Positions 1-64,000 of a stretch of DNA of 64,000 nt are shown piece by piece. The DNA is from Sipunculus nudus. Its lineage: Eukaryota > Annelida > Sipuncula > Golfingiida > Sipunculidae. The notes beneath the pieces are model-generated. The model had not been told where the DNA came from. It searched no databases and worked only from the letters and a program-made list of their open reading frames with translations. Numbering within the stretch: the stretch's first letter is position 1; each line of letters opens with the position of its first letter. The DNA lies in NCBI GenBank assembly GCA_026874595.1, contig CM049310.1, forward strand, positions 41,607,558 to 41,671,557. Direction: 5' to 3'. The position numbers and the translations under genes were made by a program.

Positions 1-295
1 CGGTCACTACATAAATAACTATATATGATTTTCATTTTTAATACAATAATAATTCCTATTATATTCTTGTTAAAATGTCAACTACATAGGTTTGAGCCAA
101 GATGAAATAAAAATTAACTTATCTTAACGTCACACCTTGAAGCTGTAAAAGGAGGACACCGGAAAATAATTACAATTAAAATGGGCAAAAAATGTGAAAC
201 CTGGATTCAGGAAAATCTGAAATTTAAGTATTCATACATGATGAACAAAAATGGAACAATAGACTCTTCGAATTTAACTTCGAAACTGTTAAGTT

Positions 296-366
296 GGCTC
301 GTTGGTGTAGGAGTAAGATTCTCGCTTCGGGTGCGAGAGCTTCCGGGTTCTATCCCGGACGAGCCC
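296..366 (+). pseudogene. Decayed tRNA-Pro(CGG), 71-nt form, unit 1
   Basis: Type copy of the common decayed form. The acceptor stem GGCTCGT/ACGAGCC, the anticodon stem CTCGC/GCGAG and the anticodon CGG are intact. The A box reads TGGTGTAGGAG instead of TGGTCTAGGGG, the T loop has 6 nt (TTCTAT) instead of 7, and the B box reads GGTTCTATCC, so the conserved purine after GGTTC is lost. A T4 run follows 7 nt downstream. Compare the intact gene at 17885-17956. Probably poorly transcribed and unable to form the D-loop/T-loop contact; function unknown. Confidence 0.85.
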
Positions 367-792
367 GGTATATTTTAGCCATCATTCGATTGCCCCTCGA
401 TCTTTGACCCGAGAATTTCTTCTTCCCGCTCACTAAGACAGCAGGTAATTTAGGTTCGCCATCAGACCTTGGTCGAACTTTTCTGTTAACGTTTTCACAC
501 ATATTTTGTAGGGAATTTCTCGAAATCAAATGACCGGGTGCCACAGCTCATACTAAAACATTAAAAGTATTTCAGAATATAAAATAATATAGCTTTTCAC
601 CGATCATATGTGCTTACCTGCAAATTTAGTTTTAATTGCTGTTGAGAAAGTGCATACATCTTGTTAATCCTAATATTTCAATTCGACAACCTCTGATTTA
701 TACTCACTAAAACTATAGCGTGGTTACAATATTATCGCCTACAGCAATGGGTCATGGGAGAGAGGGTTACCTGGTTTAATAGGTTAAAAATG

Positions 793-867
793 TGATTTCG
801 CATGGGGGTTCGAACCCTGGACCATTGGCGTGTGAGGCGACCCTGAGAGCCACTACACTTCGAAACC
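793..867 (-). pseudogene. psi-Val-1 (tRNA-Val(CAC)-like), unit 1
   Basis: Type copy. Read on the minus strand it begins GGTTTCGAAGTGTAGTGG, like tRNA-Val, and ends CGAAATCA, so a 7-bp acceptor stem (one G-T pair) is still possible. The anticodon loop CTCACAC keeps CAC. The anticodon stem has two mismatches, and the T arm carries two extra bases before the acceptor. The A box and the B box GGTTCGAACCC look good, and a T5 run follows the 3' end, so Pol III transcription is possible although a stable tRNA is unlikely. Confidence 0.8.
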
Positions 868-1047
868 GTTCGATAATGAACTTCAGTCATTCTGAAGCGT
901 AAGGATCATGTGCAAACTTGTTTTTTGGAGACCAGTTGGATATTGGATAGGGGAAGCTCACTTTGATTTTAAATTCAACCAGTCCAAAATAAAACAAATG
1001 AAGTATTAATATGATTCATGTTCAAAGAATCCCTAACTGGGAGCTGG

Positions 1048-1119
1048 GGTTTACGCTCTGATTCGAAATAAGGACCTGCCGCGTGTGAGATCAACCTGAG
1101 AGCGATCAGCCTCGAATCC
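1048..1119 (-). pseudogene. psi-Val-2 (strongly decayed tRNA-Val-like), unit 1
   Basis: Type copy. On the minus strand the anticodon loop CTCACAC and the following GCAGGTCC stretch align with tRNA-Val(CAC), but the acceptor stem (GGATTCG against CGTAAACC), D arm, anticodon stem and T stem are broken, and no oligo-T follows. This copy has gattcgaaataagg and cagcctcgaat variants, shared in part with units 3, 11 and 29. A relic, identified mainly by position and the anticodon loop. Confidence 0.65.
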
Positions 1120-1652
1120 GCTGGGTATCATACTTCGGTTCTTCTTAAGCATAACAATGATATGCCATACCATATCTCGAGGCCAGTTGAAAACTGTGCA
1201 GGGGAAAGCTCCTCTTTGGTTTGTTATCTGATCAGTCCATAAATAATATGACGTATAAATACGATTAAAAATCAGACGATTCCTAACTAGGAGGATACTC
1301 TCCTTCAGACATGAACAACGACAATATAAGTTGAACCAAAGTCAGATAAAGCCTGTGCTTCACACTTATATTTTAACAATATTGGAAACAAAAGTAAGAA
1401 GATGTAGCTTTTGATCGTATCACAGATGCGCAGCTGCAAATCAATTTAATATACTGTGGAGATAAAAATGGTCACTTCTGAACATGCTTCAAGTGACGAA
1501 CAGGAACTGAATTAAGCTTGATCACTCGGATGGATAAAACGAATATTCGCTTATTGATATTTCACAAATTACGACCTGAAGTATCCTATAATTATGTCTG
1601 ATCCAGTACATGCAAATGATAAAAAATGGTGGAGGTTATATTTGGATAAATA

Positions 1653-1725
1653 TGGTTCCGCTGGGGTTCGAACCCAGGACCTTTCGCGTGTGATGCGAAC
1701 GTGATATCCACTACACTACGAAACC
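1653..1725 (-). tRNA. tRNA-Val (anticodon CAC), unit 1, variant
   Basis: All four stems of the common array Val gene (see 10057-10129) are kept. Two changes: position 32 of the anticodon loop is A instead of C, and one D-loop base differs. The terminator directly after the gene is reduced to TTT; the nearest longer run is the T6 about 27 nt further on (plus-strand 1621-1626). It may be functional, with longer precursor tails. Confidence 0.82.
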
Positions 1726-2131
1726 GCTCGATATCGTGCCTTCTTCATTCTGAAGCTCAAGGATATTTTAGCTAATCTTTTATGCGACATCATCTGCAGA
1801 CCAAGGAGGGGTACTTCTTACCTCAGTTAAGAATCCGGTCAATACATAAATAACTATATATGATTTTCATTTTTAATACAATAATAATTCCTATTATATT
1901 CTTGTTTAAATGTCAACTACATAGGTTTGAGCCAAGATGAAATAAAAATTAACTTATCTTAACGTCACACCTTGAAAGCTGTAAAAGGAGGACACCGGAA
2001 AATATTTACAATTAAAATGGGCAACAAATGTGAAACCTGGATTCAGGAAAATCTGAAATTTAAGTATTCATACATGTTGAAGAAAAATGGAACAATAGAC
2101 TCTTCGAATTTAACTTCGAAACTGTTAAGTT

Positions 2132-2202
2132 GGCTCGTTGGTGTAGGAGTAAGATTCTCGCTTCGGGTGCGAGAGCTTCCGGGTTCTATCCCGGACGAGC
2201 CC
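2132..2202 (+). pseudogene. Decayed tRNA-Pro(CGG), 71-nt form, unit 2
   Basis: Same decayed sequence as 296-366. Confidence 0.85.
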
Positions 2203-2628
2203 GGTATATTTTAGCCATCATTCGATTGCCCCTCGATCTTTGACCCGAGAATTTCTTCTTCCCGCTCACTAAGACAGCAGGTAATTTAGGTTCGCCATCA
2301 GACCTTGGTCGAACTTTTCTGTTAACGTTATCACACATATTTTGTAGGGAATTTCTCGAAATCAAATGACCGGGTGCCACAGCTCATACTAAAACATTAA
2401 AAGTATTTAAGAATATAAAATAATATAGCTTTTCACCGATCACATGTGCTTACCTGCAAATTTAGTTTTAATTGCTGTTGAGAAAGTGCATACATCTTGT
2501 TAATCCTAATATTTCAATTCGACAACTTCTGATTTATACTCACTAAAACTATAGCGTGGTTACAATATTATCGCCTACAGCCATGGGTCATGGGAGAGAG
2601 GGTTACTTGGGTTAATAGGTTAAAAATG

Positions 2629-2703
2629 TGATTTCGCATGGGGGTTCGAACCCAGGACCATTGGCGTGTGAGGCGACCCTGATAGAGACTACACTTCGAA
2701 ACT
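2629..2703 (-). pseudogene. psi-Val-1, unit 2 (L-type)
   Basis: L-type version: the 5' end on the minus strand is AGTTTCG instead of GGTTTCG, and the D arm carries gatagagac on the plus strand, which spoils the A box. The T stem keeps CCTGGG as in functional Val. A T5 run follows. Confidence 0.75.
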
Positions 2704-2874
2704 GCTCGATAATGAAATTCCGTCATTCTAAAGCTTCAGGATCATGTGTAAACTGATTTTTTGGAGACCAATTGGAGAGGGGTAAGCTCACTTTGATTTT
2801 GAATCCTACCAGTCGATAATAAAACAAATGAAGTATTAATATGATTCATGTTCAAACAATCCCTAACTGGGAGC

Positions 2875-3478
2875 ATGTTCTACTCCAAATATCAACTATA
2901 TAGGATATTCAAGATCGAGTCAAAGTATCCTGTGGATATTGCAGATTATGTACAAACGTCTTAGGAGAAAAAGTTTATATCAAGAAAAAAAATGAAACTG
3001 GAAAGTTCTACAAAAATAATCAGTAATATCACTGAAGGACCTGAATTAAGGATGACTTCAAATTTTTACATTCAATCATGATGAACTTTATTGGAACGGA
3101 TCGTACAGCACTTTTTCAATTCGAAATCTTAAACACATGCCAGGGAACATATAGGTTGCGATAGGTCGCTCATTTCAAAGAAAAATACTTTCTTGTCAGT
3201 ATTGGAAAATGATGAATAAAAATATGTAGCTCTTAACCGAATCACAGGTGCGTATTCGACATGTATAAATTCACCGCAAAGGCACTAAAGTATCATCCTT
3301 ACACCAATTTTAATTGCTGTTCAGTAAATGAATACATCTTATTGGTCGATATATTTTTAAAATCGACAATTCTTAATTTATACAAATTTAAACTATGGCC
3401 TTTTAAAATAATATCTATTACGGCTTGTGACATGTGAAACATGGATTTTCAGGAGGAGGTTAATAGTCTAAGAATTTC
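2875..3478. repeat. B-module block, present only in long units (unit 2)
   Basis: Block absent from the short units, where agc at its left edge joins psi-Val-2 through two bases. It is an old diverged copy of the region around Pro and upstream of psi-Val-1: catgatgaac, attcgaaatcttaa and tttaattgctgtt match stretches in module A. Where Pro should lie (around 3130-3180) no tRNA can be folded. No gene seen. Confidence 0.8.
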
Positions 3479-3551
3479 GGTTTACGCTCTGGTTCGAAAT
3501 TAGGACCTACTGTGTGTGAGATTAACGTGAGAGCGATCAGGCTACGAATCC
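3479..3551 (-). pseudogene. psi-Val-2, unit 2 (L-type, 73 nt)
   Basis: L-type version with one extra base in the acceptor region (ggctacgaatcc) and tactgtgtgtgagatt around the anticodon, still giving CTCACAC on the minus strand. No terminator. Confidence 0.62.
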
Positions 3552-4075
3552 GCTGGGTATCATACTTCGGTTCTTCTTAAGCATAACAATGATATGCCAT
3601 ACCATATCTCGAGGCCAGTTGAAGACTTTGCAGGGGAAAGCTCCTCTTCGGTTTGTTATCTGATCAGTCCATAAATAATATGATATAAATACGATTAAAA
3701 ATCAGACGATCCCTAACTGGGAGAATACTCTCCTTCAAACATGAACAACGACAATATAAGTTGAACCAAAATCAGATAAAGCCTGTGCTTCATACATATA
3801 TTTTGACAATATTGGAAACAAAAGTAAGAAGATGTAGCTTTTGAGCGTATCACAGATGCGCAGCTGCAAATCAATTTAATATACTGTGGAGATAAGAATG
3901 ATTACTTCTGAACATGCTTCAAGTGACGAACATGAACTGAATTAAAGCTTGATCACTCGGATGGATAAAACTAATATTCGCTTATTTATATTTCACAAAT
4001 TACGACATGAAGTATCTTAAAATTATGTGTGATCCAGTACATTCAAATGTTAAAAAATGAGGTTATATTTGGCAA

Positions 4076-4089
4076 TACACTACGAAACC
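4076..4089 (-). pseudogene. tRNA-Val deletion scar, unit 2
   Basis: Only the first 14 nt of tRNA-Val (GGTTTCGTAGTGTA on the minus strand) remain, joined directly to ggcaa of the 3' flank. About 59 bp including the anticodon and B box are gone. This copy also lacks 4 bp just upstream (aaatgaggtt). Confidence 0.85.
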
Positions 4090-4494
4090 GCTCGTTATCG
4101 TGCCTTCTTTATTCTGAAGCTCAAGGATATTACAGCTAATCTTTTATGCGACATCCTCTGCAGACGAAAGTGGGGTACTTCTTACCTCAGTTAAGAATCC
4201 GGTCACTACATAAATAACTATATATGATTTTCATTTTTAATACAATAATAATTCCTATTATATTCTTGTTAAAATGTCAACTACATAGGTTTGAGCCAAG
4301 ATGAAATAAAAATTAACTTATCTTAACGTCACACCTTGAAGCTGTAAAAGGAGGACACCGGAAAATAATTACAATTAAAATGGGCAAAAAATGTGAAACC
4401 TGGATTCAGGAAAATCTGAAATTTAAGTATTCATACATGATGAACAAAAATGGAACAATAGACTCTTCGAATTTAACTTCGAAACTGTTAAGTT

Positions 4495-4565
4495 GGCTCG
4501 TTGGTGTAGGAGTAAGATTCTCGCTTCGGGTGCGAGAGCTTCCGGGTTCTATCCCGGACGAGCCC
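4495..4565 (+). pseudogene. Decayed tRNA-Pro(CGG), 71-nt form, unit 3
   Basis: Same decayed sequence as 296-366. Confidence 0.85.
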
Positions 4566-4991
4566 GGTATATTTTAGCCATCATTCGATTGCCCCTCGAT
4601 CTTTGACCCGAGAATTTCTTCTTCCCGCTCACTAAGACAGCAGGTAATTTAGGTTCGCCATCAGACCTTGGTCGAACTTTTCTGTTAACGTTTTCACACA
4701 TATTTTGTAGGGAATTTCTCGAAATCAAATGACCGGGTGCCACAGCTCATACTAAAACATTAAAAGTATTTCAGAATATAAAATAATATAGCTTTTCACC
4801 GATCATATGTGCTTACCTGCAAATTTAGTTTTAATTGCTGTTGAGAAAGTGCATACATCTTGTTAATCCTAATATTTCAATTCGACAACCTCTGATTTAT
4901 ACTCACTAAAACTATAGCGTGGTTACAATATTATCGCCTACAGCAATGGGTCATGGGAGAGAGGGTTACCTGGTTTAATAGGTTAAAAATG

Positions 4992-5066
4992 TGATTTCGC
5001 ATGGGGGTTCGAACCCTGGACCATTGGCGTGTGAGGCGACCCTGAGAGCCACTACACTTCGAAACC
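4992..5066 (-). pseudogene. psi-Val-1, unit 3
   Basis: Same as 793-867, with the T5 run kept. Confidence 0.8.
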
Positions 5067-5246
5067 GTTCGATAATGAACTTCAGTCATTCTGAAGCGTA
5101 AGGATCATGTGCAAACTTGTTTTTTGGAGACCAGTTGGATATTGGATAGGGGAAGCTCACTTTGATTTTAAATTCAACCAGTCCAAAATAAAACAAATGA
5201 AGTATTAATATGATTCATGTTCAAAGAATCCCTAACTGGGAGCTGG

Positions 5247-5318
5247 GGTTTACGATCTGATTCGAAATAAGGACCTGCCGCGTGTGAGATCAACCTGAGA
5301 GCGATCAGCCTCGAATCC
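5247..5318 (-). pseudogene. psi-Val-2, unit 3
   Basis: As 1048-1119 but with acgatctg in the T-arm region. Confidence 0.63.
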
Positions 5319-5851
5319 GCTGGGTATCATACTTCGGTTCTTCTTAAGCATAACAATGATATGCCATACCATATCTCGAGGCCAGTTGAAAACTGTGCAG
5401 GGGAAAGCTCCTCTTTGGTTTGTTATCTGATCAGTCCATAAATAATATGACGTATAAATACGATTAAAAATCAGACGATTCCTAACTAGGAGGATACTCT
5501 CCTTCAGACATGAACAACGACAATATAAGTTGAACCAAAGTCAGATAAAGCCTGTGCTTCACACTTATATTTTAACAATATTGGAAACAAAAGTAAGAAG
5601 ATGTAGCTTTTGATCGTATCACAGATGCGCAGCTGCAAATCAATTTAATATACTGTGGAGATAAAAATGGTCACTTCTGAACATGCTTCAAGTGACGAAC
5701 AGGAACTGAATTAAGCTTGATCACTCGGATGGATAAAACGAATATTCGCTTATTGATATTTCACAAATTACGACCTGAAGTATCCTATAATTATGTCTGA
5801 TCCAGTACATGCAAATGATAAAAAATGGTGGAGGTTATATTTGGATAAATA

Positions 5852-5924
5852 TGGTTCCGCTGGGGTTCGAACCCAGGACCTTTCGCGTGTGATGCGAACG
5901 TGATATCCACTACACTACGAAACC
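5852..5924 (-). tRNA. tRNA-Val (anticodon CAC), unit 3, variant
   Basis: Same two changes as the unit 1 gene (A at position 32 and a D-loop base) and the same weak TTT terminator. Confidence 0.82.
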
Positions 5925-6330
5925 GCTCGATATCGTGCCTTCTTCATTCTGAAGCTCAAGGATATTTTAGCTAATCTTTTATGCGACATCATCTGCAGAC
6001 CAAGGAGGGGTACTTCTTACCTCAGTTAAGAATCCGGTCAATACATAAATAACTATATATGATTTTCATTTTTAATACAATAATAATTCCTATTATATTC
6101 TTGTTTAAATGTCAACTACATAGGTTTGAGCCAAGATGAAATAAAAATTAACTTATCTTAACGTCACACCTTGAAAGCTGTAAAAGGAGGACACCGGAAA
6201 ATATTTACAATTAAAATGGGCAACAAATGTGAAACCTGGATTCAGGAAAATCTGAAATTTAAGTATTCATACATGTTGAAGAAAAATGGAACAATAGACT
6301 CTTCGAATTTAACTTCGAAACTGTTAAGTT

Positions 6331-6401
6331 GGCTCGTTGGTGTAGGAGTAAGATTCTCGCTTCGGGTGCGAGAGCTTCCGGGTTCTATCCCGGACGAGCC
6401 C
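6331..6401 (+). pseudogene. Decayed tRNA-Pro(CGG), 71-nt form, unit 4
   Basis: Same decayed sequence as 296-366. Confidence 0.85.
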
Positions 6402-6827
6402 GGTATATTTTAGCCATCATTCGATTGCCCCTCGATCTTTGACCCGAGAATTTCTTCTTCCCGCTCACTAAGACAGCAGTTAATTTAGGTTCGCCATCAG
6501 ACCTTGGTCGAACTTTTCTGTTAACGTTTTCACACATATTTTGTAGGGAATTTCTCGAAATCAAATGACCGGGTGCCACAGCTCATACTAAAACATTAAA
6601 AGTATTTCAGAATATAAAATAATATAGCTTTTCACCGATCACATGTGCTTACCTGCAAATTTAGTTTTAATTGCTGTTGAGAAAGTGCATACATCTTGTT
6701 ACTCCTAATATTTCAATTCGACAACCTCTGATTTATACTCACTAAAACTATAGCGTGGTTACAATATTATCGCCTACAGCCATGGGTCATGGGAGAGAGG
6801 GTTACTTGGGTTAATAGGTTAAAAATG

Positions 6828-6902
6828 TGATTTCGCATGGGGGTTCGAACCCAGGACCATTGGCGTGTGAGGCGACCCTGATAGAGACTACACTTCGAAA
6901 CT
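6828..6902 (-). pseudogene. psi-Val-1, unit 4 (L-type)
   Basis: Same L-type sequence as 2629-2703, with the T5 run. Confidence 0.75.
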
Positions 6903-7073
6903 GCTCGATCATGAAATTCCGTCATTCTAAAGCTTCAGGATCATGTGTAAACTGATTATTTGGAGACCAATTGGAGAGGGGTAAGCTCACTTTGATTTTG
7001 AATCCTACCAGTCGATAATAAAACAAATGAAGTATTAATATGATTCATGTTCAAACAATCCCTAACTGGGAGC

Positions 7074-7679
7074 ATGTTCTACTCCAAATATCAACTATAT
7101 AGGATATTCAAGATCGAGTCAAAGTATCCTGTGGATATTGCAGATCATGTACAAACGTCTTAGGAGAAAAAGTTTATATCAAGAAAAAAAATGAAACTGG
7201 AAAGTTCTACAAAAATAATCAGTAAAAAATCACTGAAGGACCTGAATTAAGGATGACTTCAAATTTTTACATTCAATCATGATGAACTTTATTGGAACGG
7301 ATTGTACAGCACTTTTTCAATTCGAAATCTTAAACACATGCCAGGGAACATATAGGTTGCGATAGGTCGCTCATTTCAAAGAAAAATACTTTCTTGTCAG
7401 TATTGGAAAATGATGAATAAAAATATGTAGCTCTTAACCGAATCACAGGTGCGTATTCGACATGTATAAATTCACCGCAAAGGCACTAAAGTATCATCCT
7501 TACACCAATTTTAATTGCTGTTCAGTAAATGAATACATCTTATTGGTCGATATATTTTTAAAATCGACAATTCTTAATTTATACAAATTTAAACTATGGC
7601 CTTTTAAAATAATATCTATTACAGCTTGTGACATGTGAAACATGGATTTTCAGGAGGAGGTTAATAGTCTAAGAATTTC
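7074..7679. repeat. B-module block (unit 4)
   Basis: Near copy of the block at 2875-3478. No gene seen. Confidence 0.8.
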
Positions 7680-7752
7680 GGTTTACGCTCTGGTTCGAAA
7701 TTAGGACCTACTGTGTGTGAGATTAACGTGAGAGCGATCAGGCTACGAATCC
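7680..7752 (-). pseudogene. psi-Val-2, unit 4 (L-type, 73 nt)
   Basis: Same as 3479-3551. Confidence 0.62.
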
Positions 7753-8280
7753 GCTGGGTATCATACTTCGGTTCTTCTTAAGCATAACAATGATATGCCA
7801 TACCATATCTCGAGGCCAGTTGAAGACTTTGCAGGGGAAAGCTCCTCTTCGGTTTGTTATCTGATCAGTCCATAAATAATATGATATAAATACGATTAAA
7901 GATCAGACGATCCCTAACTAGGCGAATACTCTCCTTCAAACATGAACAACGACAATATAAGTTGAACCAAAGTCAGATAAAGCCTGTGCTTCATACATAT
8001 ATTTTGACAATATTGGAAACAAAAGTAAGAAGATGTAGCTTTTGAGCGTATCACAGATGCGCAGCTGCAAATCAATTTAATATACTGTGGAGATAAGAAT
8101 GATTACTTCTGAACATGCTTCAAGTGACGAACATGAACTGAATTAAAGCTTGATCACTCGGAAGGATAAAACGAATATTCGCTTATTTATATTTCACAAA
8201 TTACGACATGAAGTATCTTATAATTATGTGTGATCCAGTACATGCAAATGTTAAAAAATGGTGGAGGTTATATTTGGCAA

Positions 8281-8294
8281 TACACTACGAAACC
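8281..8294 (-). pseudogene. tRNA-Val deletion scar, unit 4
   Basis: Same 14-nt remnant as in unit 2, but without the extra 4-bp loss upstream (aaatggtggaggtt kept). Confidence 0.85.
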
Positions 8295-8700
8295 GCTCGA
8301 TATCGTGCCTTCTTTATTCTGAAGCTCAAGGATATTATAGTTAATCTTTTATGCGACATCCTCTGCAGACGAAAGTGGGGTACTTCTTACCTCAGTTAAG
8401 AATCCGGTCACTACATAAATAACTATATATGATGTTCATTTTAAATACAATAATAATTCCTATTATATTCTCGATTAAATGTCAACTACATAGGTTTGAG
8501 CCAAGATGAAATAAAAATTAACTTATCTTAACATCACACCTTGACAGCTGTAAAAGGAGGACGCCGAAAAATATTTACAATTAAAATGGGCAAAAAATGT
8601 GAAACCTGGATTCAGGAAAATCTGAAATTTAAGTATTCATACATGTTGAAGAAAAATGGAACAATGGACTCTTCGAATTTAACTTCGACACTGTTAAGTT

Positions 8701-8771
8701 GGCTCGTTGGTGTAGGAGTAAGATTCTCGCTTCGGGTGCGAGAGCTTCCGGGTTCTATCCCGGACGAGCCC
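8701..8771 (+). pseudogene. Decayed tRNA-Pro(CGG), 71-nt form, unit 5
   Basis: Same decayed body as 296-366. The flank is cgacactgtt instead of cgaaactgtt. Confidence 0.85.
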
Positions 8772-9196
8772 GGTATATTTTAGCCATCATTCGATTGCCC
8801 CTCGATCTTTGACCCGAGAATTTCTTCTTCCCGCTCACTAAGACAGCAGGTAATTTAGGTTCGCCATCAGACCTTGGTCGATATTTTCTGTTAACGTTTT
8901 CACACATATTTTGTAGGGAATTTCTCGAAATCAAATGACCGGGTGCCACAGCTCCTACTAAAACATTAAAAGTATTTCAGAATATAAAATAATATAGCTT
9001 TTCACCGATTACATGTGCTTACCTGCAAATTTAGTTTTAATTGCTGTTGAGAAAGTGCATACATCTTGTTACTCCTAATATTTCAATTCGACAACCTCTG
9101 ATTTATAATCGCTAAAACTATAGCGTGGTTACAATATTATCGCCTACAGCCATGGGTCATGGGAGAGAGGGTTACCTGGTTTAATAGTTTAAAATG

Positions 9197-9271
9197 TGAT
9201 TTCGCATGGGGGTTCAAACCCTGGACCATTGGCGTGTGAGGCGACCCTGAGAGCCACTACACTTCGAAACC
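9197..9271 (-). pseudogene. psi-Val-1, unit 5
   Basis: The B box is damaged (GGTTTGAACC on the minus strand). The terminator run is T4. Confidence 0.78.
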
Positions 9272-9452
9272 GTTCGATAATGAACTTCAGTCATTCTGAA
9301 GCGTAAGTATCATGTGCAAACTTGTTTTTTGGAGACCAGTTGGATATTGGATAGGGGGAAACTCACTTTGATTTTGAATTCAACCAGTCCAAAATAAAAC
9401 ATATGAAGTATTAATATGATTCATGTTCAAAGAATCCCTAACTGGGAGCTGG

Positions 9453-9524
9453 GGTTTACGCTCTGGTTCGAAATTAGGACCTGCCGGGTGTGAGATCAAC
9501 GTGAGAGCGATCAGGCTCGAATCC
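9453..9524 (-). pseudogene. psi-Val-2, unit 5
   Basis: S-type with ctggttcgaaattagg and gccgggtgtgag. Anticodon loop CTCACAC kept; stems broken. Confidence 0.65.
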
Positions 9525-10056
9525 GCTGGGTATCATACTTCGGTTCTTCTTAAGCATAACAATGATATGCCATACCATATCTCGAGGCCAGTTGAAGACT
9601 GCGCAGGGGAAAGCTCCTCTTTGGTTTGTTATCTGATCAGTCCATAAATAATATGACGTATAAATACGATTAAAAATCAGACGATTCCTAACTAGGAGAA
9701 TACTCTCCTTCAGACATGAACAACGACAATATAAGTTGAACCAAAGTCAGATAAGCCTGTGCTTCATACTTATATTTTAACAATATTGGAAACAAAAGTA
9801 AGAAGATGTAGCTCTTGAGCGTATCACAGATGCCCAGCTGCAAATCAATTTAATATACTATGGAGATAAAAATGGTCACTTCTGAACATGGTTCAAGTGA
9901 CGAACAGGAACTGAATTAAGCTTGATCACTCGGATGGATAAAACGAATATTCGCTTATTTATATTTCACAAATTACGACCTGAAGTTCTTTTAATTATGT
10001 CTGATCCAGTACATGCAAATGATAAAAAATGGTGGAGGTTATATTTGGGAAAAATA

Positions 10057-10129
10057 TGGTTCCGCTGGGGTTCGAACCCAGGACCTTTCGCGTGTGAGGC
10101 GAACGTGATAGCCACTACACTACGAAACC
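10057..10129 (-). tRNA. tRNA-Val (anticodon CAC), unit 5, reference copy
   Basis: Intact cloverleaf on the minus strand: acceptor GGTTTCG/CGGAACC (7 bp, one T-G pair), discriminator A, anticodon stem TTCGC/GCGAA around loop CTCACAC with anticodon CAC at plus 10094-10096, T arm CTGGG-TTCGAAC-CCCAG. Internal promoters: A box TAGTGTAGTGG and B box GGTTCGAACCC, both matching the Pol III consensus. T5 terminator 4 nt after the gene, with a T6 backup run further on. CCA is not encoded and there is no intron, as expected for a nuclear tRNA gene. It should decode GTG valine codons. It is head to head with the Pro locus of the next unit. The body is identical in most other Val copies here. Confidence 0.94.
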
Positions 10130-10535
10130 GCTCGATATCGTGCCTTCTTCATTCTGAAGCTCAAGGATATTTTAGCTAATCTTTTATGCGACATCATCTG
10201 CAGACCAAGGTGGGGTACATCTTACCTCAGTTAAGAATCCGGTCACTACATAAATAACTATATATGATTTTCATTTTAAATACAATAATAATTCCTATTA
10301 TATTCTTGTTTAAATGTCAACTACATAGGCTTGAGCCAAGTTAAAATAAAAATTAACTTATCTTAACGTCACACCTTGAAAGCTGTAAAAGGAGGACACC
10401 GGAAAATATTTACAATTAAAATGGGCAAAAAATGTGAAACCTGGATTCAGGAAAATCTGAAATTTAAGTATTCATAGATGATGAACAAAAATGGAACAAT
10501 AGACTCTTCGAATTTAACTTCGACACTGTTAAGTT

Positions 10536-10606
10536 GGCTCGTTGGTGTAGGAGTAAGATTCTCGCTTCGGGTGCGAGAGCTTCCGGGTTCTATCCCGGAC
10601 GAGCCC
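10536..10606 (+). pseudogene. Decayed tRNA-Pro(CGG), 71-nt form, unit 6
   Basis: Same decayed body as 296-366. Confidence 0.85.
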
Positions 10607-11032
10607 GGTATATTTTAGCCATCATTCGATTGCCCCTCGATCTTTGACCCGAGAATTTCTTCTTCCCGCTCACTAAGACAGCAGGTAATTTAGGTTCGCC
10701 ATCAGACCTTGGTCGATCTTTTCTGGTAACGTTTTCACACATATTTTGTAGGGAATTTCTCGAAATCAAATGACCGGGTGCCACAGCTCATACTAAAACA
10801 TTAAAAGTATTTCAGAATATAAAATAATATAGCTTTTCACCGATCACATGTGCTTACCTGCAAATTTAGTTTTAATTGCTGTGGAGAAAGTGCATACATC
10901 TTGTTAATCCTAATATTTTAATTCGACAACCTCTGATTTATACTCACTAAAACTATAGCGTGGTTACAATATTATCGCCTACAGCAATGGGTCATGGGAG
11001 AGAGGGTTACCTGGTTTAATAGGTTAGAAATG

Positions 11033-11107
11033 TGATTTCGCATGGGGATTCGAACCCTGGACCATTGGCGTGTGAGGCGACCCTGAGAGCCACTACACTT
11101 CGAAACC
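11033..11107 (-). pseudogene. psi-Val-1, unit 6
   Basis: B box GGTTCGAATCC still fits the consensus, but the terminator run is broken to TTT by the ttagaaatg change. Confidence 0.78.
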
Positions 11108-11289
11108 GTTCGATAATGAACTTTAGTCATTCTGAAGCGTAAGGATCATGTGCAAACTTGTTTTTTTGGAGACCAGTTGGATATTGGATAGGGGGAAACT
11201 CACTTTGATTTTAAATTCAACCAGTCCAAAATAAAACAAATGAAGTATTAATATGATTAATGTTCAAACAATCCCTAACTGGGAGCTGG

Positions 11290-11361
11290 GGTTTACGCTC
11301 TGGTTCGAAATTAGGACCTGCCGCGTGTGAGATCAACGTGAGAGCGATCAGGCTCGAATCC
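11290..11361 (-). pseudogene. psi-Val-2, unit 6
   Basis: Common S-type psi-Val-2 (ctggttcgaaattagg, gccgcgtgtgag). Confidence 0.65.
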
Positions 11362-11894
11362 GCTGGGTATCATACTTCGGTTCTTCTTAAGCATAACAAT
11401 GATATGCCAAACCATATCCCGAGGCCAGTTGAAGACTGCGCAGGGGAAAACTCCTCTTTGGTTTGTTATCTGATCAGTCCATAAATAATATGAAGTATAA
11501 ATACGATTAAAAATCAGACGATTCCTAACTAGGAGAATACTCTCCTTCAGACATGAACAACGACAATATAAGTTGAACCAAAGTCAGATAAGCCTGTGCT
11601 TCATACTTATATTTTAACAATATTGGAAACAAAAGTAAGACGATGTAGCTTTTGATCGTATCACAGATGCGCAGCTGCAAATCAATTTAATATACTGTGG
11701 AGATAAAAATGGTCACTTCTGAACATGCTTCAAGTGACGCACAGGAACTGAATTAAGCTTGATCACTCGGATGGATAAAACGAATATTCGCTTATTGATA
11801 TTTCACAAATTACGACCTGAAGTATCCTATAATTATGTCTGATCCAGTACATGCAAATGATAAAAAATGGTGGAGGTTATATTTGGGAAATATA

Positions 11895-11967
11895 TGGTTC
11901 CGCTGGGGTTCGAACCCAGGACCTTTCGCGTGTGAGGCGAACGTGATAGCCACTACACTACGAAACC
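11895..11967 (-). tRNA. tRNA-Val (anticodon CAC), unit 6
   Basis: Body identical to 10057-10129, but the terminator is weakened (ATATATTTCCC after the gene instead of ATATTTTTCCC). Transcripts may run on to the T6 run about 30 nt downstream. Confidence 0.9.
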
Positions 11968-12373
11968 GCTCGATATCGTGCCTTCTTCATTCTGAAGCTC
12001 AAGGATATTTTAGCTAATCTTTTATGCGACATCATCTGCAGACCAAGGTGGGGTACTTCTTACCTCAGTTAAGAATCCGGTCACTACATAAATAACTATA
12101 TATGATTTTCATTTTAAATACAATAATAATTCCTATTATATTCTTGTTTAAATGTCAACTACATAGGCTTGAGCCAAGTTGAAATAAAAATTAACTTATC
12201 TTAACGTCACACCTTGAAAGCTGTAAAAGGAGGACACCGGAAAATATTTACAATTAAAATGGGCAAAAAATGTGAAACCTGGATTCAGGAAAATCTGAAA
12301 TTTAAGTATTCATAGATGATGAACAAAAATGGAACCATAGACTATTCGAATTTAACTTCGACACTGTTAAGTT

Positions 12374-12444
12374 GGCTCGTTGGTGAAGGAGTAAGATTCT
12401 CGCTTCGGGTGCGAGAGCTTCCGGGTTCTATCCCGGACGAGCCC
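12374..12444 (+). pseudogene. Decayed tRNA-Pro(CGG), 71-nt form, unit 7
   Basis: As 296-366 with one more A-box change (ggtgaagga). Confidence 0.85.
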
Positions 12445-12870
12445 GGTATATTTTAGCCATCATTCGATTGCCCCTCGATCTTTGACCCGAGAATTTCTTC
12501 TTCCCGCTCACTAAGACAGCAGGTAATTTAGGTTCGCCATCAGACCTTGGTCGATCTTTTCTGGTAACGTTTTCACACATATTTTGTAGGGAATTTCTCG
12601 AAATCAAATGACCGGGTGCCACAGCTCATACTAAAACATTAAAAGTATTTCAGAATATAAAATAATATAGCTTTTCACCGATCACATGTGCTTACCTGCA
12701 AATTTAGTTTTAATTGCTGTGGAGAAAGTGCATACATCTTGTTAATCCTAATATTTCAATTCGACAACCTCTGATTTATACTCACTAAAACTATAGCGTG
12801 GTTACAATATTATCGCCTACAGCAATGGGTCATGGGAGAGAGGGTTACCTGGTTTAATAGGTTAGAAATG

Positions 12871-12945
12871 TGATTTCGCATGGGGATTCGAACCCTGGAC
12901 CATTGGCGTGTGAGGCGACCCTGAGAGCCACTACACTTCGAAACC
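12871..12945 (-). pseudogene. psi-Val-1, unit 7
   Basis: Same as unit 6; terminator lost. Confidence 0.78.
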
Positions 12946-13127
12946 GTTCGATAATGAACTTCAGTCATTCTGAAGCGTAAGGATCATGTGCAAACTTGTT
13001 TTTTTGGAGACCAGTTGGATATTGGATAGGGGGAAACTCACTTTGATTTTAAATTCAACCAGTCCAAAATAAAACAAATGAAGTATTAATATGATAAATG
13101 TTCAAACAATCCCTAACTGGGAGCTGG

Positions 13128-13199
13128 GGTTTACGCTCTGGTTCGAAATTAGGACCTGCCGCGTGTGAGATCAACGTGAGAGCGATCAGGCTCGAATCC
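13128..13199 (-). pseudogene. psi-Val-2, unit 7
   Basis: Common S-type. Confidence 0.65.
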
Positions 13200-13732
13200 G
13201 CTGGGTATCATACTTCGGTTCTTCTTAAGCATAACAATGATATGCCAAACCATATCCCGAGGCCAGTTGAAGACTGCGCAGGGGAAAACTCCTCTTTGGT
13301 TTGTTATCTGATCAGTCCATAAATAATATGAAGTATAAATACGATTAAAAATCAGACGATTCCTAACTAGGAGAATACTCTCCTTCAGACATGAACAACG
13401 ACAATATAAGTTGAACCAAAGTCAGATAAGCCTGTGCTTCATACTTATATTTTAACAATATTGGAAACAAAAGTAAGACGATGTAGCTTTTGATCGTATC
13501 ACAGATGCGCAGCTGCAAATCAATTTAATATACTGTGGAGATAAAAATGGTCACTTCTGAACATGCTTCAAGTGACGCACAGGAACTGAATTAAGCTTGA
13601 TCACTCGGATGGATAAAACGAATATTCGCTTATTGATATTTCACAAATTACGACCTGAAGTATCCTATAATTATGTCTGATCCAGTACATGCAAATGATA
13701 AAAAATGGTGGAGGTTATATTTGGGAAAAATA

Positions 13733-13805
13733 TGGTTCCGCTGGGGTTCGAACCCAGGACCTTTCGCGTGTGAGGCGAACGTGATAGCCACTACACTACG
13801 AAACC
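13733..13805 (-). tRNA. tRNA-Val (anticodon CAC), unit 7
   Basis: Body identical to 10057-10129; T5 terminator present. Confidence 0.94.
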
Positions 13806-14211
13806 GCTCGATATCGTGCCTTCTTCATTCTGAAGCTCAAGGATATTTTAGCTAATCTTTTATGCGACATCATCTGCAGACCAAGGTGGGGTACTTCTTA
13901 CCTCAGTTAAGAATCCGGTCACTACATAAATAACTATATATGATTTTCATTTTAAATACAATAATAATTCCTATTATATTCTTGTTTAAATGTCAACTAC
14001 ATAGGCTTGAGCCAAGTTGAAATAAAAATTAACTTATCTTAACGTCACACCTTGAAAGCTGTAAAAGGAGGACACCGGAAAATATTTACAATTAAAATGG
14101 GCAAAAAATGTGAAACCTGGATTCAGGAAAATCTGAAATTTAAGTATTCATAGATGATGAACAAAAATGGAACAATAGACTATTCGAATTTAACTTCGAC
14201 ACTGTTAAGTT

Positions 14212-14282
14212 GGCTCGTTGGTGTAGGAGTAAGATTCTCGCTTCGGGTGCGAGAGCTTCCGGGTTCTATCCCGGACGAGCCC
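14212..14282 (+). pseudogene. Decayed tRNA-Pro(CGG), 71-nt form, unit 8
   Basis: Same decayed body as 296-366. Confidence 0.85.
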
Positions 14283-14708
14283 GGTATATTTTAGCCATCA
14301 TTCGATTGCCCCTCGATCTTTGACCCGAGAATTTCTTCTTCCCGCTCACTAAGACAGCAGGTAATTTAGGTTCGCCATCAGACCTTGGTCGATCTTTTCT
14401 GGTAACGTTTTCACACATATTTTGTAGGGAATTTCTCGAAATCAAATGACCGGGTGCCACAGCTCATACTAAAACATTAAAAGTATTTCAGAATATAAAA
14501 TAATATAGCTTTTCACCGATCACATGTGCTTACCTGCAAATTTAGTTTTAATTGCTGTGGAGAAAGTGCATACATCTTGTTAATCCTAATATTTTAATTC
14601 GACAACCTCTGATTTATACTCACTAAAACTATAGCGTGGTTACAATATTATCGCCTACAGCAATGGGTCATGGGAGAGAGGGTTACCTGGTTTAATAGGT
14701 TAGAAATG

Positions 14709-14783
14709 TGATTTAGCATGGGGATTCGAACCCTGGACCATTGGCGTGTGAGGCGACCCTGAGAGCCACTACACTTCGAAACC
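14709..14783 (-). pseudogene. psi-Val-1, unit 8
   Basis: As unit 6, with a further acceptor-stem change (gatttagc). Terminator lost. Confidence 0.77.
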
Positions 14784-14964
14784 GTTCGATAATGAACTTC
14801 AGTCATTCTGAAGCGTAAGGATCATGTGCTAACTTGTTTTTTGGAGACCAGTTGGATATTGGATAGGGGGAAACTCACTTTGATTTTAAATTCAACCAGT
14901 CCAAAATAAAACAAATGAAGTATTAATATGATTAATGTTCAAACAATCCCTAACTGGGAGCTGG

Positions 14965-15036
14965 GGTTTACGCTCTGGTTCGAAATTAGGACCTGCCGGG
15001 TGTGAGATCAACGTGAGAGCGATCAGGCTCGAATCC
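14965..15036 (-). pseudogene. psi-Val-2, unit 8
   Basis: S-type with gccgggtgtgag as in unit 5. Confidence 0.65.
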
Positions 15037-15568
15037 GCTGGGTATCATACTTCGGTTCTTCTTAAGCATAACAATGATATGCCAAACCATATCCCGAGGC
15101 CAGTTGAAGACTGCGCAGGGGAAAACTCCTCTTTGGTTTGTTATCTGATCAGTCCATAAATAATATGAAGTATAAATACGATTAAAAATCAGACGATTCC
15201 TAACTAGGAGAATACTCTCCTTCAGACATGAACAACGACAATATAAGTTGAACCAAGTCAGATAAGCCTGTGCTTCATACTTATATTTTAACAATATTGG
15301 AAACAAAAGTAAGAAGATGTAGCTTTTGATCGTATCACAGATGCGCAGCTGCAAATCAATTTAATATACTGTGGAGATAAAAATGGTCACTTCTGAACAT
15401 GCTTCAAGTGACGAACAGGAACTGAATTAAGCTTGATCACTCGGATGGATAAAACGAATATTCGCTTATTGATATTTCACAAATTACGACCTGAAGTATC
15501 CTATAATTATGTCTGATCCTGTACATGCAAATGATAAAAAATGGTGGAGGTTATATTTGGGAAAAATA

Positions 15569-15641
15569 TGGTTCCGCTGGGGTTCGAACCCAGGACCTTT
15601 CGCGTGTGAGGCGAACGTGATAGCCACTACACTACGAAACC
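15569..15641 (-). tRNA. tRNA-Val (anticodon CAC), unit 8
   Basis: Body identical to 10057-10129; T5 terminator present. Confidence 0.94.
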
Positions 15642-16047
15642 GCTCGATATCGTGCCTTCTTCATTCTGAAGCTCAAGGATATTTTAGCTAATCTTTTATG
15701 CGACATCATCTGCAGACCAAGGTGGGGTACTTCTTACCTCAGTTAAGAATCCGGTCAATACATAAATAACTATATATGATTTTCATTTTTAATACAATAA
15801 TAATTCCTATTATATTCTTGTTTAAATGTCAACTACATAGGCTTGAGCCAAGATGAAATAAAAATTAACTTATCTTAACGTCACACCTTGAAAGCTGTAA
15901 AAGGAGGACACCGGAAAATATTTACAATTAAAATGGGCAAAAAATGTGAAACCTGGATTCAGGAAAATCTGAAATTTAAGTATTCATACATGATGAACAA
16001 AAATGGAACAATAGGCTCTTCGAATTTAACTTCGACACTGTTAAGTT

Positions 16048-16118
16048 GGCTCGTTGGTGTAGGAGTAAGATTCTCGCTTCGGGTGCGAGAGCTTCCGGGT
16101 TCTATCCCGGACGAGCCC
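16048..16118 (+). pseudogene. Decayed tRNA-Pro(CGG), 71-nt form, unit 9
   Basis: Same decayed body as 296-366. Confidence 0.85.
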
Positions 16119-16544
16119 GGTATATTTTAGCCATCATTCGATTGCCCCTCGATCTTTGACCCGAGAATTTCTTCTTCCCGCTCACTAAGACAGCAGGTAA
16201 TTTAGGTTCGCCATCAGACCTTGGTTGATCTTTTCTGGTAACGTTTTCACACATATTTTGTAGGGAATTTCTCGAAATCAAATGACCGGGTGCCACAGCT
16301 CATACTAAAACATTAAAAGTATTTCAGAATATAAAATAATATAGCTTTTCACCGATCACATGTGCTTACCTGCAAATTTAGTTTTAATTGCTGTGGAGAA
16401 AGTGCATACATCTTATTAATCCTAATATTTTAATTCGACAACCTCTGATTTATACTCACTAAAACTATAGCGTGGTTACAATATTATCGCCTACAGCAAT
16501 GGGTCATGGGAGAGAGGGTTACCTGGTTTAATAGGTTAGAAATG

Positions 16545-16619
16545 TGATTTCGCATGGGGGTTCGAACCCTTGACCATTGGCGTGTGAGGCGACCCTGAGA
16601 GCCACTACACTTCGAAACC
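16545..16619 (-). pseudogene. psi-Val-1, unit 9
   Basis: B box GGTTCGAACCC kept; variant cccttgacc shared with units 22-24, 26 and 27. Terminator lost. Confidence 0.78.
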
Positions 16620-16800
16620 GTTCGATAATGAACTTCAGTCATTCTGAAGCGTAAGGATCATGTGCAAACTTGTTTTTTGGAGACCAGTTGGATATTGGAT
16701 AGGGGGAAACTCACTTTGATTTTAAATTCAACCAGTCCAAAATAAAACAAATGAAGTATTAATATGATTAATGTTCAAACAATCCCTAACTGGGAGCTGG

Positions 16801-16872
16801 GGTTTACGCTCTGGTTAGAAATTAGGACCTGCCGCGTGTGAGATCAACGTGAGAGCGATCAGGCTCGAATCC
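16801..16872 (-). pseudogene. psi-Val-2, unit 9
   Basis: S-type with an extra change in the T loop (ctggttagaaatt). Confidence 0.63.
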
Positions 16873-17405
16873 GCTGGGTATCATACTTCGGTTCTTCTTA
16901 AGCATAACAATGATATGCCAAACCATATCCCGAGGCCAGTTGAAGACTGCGCAGGGGAAAACTCCTCTTTGGTTTGTTATCTGATCAGTCCATAAATAAT
17001 ATGAAGTATAAATACGATTAAAAATCAGACGATTCCTAACTAGGAGAATACTCTCCTTCAGACATGAACAACGACAATATAAGTTGAACCAAAGTCAGAT
17101 AAGCCTGTGCTTCATACTTATATTTTAACAATATTGGAAACAAAAGTAAGAAGATGTAGCTTTTGATCGTATCACAGATGCGCAGCTGCAAATCAATTTA
17201 ATATACTGTGGAGATAAAAATGGTCACTTCTGAACATGCTTCAAGTGACGAACAGGAACTGAATTAAGCTTGATCACTCGGATGGATAAAACAAATATTC
17301 GCTTATTGATATTTCACAAATTACGACCTGAAGTATCCTATAATTATGTCTGATCCAGTACATGCAAATGATAAAAAATGGTGGAGGTTATATTTGGGAA
17401 AAATA

Positions 17406-17478
17406 TGGTTCCGCTGGGGTTCGAACCCAGGACCTTTTGCGTGTGAGGCGAACGTGATAGCCACTACACTACGAAACC
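17406..17478 (-). tRNA. tRNA-Val (anticodon CAC), unit 9, stem variant
   Basis: As 10057-10129 except for one anticodon-stem base: the 3' strand reads GCAAA instead of GCGAA, leaving a C-A mismatch in the middle of the stem. T5 terminator present. Probably transcribed; folding may be weaker. Confidence 0.84.
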
Positions 17479-17884
17479 GCTCGATATCGTGCCTTCTTCA
17501 TTCTGAAGCTCACGGATATTTTACCTAATCTTTTATGCGACATCATCTGCAGAGCAAGGTGGGGTACTTCTTACCTCAGTTAAGAATCCGGTCACTACAT
17601 AAATAACTATATATGATTTTCATTTTAAATACAATAACAATTCCTATTATATTCCTGTTTAAATGTCAACTACATAGGTTTGAGCCAAGATGAAATAAAA
17701 ATTAACATACCTTAACGTCACACCTTGTAAGCTGTAAAAGGAGGACGCCGGAAAATATTTACAATGAAAATGGGCAAAAAATGTGAGACCTGGATTCAGG
17801 AAAATCTGAAGTGTAAGTATTCATACATATTGAACAAAAATGGAACAATAGACTCTTCGAATTTCACTTCGACGCTGTTGAGTT

Positions 17885-17956
17885 GGCTCGTTGGTCTAGG
17901 GGTATGATTCTCGCTTCGGGTGCGAGAGGTCCCGGGTTCAATTCCCGGACGAGCCC
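17885..17956 (+). tRNA. tRNA-Pro (anticodon CGG), unit 10, reference intact copy
   Basis: 72-nt gene with a complete cloverleaf: acceptor GGCTCGT/ACGAGCC, discriminator C, anticodon stem CTCGC/GCGAG with loop TTCGGGT and anticodon CGG (17917-17919), T arm CCGGG-TTCAATT-CCCGG. The A box TGGTCTAGGGG and B box GGTTCAATTCC fit the Pol III consensus. A T4 run lies 7 nt after the gene. No intron and no encoded CCA. It should decode CCG proline codons. One of only five intact Pro copies among 33 units. Confidence 0.92.
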
Positions 17957-18382
17957 GATATATTTTAGCCATCCTTAGATTGCCCCTCGATCTTTCACCT
18001 GAGAATTTCTTCTTCCCGCTCACTTAGACCGCAGGTAATTTAGGTTCGTCATTAGACCTTGGTCGATCTTTTCTGTTAACGTTTTCATACATATTTTGTA
18101 GGGAATTTCTCGAAATCAAATGACCGGGTGCCACAGCTCATACTAAAACATTAAAATTATTTCAGAATATAAAATAATATAGCTTTTCACCGATCACATG
18201 TGCTTACCTGCAAATTTAGTTTTAACTGCTGTGGAGAAATTGCATACATCTTGTTAATCCTAAAATTTCAATTCGACAACCTCTGATTTATACTCACTAA
18301 AACTATAGCGTGGTTACGATATTATCGCCTACAGCCATGGGTCATGGGAGAAAGGGTTACTTGGGTTAATAGGTTAAAAATG

Positions 18383-18457
18383 TGATTTCGCATGGGGGTT
18401 CGAACCCAGGACCATTGGCGTGTGAGGCGACCCTGATAGAGACTACACTTCGAAACT
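18383..18457 (-). pseudogene. psi-Val-1, unit 10 (L-type)
   Basis: Same L-type sequence as 2629-2703, with the T5 run. Confidence 0.75.
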
Positions 18458-18628
18458 GCTCGATAATGAAATTCCGTCATTCTAAAGTTTCAGGATCATG
18501 TGTAAACTGATTTTTTGGAGACCAATTGGAGAGGGGTAAGCTCACTTTGATTTTGAATCCTACCAGTCGATAATAAAACAAATGAAGTATTAATATGATT
18601 CATGTTCAAACAATCCCTAACTGGGAGC

Positions 18629-19232
18629 ATGTTCTACTCCAAATATCAACTATATAGGATATTCAAGATCGAGTCAAAGTATCCTGTGGATATTGCAGAT
18701 TATGTACAAACGTCTTAGGAGAAAAAGTTTATATCAAGAAAAAAAATGAAACTGGAAAGTTCTACAAAAATAATCAGTAATATCACTGAAGGACCTGAAT
18801 TAAGGATGACTTCAAATTTTTACATTCAATCATGATGAACTTTATTGGAACGGATCGTACAGCACTTTTTCAATTCGAAATCTTAAACACATGCCAGGGA
18901 ATATATAGGTTGCGATAGGTCGCTCATTTCAAAGAAAAATACTTTCTTGTCAGTATTGGAAAATGATGAATAAAAATATGTAGCTCTTAACCGAATCACA
19001 GGTGCGTATTCGACATGTATAAATTCACCGCAAAGGCACTAAAGTATCATCCTTACACCAATTTTAATTGCTGTTCAGTAAATGAATACATCTTATTGGT
19101 CGATATATTTTTAAAATCGACAATTCTTAATTTATACAAATTTAAACTATGGCCTTTTAAAATAATATCTATTACGGCTTGTGACATGTGAAACATGGAT
19201 TTTCAGGAGGAGGTTAATAGTCTAAGAATTTC
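18629..19232. repeat. B-module block (unit 10)
   Basis: Near copy of 2875-3478. No gene seen. Confidence 0.8.
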
Positions 19233-19305
19233 TGTTTACGCTCTGGTTCGAAATTAGGACCTACTGTGTGTGAGATTAACGTGAGAGCGATCAGGCTACG
19301 AATCC
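19233..19305 (-). pseudogene. psi-Val-2, unit 10 (L-type, 73 nt)
   Basis: As 3479-3551 with one change at the 3' end (tctgtttacg). Confidence 0.6.
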
Positions 19306-19831
19306 GCTGGGTATCATACTTCGGTTCTTCTTAAGCATAACAATGATATGCCATACCATATCTCGAGGCCAGTTGAAGACTTTGCAGGGGAAAGCTCCTC
19401 TTCGGTTTATTATCTGATCAGTCCATAAATAATATGATATAAATACGATTAAAAATCAGACGATCCCTAACTAGGAGAATACTCTCCTTCAAACATGAAC
19501 AACGACAATATAAGTTGATCCAAAGTCAGATAAAGCCTGTGCTTCATACATATATTTTGACAATATTGGAAACAAAAGTAAGAAGATGTAGCTTTTGAGC
19601 GTATCACAGATGCGCAGCTGCAAATCAATTTAATATACTGTGGAGATAAGAATGATTACTTCTGAACATGCTTCAAGTGACGAACATGAACTGAATTAAA
19701 GCTTGATCACTCGGATGGATAAAACGAATATTCGCTTATATTTATATTTCACAAATTACGACATGAAGTATCTTATAATTATGTGTGATCCAGTACATGC
19801 AAATGTTAAAAAATGAGGTTATATTTGGCAA

Positions 19832-19845
19832 TACACTACGAAACC
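19832..19845 (-). pseudogene. tRNA-Val deletion scar, unit 10
   Basis: Same 14-nt remnant and the same extra 4-bp loss upstream as unit 2. Confidence 0.85.
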
Positions 19846-20250
19846 GCTCGTTATCGTGCCTTCTTTATTCTGAAGCTCAAGGATATTATAGTTAATCTTT
19901 TATGCGACATCCTCTGCAGACGAAAGTGGGGTACTTCTTACCTCAGTTAAGAATCCGGTCACTACATAAATAACTATTTATGATTTTCATTTTTAATACA
20001 ATAATAATTCCTATTATATTCTTGTTAAAATGTCAACTACATAGGTTTGAGCCAAGATGAAATAAAAATTAACTTATCTTAACGTCACACCTTGAAGCTG
20101 TAAAAGAAGGACACCGGAAAATATTTACAATTAAAATGGGCAAAAAATGTGAAACCTGGATTCAGGAAAATCTGAAATTTAAGTATTCATACATGATGAA
20201 CAAAAATGGAACAATAGACTCTTCGAATTTAACTTCGACACTGTTAAGTT

Positions 20251-20321
20251 GGCTCCTTGGTGTAGGAGTAAGTTTCTCGCTTCGGGTGCGAGAGCTTCCG
20301 GGTTCTATCCCGGACGAGCCC
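20251..20321 (+). pseudogene. Decayed tRNA-Pro(CGG), 71-nt form, unit 11
   Basis: More decayed than the rest: the acceptor reads GGCTCCT (pairing lost at position 6), with gtaagtttctcgc in the D arm. Other defects as 296-366. Confidence 0.85.
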
Positions 20322-20747
20322 GGTATATTTTAGCCATCATTCGATTGCCGCTCGATCTTTGACCCGAGAATTTCTTCTTCCCGCTCACTAAGACAGCAGG
20401 TAATTTAGGTTCGCCATCAGACCTTGGTCGAACTTTTCTGTTAACGTTTTCACACATATTTTGTAGGGAATTTCTCGAAATCAAATGACCGGGTGCCACA
20501 GCTCATACTAAAACATTAAAAGTATTTCAGAATATAAAATAATATAGCTTTTCACCGATCACATGTGCTTACCTGCAAATTTAGTTTTAATTGCTGTTGA
20601 GAAAGTGCATACATCTTGTTAATCCTAATATTTCAATTCGACAACCTCTGATTTATACTCACTAAAACTATAGCGTGGTTACAATATTATCGCCTACAGC
20701 AATGGGTCATGGGAGAGAGGGTTACCTGGTTTAATAGGTTAAAAATG

Positions 20748-20822
20748 TGATTTCGCATGGGGGTTCGAACCCTGGACCATTGGCGTGTGAGGCGACCCTG
20801 AGAGCCACTACACTTCGAAACC
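20748..20822 (-). pseudogene. psi-Val-1, unit 11
   Basis: Same as 793-867, with the T5 run. Confidence 0.8.
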
Positions 20823-21002
20823 GTTCGATAATGAACTTCAGTCATTCTGAAGCGTAAGGATCATGTGCAAACTTGTTTTTTGGAGACCAGTTGGATATTG
20901 GATAGGGGAAGCTCACTTTGATTTTAAATTCAACCAGTCCAAAATAAAACAAATGAAGTATTAATATGATTCATGTTCAAAGAATCCCTAACTGGGAGCT
21001 GG

Positions 21003-21074
21003 GGTTTACGATCTGATTCGAAATAAGGACCTGCCGCGTGTGAGATCAACCTGAGAGCGATCAGGCTCGAATCC
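21003..21074 (-). pseudogene. psi-Val-2, unit 11
   Basis: As unit 3 (acgatctgattcg) but with caggctcgaat restored. Confidence 0.63.
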
Positions 21075-21607
21075 GCTGGGTATCATACTTCGGTTCTTCT
21101 TAAGCATAACAATGATATGCCATACCATATCTCGAGGCCAGTTGAAAACTGCGCAGGGGAAAGCTCCTCTTTGGTTTGTTATCTGATCAGTCCATAAATA
21201 ATATGACGTATAAATACGATTAAAAATCAGACGATTCCTAACTAGGAGGATACTCTCCTTCAGACATGAACAACGACAATATAAGTTGAACCAAAGTAAG
21301 ATAAAGCCTGTGCTTCACACTTATATTTTAACAATATTGGAAACAAAAGTAAGAAGATGTAGCTTTTGATCGTATCACAGATGCGCAGCTGCAAATCAAT
21401 TTAATATACTGTGGAGATAAAAATGGTCACTTCTGAACATGCTTCAAGTGACGAACAGGAACTGAATTAAGCTTGATCACTCGGATGGATAAAACGAATA
21501 TTCGCTTATTGATATTTCACAAATTACGACCTGAAGTATCCTATAATTATGTCTGATCCAGTACATGCAAATGATAAAAAATGGTGGAGGTTATATTTGG
21601 ATAAATA

Positions 21608-21680
21608 TGGTTCCGCTGGGGTTCGAACCCAGGACCTTTCGCGTGTGATGCGAACGTGATAGCCACTACACTACGAAACC
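21608..21680 (-). tRNA. tRNA-Val (anticodon CAC), unit 11, variant
   Basis: Has A at position 32 like units 1 and 3 but the normal D loop. Weak TTT terminator. Confidence 0.85.
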
Positions 21681-22086
21681 GCTCGATATCGTGCCTTCTT
21701 CATTCTGAAGCTCAAGGATATTTTAGCTAATCTTTTATGCGACATCATCTGCAGACCAAGGAGGGGTACTTCTTACCTCAGTTAAGAATCCGGTCAATAC
21801 ATAAATAACTATATATGATTTTCATTTTTAATACAATAATAATTCCTATTATATTCTTGTTTAAATGTCAACTACATAGGTTTGAGCCAAGATGAAATAA
21901 AAATTAACTTATCTTAACGTCACACCTTGAAAGCTGTAAAAGGAGGACACCGGGAAATATTTACAATTAAAATGGGCAAAAAATGTGAAACCTGGATTCA
22001 GGAAAATCTGAAATTTAAGTATTCATACATGTTGAAGAAAAATGGAACAATAGACTCTTCGAATTTAACTTCGAAACTGTTAAGTT

Positions 22087-22157
22087 GGCTCGTTGGTGTA
22101 GGAGTAAGATTCTCGCTTCGGGTGCGAGAGCTTCCGGGTTCTATCCCGGACGAGCCC
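22087..22157 (+). pseudogene. Decayed tRNA-Pro(CGG), 71-nt form, unit 12
   Basis: Same decayed body as 296-366. Confidence 0.85.
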
Positions 22158-22583
22158 GGTATATTTTAGCCATCATTCGATTGCCCCTCGATCTTTGACC
22201 CGAGAATTTCTTCTTCCCGCTCACTAAGACAGCAGGTAATTTAGGTTCGCCATCAGACCTTGGTCGAACTTTTCTGTTAACGTTTTCACACATATTTTGT
22301 AGGGAATTTCTCGAAATCAAATGACCGGGTGCCACAGCTCATACTAAAACATTAAAAGTATTTCAGAATATAAAATAATATAGCTTTTCACCGATCACAT
22401 GTGCTTACCTGCAAATTTAGTTTTAATTGCTGTTGAGAAAGTGCATACATCTTGTTAATCCTAATATTTCAATTCGACAACCTCTGATTTATACTCACTA
22501 AAACTATAGCGTGGTTACAGTATTATCGCCTACAGCCATGGGTCATGGGAGAGAGGGTTACTTGGGTTAATAGGTTAAAAATG

Positions 22584-22658
22584 TGATTTCGCATGGGGGT
22601 TCGAACCCAGGACCATTGGCGTTTGAGGCGACCCTGATAGAGACTACACTTCGAAACT
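22584..22658 (-). pseudogene. psi-Val-1, unit 12 (L-type)
   Basis: As 2629-2703 with one more change near the anticodon stem (ggcgtttgagg), which alters the anticodon loop. T5 run kept. Confidence 0.73.
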
Positions 22659-22825
22659 GCTCGATCATGAAATTCCGTCATTCTAAAGCTTCAGGATCAT
22701 GTGTAAACTGATTTTTTGGAGACCAATTGGAGAGGGGTAAGCTCACTTTGATTTTGAATCCTACCAGTCGATAATAAAACGAAGTATTAATATGATTCAT
22801 GTTCAAACAATCCCTAAATGGGAGC

Positions 22826-23429
22826 ATGTTCTACTCCAAATATCAACTATATAGGATATTCAAGATCGAGTCAAAGTATCCTGTGGATATTGCAGATTAT
22901 GTACAAACGTCTTAGGAGAAAAAGTTTATATCAAGAAAAAAAATGAAACTGGAAAGTTCTACAAAAATAATCAGTAATATCACTGAAGGACCTGAATTAA
23001 GGATGACTTCAAATTTTTACATTCAATCATGATGAACTTTATTGGAACGGATCGTACAGCACTTTTTCAATTCGAAATCTTAAACACATGCCAGGGAACA
23101 TATAGGTTGCGATAGGTCGCTCATTTCAAAGAAAAATACTTTCTTGTCAGTATTGGAAAATGATGAATAAAAATATGTATCTCTTAACCGAATCACAGGT
23201 GCGTATTCGACATGTATAAATTCACCGCAAAGGCACTAAAGTATCATCCTTACACCAATTTTAATTGCTGTTCAGTAAATGAATACATCTTATTGGTCGA
23301 TATATTTTTAAAATCGACAATTCTTAATTTATACAAATTTAAACTATGGCCTTTTAAAATAATATCTATTACAGCTTGTGACATGTGAAAAATGGATTTT
23401 CAGGAGGAGGTTAATAGTCTAAGAATTTC
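22826..23429. repeat. B-module block (unit 12)
   Basis: Near copy of 2875-3478. No gene seen. Confidence 0.8.
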
Positions 23430-23502
23430 GGTTTACGCTCTGGTTCGAAATTAGGACCTACTGTGTGTGAGATTAACGTGAGAGCGATCAGGCTACGAAT
23501 CC
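23430..23502 (-). pseudogene. psi-Val-2, unit 12 (L-type, 73 nt)
   Basis: Same as 3479-3551. Confidence 0.62.
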
Positions 23503-24030
23503 GCTGGGTATCATACTTCGGTTCTTCTTAAGCATAACAATGATATGCCATACCATATCTCGAGGCCAGTTGAAGACTTTGCAGGGGAAAGCTCCTCTTC
23601 GGTTTGTTATCTGATCAGTCCATAAATAATATGATATAAATACGATTAAAAATCAGACGATCCCTAACTAGGCGAATACTCTCCTTCAAACATGAACAAC
23701 GACAATATAAGTTGAACCAAAGTCAGATAAAGCCTGTGCTTCATACATATATTTTGACAATATTGGAAACAAAAGTAAGAAGATGTAGCTTTTGAGCGTA
23801 TCACAGATGCGCAGCTGCAAATCAATTTAATATACTGTGGAGATAAGAATGATTACTTCTGAACATGCTTCAAGTGACGAACATGAACTGAATTAAAGCT
23901 TGATCACTCGGATGGATAAAACGAATATTCGCTTATTTATATTTCACAAATTACGACATGAAGTATCTTATAATTATGTGTGATCCAGTACATGCAAATG
24001 TTAAAAAATGGTGGAGGTTATATTTGGCAA

Positions 24031-24044
24031 TACACTACGAAACC
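24031..24044 (-). pseudogene. tRNA-Val deletion scar, unit 12
   Basis: Same remnant as unit 4 (no extra 4-bp loss). Confidence 0.85.
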
Positions 24045-24450
24045 GCTCGATATCGTGCCTTCTTTATTCTGAAGCTCAAGGATATTATAGTTAATCTTTT
24101 ATGCGACATCCTCTGCAGACGAAAGTGGGGTACTTCTTACCTCAGTTAAGAATCCGGTCACTACATAAATAACTATATATGATGTTCATTTTAAATACAA
24201 TAATAATTCCTATTATATTCTCGATTAAATGTCAACTACATAGGTTTGAGCCAAGATGAAATAAAAATTAACTTATCTTAACGTCACACCTTGACAGCTG
24301 TAAAAGGAGGACGCCGAAAAATATTTACAATTAAAATGGGCAAAAAATGTGAAACCTGGATTCAGGAAAATCTGAAATTTAAGTATTCATACATGTTGAA
24401 GAAAAATGGAACAATGGACTCTTCGAATTTAACTTCGACACTGTTAAGTT

Positions 24451-24521
24451 GGCTCGTTGGTGTAGGAGTAAGATTCTCGCTTCGGGTGCGAGAGCTTCCG
24501 GGTTCTATCTCGGACGAGCCC
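24451..24521 (+). pseudogene. Decayed tRNA-Pro(CGG), 71-nt form, unit 13
   Basis: As 296-366 with a T-stem change (ctatctcggac). Confidence 0.85.
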
Positions 24522-24946
24522 GGTATATTTTAGCCATCATTCGATTGCCCCTCGATCTTTGACCCGAGAATTTCTTCTTCCCGCTCACTAAGACAGCAGG
24601 TAATTTAGGTTCGCCATCAGACCTTGGTCGATATTTTCTGTTAACGTTTTCACACATATTTTGTAGGGAATTTCTCGAAATCAAATGACCGGGTGCCACA
24701 GCTCCTACTAAAACATTAAAAGTATTTCAGAATATAAAATAATATAGCTTTTCACCGATCACATGTGCTTACCTGCAAATTTAGTTTTAATTGCTGTTGA
24801 GAAAGTGCATACATCTTGTTACTCCTAATATTTCAATTCGACAACCTCTGATTTATAATCGGTAAAACTATAGCGTGGTTACAATATTATCGCCTACAGC
24901 CATGGGTCATGGGAGAGAGGGTTACCTGGTTTAATAGTTTAAAATG

Positions 24947-25021
24947 TGATTTCGCATGGGGGTTCAAACCCTGGACCATTGGCGTGTGAGGCGACCCTGA
25001 GAGCCACTACACTTCGAAACC
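24947..25021 (-). pseudogene. psi-Val-1, unit 13
   Basis: As unit 5: damaged B box and T4 run. Confidence 0.78.
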
Positions 25022-25202
25022 GTTCGATAATGAACTTCAGTCATTCTGAAGCGTAAGTATCATGTGCAAACTTGTTTTTTGGAGACCAGTTGGATATTGG
25101 ATAGGGGGAAACTCACTTTGATTTTGAATTCAACCAGTCCAAAATAAAACAAATGAAGTATTAATATGATTCCTGTTCAAAGAATCCCTAACTGGGAGCT
25201 GG

Positions 25203-25274
25203 GGTTTACGCTCTGGTTCGAAATTAGGACCTGCCGGGTGTGAGATCAACGTGAGAGCGATCAGGCTCGAATCC
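25203..25274 (-). pseudogene. psi-Val-2, unit 13
   Basis: As unit 5 (gccgggtgtgag). Confidence 0.65.
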
Positions 25275-25802
25275 GCTGGGTATCATACTTCGGTTCTTCT
25301 TAAGCATAACAATGATATGCCATACCATATCTCGAGGCCAGTTGAAGACTTTGCAGGGGAAAGCTCCTCTTCGGTTTGTTATCTGATCAGTCCATAAATA
25401 ATATGATATAAATACGATTAAAAATCAGACGATCCCTAACTAGGCGAATACTCTCCTTCAAACATGAACAACGACAATATAAGTTGAACCAAAGTCAGAT
25501 AAAGCCTGTGCTTCATACATATATTTTGACAATATTGGAAACAAAAGTAAGAAGATGTAGCTTTTGAGCGTATCACAGATGCGCAGCTGCAAATCAATTT
25601 AATATACTGTGGAGATAAGAATGATTACTTCTGAACATGCTTCAAGTGACGAACATGAACTGAATTAAAGCTTGATCACTCGGATGGATAAAACGAATAT
25701 TCGCTTATTTATATTTCACAAATTACGACATGAAGTATCTTATAATTATGTGTGATCCAGTACATGCAAATGTTAAAAAATGGTGGAGGTTATATTTGGC
25801 AA

Positions 25803-25816
25803 TACACTACGAAACC
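25803..25816 (-). pseudogene. tRNA-Val deletion scar, unit 13
   Basis: Same 14-nt remnant, now in a short-unit context. Confidence 0.85.
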
Positions 25817-26222
25817 GCTCGATATCGTGCCTTCTTTATTCTGAAGCTCAAGGATATTATAGCTAATCTTTTATGCGACATCCTCTGCAGACGAAAGTGG
25901 GGTACTTCTTACCTCAGTTAAGAGTCCGGTCACTATATAAATAACTATATATGATTTTCATTTTTAATACAATAATAATTCCTATTATATTCTTGTTAAA
26001 ATGTCAACAACATAGGTTTGAGCCAAAATGAAATAAAAATTAACTTATCTTAACGTCACACCTTGAAAGCTGTAAAAGGAGGACACCGGGAAATATTTAC
26101 AATTAAAATGGGCAAAAAATGTGAGACCTGGATTCAGGAAAATCTGAAATTTAAGTATTCATACATGTTGAACAAAAATGGAACAATAGACTCTTCGAAT
26201 TTAACTTCGACACTGTTAAGTT

Positions 26223-26293
26223 GGCTCGTTGGTGTAGGAGTAAGATTCTCGCCTCGGGTGCGAGAGCTTCCGGGTTCTATCCCGGACGAGCCC
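26223..26293 (+). pseudogene. Decayed tRNA-Pro(CGG), 71-nt form, unit 14
   Basis: As 296-366 with a C at position 32 of the anticodon loop (cgcctcgggtg). Anticodon CGG kept. Confidence 0.85.
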
Positions 26294-26719
26294 GGTATAT
26301 TTTAGCCATCATTCGATTGCCCCTCGATCTTTGACCCGAGAATTTCTTCTTCCCGCTCACTAAGACAGCAGGTAATTTAGGTTCGCCATCAGACCTTGGT
26401 CGACCTTTTCTGTTAACGTTTTCACACATATTTTGTAGGGAATTTCTCGAAATCAAATGACCGGGTGCCACAGCTCATACTAAAACATTAAAAGTATTTC
26501 AGAATATAAAATAATATAGCTTTTCACCGATCACATGTGCTTACCTGCAAATTTAGTTTTAATTGCTGTGGAGAAAGTGCATACATCTTGTTAATCCTAA
26601 TATTTCAATTCGACAACCTCTGATTTATACTCACTAAAACTATAGCGTGGTTACAATATTATCGCCTACAGCCATGGGTCATGGGAGAGAGGGTTACCTG
26701 GTTTAATAGGTTAGAAATG

Positions 26720-26794
26720 TGATTTCGCATGGGGGTTCGAACCCTGGACCATTGGCGTGTGAGGCGACCCTGAGAGCCACTACACTTCGAAACC
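26720..26794 (-). pseudogene. psi-Val-1, unit 14
   Basis: B box good; terminator lost (ttagaaatg). Confidence 0.79.
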
Positions 26795-26975
26795 GTTCGA
26801 TAATGAACTTTAGTCATTCTGAAGCGTAAGGATCATGTGCAAACTTGTTTTTTGGAGACCAGTTGGATATTGGATAGGGGGAAACTCACTTTGATTTTAA
26901 ATTCAACCAGTCCAAAATAAAACAAATGAAGTATTAATATGATTAATGTTCAAACAATCCCTAACTGGGAGCTGG

Positions 26976-27047
26976 GGTTTACGCTCTGGTTCGAAATTAG
27001 GACCTGCCGCGTGTGAGATCAACGTGAGAGCGATCAGGCTCGAATCC
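26976..27047 (-). pseudogene. psi-Val-2, unit 14
   Basis: Common S-type. Confidence 0.65.
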
Positions 27048-27580
27048 GCTGGGTATCATACTTCGGTTCTTCTTAAGCATAACAATGATATGCCAAACCA
27101 TATCCCGAGGCCAGTTGAAGACTGCGCAGGGGAAAACTCCTCTTTGGTTTGTTATCTGATCAGTCCATAAATAATATGAAGTATAAATACGATTAAAAAT
27201 CAGACGATTCCTAACTAGGAGAATACTCTCCTTCAGACATGAACAACGACAATATAAGTTGAACCAAAGTCAGATAAGCCTGTGCTTCATACTTATATTT
27301 TAACAATATTGGAAACAAAAGTAAGAAGATGTAGCTTTTGATCGTATCACAGATGCGCAGCTGCAAATCAATTTAATATACTGTGGAGATAAAAATGGTC
27401 TCTTCTGAACATGCTTCAAGTGACGCACAGGAACTGAATTAAGCTTGATCACTCGGATGGATAAAACGAATATTCGCTTATTGATATTTCACAAATTACG
27501 ACCTGAAGTATCCTATAATTATGTCTGATCCAGTACATGCAAATGATAAAAAATGGTGGAGGTTATATTTGGGAAAAATA

Positions 27581-27653
27581 TGGTTCCGCTGGGGTTCGAA
27601 CCCAGGACCTTTCGCGTGTGAGGCGAACGTGATAGCCACTACACTACGAAACC
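27581..27653 (-). tRNA. tRNA-Val (anticodon CAC), unit 14
   Basis: Body identical to 10057-10129; T5 terminator present. Confidence 0.94.
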
Positions 27654-28059
27654 GCTCGATATCGTGCCTTCTTCATTCTGAAGCTCAAGGATATTTTAGC
27701 TAATCTTTTATGCGACATCATCTGCAGACCAAGGTGGGGTACTTCTTACCTCAGTTAAGAATCCGGTCACTACATAAATAACTATATATGATTTTCATTT
27801 TAAATACAATAATAATTCCTATTATATTCTTGTTTAAATGTCAACTACATAGGCTTGAGCCAAGTTGAAATAAAAATTAACTTATCTTAACGTCACACCT
27901 TGAAAGCTGTAAAAGGAGGACACCGGAAAATATTTACAATTAAAATGGGCAAAAAATGTGAAACCTGGATTCAGGAAAATCTGAAATTTAAGTATTCATA
28001 CATGATGAACAAAAATGGAACAATAGACTCTTCGAATTTAACTTCGACACTGTTAAGTT

Positions 28060-28130
28060 GGCTCGTTGGTGTAGGAGTAAGATTCTCGCTTCGGGTGCGA
28101 GAGCTTCCGGGTTCTATCCCGGACGAGCCC
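28060..28130 (+). pseudogene. Decayed tRNA-Pro(CGG), 71-nt form, unit 15
   Basis: Same body as 296-366; the 3' flank reads tgtatatttt. Confidence 0.85.
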
Positions 28131-28556
28131 TGTATATTTTAGCCATCATTCGATTGCCCCTCGATCTTTGACCCGAGAATTTCTTCTTCCCGCTCACTAA
28201 GACAGCAGGTAATTTAGGTTCGCCATCAGACCTTGGTCGATCTTTTCTGGTAACGTTTTCACACATATTTTGTAGGGAATTTCTCGAAATCAAATGACCG
28301 GGTGCCACAGCTCATACTAAAACATTAAAAGTATTTCAGAATATAAAATAATATAGCTTTTCACCGATCACATGTGCTTACCTGCAAATTTAGTTTTAAT
28401 TGCTGTGGAGAAAGTGCATACATCTTGTTAATCCTAATATTTTAATTCGACAACCTCTGATTTATACTCACTAAAACTATAGCGTGGTTACAATATTATC
28501 GCCTACAGCAATGGGTCATGGGAGAGAGGGTTACCTGGTTTAATAGGTTAGAAATG

Positions 28557-28631
28557 TGATTTCGCATGGGGATTCGAACCCTGGACCATTGGCGTGTGAG
28601 GCGACCCTGAGAGCCACTACACTTCGAAACC
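28557..28631 (-). pseudogene. psi-Val-1, unit 15
   Basis: As unit 6; terminator lost. Confidence 0.78.
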
Positions 28632-28811
28632 GTTCGATAATGAACTTCAGTCATTCTGAAGCGTAAGGATCATGTGCAAACTTGTTTTTTGGAGACCAGT
28701 TGGATATTGGATAGGGGAAACTCACTTTGATTTTAAATTCAACCAGTCCAAAATAAAACAAATGAAGTATTAATATGATTAATGTTCAAACAATCCCTAA
28801 CTGGGAGCTGG

Positions 28812-28883
28812 GGTTTACGCTCTGGTTCGAAATTAGGACCTGCCGCGTGTGAGATCAACGTGAGAGCGATCAGGCTCGAATCC
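28812..28883 (-). pseudogene. psi-Val-2, unit 15
   Basis: Common S-type; the flank carries ggtatgatac. Confidence 0.65.
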
Positions 28884-29415
28884 GCTGGGTATGATACTTC
28901 GGTTCTTCTTAAGCATAACAATGATATGCCAAACCATATCCCGAGGCCAGTTGAAGACTGCGCAGGGGAAAACTCCTCTTTGGTTTGTTATCTGATCAGT
29001 CCATAAATAATATGAAGTATAAATACGATTAAAAATCAGACGATTCCTAACTAGGAGAATACTCTCCTTCAGACATGAACAACGACAATATAAGTTGAAC
29101 CAAGTCAGATAAGCCTGTGCTTCATACTTATATTTTAACAATATTGGAAACAAAAGTAAGAAGATGTAGCTTTTGATCGTATCACAGATGCGCAGCTGCA
29201 AATCAATTTAATATACTGTGGAGATAAAAATGGTCATTTCTGAACATGCTTCAAGTGACGAACAGGAACTGAATTAAGCTTGATCACTCGGATGGATAAA
29301 ACGAATATTCGCTTATTGATATTTCACAAATTACGACCTGAAGTATCCTATAATTATGTCTGATCCTGTACATGCAAATGATAAAAAATGGTGGAGGTTA
29401 TATTTGGGAAAAATA

Positions 29416-29488
29416 TGGTTCCGCTGGGGTTCGAACCCAGGACCTTTCGCGTGTGAGGCGAACGTGATAGCCACTACACTACGAAACC
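29416..29488 (-). tRNA. tRNA-Val (anticodon CAC), unit 15
   Basis: Body identical to 10057-10129; T5 terminator present. Confidence 0.94.
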
Positions 29489-29894
29489 GCTCGATATCGT
29501 GCCTTCTTCATTCTGAAGCTCAAGGATATTTTAGCTAATCTTTTATGCGACATCATCTGCAGACCAAGGTGGGGTACTTCTTACCTCAGTTAAGAATCCG
29601 GTCACTACATAAATAACTATATATGATTTTCATTTTTAATACAATAATAATTCCTATTATATTCTTGTTTAAATGTCAACTACATATGCTTGAGCCAAGA
29701 TGAAATAAAAATTAACTTATCTTAACGTCACACCTTGACAGCTGTAAAAGGAGGACGCCGAAAAATATTTACAATTAAAATGGGCAAAAAATGTGAAACC
29801 TGGATTCAGGAAAATCTGAAATTTAAGTATTCATACATGTTGAAGAAAAATGGAACAATGGACTGTTCGAATTTAACTTCGACACTGTTAAGTT

Positions 29895-29965
29895 GGCTCG
29901 TTGGTGTAGGAGTAAGATTCTCGCTTCGGGTGCGAGAGCTTCCGGGTTCTATCTCGGACGAGCCC
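29895..29965 (+). pseudogene. Decayed tRNA-Pro(CGG), 71-nt form, unit 16
   Basis: Same as unit 13 (ctatctcggac). Confidence 0.85.
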
Positions 29966-30390
29966 GGTATATTTTAGCCATCATTCGATTGCCCCTCGAT
30001 CTTTGACCCGAGAATTTCTTCTTCCCGCTCACTAAGACAGCAGGTAATTTAGGTTCGCCATCAGACCTTGGTCGATATTTTCTGTTAACGTTTTCACACA
30101 TATTTTGTAGGGAATTTCTCGAAATCAAATGACCGGGTGCCACAGCTCCTACTAAAACATTAAAAGTATTTCAGAATATAAAATAATATAGCTTTTCACC
30201 GATCACATGTGCTTACCTGCAAATTTAGTTTTAATTGCTGTTGAGAAAGTGCATACATCTTGTTACTCCTAATATTTCAATTCGACAACCTCTGATTTAT
30301 AATCGGTAAAACTATAGCGTGGTTACAATATTATCGCCTACAGCCATGGGTCATGGGAGAGAGGGTTACCTGGTTTAATAGTTTAAAATG

Positions 30391-30465
30391 TGATTTCGCA
30401 TGGGGGTTCAAACCCTGGACCATTGGCGTGTGAGGCGACCCTGAGAGCCACTACACTTCGAAACC
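30391..30465 (-). pseudogene. psi-Val-1, unit 16
   Basis: As unit 5: damaged B box and T4 run. Confidence 0.78.
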
Positions 30466-30646
30466 GTTCGATAATGAACTTCAGTCATTCTGAAGCGTAA
30501 GTATCATGTGCAAACTTGTTTTTTGGAGACCAGTTGGATATTGGATAGGGGGAAACTCACTTTGATTTTGAATTCAACCAGTCCAAAATAAAACAAATGA
30601 AGTATTAATATGATTCCTGTTCAAAGAATCCCTAACTGGGAGCTGG

Positions 30647-30718
30647 GGTTTACGCTCTGGTTCGAAATTAGGACCTGCCGGGTGTGAGATCAACGTGAGA
30701 GCGATCAGGCTCGAATCC
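30647..30718 (-). pseudogene. psi-Val-2, unit 16
   Basis: As unit 5. Confidence 0.65.
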
Positions 30719-31246
30719 GCTGGGTATCATACTTCGGTTCTTCTTAAGCATAACAATGATATGCCATACCATATCTCGAGGCCAGTTGAAGACTTTGCAG
30801 GGGAAAGCTCCTCTTCGGTTTGTTATCTGATCAGTCCATAAATAATATGATATAAATACGATTAAAAATCAGACGATCCCTAACTAGGCGAATACTCTCC
30901 TTCAAACATGAACAACGACAATATAAGTTGAACCAAAGTCAGATAAAGCCTGTGCTTCATACATATATTTTGACAATATTGGAAACAAAAGTAAGAAGAT
31001 GTAGCTTTTGAGCGTATCACAGATGCGCAGCTGCAAATCAATTTAATATACTGGAGAGATAAGAATGATTACTTCTGAACATGCTTCAAGTGACGAACAT
31101 GAACTGAATTAAAGCTTGATCACTCGGATGGATAAAACGAATATTCGCTTATTTATATTTCACAAATTACGACATGAAGTATCTTATAATTATGTGTGAT
31201 CCAGTACATGCAAATGTTAAAAAATGGTGGAGGTTATATTTGGCAA

Positions 31247-31260
31247 TACACTACGAAACC
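31247..31260 (-). pseudogene. tRNA-Val deletion scar, unit 16
   Basis: Same 14-nt remnant as unit 13. Confidence 0.85.
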
Positions 31261-31666
31261 GCTCGATATCGTGCCTTCTTTATTCTGAAGCTCAAGGATA
31301 TTATAGCTAATCTTTTATGCGACATCCTCTGCAGACGAAAGTGGGGTACTTCTTACCTCAGTTAAGAGTCCGGTCACTATATAAATAACTATATATGATT
31401 TTCATTTTTAATACAATAATAATTCCTATTATATTCTTGTTAAAATGTCAACAACATAGGTTTGAGCCAAAATGAAATAAAAATTAACTTATCTTAACGT
31501 CACACCTTGAAAGCTGTAAAAGGAGGACACCGGGAAATATTTACAATTAAAATGGGCAAAAAATGTGAGACCTGGATTCAGGAAAATCTGAAATTTAAGT
31601 ATTCATACATGTTGAACAAAAATGGAACAATAGACTCTTCGAATTTAACTTCGACACTGTTAGGTT

Positions 31667-31737
31667 GGCTCGTTGGTGTAGGAGTAAGATTCTCGCTTCG
31701 GGTGCGAGAGCTTCCGGGTTCTATCCCGGACGAGCCC
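31667..31737 (+). pseudogene. Decayed tRNA-Pro(CGG), 71-nt form, unit 17
   Basis: Body as 296-366; the flank just before the gene is ttagg. Confidence 0.85.
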
Positions 31738-32163
31738 GGTATATTTTAGCCATCATTCGATTGCCCCTCGATCTTTGACCCGAGAATTTCTTCTTCCCGC
31801 TCACTAAGACAGCAGGTAATTTAGGTTCGCCATCAGACCTTGGTCGACCTTTTCTGTTAACGTTTTCACACATATTTTGTAGGGAATTTCTCGAAATCAA
31901 ATGACCGGGTGCCACAGCTCATACTAAAACATTAAAAGTATTTCAGAATATAAAATAATATAGCTTTTCACCGATCACATGTGCTTACCTGCAAATTTAG
32001 TTTTAATTGCTGTGGAGAAAGTGCATACATCTTGTTAATCCTAATATTTCAATTCGACAACCTCTGATTTATACTCACTAAAACTATAGCGTGGTTACAA
32101 TATTATCGCCTACAGCCATGGGTCATGGGAGAGAGGGTTACCTGGTTTAATAGGTTAGAAATG

Positions 32164-32238
32164 TGATTTTGCATGGGGGTTCGAACCCTGGACCATTGGC
32201 GTGTGAGGCGACCCTGAGAGCCACTACACTTCGAAACC
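32164..32238 (-). pseudogene. psi-Val-1, unit 17
   Basis: Acceptor change gattttgc; B box good; terminator lost. Confidence 0.78.
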
Positions 32239-32419
32239 GTTCGATAATGAACTTTAGTCATTCTGAAGCGTAAGGATCATGTGCAAACTTGTTTTTTGGA
32301 GACCAGTTGGATATTGGATAGGGGGAAACTCACTTTGATTTTAAATTCAACCAGTCCAAAATAAAACAAATGAAGTATTAATATGATTAATGTTCAAACA
32401 ATCCCTAACTGGGAGCTGG

Positions 32420-32491
32420 GGTTTACGCTCTGGTTCGAAATTAGGACCTGCCGCGTGTGAGATCAACGTGAGAGCGATCAGGCTCGAATCC
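32420..32491 (-). pseudogene. psi-Val-2, unit 17
   Basis: Common S-type. Confidence 0.65.
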
Positions 32492-33024
32492 GCTGGGTAT
32501 CATACTTCGGTTCTTCTTAAGCATAACAATGATATGCCAAACCATATCCCGAGGCCAGTTGAAGACTGCGCAGGGGAAAACTCCTCTTTGGTTTGTTATC
32601 TGATCAGTCCATAAATAATATGAAGTATAAATACGATTAAAAATCAGACGATTCCTAACTAGGAGAATACTCTCCTTCAGACATGAACAACGACAATATA
32701 AGTTGAACCAAAGTCAGATAAGCCTGTGCTTCATACTTATATTTTAACAATATTGGAAACAAAAGTAAGAAGATGTAGCTTTTGATCGTATCACAGATGC
32801 GCAGCTGCAAATCAATTTAATATACTGTGGAGATAAAAATGGTCTCTTCTGAACATGCTTCAAGTGACGCACAGGAACTGAATTAAGCTTGATCACTCGG
32901 ATGGATAAAACGAATATTCGCTTATTGATATTTCACAAATTACGACCTGAAGTATCCTATAATTATGTCTGATCCAGTACATGCAAATGATAAAAAATGG
33001 TGGAGGTTATATTTGGGAAAAATA

Positions 33025-33097
33025 TGGTTCCGCTGGGGTTCGAACCCAGGACCTTTCGCGTGTGAGGCGAACGTGATAGCCACTACACTACGAAACC
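33025..33097 (-). tRNA. tRNA-Val (anticodon CAC), unit 17
   Basis: Body identical to 10057-10129; T5 terminator present. Confidence 0.94.
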
Positions 33098-33503
33098 GCT
33101 CGATATCGTGCCTTCTTCATTCTGAAGCTCAAGGATATTTTAGCTAATCTTTTATGCGACATCATCTGCAGACCAAGGTGGGGTACTTCTTACCTCAGTT
33201 AAGAATCCGGTCACTACATAAATAACTATATATGATTTTCATTTTAAATACAATAATAATTCCTATTATATTCTTGTTTAAATGTCAACTACATAGGCTT
33301 GAGCCAAGTTGAAATAAAAATTAACTTATCTTAACGTCACACCTTGAAAGCTGTAAAAGGAGGACACCGGAAAATATTTACAATTAAAATGGGCAAAAAA
33401 TGTGAAACCTGGATTCAGGAAAATCTGAAATTTAAGTATTCATACATGATGAACAAAAATGGAACAATAGACTCTTCGAATTTAACTTCGACACTGTTAA
33501 GTT

Positions 33504-33574
33504 GGCTCGTTGGTGTAGGAGTAAGATTCTCGCTTCGGGTGCGAGAGCTTCCGGGTTCTATCCCGGACGAGCCC
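33504..33574 (+). pseudogene. Decayed tRNA-Pro(CGG), 71-nt form, unit 18
   Basis: Same as unit 15. Confidence 0.85.
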
Positions 33575-34000
33575 TGTATATTTTAGCCATCATTCGATTG
33601 CCCCTCGATCTTTGACCCGAGAATTTCTTCTTCCCGCTCACTAAGACAGCAGGTAATTTAGGTTCGCCATCAGACCTTGGTCGATCTTTTCTGGTAACGT
33701 TTTCACACATATTTTGTAGGGAATTTCTCGAAATCAAATGACCGGGTGCCACAGCTCATACTAAAACATTAAAAGTATTTCAGAATATAAAATAATATAG
33801 CTTTTCACCGATCACATGTGCTTACCTGCAAATTTAGTTTTAATTGCTGTGGAGAAAGTGCATACATCTTGTTAATCCTAATATTTTAATTCGACAACCT
33901 CTGATTTATACTCACTAAAACTATAGCGTGGTTACAATATTATCGCCTACAGCAATGGGTCATGGGAGAGAGGGTTACCTGGTTTAATAGGTTAGAAATG

Positions 34001-34075
34001 TGATTTCGCATGGGGATTCGAACCCTGGACCATTGGCGTGTGAGGCGACCCTGAGAGCCACTACACTTCGAAACC
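34001..34075 (-). pseudogene. psi-Val-1, unit 18
   Basis: As unit 15; terminator lost. Confidence 0.78.
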
Positions 34076-34255
34076 GTTCGATAATGAACTTCAGTCATTC
34101 TGAAGCGTAAGGATCATGTGCAAACTTGTTTTTTGGAGACCAGTTGGATATTGGATAGGGGAAACTCACTTTGATTTTAAATTCAACCAGTCCAAAATAA
34201 AACAAATGAAGTATTAATATGATTAATGTTCAAACAATCCCTAACTGGGAGCTGG

Positions 34256-34327
34256 GGTTTACGCTCTGGTTCGAAATTAGGACCTGCCGCGTGTGAGATC
34301 AACGTGAGAGCGATCAGGCTCGAATCC
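34256..34327 (-). pseudogene. psi-Val-2, unit 18
   Basis: As unit 15. Confidence 0.65.
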
Positions 34328-34859
34328 GCTGGGTATGATACTTCGGTTCTTCTTAAGCATAACAATGATATGCCAAACCATATCCCGAGGCCAGTTGAAG
34401 ACTGCGCAGGGGAAAACTCCTCTTTGGTTTGTTATCTGATCAGTCCATAAATAATATGAAGTATAAATACGATTAAAAATCAGACGATTCCTAACTAGGA
34501 GAATACTCTCCTTCAGACATGAACAACGACAATATAAGTTGAACCAAGTCAGATAAGCCTGTGCTTCATACTTATATTCTAACAATATTGGAAACAAAAG
34601 TAAGAAGATGTAGCTTTTGATCGTATCACAGATGCGCAGCTGCAAATCAATTTAATATACTGTGGAGATAAAAATGGTCATTTCTGAACATGCTTCAAGT
34701 GACGAACAGGAACTGAATTAAGCTTGATCACTCGGATGGATAAAACGAATATTCGCTTATTGATATTTCACAAATTACGACCTGAAGTATCCTATAATTA
34801 TGTCTGATCCTGTACATGCAAATGATAAAAAATGGTGGAGGTTATATTTGGGAAAAATA

Positions 34860-34932
34860 TGGTTCCGCTGGGGTTCGAACCCAGGACCTTTCGCGTGTGA
34901 GGCGAACGTGATAGCCACTACACTACGAAACC
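34860..34932 (-). tRNA. tRNA-Val (anticodon CAC), unit 18
   Basis: Body identical to 10057-10129; T5 terminator present. Confidence 0.94.
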
Positions 34933-35338
34933 GCTCGATATCGTGCCTTCTTCATTCTGAAGCTCAAGGATATTTTAGCTAATCTTTTATGCGACATCAT
35001 CTGCAGACCAAGGTGGGGTACTTCTTACCTCAGTTAAGAATCCGGTCACTACATAAATAACTATATATGATTTTCATTTTTAATACAATAATAATTCCTA
35101 TTATATTCTTGTTTAAATGTCAACTACATATGCTTGAGCCAAGATGAAATAAAAATTAACTTATCTTAACGTCACACCTTGAAAGCTGTAAAAGGAGGAC
35201 ACCGGAAAATATTTACAATTAAAATGGGCAAAAAATGTGAAACCTGGATTCAGGAAAATCTGAAATTTAAGTATTCATACATGTTGAACAAAAATGGAAC
35301 AATAGACTCTTCGAATTTAACTTCGACACTGTTAGGTT

Positions 35339-35409
35339 GGCTCGTTGGTGTAGGAGTAAGATTCTCGCTTCGGGTGCGAGAGCTTCCGGGTTCTATCCCG
35401 GACGAGCCC
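35339..35409 (+). pseudogene. Decayed tRNA-Pro(CGG), 71-nt form, unit 19
   Basis: Same as unit 17. Confidence 0.85.
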
Positions 35410-35835
35410 GGTATATTTTAGCCATCATTCGATTGCCCCTCGATCTTTGACCCGAGAATTTCTTCTTCCCGCTCACTAAGACAGCAGGTAATTTAGGTTC
35501 GCCATCAGACCTTGGTCGACCTTTTCTGTTAACGTTTTCACACATATTTTGTAGGGAATTTCTCGAAATCAAATGACCGGGTGCCACAGCTCATACTAAA
35601 ACATTAAAAGTATTTCAGAATATAAAATAATATAGCTTTTCACCGATCACATGTGCTTACCTGCAAATTTAGTTTTAATTGCTGTGGAGAAAGTGCATAC
35701 ATCTTGTTAATCCTAATATTTCAATTCGACAACCTCTGATTTATACTCACTAAAACTATAGCGTGGTTACAATATTATCGCCTACAGCCATGGGTCATGG
35801 GAGAGAGGGTTACCTGGTTTAATAGGTTAGAAATG

Positions 35836-35910
35836 TGATTTTGCATGGGGGTTCGAACCCTGGACCATTGGCGTGTGAGGCGACCCTGAGAGCCACTACA
35901 CTTCGAAACC
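35836..35910 (-). pseudogene. psi-Val-1, unit 19
   Basis: As unit 17; terminator lost. Confidence 0.78.
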
Positions 35911-36091
35911 GTTCGATAATGAACTTTAGTCATTCTGAAGCGTAAGGATCATGTGCAAACTTGTTTTTTGGAGACCAGTTGGATATTGGATAGGGGGAAA
36001 CTCACTTTGATTTTGAATTCAACCAGTCCAAAATAAAACAAATGAAGTATTAATATGATTCCTGTTCAAAGAATCCCTAACTGGGAGCTGG

Positions 36092-36163
36092 GGTTTACGC
36101 TCTGGTTCGAAATTAGGACCTGCCGGGTGTGAGATCAACGTGAGAGCGATCAGGCTCGAATCC
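36092..36163 (-). pseudogene. psi-Val-2, unit 19
   Basis: As units 5 and 13 (gccgggtgtgag). Confidence 0.65.
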
Positions 36164-36691
36164 GCTGGGTATCATACTTCGGTTCTTCTTAAGCATAACA
36201 ATGATATGCCATACCATATCCCGAGGCCAGTTGAAGACTTTGCAGGGGAAAGCTCCTCTTCGGTTTGTTATCTGATCAGTCCATAAATAATATGATATAA
36301 ATACGATTAAAAATCAGACGATCCCTAACTAGGCGAATACTCTCCTTCAAACATGAACAACGACAATATAAGTTGAACCAAAGTCAGATAAAGCCTGTGC
36401 TTCATACATATATTTTGACAATATTGGAAACAAAAGTAAGAAGATGTAGCTTTTGAGCGTATCACAGATGCGCAGCTGCAAATCAATTTAATATACTGTG
36501 GAGATAAGAATGATTACTTCTGAACATGCTTCAAGTGACGAACATGAACTGAATTAAAGCTTGATCACTCGGATGGATAAAACGAATATTCGCTTATTTA
36601 TATTTCACAAATTACGACATGAAGTATCTTATAATTATGTGTGATCCAGTACATGCAAATGTTAAAAAATGGTGGAGGTTATATTTGGCAA

Positions 36692-36705
36692 TACACTACG
36701 AAACC
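36692..36705 (-). pseudogene. tRNA-Val deletion scar, unit 19
   Basis: Same 14-nt remnant as unit 13. Confidence 0.85.
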
Positions 36706-37111
36706 GCTCGATATCGTGCCTTCTTTATTCTGAAGCTCAAGGATATTATAGCTAATCTTTTATGCGACATCCTCTGCAGACGAAAGTGGGGTACTTCTTA
36801 CCTCAGTTAAGAGTCCGGTCACTATATAAATAACTATATATGATTTTCATTTTTAATACAATAATAATTCCTATTATATTCTTGTTAAAATGTCAACAAC
36901 ATAGGTTTGAGCCAAAATGAAATAAAAATTAACTTATCTTAACGTCACACCTTGAAAGCTGTAAAAGGAGGACACCGGGAAATATTTACAATTAAAATGG
37001 GCAAAAAATGTGAGACCTGGATTCAGGAAAATCTGAAATTTAAGTATTCATACATGTTGAACAAAAATGGAACAATAGACTCTTCGAATTTAACTTCGAC
37101 ACTGTTAGGTT

Positions 37112-37182
37112 GGCTCGTTGGTGTAGGAGTAAGATTCTCGCCTCGGGTGCGAGAGCTTCCGGGTTCTATCCCGGACGAGCCC
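37112..37182 (+). pseudogene. Decayed tRNA-Pro(CGG), 71-nt form, unit 20
   Basis: Loop change cgcctcgggtg as in unit 14, with the ttagg flank of unit 17. Confidence 0.85.
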
Positions 37183-37608
37183 GGTATATTTTAGCCATCA
37201 TTCGATTGCCCCTCGATCTTTGACCCGAGAATTTCTTCTTCCCGCTCACTAAGACAGCAGGTAATTTAGGTTCGCCATCAGACCTTGGTCGACCTTTTCT
37301 GTTAACGTTTTCACACATATTTTGTAGGGAATTTCTCGAAATCAAATGACCGGGTGCCACAGCTCATACTAAAACATTAAAAGTATTTCAGAATATAAAA
37401 TAATATAGCTTTTCACCGATCACATGTGCTTACCTGCAAATTTAGTTTTAATTGCTGTGGAGAAAGTGCATACATCTTGTTAATCCTAATATTTCAATTC
37501 GACAACCTCTGATTTATACTCACTAAAACTATAGCGTGGTTACAATATTATCGCCTACAGCCATGGGTCATGGGAGAGAGGGTTACCTGGTTTAATAGGT
37601 TAGAAATG

Positions 37609-37683
37609 TGATTTCGCATGGGGGTTCGAACCCTGGACCATTGGCGTGTGAGGCGACCCTGAGAGCCACTACACTTCGAAACC
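37609..37683 (-). pseudogene. psi-Val-1, unit 20
   Basis: As unit 14; terminator lost. Confidence 0.79.
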
Positions 37684-37864
37684 GTTCGATAATGAACTTT
37701 AGTCATTCTGAAGCGTAAGGATCATGTGCAAACTTGTTTTTTGGAGACCAGTTGGATATTGGATAGGGGGAAACTCACTTTGATTTTAAATTCAACCAGT
37801 CCAAAATAAAACAAATGAAGTATTAATATGATTAATGTTCAAACAATCCCTAACTGGGAGCTGG

Positions 37865-37936
37865 GGTTTACGCTCTGGTTCGAAATTAGGACCTGCCGCG
37901 TGTGAGATCAACGTGAGAGCGATCAGGCTCGAATCC
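37865..37936 (-). pseudogene. psi-Val-2, unit 20
   Basis: Common S-type. Confidence 0.65.
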
Positions 37937-38469
37937 GCTGGGTATGATACTTCGGTTCTTCTTTAGCATAACAATGATATGCCAAACCATATCCCGAGGC
38001 CAGTTGAAGACTGCGCAGGGGAAAACTCCTCTTTGGTTTGTTATCTGATCAGTCCATAAATAATATGAAGTATAAATACGATTAAAAATCAGACGATTCC
38101 TAACTAGGAGAATACTCTCCTTCAGACATGAACAACGACAATATAAGTTGAACCAAAGTCAGATAAGCCTGTGCTTCATACTTATATTTTAACAATATTG
38201 GAAACAAAAGTAAGAAGATGTAGCTTTTGATCGTATCACAGATGCGCAGCTGCAAATCAATTTAATATACTGTGGAGATAAAAATGGTCTCTTCTGAACA
38301 TGCTTCAAGTGACGCACAGGAACTGAATTAAGCTTGATCACTCGGATGGATAAAACGAATATTCGCTTATTGATATTTCACAAATTACGACCTGAAGTAT
38401 CCTATAATTATGTCTGATCCAGTACATGCAAATGATAAAAAATGGTGGAGGTTATATTTGGGAAAAATA

Positions 38470-38542
38470 TGGTTCCGCTGGGGTTCGAACCCAGGACCTT
38501 TCGCGTGTGAGGCGAACGTGATAGCCACTACACTACGAAACC
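38470..38542 (-). tRNA. tRNA-Val (anticodon CAC), unit 20
   Basis: Body identical to 10057-10129; T5 terminator present. Confidence 0.94.
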
Positions 38543-38948
38543 GCTCGATATCGTGCCTTCTTCATTCTGAAGCTCAAGGATATTTTAGCTAATCTTTTAT
38601 GCGACATCATCTGCAGACCAAGGTGGGGTACTTCTTACCTCAGTTAAGAATCCGGTCACTACATAAATAACTATATATGATTTTCATTTTAAATACAATA
38701 ATAATTCCTATTATATTCTTGTTTAAATGTCAACTACATAGGCTTGAGCCAAGTTGAAATAAAAATTAACTTATCTTAACGTCACACCTTGAAAGCTGTA
38801 AAAGGAGGACACCGGAAAATATTTACAATTAAAATGGGCAAAAAATGTGAAACCTGGATTCAGGAAAATCTGAAATTTAAGTATTCATACATGATGAACA
38901 AAAATGGAACAATAGACTCTTCGAATTTAACTTCGACACTGTTAAGTT

Positions 38949-39019
38949 GGCTCGTTGGTGTAGGAGTAAGATTCTCGCTTCGGGTGCGAGAGCTTCCGGG
39001 TTCTATCCCGGACGAGCCC
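38949..39019 (+). pseudogene. Decayed tRNA-Pro(CGG), 71-nt form, unit 21
   Basis: Same as unit 15. Confidence 0.85.
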
Positions 39020-39445
39020 TGTATATTTTAGCCATCATTCGATTGCCCCTCGATCTTTGACCCGAGAATTTCTTCTTCCCGCTCACTAAGACAGCAGGTA
39101 ATTTAGGTTCGCCATCAGAACTTGGTCGATCTTTTCTGGTAACGTTTTCACACATATTTTGTAGGGAATTTCTCGAAATCAAATGACCGGGTGCCACAGC
39201 TCATACTAAAACATTAAAAGTATTTCAGAATATAAAATAATATAGCTTTTCACCGATCACATGTGCTTACCTGCAAATTTAGTTTTAATTGCTGTGGAGA
39301 AAGTGCATACATCTTGTTAATCCTAATATTTTAATTCGACAACCTCTGATTTATACTCACTAAAACTATAGCGTGGTTACAATATTATCGCCTACAGCAA
39401 TGGGTCATGGGAGAGAGGGTTACCTGGTTTAATAGGTTAGAAATG

Positions 39446-39520
39446 TGATTTCGCATGGGGATTCGAACCCTGGACCATTGGCGTGTGAGGCGACCCTGAG
39501 AGCCACTACACTTCGAAACC
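39446..39520 (-). pseudogene. psi-Val-1, unit 21
   Basis: As unit 6; terminator lost. Confidence 0.78.
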
Positions 39521-39700
39521 GTTCGATAATGAACTTCAGTCATTCTGAAGCGTAAGGATCATGTGCAAACTTGTTTTTAGGAGACCAGTTGGATATTGGA
39601 TAGGGGAAACTCACTTTGATTTTAAATTCAACCAGTCCAAAATAAAACAAATGAAGTATTAATATGATTAATGTTCAAACAATCCCTAACTGGGAGCTGG

Positions 39701-39772
39701 GGTTTACGCTCTGGTTCGAAATTAGGACCTGCCGCGTGTGAGATCAACGTGAGAGCGATCAGGCTCGAATCC
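39701..39772 (-). pseudogene. psi-Val-2, unit 21
   Basis: Common S-type. Confidence 0.65.
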
Positions 39773-40305
39773 GCTGGGTATCATACTTCGGTTCTTCTTA
39801 AGCATAACAATGATATGCCAAACCATATCCCGAGGCCAGTTGAAGACTGCGCAGGGGAAAACTCCTCTTTGGTTTGTTATCTGATGAGTCCATAAATAAT
39901 ATGAAGTATAAATACGATTAAAAATCAGACGATTCCTAACTAGGAGAATACTCTCCTTCAGACATGAACAACGACAATATAAGTTGAACCAAAGTCAGAT
40001 AAGCCTGTGCTTCATACTTATATTTTAACAATATTGGAAACAAAAGTAAGAAGATGTAGCTTTTGATCGTATCACAGATGCGCACCTGCAAATCAATTTA
40101 ATATACTGTGGAGATAAAAATGGTCACTTCTGAACATGCTTCAAGTTACGCACAGGAACTGAATTAAGCTTGATCACTCGGATGGATAAAACGAATATTC
40201 GCTTATTGATATTTCACAAATTACGACCTGAAGTATCCTATAATTATGTCTGATCCAGTACATGCAAATGATAAAAAATGGTGGATGTTATATTTGGGAA
40301 AAATA

Positions 40306-40378
40306 TGGTTCCGCTGGGGTTCGAACCCAGGACCTTTCGCGTGTGAGGCGAACGTGATAGCCACTACACTACGAAACC
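40306..40378 (-). tRNA. tRNA-Val (anticodon CAC), unit 21
   Basis: Body identical to 10057-10129; T5 terminator present. Confidence 0.94.
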
Positions 40379-40784
40379 GCTCGATATCGTGCCTTCTTCA
40401 TTCTGAAGCTCAAGGATATTTTAGCTAATCTTTTATGCGACATCATCTGCAGACCAAGGTGGGGTACTTCTTACCTCAGTTAAGAATCCGGTCACTACAT
40501 AAATAACTATATATGATTTTCATTTTAAATACAATAATAATTCCTATTATATTCTTGTTTAAATGTCAACTACATAGGCTTGAGCCAAGTTGAAATAAAA
40601 ATTAACTTATCTTAACGTCACACCTTGAAAGCTGTAAAAGGAGGACACCGGAAAATATTTACAATTAAATTGGGCAAAAAATGTGAAACCTGGATTCAGG
40701 AAAATCTGAAATTTAAGTATTCATACATGATGAACAAAAATGGAACAATAGACTCTTCGAATTTAACTTCGACACTGTTAAGTT

Positions 40785-40854
40785 GGCTCGTTGGTGTAGG
40801 AGTGAGTTCTCGCTTCGGGTGCGAGAGCTTCCGGGTTCTATCCCGGACGAGCCC
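40785..40854 (+). pseudogene. Decayed tRNA-Pro(CGG), 70-nt form, unit 22
   Basis: Type copy of a second decayed form: in addition to the 71-nt defects, the D arm is one base shorter (gagtgagttctcgc instead of gagtaagattctcgc). Acceptor, anticodon arm and CGG intact. Confidence 0.85.
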
Positions 40855-41280
40855 GGTATATTTTAGCCATCATTCGATTGCCCCTCGATCTTTGACCCAA
40901 GAATTTCTTCTTCCCGCTCACTAAGACAGCAGGTAATTTAGGTTCGCCATCAGACCTTGGTCGATCTTTTCTGGTAACGTTTTCACACATATTTTGTAGG
41001 GAATTTCTCGAAATCAAATGACCGGGTGCCACAGCTCATACTAAAACATTAAAAGTATTTCAGAATATAAAATAATATAGCTTTTCACCGATCACATGTG
41101 CTTACCTGCAAATTTAGTTTTAATTGCTGTGGAGAAAGTGCATACATCATGTTAATCCTAATATTTTAATTCGACAACCTCTGATTTATACTCGCTAAAA
41201 CTATAGCGTGGTTACAATATTATCGCCTACCGCAATGGGTCATGGGAGAGAGGGTTACCTGGTTTAATAGGTTAGAAATG

Positions 41281-41355
41281 TGATTTCGCATGGGGGTTCG
41301 AACCCTTGACCATTGGCGTGTGAGGCGACCCTGAGAGCCACTACACTTCGAAACC
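41281..41355 (-). pseudogene. psi-Val-1, unit 22
   Basis: cccttgacc variant as unit 9; B box good; terminator lost. Confidence 0.78.
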
Positions 41356-41536
41356 GTTCGATAATGAACTTCAGTCATTCTGAAGCGTAAGGATCATGTG
41401 CAAACTTGTTTTTTGGAGACCAGTTGGATATTGGATAGGGGGAAACTCACTTTGATTTTAAATTCAACCAGTCCAAAATAAAACAAATGAAGTATTAATA
41501 TGATTAATGTTCAAACAATCCCTAACTGGGAGCTGG

Positions 41537-41608
41537 GGTTTACGCTCTGGTTCGAAATTAGGACCTGCCGCGTGTGAGATCAACGTGAGAGCGATCAGGC
41601 TCGAATCC
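41537..41608 (-). pseudogene. psi-Val-2, unit 22
   Basis: Common S-type. Confidence 0.65.
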
Positions 41609-42141
41609 GCTGGGTATCATACTTCGGTTCTTCTTAAGCATAACAATGATATGCCAAACCATATCCCGAGGCCAGTTGAAGACTGCGCAGGGGAAAACTC
41701 CTCTTTGGTTTGTTATCTGATGAGTCCATAAATAATATGAAGTATAAATACGATTAAAAATCAGACGATTCCTAACTAGGAGAATACTCTCCTTCAGACA
41801 TGAACAACGACAATATAAGTTGAACCAAAGTCAGATAAGCCTGTGCTTCATACTTATATTTTAACAATATTGGAAACAAAAGTAAGAAGATGTAGCTTTT
41901 GATCGTATCACAGATGCGCAGCTGCAAATCAATTTAATATACTGTGGAGATAAAAATGGTCACTTCTGAACATGCTTCAAGTGACGCACAGGAACTGAAT
42001 TAAGCTTGATCACTCGGATGGATAAAACGAATATTCGCTTATTGATATTTCACAAATTACGACCTGAAGTATCCTATAATTATGTCTGATCCAGTACATG
42101 CAAATGATAAAAAATGGTGGAGGTTATATTTGGGAAAAATA

Positions 42142-42214
42142 TGGTTCCGCTGGGGTTCGAACCCAGGACCTTTCGCGTGTGAGGCGAACGTGATAGCCAC
42201 TACACTACGAAACC
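42142..42214 (-). tRNA. tRNA-Val (anticodon CAC), unit 22
   Basis: Body identical to 10057-10129; T5 terminator. One 5'-flank base differs (ctcggtatcg). Confidence 0.94.
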
Positions 42215-42620
42215 GCTCGGTATCGTGCCTTCTTCATTCTGAAGCTCAAGGATATTTTAGCTAATCTTTTATGCGACATCATCTGCAGACCAAGGTGGGG
42301 TACTTCTTACCTCAGTTAAGAATCCGGTCACTACATAAATAACTATATATGATTTTCATTTTAAATACAATAATAATTCCTATTATATTCTTGTTTAAAT
42401 GTCAACTACATAGGCTTGAGCCAAGTTGAAATAAAAATTAACTTATCTTAACGTCACACCTTGAAAGCTGTAAAAGGAGGACACCGGAAAATATTTACAA
42501 TTAAATTGGGCAAAAAATGTGAAACCTGGATTCAGGAAAATCTGAAATTTAAGTATTCATACATGATGAACAAAAATGGAACAATAGACTCTTCGAATTT
42601 AACTTCGACACTGTTAAGTT

Positions 42621-42690
42621 GGCTCGTTGGTGTAGGAGTGAGTTCTCGCTTCGGGTGCGAGAGCTTCCGGGTTCTATCCCGGACGAGCCC
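42621..42690 (+). pseudogene. Decayed tRNA-Pro(CGG), 70-nt form, unit 23
   Basis: Same as 40785-40854. Confidence 0.85.
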
Positions 42691-43116
42691 GGTATATTTT
42701 AGCCATCATTCGATTGCCCCTCGATCTTTGACCCAAGAATTTCTTCTTCCCGCTCACTAAGACAGCAGGTAATTTAGGTTCGCCATCAGACCTTGGTCGA
42801 TCTTTTCTGGTAACGTTTTCACACATATTTTGTAGGGAATTTCTCGAAATCAAATGACCGGGTGCCACAGCTCATACTAAAACATTAAAAGTATTTCAGA
42901 ATATAAAATAATATAGCTTTTCACCGATCACATGTGCTTACCTGCAAATTTAGTTTTAATTGCTGTGGAGAAAGTGCATACATCATGTTAATCCTAATAT
43001 TTTAATTCGACAACCTCTGATTTATACTCGCTAAAACTATAGCGTGGTTACAATATTATCGCCTACCGCAATGGGTCATGGGAGAGAGGGTTACCTGGTT
43101 TAATAGGTTAGAAATG

Positions 43117-43191
43117 TGATTTCGCATGGGGGTTCGAACCCTTGACCATTGGCGTGTGAGGCGACCCTGAGAGCCACTACACTTCGAAACC
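43117..43191 (-). pseudogene. psi-Val-1, unit 23
   Basis: As unit 22. Confidence 0.78.
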
Positions 43192-43372
43192 GTTCGATAA
43201 TGAACTTCAGTCATTCTGAAGCGTAAGGATCATGTGCAAACTTGTTTTTTGGAGACCAGTTGGATATTGGATAGGGGGAAACTCACTTTGATTTTAAATT
43301 CAACCAGTCCAAAATAAAACAAATGAAGTATTAATATGATTAATGTTCAAACAATCCCTAACTGGGAGCTGG

Positions 43373-43444
43373 GGTTTACGCTCTGGTTCGAAATTAGGAC
43401 CTGCCGCGTGTGAGATCAACGTGAGAGCGATCAGGCTCGAATCC
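43373..43444 (-). pseudogene. psi-Val-2, unit 23
   Basis: Common S-type. Confidence 0.65.
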
Positions 43445-43977
43445 GCTGGGTATCATACTTCCGTTCTTCTTAAGCATAACAATGATATGCCAAACCATAT
43501 CCCGAGGCCAGTTGAAGACTGCGCAGGGGAAAACTCCTCTTTGGTTTGTTATCTGATCAGTCCATAAATAATATGAAGTATAAATACGATTAAAAATCAG
43601 ACGATTCCTAACTAGGAGAATACTCTCCTTCAGACATGAACAACGACAATATAAGTTGAACCAAAGTCAGATAAGCCTGTGCTTCATACTTATATTTTAA
43701 CAATATTGGAAACAAAAGTAAGAAGATGTAGCTTTTGATCGTATCACAGATGCGCAGCTGCAAATCAATTTAATATACTGTGGAGATAAAAATGGTCACT
43801 TCTGAACATGCTTCAAGTGACGCACAGGAACTGAATTAAGCTTGATCACTCGGATGGATAAAACGAATATTCGCTTATTGATATTTCACAAATTACGACC
43901 TGAAGTATCCTATAATTATGTCTGATCCAGTACATGCAAATGATAAAAAATGGTGGAGGTTATATTTGGGAAAAATA

Positions 43978-44050
43978 TGGTTCCGCTGGGGTTCGAACCC
44001 AGGACCTTTCGCGTGTGAGGCGAACGTGATAGCCACTACACTACGAAACC
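43978..44050 (-). tRNA. tRNA-Val (anticodon CAC), unit 23
   Basis: Body identical to 10057-10129; T5 terminator present. Confidence 0.94.
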
Positions 44051-44456
44051 GCTCGATATCGTGCCTTCTTCATTCTGAAGCTCAAGGATATTTTAGCTAA
44101 TCTTTTATGCGACATCATCTGCAGACCAAGGTGGGGTACTTCTTACCTCAGTTAAGAATCCGGTCACTACATAAATAACTATATATGATTTTCATTTTAA
44201 ATACAATAATAATTCCTATTATATTCTTGTTTAAATGTCAACTACATAGGCTTGAGCCAAGTTGAAATAAAAATTAACTTATCTTAACGTCACACCTTGA
44301 AAGCTGTAAAAGGAGGACACCGGAAAATATTTACAATTAAATTGGGCAAAAAATGTGAAACCTGGATTCAGGAAAATCTGAAATTTAAGTATTCATACAT
44401 GATGAACAAAAATGGAACAATAGACTCTTCGAATTTAACTTCGACACTGTTAAGTT

Positions 44457-44526
44457 GGCTCGTTGGTGTAGGAGTGAGTTCTCGCTTCGGGTGCGAGAGC
44501 TTCCGGGTTCTATCCCGGACGAGCCC
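44457..44526 (+). pseudogene. Decayed tRNA-Pro(CGG), 70-nt form, unit 24
   Basis: Same as 40785-40854. Confidence 0.85.
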
Positions 44527-44952
44527 GGTATATTTTAGCCATCATTCGATTGCCCCTCGATCTTTGACCCAAGAATTTCTTCTTCCCGCTCACTAAGACA
44601 GCAGGTAATTTAGGTTCGCCATCAGACCTTGGTCGATCTTTTCTGGTAACGTTTTCACACATATTTTGTAGGGAATTTCTCGAAATCAAATGACCGGGTG
44701 CCACAGCTCATACTAAAACATTAAAAGTATTTCAGAATATAAAATAATATAGCTTTTCACCGATCACATGTGCTTACCTGCAAATTTAGTTTTAATTGCT
44801 GTGGAGAAAGTGCATACATCTTGTTAATCCTAATATTTCAATTCGACAACCTCTGATTTATACTCACTAAAACTATAGCGTGGTTACAATATTATCGCCT
44901 ACAGCAATGGGTCATGGGAGAGAGGGTTACCTGGTTTAATAGGTTAGAAATG

Positions 44953-45027
44953 TGATTTCGCATGGGGGTTCGAACCCTTGACCATTGGCGTGTGAGGCGA
45001 CCCTGAGAGCCACTACACTTCGAAACC
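44953..45027 (-). pseudogene. psi-Val-1, unit 24
   Basis: As unit 22. Confidence 0.78.
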
Positions 45028-45208
45028 GTTCGATAATGAACTTCAGTCATTCTGAAGCGTAAGGATCATGTGCAAACTTGTTTTTTGGAGACCAGTTGGA
45101 TATTGGATAGGGGGAAACTCACTTTGATTTTAAATTCAACCAGTCCAAAATAAAACAAATGAAGTATTAATATGATTAATGTTCAAACAATCCCTAACTG
45201 GGAGCTGG

Positions 45209-45280
45209 GGTTTACGCTCTGGTTCGAAATTAGGACCTGCCGCGTGTGAGATCAACGTGAGAGCGATCAGGCTCGAATCC
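45209..45280 (-). pseudogene. psi-Val-2, unit 24
   Basis: Common S-type. Confidence 0.65.
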
Positions 45281-45813
45281 GCTGGGTATCATACTTCGGT
45301 TCTTCTTAAGCATAACAATGATATGCCAAACCATATCCCGAGGCCAGTTGAAGACTGCGCAGGGGAAAACTCCTCTTTGGTTTGTTATCTGATCAGTCCA
45401 TAAATAATATGAAGTATAAATACGATTAAAAATCAGACGATTCCTAACTAGGAGAATACTCTCCTTCAGACATGAACAACGACAATATAAGTAGAACCAA
45501 AGTCAGATAAGCCTGTGCTTCATACTTATATTTTAACAATATTGGAAACAATGGTAAGAAGATGTAGCTTTTGATCGTATCACAGATGCGCAGCTGCAAA
45601 TCAATTTAATATACTGTGGAGATAAAAATGGTCACTTCTGAATATGCTTCAAGAGACGAACAGGATCTGAATTAAGCTTGATCACTCGGATGGATAAAAC
45701 GAATATTCGCTTATTGATATTTCACAAATTACGACCTGAAGTATCCTATAATTATGTCTGATCCAGTACATGCAAATGATAAAAAATGGTGGAGGTTATA
45801 TTTGGGAAAAATA

Positions 45814-45886
45814 TGGTTCCGCTGGGGTTCGAACCCAGGACCTTTCGCGTGTGAGGCGAACGTGATAGCCACTACACTACGAAACC
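45814..45886 (-). tRNA. tRNA-Val (anticodon CAC), unit 24
   Basis: Body identical to 10057-10129; T5 terminator. The 5' flank carries gtgcttttttcattc, the flank type of units 24, 27 and 29-33. Confidence 0.94.
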
Positions 45887-46291
45887 GCTCGATATCGTGC
45901 TTTTTTCATTCTGAAGCTCAAGGATATTTTAGCTAATCTTTTATGCGACATCATCTGCAGACCAAGGTGGGGTACTTCTTACCTCAGTTAAGAATCCGGT
46001 CACTACATAAATAACTATATATGATTTTCATTTTAAATACAATAATAATTCCTATTATATTCCTGTTTAAATGTCAACTACATAGGTTTGAGCCAAGATG
46101 AAATAAAATTAACATACCTTAACGTCACACCTTGTAAGCTGTAAAAGGAGGACGCCGGAAAATATTTACAATGAAAATGGGCAAAAAATTTGAGACCTGG
46201 ATTCAGGAAAATCTGAAATGTAAGTATTCATACATATTGAACAAAAATGGAACAATAGACTCTTCGAATATCACTTCGACACTGTTAAGTT

Positions 46292-46363
46292 GGCTCGTTG
46301 GTCTAGGGGTATGATTCTCGCTTCGGGTGCGAGAGGTCCCGGGTTCAATTCCCGGACGAGCCC
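46292..46363 (+). tRNA. tRNA-Pro (anticodon CGG), unit 25
   Basis: Body identical to the intact gene at 17885-17956; T5 terminator (gatatatttttag). Confidence 0.93.
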
Positions 46364-46790
46364 GATATATTTTTAGCCATCCTTAGATTGCCCCTCGATC
46401 TTTCACCTGAGAATTTCTTCTTCCCGCTCACTTAGACCGCAGATAATTTAGGTTCGTCATTAGACCTTGGTCGATCTTTTCTGTTAACGTTTTCATACAT
46501 ATTTTGTAGGGAATTTCTCGAAATCAAATGACCGGGTGCCACAGCTCATACTAAAACATTAAAAGTATTTCAGAATATAAAATAATATAGCTTTTCACCG
46601 ATCACATGTGCTTACCTGCAAATTTAGTTTTAATTGCTGTGGAGAAAGTGCATACATCTTGTTAATCCTAATATTTCAATTCGACAACCTCTGATTTATA
46701 CTCACTTAAACTATAGCGTGGTTACAATATTATCGCCTACAGCCATGGGTCATGGGAGAAAGGGTTACTTGGGTTAATAGGATAAAAATG

Positions 46791-46865
46791 TGATTTCGCA
46801 TGGGGGTTCGAACCCTGGACCATTGGCGTGTGAGGCGACCCTGAGAGCCACTACACTTCGAAACC
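46791..46865 (-). pseudogene. psi-Val-1, unit 25
   Basis: As 793-867: A and B boxes good and T5 run kept. Confidence 0.8.
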
Positions 46866-47043
46866 GTTCGACAATGAACTTCAGTCATTCTGAAGCTTAA
46901 GGATCATGTGCTAACTTGTTTTTTGGAGACCAGTTGGATATTGGATAGGGGGAAACTCACTTTGATTTTGAATCCAACCAGTCCAAAATAAAACAAATGA
47001 AGTATTAATATGATTCATGTTCAAACAATCCCTAACTGGGAGC

Positions 47044-47630
47044 ATGTTCTACTTCAAATATCAACGATATAGGATATTCAAGATCAAGTCAAAGTATCCT
47101 ATGGATACTGCAGATCATGTACAAATGTGATAGGAGAAAAAGTTTATGTCAAGAAAAAAATGAAACTGGAAAGTTCTACAAAAATAATCAGTAATATCAC
47201 TGAAGGACCTGAATTAAGGATGACTTCAAATTTTTACATTCAATCATGATGAACTTTATTGGAACGGATCGTACAGCACTTTTTCAATTCGAAATCTTAA
47301 ACTCATGCCAGGGAACAGATAGGTTGCGATATGTCGCTCATTTAAAAAAAAAGATACTTTCTTGTCAGTATTGGAGAATGATGAATAAAAATATGTAGCT
47401 GTCGTATTCGACATGTATAAATTCACCGCGAAGGCACTAGAGTATCATCCTTACACCCATTTCAATTGCTGTTCAGTAAATGAATATATCTCATTGGTCG
47501 TTATATTTTTAAAATCGACAATCCTTAATTTATACAAACTTAAACAAAGGACTTTATAAATAATATCTACTCTAGCTTGTGACATGTGAAACATGGATGT
47601 TCAGGAGGAGGTAAATAGTCTAAGTATTTC
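47044..47630. repeat. B-module block (unit 25)
   Basis: 587-bp version, diverged from the L-delta blocks: an internal loss (tagctgtcgtattcg) and many substitutions. Ties it to unit 28. No gene seen. Confidence 0.8.
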
Positions 47631-47702
47631 GGTTTACGCTCTGGTTCGAAATTAGGACCTGCCGCGTGTGAGATCAACGTGAGAGCGATCAGGCTCGAAT
47701 CC
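47631..47702 (-). pseudogene. psi-Val-2, unit 25
   Basis: S-type body although it follows the long block; lacks the extra base of the L-delta copies. Confidence 0.65.
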
Positions 47703-48236
47703 GCTGGGTATCATACTTCGGTTCTTCTTAAGCATAACAATGATATGCCATACCATATCTCGAGGCCAGTTGAAGACTGCGCAGGGGAAAGCTCCTCTTT
47801 GGTTTGTTATCTGATCAGTCCATAAATAATATGACGTATAAATACGATTAAAAATCAGACGATTCCTAACTAGGAGGATACTCTCCTTCAGACATGAACA
47901 ACGACAATATCAGTTGAACCAAAGTCAGATAAAGCCTGTGCTTCATACTTATATTTTAACAATATTGGAAACAAAAGTAAGAAGATGTAGCTTTTGATCG
48001 TCTCACAGATGCGCAGCTGCAAATCAATTTAATATACTGTGGAGATAAAAATAGTCACTTCTGAACATGCTTCAAGTGACGAACAGGAACTGAATTAAGC
48101 TTGATCACTCGGATGGATAAAACGAATATTCGCTTATTGATATTTCACAAATTACGACATGAAGTATCTTATAATTATGTGTCATCCAGTACATGCAAAT
48201 GATGAAAAATGGTGGAGGTTATATTTGGCAAAAATG

Positions 48237-48309
48237 TGGTTCCGCTGGGGTTCGAACCCAGGACCTTTCGCATGTGAGGCGAACGTGATAGCCACTACAC
48301 TACGAAACC
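48237..48309 (-). tRNA. tRNA-Val (anticodon CAC), unit 25, variant
   Basis: As 10057-10129 but T at position 38 of the anticodon loop (tcgcatgtgagg on plus). The 3' flank is ttggcaaaaatgtgg, still a T5 terminator. The same ttggcaa flank appears at the delta-Val scars. Confidence 0.9.
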
Positions 48310-48716
48310 GCTCGATATCGTGCCTTCTTTATTCTGAAGCTCAAGGATATTACAGCTAATCTTTTATGCGACATCCTCTGCAGACGAAAGTGGGGTACTT
48401 CTTACCTCAGTTAAGAATCCGGTCACTACATAAATAACTATATATGATTTTCATTTTTTAATACAATAATAATTCCTATTATATTCTTGTTTAAATGTCA
48501 ACTACATAGGTTTGAGCCAAGATGAAATAAAAATTAACTTATCTTAACGTCACACCTTGAAAGCTGTAAAAGGAGGACACCGGAAAATATTTACAATTAA
48601 ATTGGGCAAAAAATGTGAAACCTGGATTCAGGAAAATCTGAAATTTAAGTATTCATACATGATGAACAAAAATGGAACAATAGACTCTTCGAATTTAACT
48701 TCGACACTGTTAAGTT

Positions 48717-48786
48717 GGCTCGTTGGTGTAGGAGTGAGTTCTCGCTTCGGGTGCGAGAGCTTCCGGGTTCTATCCCGGACGAGCCC
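48717..48786 (+). pseudogene. Decayed tRNA-Pro(CGG), 70-nt form, unit 26
   Basis: Same as 40785-40854. Confidence 0.85.
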
Positions 48787-49212
48787 GGTATATTTTAGCC
48801 ATCATTCGATTGCCCCTCGATCTTTGACCCAAGAATTTCTTCTTCCCGCTCACTAAGACAGCAGGTAATTTAGGTTCGCCATCAGACCTTGGTCGATCTT
48901 TTCTGGTAACGTTTTCACACATATTTTGTAGGGAATTTCTCGAAATCAAATGACCGGGTGCCACAGCTCATACTAAAACATTAAAAGTATTTCAGAATAT
49001 AAAATAATATAGCTTTTCACCGATCACATGTGCTTACCTGCAAATTTAGTTTTAATTGCTGTGGAGAAAGTGCATACATCATGTTAATCCTAATATTTTA
49101 ATTCGACAACCTCTGATTTATACTCGCTAAAACTATAGCGTGGTTACAATATTATCGCCTACCGCAATGGGTCATGGGAGAGAGGGTTACCTGGTTTAAT
49201 AGGTTAGAAATG

Positions 49213-49287
49213 TGATTTCGCATGGGGGTTCGAACCCTTGACCATTGGCGTGTGAGGCGACCCTGAGAGCCACTACACTTCGAAACC
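49213..49287 (-). pseudogene. psi-Val-1, unit 26
   Basis: As unit 22. Confidence 0.78.
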
Positions 49288-49468
49288 GTTTGATAATGAA
49301 CTTCAGTCATTCTGAAGCGTAAGGATCATGTGCAAACTTGTTTTTTGGAGACCAGTTGGATATTGGATAGGGGGAAACTCACTTTGATTTTAAATTCAAC
49401 CAGTCCAAAATAAAACAAATGAAGTATTAATATGATTAATGTTCAAACAATCCCTAACTGGGAGCTGG

Positions 49469-49540
49469 GGTTTACGCTCTGGTTCGAAATTAGGACCTGC
49501 CGCGTGTGAGATCAACGTGAGAGCGATCAGGCTCGAATCC
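49469..49540 (-). pseudogene. psi-Val-2, unit 26
   Basis: Common S-type. Confidence 0.65.
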
Positions 49541-50073
49541 GCTGGGTATCATACTTCGGTTCTTCTTAAGCATAACAATGATATGCCAAACCATATCCCG
49601 AGGCCAGTTGAAGACTGCGCAGGGGAAAACTCCTCTTTGGTTTGTTATCTGATCAGTCCATAAATAATATGAAGTATAAATACGATTAAAAATCAGACGA
49701 TTCCTAACTAGGAGAATACTCTCCTTCAGACATGAACAACGACAATATAAGTTGAACCAAAGTCAGATAAGCCTGTGCTTCATACTTATATTTTAACAAT
49801 ATTGGAAACAAAAGTAAGAAGATGTAGCTTTTGATCGTATCACAGATGCGCAGCTGCAAATCAATTTAATATACTGTGGAGATAAAAATGGTCACTTCTG
49901 AACATGCTTCAAGTGACGCACAGGAACTGAATTAAGCTTGATCACTCGGATGGATAAAACGAATATTCGCTTATTGATATTTCACAAATTACGACCTGAA
50001 GTATCCTATAATTATGTCTGATCCAGTACATGCAAATGATAAAAAATGGTGGAGGTTATATTTGGGAAAAATA

Positions 50074-50146
50074 TGGTTCCGCTGGGGTTCGAACCCAGGA
50101 CCTTTCGCGTGTGAGGCGAACGTGATAGCCACTACACTACGAAACC
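50074..50146 (-). tRNA. tRNA-Val (anticodon CAC), unit 26
   Basis: Body identical to 10057-10129; T5 terminator present. Confidence 0.94.
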
Positions 50147-50552
50147 GCTCGATATCGTGCCTTCTTCATTCTGAAGCTCAAGGATATTTTAGCTAATCTT
50201 TTATGCGACATCATCTGCAGACCAAGGTGGGGTACTTCTTACCTCAGTTAAGAATCCGGTCACTACATAAATAACTATATATGATTTTCATTTTAAATAC
50301 AATAATAATTCCTATTATATTCTTGTTTAAATGTCAACTACATAGGCTTGAGCCAAGTTGAAATAAAAATTAACTTATCTTAACGTCACACCTTGAAAGC
50401 TGTAAAAGGAGGACACCGGAAAATATTTACAATTAAATTGGGCAAAAAATGTGAAACCTGGATTCAGGAAAATCTGAAATTTAAGTATTCATACATGATG
50501 AACAAAAATGGAACAATAGACTCTTCGAATTTAACTTCGACACTGTTAAGTT

Positions 50553-50622
50553 GGCTCGTTGGTGTAGGAGTGAGTTCTCGCTTCGGGTGCGAGAGCTTCC
50601 GGGTTCTATCCCGGACGAGCCC
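50553..50622 (+). pseudogene. Decayed tRNA-Pro(CGG), 70-nt form, unit 27
   Basis: Same as 40785-40854. Confidence 0.85.
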
Positions 50623-51048
50623 GGTATATTTTAGCCATCATTCGATTGCCCCTCGATCTTTGACCCAAGAATTTCTTCTTCCCGCTCACTAAGACAGCAG
50701 GTAATTTAGGTTCGCCATCAGACCTTGGTCGATCTTTTCTGGTAACGTTTTCACACATATTTTGTAGGGAATTTCTCGAAATCAAATGACCGGGTGCCAC
50801 AGCTCATACTAAAACATTAAAAGTATTTCAGAATATAAAATAATATAGCTTTTCACCGATCACATGTGCTTACCTGCAAATTTAGTTTTAATTGCTGTGG
50901 AGAAAGTGCATACATCTTGTTAATCCTAATATTTCAATTCGACAACCTCTGATTTATACTCACTAAAACTATAGCGTGGTTACAATATTATCGCCTACAG
51001 CAATGGGTCATGGGAGAGAGGGTTACCTGGTTTAATAGGTTAGAAATG

Positions 51049-51123
51049 TGATTTCGCATGGGGGTTCGAACCCTTGACCATTGGCGTGTGAGGCGACCCT
51101 GAGAGCCACTACACTTCGAAACC
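51049..51123 (-). pseudogene. psi-Val-1, unit 27
   Basis: As unit 22. Confidence 0.78.
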
Positions 51124-51304
51124 GTTCGATAATGAACTTCAGTCATTCTGAAGCGTAAGGATCATGTGCAAACTTGTTTTTTGGAGACCAGTTGGATATT
51201 GGATAGGGGGAAACTCACTTTGATTTTAAATTCAACCAGTCCAAAATAAAACAAATGAAGTATTAATATGATTAATGTTCAAACAATCCCTAACTGGGAG
51301 CTGG

Positions 51305-51376
51305 GGTTTACGCTCTGGTTCGAAATTAGGACCTGCCGCGTGTGAGATCAACGTGAGAGCGATCAGGCTCGAATCC
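51305..51376 (-). pseudogene. psi-Val-2, unit 27
   Basis: Common S-type. Confidence 0.65.
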
Positions 51377-51909
51377 GCTGGGTATCATACTTCGGTTCTT
51401 CTTAAGCATAACAATGATATGCCAAACCATATCCCGAAGCCAGTTGAAGACTGCGCAGGGGAAAACTCCTCTTTGGTTTGTTATCTGATGAGTCCATAAA
51501 TAATATGAAGTATAAATACGATTAAAAATCAGACGATTCCTAACTAGGAGAATACTCTCCTTCAGACATGAACAACGACAATATAAGTAGAACCAAAGTC
51601 AGATAAGCCTGTGCTTCATACTTATATTTTAACAATATTGGAAACAATGGTAAGAAGATGTAGCTTTTGATCGTATCACAGATGCGCAGCTGCAAATCAA
51701 TTTAATATACTGTGGAGATAAAAATGGTCACTTCTGAACATGCTTCAAGAGACGAACAGGATCTGAATTAAGCTTGATCACTCGGATGGATAAAACGAAT
51801 ATTCGCTTATTGATATTTCACAAATTACGACCTGAAGTATCCTATAATTATGTCTGATCCAGTACATGCAAATGATAAAAAATGGTGGAGGTTATATTTG
51901 GGAAAAATA

Positions 51910-51983
51910 TGGTTCCGCTGGGGTTCGAACCCAGGACCTTTCGCGTGTGAGGCGAACGTGATAGCCACTACACTACGAAAACC
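51910..51983 (-). tRNA. tRNA-Val (anticodon CAC), unit 27, acceptor insertion
   Basis: Same as 10057-10129 except for one inserted T in the 5' acceptor strand (GGTTTTCG), which would bulge a base in the acceptor stem or shift the 5' end. Promoter boxes and T5 terminator intact. Possibly a fresh pseudogene or a base-calling error. Confidence 0.75.
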
Positions 51984-52388
51984 GCTCGATATCGTGCTTT
52001 TTTCATTCTGAAGCTCAAGGATATTTTAGCTAATCTTTTATGCGACATCATCTGCAGACCAAGGTGGGGTACTTCTTACCTCAGTTAAGAATCCGGTCAC
52101 TACATAAATAACTATATATGATTTTCATTTTAAATACAATAATAATTCCTATTATATTCCTGTTTAAATGTCAACTACATAGGTTTGAGCCAAGATGAAA
52201 TAAAATTAACATACCTTAACGTCACACCTTGTAAGCTGTAAAAGGAGGACGCCGGAAAATATTTACAATGAAAATGGGCAAAAAATTTGAGACCTGGATT
52301 CAGGAAAATCTGAAATGTAAGTATTCATACATATTGAACAAAAATGGAACAATAGACTCTTCGAATATCACGTCGACACTGTTAAGTT

Positions 52389-52460
52389 GGCTCGTTGGTC
52401 TAGGGGTATGATTCTCGCTTCGGGTGCGAGAGGTCCCGGGTTCAATTCCCGGACGAGCCC
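52389..52460 (+). tRNA. tRNA-Pro (anticodon CGG), unit 28
   Basis: Body identical to 17885-17956; T5 terminator. Confidence 0.93.
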
Positions 52461-52887
52461 GATATATTTTTAGCCATCCTTAGATTGCCCCTCGATCTTT
52501 CACCTGAGAATTTCTTCTTCCCGCTCACTTAGACCGCAGATAATTTAGGTTCGTCATTAGACCTTGGTCGATCTTTTCTGTTAACGTTTTCATACATATT
52601 TTGTAGGGAATTTCTCGAAATCAAATGACCGGGTGCCACAGCTCATACTAAAACATTAAAAGTATTTCAGAATATAAAATAATATAGCTTTTCACCGATC
52701 ACATGTGCTTACCTGCAAATTTAGTTTTAATTGCTGTGGAGAAAGTGCATACATCTTGTTAATCCTAATATTTCAATTCGACAACCTCTGATTTATACTC
52801 ACTTAAACTATAGCGTGGTTACAATATTATCGCCTACAGCCATGGGTCATGGGAGAAAGGGTTACTTGGGTTAATAGGATAAAAATG

Positions 52888-52962
52888 TGATTTCGCATGG
52901 GGGTTCGAACCCTGGACCATTGGCGTGTGAGGCGACCCTGAGAGCCACTACACTTCGAAACC
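52888..52962 (-). pseudogene. psi-Val-1, unit 28
   Basis: As unit 25, T5 run kept. Confidence 0.8.
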
Positions 52963-53140
52963 GTTCGACAATGAACTTCAGTCATTCTGAAGCTTAAGGA
53001 TCATGTGCTAACTTGTTTTTTGGAGACCAGTTGGATATTGGATAGGGGGAAACTCACTTTGATTTTGAATCCAACCAGTCCAAAATAAAACAAATGAAGT
53101 ATTAATATGATTCATGTTCAAACAATCCCTAACTGGGAGC

Positions 53141-53727
53141 ATGTTCTACTTCAAATATCAACGATATAGGATATTCAAGATCAAGTCAAAGTATCCTATG
53201 GATACTGCAGATCATGTACAAATGTGATAGGAGAAAAAGTTTATGTCAAGAAAAAAATGAAACTGGAAAGTTCTACAAAAATAATCAGTAATATCACTGA
53301 AGGACCTGAATTAAGGATGTCTTCAAATTTTTACATTCAATCATGATGAACTTTATTGGAACGGATCGTACAGCACTTTTTCAATTCGAAATCTTAAACT
53401 CATGCCAGGGAACAGATAGGTTGCGATATGTCGCTCATTTAAAAAAAAAGATACTTTCTTGTCAGTATTGGAGAATGATGAATAAAAATATGTAGCTGTC
53501 GTATTCGACATGTATAAATTCACCGCGAAGGCACTAGAGTATCATCCTTACACCCATTTCAATTGCTGTTCAGTAAATGAATATATCTCATTGGTCGTTA
53601 TATTTTTAAAATCGACAATCCTTAATTTATACAAACTTAAACAAAGGACTTTATAAATAATATCTACTCTAGCTTGTGACATGTGAAACATGGATGTTCA
53701 GGAGGAGGTAAATAGTCTAAGTATTTC
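53141..53727. repeat. B-module block (unit 28)
   Basis: Near-identical to 47044-47630. No gene seen. Confidence 0.8.
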
Positions 53728-53799
53728 GGTTTACGCTCTGGTTCGAAATTAGGACCTGCCGCGTGTGAGATCAACGTGAGAGCGATCAGGCTCGAATCC
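53728..53799 (-). pseudogene. psi-Val-2, unit 28
   Basis: Same as unit 25. Confidence 0.65.
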
Positions 53800-54333
53800 G
53801 CTGGGTATCATACTTCGGTTCTTCTTAAGCATAACAATGATATGCCATACCATATCTCGAGGCCAGTTGAAGACTGCGCAGGGGAAAGCTCCTCTTTGGT
53901 TTGTTATCTGATCAGTCCATAAATAATATGACGTATAAATACGATTAAAAATCAGACGATTCCTAACTAGGAGGATACTCTCCTTCAGACATGAACAACG
54001 ACAATATCAGTTGAACCAAAGTCAGATAAAGCCTGTGCTTCATACTTATATTTTAACAATATTGGAAACAAAAGTAAGAAGATGTAGCTTTTGATCGTCT
54101 CACAGATGCGCAGCTGCAAATCAATTTAATATACTGTGGAGATAAAAATAGTCACTTCTGAACATGCTTCAAGTGACGAACAGGAACTGAATTAAGCTTG
54201 ATCACTCGGATGGATAAAACGAATATTCGCTTATTGATATTTCACAAATTACGACATGAAGTATCTTATAATTATGTGTCATCCAGTACATGCAAATGAT
54301 GAAAAATGGTGGAGGTTATATTTGGCAAAAATG

Positions 54334-54406
54334 TGGTTCCGCTGGGGTTCGAACCCAGGACCTTTCGCATGTGAGGCGAACGTGATAGCCACTACACTAC
54401 GAAACC
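54334..54406 (-). tRNA. tRNA-Val (anticodon CAC), unit 28, variant
   Basis: Same T38 variant and flank as unit 25; T5 terminator. Confidence 0.9.
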
Positions 54407-54813
54407 GCTCGATATCGTGCCTTCTTTATTCTGAAGCTCAAGGATATTACAGCTAATCTTTTATGCGACATCCTCTGCAGACGAAAGTGGGGTACTTCTT
54501 ACCTCAGTTAAGAATCCGGTCACTACATAAATAACTATATATGATTTTCATTTTTTAATACAATAATAATTCCTATTATATTCTTGTTTAAATGTCAACT
54601 ACATAGGTTTGAGCCAAGATGAAATAAAAATTAACTTATCTTAACGTCACACCTTGAAAGCTGTTAAAGGAGGACGCCGGAAAATATTTACAATTAAAAT
54701 GGGCAAAAAATGTGAAACCTGGATTCAGGAAAATCTGAAATTTAAGTATTCATACATGATGAACAAAAATGGAACAATAGACTCTTCGAATTTAACTTCG
54801 ACACTGTTAAGTT

Positions 54814-54884
54814 GGCTCGTTGGTGTAGGAGTAAGATTCTCGCTTCGGGTGCTAGAGCTTCCGGGTTCTATCCCGGACGAGCCC
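54814..54884 (+). pseudogene. Decayed tRNA-Pro(CGG), 71-nt form with stem mismatch, unit 29
   Basis: As 296-366 plus a mismatch in the anticodon stem (3' strand GCTAG instead of GCGAG). Most decayed Pro class here; anticodon still CGG. Confidence 0.85.
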
Positions 54885-55310
54885 GGTATATTTTAGCCAT
54901 CATTCGATTGCCCCTCGATCTTTGACCCGAGAATTTCTTCTTCCCGCTCACTAAGACAGCAGGTAATTTAGGTTCGCCATCAGACCTTGGTCGATCTTTT
55001 CTGTTAACGTTTTCACACATATTTTGTAGGGAATTTCTCGAAATCAAATGACCGGGTGCCACAGCTCATACTAAAACATTAAAAGTATTTCAGAATATAA
55101 AATAATATAGCTTTTCACCGATCCCATGTGCTTACCTGCAAATTTAGTTTTAATTGCTGTGGAGAAAGTGCATACATCTTGTTAATCCTAATATTTCAAT
55201 TCGACAACCTCTGATTTATACTCACTAAAACTATAGCGTGGTTACAATATTATCGCCTACAGCAATGGGTCATGGGAGAGAGGGTTACCTGGTTTAATAG
55301 GTTAAAAATG

Positions 55311-55385
55311 TGATTTCGCATGGGGGTTCGAACCCTGGACCATTGGCGTGTGAGGCGACCCTGAGAGCCACTACACTTCGAAACC
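55311..55385 (-). pseudogene. psi-Val-1, unit 29
   Basis: As 793-867, T5 run kept. Confidence 0.8.
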
Positions 55386-55565
55386 GTTCGATAATGAACT
55401 TCAGTCATTCTGGAGCGTAAGGATCATGTGCAAACTTGTTTTTTGGAGACCAGTTGGATATTGGATAGGGGAAGCTCACTTTGATTTTAAATTCAACCAG
55501 TCCAAAATAAAACAAATGAAGTATTAATATGATTCATGTTCAAAGAATCCCTAACTGGGAGCTGG

Positions 55566-55637
55566 GGTTTACGCTCTGATTCGAAATAAGGACCTGCCGC
55601 GTGTGAGATCAACGTGAGAGCGATCAGGCTCGAATCC
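55566..55637 (-). pseudogene. psi-Val-2, unit 29
   Basis: gattcgaaataagg variant with the normal gatcaggctcg. Confidence 0.64.
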
Positions 55638-56171
55638 GCTGGTTATCATACTTCGGTTCTTCTTAAGCATAACAATGATATGCCAAACCATATCTCGAGG
55701 CCAGTTGAAAACTGCGCAGGGGAAAGCTCCTCTTTGGTTTGTTATCTGATCAGTCCATAAATAATATGACGTATAAATACGATTAAAAATCAGACGATTC
55801 CTAACTAGGAGAATACTCTCCTTCAGACATGAACAACGACAATATAAGTTGAACCAAAGTCAGATAAAGCCTGTGCTTCACACTTATATTTTAACAATAT
55901 TGGAAACAAAAGTAAGAAGATGTAGCTTTTGATCGTATCACAGATGCGCAGCTGCAAATCAATTTAATATACTGTGGAGATAAAAATGGTCACTTCTGAA
56001 CATGCTTCAAGTGACGAACAGGAACTGAATTAAGCTTGATCACTCGGATGGATAAAACGAATATTCGCTTATTGATATTTCACAAATTACGACCTGAAGT
56101 ATCCTATAATTATGTCTGATCCAGTACATGCAAATGATAAAAAATGGTGGAGGTTATATTTGGGAAAAATA

Positions 56172-56244
56172 TGGTTCCGCTGGGGTTCGAACCCAGGACC
56201 TTTCGCGTGTGAGGCGAACGTGATAGCCACTACACTACGAAACC
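56172..56244 (-). tRNA. tRNA-Val (anticodon CAC), unit 29
   Basis: Body identical to 10057-10129; T5 terminator; gtgcttttttcattc flank. Confidence 0.94.
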
Positions 56245-56650
56245 GCTCGATATCGTGCTTTTTTCATTCTGAAGCTCAAGGATATTTTAGCTAATCTTTT
56301 ATGCGACATCATCTGCAGACCAAGGTGGGGTACTTCTTACCTCAGTTAAGAATCCGGTCACTACATAAATAACTATATATGATTTTCATTTTAAATACAA
56401 TAATAATTCCTATTATATTCTTGTTTAAATGTCAACTACATAGGTTTGAGCCAAGATGAAATAAAAATTAATTTATCCTAACGTCACACCTTGAAAGCTG
56501 TTAAAGGAGGACGCCGGAAAATATTTACAATTAAAATGGGCAAAAAATGTGAAACCTGGATTCAGGAAAATCTGAAATTTAAGTATTCATACATGATGAA
56601 CAAAAATGGAACAATAGACTCTTCGAATTTAACTTCGACACTGTTAAGTT

Positions 56651-56721
56651 GGCTCGTTGGTGTAGGAGTAAGATTCTCGCTTCGGGTGCTAGAGCTTCCG
56701 GGTTCTATCCCGGACGAGCCC
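56651..56721 (+). pseudogene. Decayed tRNA-Pro(CGG), 71-nt form with stem mismatch, unit 30
   Basis: Same as unit 29. Confidence 0.85.
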
Positions 56722-57147
56722 GGTATATTTTAGCCATCATTCGATTGCCCCTCGATCTTTGACCCGAGAATTTCTTCTTCCCGCTCACTAAGACAGCAGG
56801 TAATTTAGGTTCGCCATTAGACCTTGGTCGATCTTTTCTGTTAACGTTTTCACACATATTTTGTAGGGAATTTCTCGAAATCAAATGACCGGGTGCCACA
56901 GCTCATACTAAAACATTAAAAGTATTTCAGAATATAAAATAATATAGCTTTTCACCGATCACATGTGCTTACCTGCAAATTTAGTTTTAATTGCTGTTGA
57001 GAAAGTGCATACATATTGTTAATCCTAATATTTCAATTCGACAACCTCTGATTTATACTCACTAAAACTATAGCGTGGTTACAATATTATCGCCTACAGC
57101 AATGGGTCATGGGAGAGAGGGTTACCTGGTTTAATAGGTTAGAAATG

Positions 57148-57222
57148 TGATTTCGCATGGGGGTTCGAACCCTGGACCATTGGCGTGTGAGGCGACCCTG
57201 GGAGCCACTACACTTCGAAACC
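57148..57222 (-). pseudogene. psi-Val-1, unit 30
   Basis: Variant cctgggagcc in the D arm; terminator lost (ttagaaatg). Confidence 0.78.
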
Positions 57223-57403
57223 GTTCGATAATGAACTTCAGTCATTCTGAAGCGTAAGGATCATGTGCAAACTTGTTTTTTGGAGACCAGTTGGATATTG
57301 GATAGGGGGAAACTCACTTTGATTTTAAATTCAACCAGTCCAAAATAAAACAAATGAAGTATTAATATGATTAATGTTCAAACAATCCCTAACTGGGAGC
57401 TGG

Positions 57404-57475
57404 GGTTTACGCTCTGGTTCGAAATTAGGACCTGCCGCGTGTGAGATCAACGTGAGAGCGATCAGGCTCGAATCC
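57404..57475 (-). pseudogene. psi-Val-2, unit 30
   Basis: Common S-type. Confidence 0.65.
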
Positions 57476-58008
57476 GCTGGGTATGATACTTCGGTTCTTC
57501 ATAAGCATAACAATGATATGCCAAACCATATCCCGAGGCCAGTTGAAGACTGCGCAGGGGAAAACTCCTCTTTGGTTTGTTATCTGATCAGTCCAATAAT
57601 AATATGAAGTATAAATACGATTAAAAATCAGACGATTCCTAACTAGGAGGATACTCTCCTTCAGACATGAACAACGACAATATAAGTAGAACCAAAGTCA
57701 GATAAGCCTGTGCTTCATACTTATATTTTAACAATATTGGAAACAAAAGTAAGAAGATGTAGCTTTTGATCGTATCACAGATGCGCAGCTGCAAATCAAT
57801 TTAATATACTGTGGAGATAAAAATGGTCACTTCTGAACATGCTTCAAGTGACGAACAGGAACTGAATTAAGCTTGATCACTCGGATGGATAAAACGAATA
57901 TTCGCTTATTGATATTTCACAAATTACGACCTGAAGTATCCTATAATTATGTCTGATCCAGTACATGCAAATGATAAAAAATGGTGGAGGTTATATTTGG
58001 GAAAAATA

Positions 58009-58081
58009 TGGTTCCGCTGGGGTTCGAACCCAGGACCTTTCGCGTGTGAGGCGAACGTGATAGCCACTACACTACGAAACC
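58009..58081 (-). tRNA. tRNA-Val (anticodon CAC), unit 30
   Basis: Body identical to 10057-10129; T5 terminator; gtgcttttttcattc flank. Confidence 0.94.
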
Positions 58082-58488
58082 GCTCGATATCGTGCTTTTT
58101 TCATTCTGAAGCTCAAGGATATTTTAGCTAATCTTTTATGCGACATCATCTGCAGACCAAGGTGGGGTACTTCTTACCTCAGTTAAGAATCCGGTCACTA
58201 CATAAATAACTATATATGATTTTCATTTTTTAATACAATAATAATTCCTATTATATTCTTGTTTAAATGTCAACTACATAGGTTTGAGCCAAGATGAAAT
58301 AAAAATTAATTTATCCTAACGTCACACCTTGAAAGCTGTTAAAGGAGGACGCCGGAAAATATTTACAATTAAAATGGGCAAAAAATGTGAAACCTGGATT
58401 CAGGAAAATCTGAAATTTAAGTATTCATACATGATGAACAAAAATGGAACAATAGACTCTTCGAATTTAACTTCGACACTGTTAAGTT

Positions 58489-58559
58489 GGCTCGTTGGTG
58501 TAGGAGTAAGATTCTCGCTTCGGGTGCTAGAGCTTCCGGGTTCTATCCCGGACGAGCCC
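58489..58559 (+). pseudogene. Decayed tRNA-Pro(CGG), 71-nt form with stem mismatch, unit 31
   Basis: Same as unit 29. Confidence 0.85.
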
Positions 58560-58985
58560 GGTATATTTTAGCCATCATTCGATTGCCCCTCGATCTTTGA
58601 CCCGAGAATTTCTTCTTCCCGCTCACTAAGACAGCAGGTAATTTAGGTTCGCCATTAGACCTTGGTCGATCTTTTCTGTTAACGTTTTCACACATATTTT
58701 GTAGGGAATTTCTCGAAATCAAATGACCGGGTGCCACAGCTCATACTAAAACATTAAAAGTATTTCAGAATATAAAATAATATAGCTTTTCACCGATCAC
58801 ATGTGCTTACCTGCAAATTTAGTTTTAATTGCTGTTGAGAAAGTGCATACATATTGTTAATCCTAATATTTCAATTCGACAACCTCTGATTTATACTCAC
58901 TAAAACTATAGCGTGGTTACAATATTATCGCCTACAGCAATGGGTCATGGGAGAGAGGGTTACCTGGTTTAATAGGTTAGAAATG

Positions 58986-59060
58986 TGATTTCGCATGGGG
59001 GTTCGAACCCTGGACCATTGGCGTGTGAGGCGACCCTGGGAGCCACTACACTTCGAAACC
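58986..59060 (-). pseudogene. psi-Val-1, unit 31
   Basis: As unit 30. Confidence 0.78.
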
Positions 59061-59241
59061 GTTCGATAATGAACTTCAGTCATTCTGAAGCGTAAGGATC
59101 ATGTGCAAACTTGTTTTTTGGAGACCAGTTGGATATTGGATAGGGGGAAACTCACTTTGATTTTAAATTCAACCAGTCCAAAATAAAACAAATGAAGTAT
59201 TAATATGATTAATGTTCAAACAATCCCTAACTGGGAGCTGG

Positions 59242-59313
59242 GGTTTACGCTCTGGTTCGAAATTAGGACCTGCCGCGTGTGAGATCAACGTGAGAGCGAT
59301 CAGGCTCGAATCC
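59242..59313 (-). pseudogene. psi-Val-2, unit 31
   Basis: Common S-type. Confidence 0.65.
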
Positions 59314-59846
59314 GCTGGGTATGATACTTCGGTTCTTCATAAGCATAACAATGATATGCCAAACCATATCCCGAGGCCAGTTGAAGACTGCGCAGGGGAA
59401 AACTCCTCTTTGGTTTGTTATCTGATCAGTCCAATAATAATATGAAGTATAAATACGATTAAAAATCAGACGATTCCTAACTAGGAGGATACTCTCCTTC
59501 AGACATGAACAACGACAATATAAGTAGAACCAAAGTCAGATAAGCCTGTGCTTCATACTTATATTTTAACAATATTGGAAACAAAAGTAAGAAGATGTAG
59601 CTTTTGATCGTATCACAGATGCGCAGCTGCAAATCAATTTAATATACTGTGGAGATAAAAATGGTCACTTCTGAACATGCTTCAAGTGACGAACAGGAAC
59701 TGAATTAAGCTTGATCACTCGGATGGATAAAACGAATATTCGCTTATTGATATTTCACAAATTACGACCTGAAGTATCCTATAATTATGTCTGATCCAGT
59801 ACATGCAAATGATAAAAAATGGTGGAGGTTATATTTGGGAAAAATA

Positions 59847-59919
59847 TGGTTCCGCTGGGGTTCGAACCCAGGACCTTTCGCGTGTGAGGCGAACGTGATA
59901 GCCACTACACTACGAAACC
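59847..59919 (-). tRNA. tRNA-Val (anticodon CAC), unit 31
   Basis: Body identical to 10057-10129; T5 terminator. Confidence 0.94.
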
Positions 59920-60325
59920 GCTCGATATCGTGCTTTTTTCATTCTGAAGCTCAAGGATATTTTAGCTAATCTTTTATGCGACATCATCTGCAGACCAAGG
60001 TGGGGTACTTCTTACCTCAGTTAAGAATCCGGTCACTACATAAATAACTATATATGATTTTCATTTTAAATACAATAATAATTCCTATTATATTCCTGTT
60101 TAAATGTCAACTACATAGGTTTGAGCCAAGATGAAATAAAAATTAACATACCTTAACGTCACACCTTGTAAGCTGTAAAAGGAGGACGCCGGAAAATATT
60201 TACAATGAAAATGGGCAAAAAATGTGAGACCTGGATTCAGGAAAATCTGAAATGTAAGTATTCATACATATTGAACAAAAATGGAACAATAGACTCTTCG
60301 AATTTCACTTCGACACTGTTAAGTT

Positions 60326-60397
60326 GGCTCGTTGGTCTAGGGGTATGATTCTCGTTTCGGGTGCGAGAGGTCCCGGGTTCAATTCCCGGACGAGCCC
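60326..60397 (+). tRNA. tRNA-Pro (anticodon CGG), unit 32
   Basis: As 17885-17956 with one anticodon-stem change (ctcgtttcggg), turning the last C-G pair of the stem into a T-G wobble. T5 terminator. Likely still functional. Confidence 0.89.
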
Positions 60398-60824
60398 GAT
60401 ATATTTTTAGCCATCCTTAGATTGCCCCTCGATCTTTCACCTGAGAATTTCTTCTTCCCGCTCACTTAGACCGCAGATAATTTAGGTTCGTCATTAGACC
60501 TTGGTCGATCTTTTCTGTTAACGTTTTCATACATATTTTGTAGGGAATTTCTCGAAATCAAATGACCGGGTGCCACAGCTCATACTAAAACATTAAAAGT
60601 ATTTCAGAATATAAAATAATATAGCTTTTCACTGATCACATGTGCTTACCTGCAAATTTAGTTTTAATTGCTGTGGAGAAAGTGCATACATCTTGTTAAT
60701 CCTAATATTTCAATTCGACAACCTCTGATTTACACTCACTAAAACTATAGCGTGGTTACAATATTATCGCCTACAGCAATGGGTCATGGGAGAGAGGGTT
60801 ACCTGGTTTAATAGGTTAAAAATG

Positions 60825-60899
60825 TGATTTCGCATGGGGGTTCGAACCCTGGACCATTGGCGTGTGAGGCGACCCTGAGAGCCACTACACTTCGAAACC
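60825..60899 (-). pseudogene. psi-Val-1, unit 32
   Basis: As 793-867, T5 run kept. Confidence 0.8.
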
Positions 60900-61080
60900 G
60901 TTCGATAATGAACTTCAGTCATTCTGAAGCGTAAGGATCATGTGCAAACTTGTTTTTTGGAGACCAGTTGGATATTGGATAGGGGGAAGCTCACTTTGAT
61001 TTTAAATTCAACCAGTCCACAATAAAACAAATGAAGTATTAATATGATTCATGTTCGAAGAATCCCTAACTGGGAGCTGG

Positions 61081-61152
61081 GGTTTACGCTCTGATTTGAA
61101 ATAAGGACCTGCCGCGTGTGAGATCAACGTGAGAGCGATCAGGCTCGAATCC
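61081..61152 (-). pseudogene. psi-Val-2, unit 32
   Basis: Variant ctgatttgaaataagg; most diverged T arm. Confidence 0.62.
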
Positions 61153-61685
61153 GCTGGGTATCATACTTCGGTTCTTCTTAAGCATAACAATGATATGCCA
61201 AACCATATCCCGAGGCCAGTTGAAGACTGCGCAGGGGAAAACTCCTCTTTGGTTTGTTATCTGATGAGTCCATAAATAATATGAAGTATAAATACGATTA
61301 AAAATCAGACGATTCCTAACTAGGAGAATACTCTCCTTCAGACATGAACAACGACAATATAAGTAGAACCAAAGTCAGATAAGCCTGTGCTTCATACTTA
61401 TATTTTAACAATATTGGAAACAAAAGTAAGAAGATGTAGCTTTTGATCGTATCACAGATGCGCAGCTGCAAATCAATTTAATATACTGTGGAGATAAAAA
61501 TGGTCACTTCTGAATATGCTTCAAGAGACGAACAGGATCTGAATTAAGCTTGATCACTCGGATGGATAAAACGAATATTCGCTTATTGATATTTCACAAA
61601 TTACGACCTGAAGTATCCTATAATTATGTCTGATCCAGTACATGCAAATGATAAAAAATGGTGGAGGTTATATTTGGGAAAAATA

Positions 61686-61758
61686 TGGTTCCGCTGGGGT
61701 TCGAACCCAGGACCTTTCGCGTGTGAGGCGAACGTGATAGCCACTACACTACGAAACC
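61686..61758 (-). tRNA. tRNA-Val (anticodon CAC), unit 32
   Basis: Body identical to 10057-10129; T5 terminator. Confidence 0.94.
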
Positions 61759-62164
61759 GCTCGATATCGTGCTTTTTTCATTCTGAAGCTCAAGGATATT
61801 TTAGCTAATCTTTTATGCGACATCATCTGCAGACCAAGGTGGGGTACTTCTTACCTCAGTTAAGAATCCGGTCACTACATAAATAACTATATATGATTTT
61901 CATTTTTAATACAATAATAATTCCTATTATATTCCTGTTTAAATGTCAACTACATAGGTTTGAGCCAAGATGAAATAAAAATTAACATACCTTAACGTCA
62001 CACCTTGTAAGCTGTAAAAGGAGGACGCCGGAAAATATTTACAATGAAAATGGGCAAAAAATGTGAGACCTGGATTCAGGAAAATCTGAAATGTAAGTAT
62101 TCATACATATTGAACAAAAATGGAACAATAGACTCTTCGAATTTCACTTCGACACTGTTAAGTT

Positions 62165-62236
62165 GGCTCGTTGGTCTAGGGGTATGATTCTCGCTTCGGG
62201 TGCGAGAGGACCCGGGTTCAATTCCCGGACGAGCCC
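62165..62236 (+). tRNA. tRNA-Pro (anticodon CGG), unit 33
   Basis: As 17885-17956 with one variable-loop change (gagaggaccc for gagaggtccc); stems and boxes intact; T5 terminator. Confidence 0.91.
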
Positions 62237-62663
62237 GATATATTTTTAGCCATCCTTAGATTGCCCCTCGATCTTTCACCTGAGAATTTCTTCTTCCCGC
62301 TCACTTAGACCGCAGATAATTTAGGTTCGTCATTAGACCTTGGTCGATCTTTTCTGTTAACGTTTTCATACATATTTTGTAGGGAATTTCTCGAAATCAA
62401 ATGACCGGGTGCCACAGCTCATACTAAAACATTAAAAGTATTTCAGAATATAAAATAATATAGCTTTTCACCGATCACATGTGCTTACCTGCAAATTTAG
62501 TTTTAATTGCTGTGGAGAAAGTGCATACATCTTGTTAATCCTAATATTTCAATTCGACAACCTCTGATTTACACTCACTAAAACTATAGCGTGGTTACAA
62601 TATTATCGCCTACAGCAATGGGTCATGGGAGAGAGGGTTACCTGGTTTAATAGGTTAAAAATG

Positions 62664-62738
62664 TGATTTCGCATGGGGGTTCGAACCCTGGACCATTGGC
62701 GTGTGAGGCGACCCTGAGAGCCACTACACTTCGAAACC
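62664..62738 (-). pseudogene. psi-Val-1, unit 33
   Basis: As unit 32, T5 run kept. Confidence 0.8.
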
Positions 62739-62919
62739 GTTCGATAATGAACTTCAGTCATTCTGAAGCGTAAGGATCATGTGCAAACTTGTTTTTTGGA
62801 GACCAGTTGGATATTGGATAGGGGGAAGCTCACTTTGATTTTAAATTCAACCAGTCCACAATAAAACAAATGAAGTATTAATATGATTCATGTTCGAAGA
62901 ATCCCTAACTGGGAGCTGG

Positions 62920-62991
62920 GGTTTACGCTCTGATTTGAAATAAGGACCTGCCGCGTGTGAGATCAACGTGAGAGCGATCAGGCTCGAATCC
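62920..62991 (-). pseudogene. psi-Val-2, unit 33
   Basis: Same as unit 32. Confidence 0.62.
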
Positions 62992-63524
62992 GCTGGGTAT
63001 CATACTTCGGTTCTTCTTAAGCATAACAATGATATGCCAAACCATATCCCGAGGCCAGTTGAAGACTGCGCAGGGGAAAACTCCTCTTTGGTTTGTTATC
63101 TGATGAGTCCATAAATAATATGAAGTATAAATACGATTAAAAATCAGACGATTCCTAACTAGGAGAATACTCTCCTTCAGACATGAACAACGACAATATA
63201 AGTAGAACCAAAGTCAGATAAGCCTGTGCTTCATACTTATATTTTAACAATATTGGAAACAAAAGTAAGAAGATGTAGCTTTTGATCGTATCACAGATGC
63301 GCAGCTGCAAATCAATTTAATATACTGTGGAGATAAAAATGGTCACTTCTGAATATGCTTCAAGAGACGAACAGGATCTGAATTAAGCTTGATCACTCGG
63401 ATGGATAAAACGAATATTCGCTTATTGATATTTCACAAATTACGACCTGAAGTATCCTATAATTATGTCTGATCCAGTACATGCAAATGATAAAAAATGG
63501 TGGAGGTTATATTTGGGAAAAATA

Positions 63525-63597
63525 TGGTTCCGCTGGGGTTCGAACCCAGGACCTTTCGCGTGTGAGGCGAACGTGATAGCCACTACACTACGAAACC
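63525..63597 (-). tRNA. tRNA-Val (anticodon CAC), unit 33
   Basis: Body identical to 10057-10129; T5 terminator. Confidence 0.94.
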
Positions 63598-63707
63598 GCT
63601 CGATATCGTGCTTTTTTCATTCTGAAGCTCAAGGATATTTTAGCTAATCTTTTATGCGACATCATCTGCAGACCAAGGTGGGGTACTTCTTACCTCAGTT
63701 AAGAATC

Positions 63708-64000
63708 CGGTCACTACATAAATAACTATATATGATTTTCATTTTTAATACAATAATAATTCCTATTATATTCCTGTTTAAATGTCAACTACATAGGTTT
63801 GAGCCAAGATGAAATAAAAATTAACATACCTTAACGTCACACCTTGTAAGCTGTAAAAGGAGGACGCCGGAAAATATTTACAATGAAAATGGGCAAAAAA
63901 TGTGAGACCTGGATTCAGGAAAATCTGAAATGTAAGTATTCATACATATTGAACAAAAATGGAACAATAGACTCTTCGAATTTCACTTCGACACTGTTAA
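63708..64000. repeat. Array unit 34, partial (first 293 bp)
   Basis: Cut by the window end just before the Pro locus. It carries the flank haplotype (aacatacc, ttgtaagctg, acaatgaaaatg) found only in front of intact Pro genes, so an intact tRNA-Pro is expected just outside the window. Confidence 0.93.

Follow-up and report, generated by a model that had tools for sequence, protein, structure and literature searches.

In Xenopus, a tandem tRNA array is reportedly built from a 3.18-kb unit, and its tRNA set differs from the Pro/Val set considered here. These tandem genes are activated at zygotic genome activation, according to the relevant passages of a study (PMC11500080). Passages on the human tRNA tandem repeat at 1q23.3 give 7.3-kb units of 64% GC, each with five tRNA genes, and 9 to 43 units per allele (PMC4041453). 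Entamoeba, according to the passages concerned, has a number of separate arrays that each carry one or a few tRNA types of their own, and the authors appeal to concerted evolution; nearly every tRNA gene of E. histolytica lies in an array, and short tandem repeats separate the genes (PMC2652664). Clusters hold 65% of the tRNA genes and pseudogenes in zebrafish and 87% in stickleback, and the authors conclude that large tRNA clusters arose many times in eukaryotes. These clusters are defined by gaps of <1,000 nt, and the passages concerned describe neither a unit of the present type nor mosaic units (PMC2888827).

Here, we analyzed a stretch of 64,000 bases (the window) at C5:41,607,558-41,671,557 in the 1.43-Gb assembly of Sipunculus nudus. 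The intact tRNA-Pro resembles the animal form. Hits for COX1 fell mainly on bacterial contigs; for one of these, the 80 nearest GTDB loci retained shared at most 58% identity with it and came from many phyla. A weak COX1 match (42.3 bits) is located on C5. The locus is very probably a tandem tRNA gene array (macrosatellite) of tRNA-Pro(CGG) and tRNA-Val(CAC). Such arrays are already known from frogs, humans, and Entamoeba, and this one is a new and informative case of that kind; no Pro/Val macrosatellite was found among the literature matches listed. As in Xenopus, tRNA genes are tandemly arrayed in an animal genome, but the unit, known here from sequence alone, combines Pro with three Val-derived segments and includes many relics. 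The locus shares with human 1q23.3, described among macrosatellites in the passages concerned (PMC4041453), a multi-tRNA unit in tandem; however, the units on C5 measure 1.8 to 2.4 kb, the window has 38% GC, Pro sites number at least 97, and Pro in the window is mostly relic. The assembly resembles Entamoeba, as far as the cited passages describe it, in that its arrays are separate and differ in the one or few tRNA types they carry. It differs from Entamoeba in that some tRNA genes lie outside arrays and that Tandem Repeats Finder gave no repeat in the window at periods up to 500.

Extent of the array and structure of its units

A preliminary description had proposed an uninterrupted array of 33 complete head-to-tail units of 1.77 to 2.42 kb, and both points stand. 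Three unit types, head to tail, cover 63,987 of the 64,000 bases, and with these types as reference, no uncovered stretch of ≥15 bp occurs in the window. The 34 anchor copies delimit 33 complete units (u10 to u42) of 1,772 to 2,423 bp anchor to anchor; spacings from Pro to Pro are 1,772 to 2,425 bp (n = 32). Throughout a contiguous 101.6 kb, every unit match is on one strand. The array was also expected to exceed 64 kb, and it does continue past the window on both sides: it spans roughly 220 kb of C5, from ∼41,585,967 to at least 41,807,381, with the window as its middle portion. Between 41,681,558 and 41,807,381, one 10-kb piece (L030) was read and the remainder is known from pattern matches, in which gaps of 6.7 to 8.7 kb to the right of the window could conceal interruptions. 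Both array ends pass into DNA without a match to the unit types, and a single decayed outlying unit beyond the array ends at 41,832,601.

As previously described, every unit carries Pro or its relic and usually Val. The window has 33 tRNA-Pro(CGG) sites and 26 tRNA-Val(CAC) genes; 26 Val and five Pro genes are structurally intact and score above the Rfam gathering threshold. The description of a two-gene unit has to be revised: all 33 units hold two additional, older Val-derived relics on the − strand beside the one Val gene site. Where BLAST aligns them, these relics are 83 to 89% and 71 to 80% identical to Val. In 7 of the 33 units (counted Pro to Pro, including the last partial one), Val is absent, most of the gene having been deleted. 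The locus thus consists of kilobase-size head-to-tail units with at least one tRNA gene each, as is characteristic of a tandem tRNA array.

Higher-order structure, also noted earlier, was evident within the window and beyond it. A triplet of 1,772, 1,837, and 1,835 bp recurs at u22 to u24, u25 to u27, and u28 to u30 (the third copy being 1,773/1,837/1,836), and beyond the right edge of the window, a spacing of exactly 10,311 bp recurs in three sets of three Pro sites. The anchor-to-anchor units of the two 2,425-bp long forms, u34 and u37, are 99.92% identical. Coordinates are collected in Table 1.

Table 1. Positions of tRNA genes, relics, and unit forms, counted from the first base of the window
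Feature	Position	Strand	Rfam bits
Macrosatellite interior: 33 complete units anchor to anchor, partial units at both ends	1..64000	+	
tRNA-Pro(CGG), intact type, 72 nt	17885..17956	+	54.4
tRNA-Pro(CGG), intact type	46292..46363	+	54.4
tRNA-Pro(CGG), intact type	52389..52460	+	54.4
tRNA-Pro(CGG), intact type, one change within anticodon arm	60326..60397	+	52.1
tRNA-Pro(CGG), intact type, one change outside anticodon arm	62165..62236	+	54.4
Commonest relic tRNA-Pro (14 identical copies), T-arm one base short	296..366	+	
Further commonest-form Pro relics	starts 2132, 4495, 6331, 8701, 10536, 14212, 16048, 22087, 28060, 31667, 33504, 35339, 38949	+	
Relic tRNA-Pro, one substitution off commonest relic	12374..12444	+	
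Other Pro relics with one or two substitutions	starts 20251, 24451, 26223, 29895, 37112, 54814, 56651, 58489	+	
Relic tRNA-Pro, 70-nt subtype, second base lost	40785..40854	+	
Other Pro relics of 70-nt subtype	starts 42621, 44457, 48717, 50553	+	
tRNA-Val(CAC), two-change variant	1653..1725; 5852..5924	−	61.2
tRNA-Val(CAC), main form (19 identical copies)	10057..10129	−	65.4
Further main-form tRNA-Val(CAC)	starts 11895, 13733, 15569, 27581, 29416, 33025, 34860, 38470, 40306, 42142, 43978, 45814, 50074, 56172, 58009, 59847, 61686, 63525	−	
tRNA-Val(CAC), one change off main form	17406..17478	−	57.0-64.9 (single-change copies)
Other single-change tRNA-Val(CAC) copies	starts 21608, 48237, 51910, 54334	−	
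First Val-derived relic (one per unit, 33/33)	800..872	−	
Second Val-derived relic, more diverged (one per unit, 33/33)	1043..1122	−	
Long unit of 2,363 bp (Pro to Pro) in which an additional ∼590 bp separates the two Val relics and most of Val gene is deleted	2132..4494	+	
Other 2,363-bp-form long units without most of Val gene	starts 6331, 17885, 22087	+	
Short unit, 1,772 bp, without Val gene, within three-unit higher-order repeat of ∼5,444 bp	24451..26222	+	
Other 1,772-bp-form short units without Val gene	starts 29895, 35339	+	
Long unit of 2,425 bp (Pro to Pro) carrying a Val gene and an intact Pro	46292..48716	+	
Second copy of 2,425-bp long unit	start 52389	+	

Intact and relic copies of the two genes

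Within the window, 5 of the 33 Pro copies are intact and 28 are relics with a T-arm one base short. ARAGORN calls all 28 relics as tRNA, and the commonest relic form is absent from the Rfam gathering matches. The preliminary description had held that decayed copies dominate, which is so in the window and less so across the array, where 38 of at least 97 Pro sites are of intact type and 59 are relic type or relic-like. To the right of the window, 31 of the 58 listed Pro sites are of intact type; all Pro counts beyond the window are lower bounds, one pattern listing having given 100 of 127 matches. As a separate observation, changes are denser around Pro, for which transcription-associated mutation is a conceivable cause.

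Exact matches to the tRNA arms are concentrated in the array, which holds 29 of the 33 Pro-CGG matches in the assembly (including one from the outlying unit) and 67 of the 70 Val-CAC matches. The array is presumably the main source of tRNA-Val(CAC) and tRNA-Pro(CGG). Constraint on Val is modest. Its diversity is 0.0068, versus a median of 0.0216 over 73-bp windows (5.4% of windows are lower), and 4 of its 73 sites segregate, versus 90 of 877 across four neighboring stretches; the first Val relic, with approximate coordinates, has 5 segregating sites in 73, similar to the Val gene.

It is improbable that the locus is ordinary satellite DNA that holds tRNA-derived sequence and has lost its role in tRNA supply. 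The predominance of Pro relics in the window, the relic state of two of the three Val segments per unit, the amplification of relic and intact copies alike, and the modest signal on Val would all fit such a satellite; however, a full Val gene scoring 57.0 to 65.4 Rfam bits is kept in 26 of the 33 window units, nearly all exact arm matches for both tRNAs are in the array, and other arrays contain intact genes of other tRNAs.

Exchange between units

The preliminary description had named an assembly artefact as a possible undoing of the array, and the differences among units, the nonmatching DNA at both ends, and the divergent leftmost units appear to disfavor one. A small array inflated through erroneous unit duplication could yield units that are 99.9% identical and the exact 10,311-bp spacing of Pro sites, yet the 38 units of the contiguous part range from 93.3 to 99.95% in pairwise identity, with distinct indels and mosaic composition, and the six leftmost units are more distant still (median identity of 91.9 to 95.1% versus 96.9% among the 38). 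We consider such inflation very unlikely, though the assembled copy number may be in error.

Linkage was analyzed at 130 informative sites in these 38 units. Mean r2 is 0.46 for sites up to 50 bp apart and declines to 0.08 for those 1.3 to 1.84 kb apart; over the same range, the four-gamete fraction increases from 0.05 to 0.72. The correlation of r2 with distance, −0.370, was reached in 0 of 500 shuffles of position (null standard deviation, 0.022; this null ignores the relatedness of units). We compared 30 units with relic Pro and 8 with intact Pro and counted a difference as near-fixed if its share reached 90% and 75% of each class or more. Of these differences we identified 27 between the classes, 23 of them listed as fully fixed and all at unit positions 57 to 489 of 1,838; the classes differ only inside this stretch of ∼430 bp. 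Of the eight possible combinations of Pro state, unit length, and Val state, six were present. The decay of linkage along the unit and the confinement of class differences to ∼430 bp indicate unequal exchange and gene conversion between units. Exchange and homogenization of units, as in a tandem tRNA array, are thus found at this locus.

Selection on the relic Pro allele itself, which might bind TFIIIC or act as a chromatin boundary instead of serving as a tRNA, could account for a form so widespread in the array and identical in 14 window copies, but it is highly improbable given the unremarkable diversity of the relic Pro in 30 relic units (0.0153; 18.6% of windows are lower) and a relic B-box one base short, from which weaker TFIIIC binding is expected.

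For a tandem tRNA gene array with exchange between its units, we propose that the array would grow and shrink as one to several units at a time are amplified or cross over unequally, while tracts of a few hundred bases, moved by gene conversion or double exchange, would shuffle segments among units. As there are more copies than needed, selection would see the sum of working copies and not each copy by itself; in this way, a broken ∼430-bp Pro block and a Val deletion could increase locally and be reamplified like any satellite variant. Judging from their sequence, intact copies would be transcribed by RNA polymerase III from internal promoters, with stops at nearby T-runs.

Other tRNA arrays and significance

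Further arrays in the assembly comprise Lys/Met, Pro-TGG/Gln, and Val-AAC/Asp, each read in part, and Gly, known from pattern spacing only. A spacer shared with the C5 unit was not found in three of these four arrays (Lys/Met, Pro-TGG, and Val-AAC). The C5 unit had no match at the Lys/Met locus (L029) or at a locus on C8 (L120), and at the Pro-TGG (L032), Val-AAC (L119), and solo-Val (L031) loci it matched over 74 to 89 bp, little of which lies beyond the gene. The arrayed share was measured for the Pro-CGG, Val-CAC, Gly-GCC, Asp, and Phe patterns: one array or cluster accounts for 43 of 51 Gly-GCC matches and 14 of 19 Asp matches, and all eight Phe matches lie, irregularly spaced, in a single region of C8, where the one that was read is degenerate. 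It is conceivable, if somewhat doubtful, that most tRNA genes have moved into several unrelated macrosatellites with one isoacceptor or pair each, as in Entamoeba, and that in such arrays one gene is retained as its partner decays: on C5, Val-CAC would be the retained gene and Pro the decaying one, and on C2, Val-AAC and Asp, respectively.

In the Pro/Val array, at least 97 linked sites of one tRNA carry either a working or a broken allele, and these have visibly recombined. The array permits the measurement of exchange tract length and lets one ask how many intact copies persist when selection sees total gene dosage and not individual copies. If the other arrays behave alike, they would be a counterpart of the Entamoeba system in a large animal genome.

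Extent and composition of the array

The preliminary description held that the array exceeds 64 kb. In the assembly (1.43 Gb, 153 contigs), where the window lies at C5:41,607,558-41,671,557, we place its left edge at about 41,585,967, and matches to its right extend to 41,807,381 for Pro and 41,805,071 for Val. A search of 41,820,001-41,827,728 for unit sequence found none; beyond 41,827,728 there is an outlying decayed unit, interrupted by 2,188 bp of non-unit DNA and ending at 41,832,601. Array sequence was read in one stretch from 41,585,967 to 41,681,557 (95.6 kb, with a single uncovered piece of 83 bp), in a 10-kb piece at 41,747,001 (L030), and at the right edge from 41,820,001.

The earlier claims of 33 complete units and no unique DNA in the window both stand. 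A 120-bp anchor occurring 34 times delimits 33 units of 1,772 to 2,423 bp (BLAST with unit parts), the 32 Pro-to-Pro spacings range from 1,772 to 2,425 bp, and 63,987 of the 64,000 bases fall within three unit forms, every uncovered stretch being shorter than 15 bp. ARAGORN called 59 tRNAs, comprising 33 Pro-CGG on the forward strand (the strand of all 33 Pro sites) and 26 Val-CAC on the reverse; 31 Rfam matches exceeded the gathering threshold (26 Val and 5 Pro). The unit had been described as two-gene. Pro and Val are indeed present, but in all 33 units the Val strand also carries two older segments derived from Val (33 of each by BLAST).

Where aligned, these relics are 83 to 89% and 71 to 80% identical to Val, the ranges drawing on the window and on alignments shown for L030 and both edges. 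Within a 2,425-bp unit, the two relic regions are 65% similar over 450 bp, and the first and second relics match Val at 79% (121 bp) and 70% (101 bp). Given this internal similarity, a Val module beside Pro was probably duplicated repeatedly to form the unit. About 590 bp of the 2.36- to 2.43-kb forms is missing from the 1.84-kb form; because the leftmost seven complete units are long (2,112 to 2,483 bp), we infer that a longer form is ancestral.

Gene decay and constraint

Table. Intact-type Pro genes of the window and further tRNA arrays of the assembly
Feature	Position	Strand	Size or spacing	Remarks
Intact-type tRNA-Pro(CGG)	window starts 17885, 46292, 52389, 60326, 62165	+	72 nt	Rfam 52.1-54.4 bits
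Lys(TTT)+Met(CAT) array	C9 40.605-40.700 Mb		unit ~1.67 kb	tRNA types from locus L029 only
Pro(TGG)+Gln(CTG) array	C14 19.08-19.15 Mb			two of each tRNA in locus L032
Val(AAC) array with Asp(GTC)	C2 24.97-25.11 Mb			at least 30 Val copies; Asp at 14 of 19 assembly matches
Gly-GCC pattern array	C14 50.25-50.36 Mb		mostly ~2.09 kb apart	43 of 51 matches; from pattern spacing

The other 28 Pro copies in the window are 70 to 71 nt long; all lack one base of the T-arm and have several substitutions in common. They are absent from the Rfam gathering matches, yet are still called by ARAGORN; a relaxed Rfam search of 8415-19965, which holds five of them, gave no tRNA match to these copies at E≤1. Val is present in 26 units, with 19 identical copies, and mostly deleted in seven. 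Each of the 33 Pro copies is followed within 15 bases by a run of at least four Ts, and a five-T run directly follows 22 of the 26 Val copies, with the next run about 25 bases on in the other four.

After merging of pattern matches, C5 has at least 97 Pro sites, one in the outlying unit, of which (as lower bounds) 38 are intact type, 50 exact relic type, and 9 further relic-like. The count is made without more mutated copies, such as the unit at 41,591,758, which has the intact-type T-arm string and is matched by none of the three patterns. Among the pattern matches listed, intact-type copies make up 2 of the 6 sites to the left of the window, 5 of the 33 inside it, and 31 of the 58 to its right; the earlier statement that decayed copies dominate holds in the window but less so for the array.

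Five left-edge tRNAs (L018, L117, and L116) pass Rfam at 40.2 to 50.5 bits and two right-edge tRNAs (L118) at 40.9 and 50.7 bits, versus 54.4 (Pro) and 65.4 (Val) bits for the commonest central forms; this edge weakness is not absolute, as one Val-like segment of the interior (L030) has a score of 31.1 bits and many interior relics fall below gathering. Median identity to 38 core units is 91.9 to 95.1% for the six leftmost units, versus 96.9% among the core. Three left-edge Pro relics (L116 3792, L117 4156, and L117 6531) have the anticodon changed to CGA and are called Ser by ARAGORN.

Diversity in the Val gene (31 units with Val) is 0.0068, versus a median of 0.0216 across 73-bp windows, with 5.4% of these lower and 0.024 to 0.025 in the gene flanks. 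Segregating sites number 4/73 in Val, 5/73 in the first Val relic (approximate relic coordinates), and 90/877 in four neighboring stretches. Relic Pro is unremarkable among relic units (18.6% of 73-bp windows lower). From these sequence comparisons, selection on Val is likely, its signal being modest in this sample.

Exchange between units

We aligned 47 units from the contiguous part and, leaving out the nine leftmost (u1-u9), counted 38 (30 relic-Pro and 8 intact-Pro). The Pro classes are separated by 27 near-fixed differences, which are confined to unit positions 57-489 (1-56 and 490-1,838 have none). Long and short units differ at 14 sites (762-1,798), and Val-present and Val-absent units at 21 (1,189-1,798). 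Linkage weakens with distance along the unit (mean r2 0.46 at the shortest distances, 0.08 at the longest), and the share of four-gamete pairs grows from 5% to 72%; the distance correlation (-0.370) was reached in 0 of 500 position shuffles, which ignore unit relatedness. Units combine Pro state, length form, and Val state in six of the eight possible ways. Pairs at least 99.5% identical number 5 of 37 at lag 1 and 7 of 35 at lag 3, and higher-order structure, claimed earlier, appears right of the window as an exact 10,311-bp spacing in three sets of three Pro sites. We propose that exchange of tracts of a few hundred bases between units, plus amplification of multi-unit blocks, would account for the localized class differences, linkage decay, and repeated spacings. 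A 2,696-bp Pro-to-Pro unit (L030 7069-9836) with an additional Val-like segment (8427-8499, 31.1 bits) is possibly a product of unequal exchange.

Other loci and known arrays

Exact Pro-CGG arm matches in the assembly number 33 (29 in the C5 array and 4 elsewhere; 64 matches in all), and exact Val-CAC arm matches 70 (67 and 3; best 100 of 136 matches, exact first). The C9 array holds 46 of the 63 scored matches, out of 100,426 candidates. At L029 (C9:40603501-40609500), a score of 29.5 bits for the first Met-like match compares with 61.3 and 55.8 further in, perhaps reflecting edge decay as on C5. One C2 locus (L119, C2:25025001-25029300) has one Asp and two Val; with fewer Asp than Val, this array may be another in which one of the two genes decays, although the lower Asp count may partly reflect the search pattern used. 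All eight Phe-pattern matches lie, irregularly spaced, in one C8 region, and the copy examined is degenerate (33.3 bits, without an ARAGORN call). The C5 spacer was not shared with the other loci read (L029, L031, L032, L119, and the C8 locus). On a small contig, four tRNA matches grouped in about 620 bases (C115:112291-112909) score 78.5 bits, the highest of the search that gave the C9 matches.

Bacterial-type cytochrome oxidase genes with near-equal scores occur on C60, C61 (2.17 Mb), C62, C66, C72, C74, C75, and C89 (L034); among the matches listed, the closest in GTDB is 58% identical. Two such genes lie about 2.04 Mb apart on C89. This pattern suggests that a symbiont or contaminant, about 2 Mb in size, is present in several versions. 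A gene on 112-kb contig C123 (L033, C123:9201-10700), which by motif we take to resemble a cbb3-type oxidase subunit, is perhaps from a second bacterial source.

Tandem tRNA arrays are described in Xenopus (PMC11500080), human 1q23.3 (PMC4041453), and Entamoeba (PMC2652664); the C5 array is therefore of an already known kind. Large tRNA clusters are reported to have multiple origins among eukaryotes (PMC2888827). Less usual here are the scale, the presence of several arrays in a single genome, and an array, visibly recombining, in which a relic allele has spread alongside intact copies.
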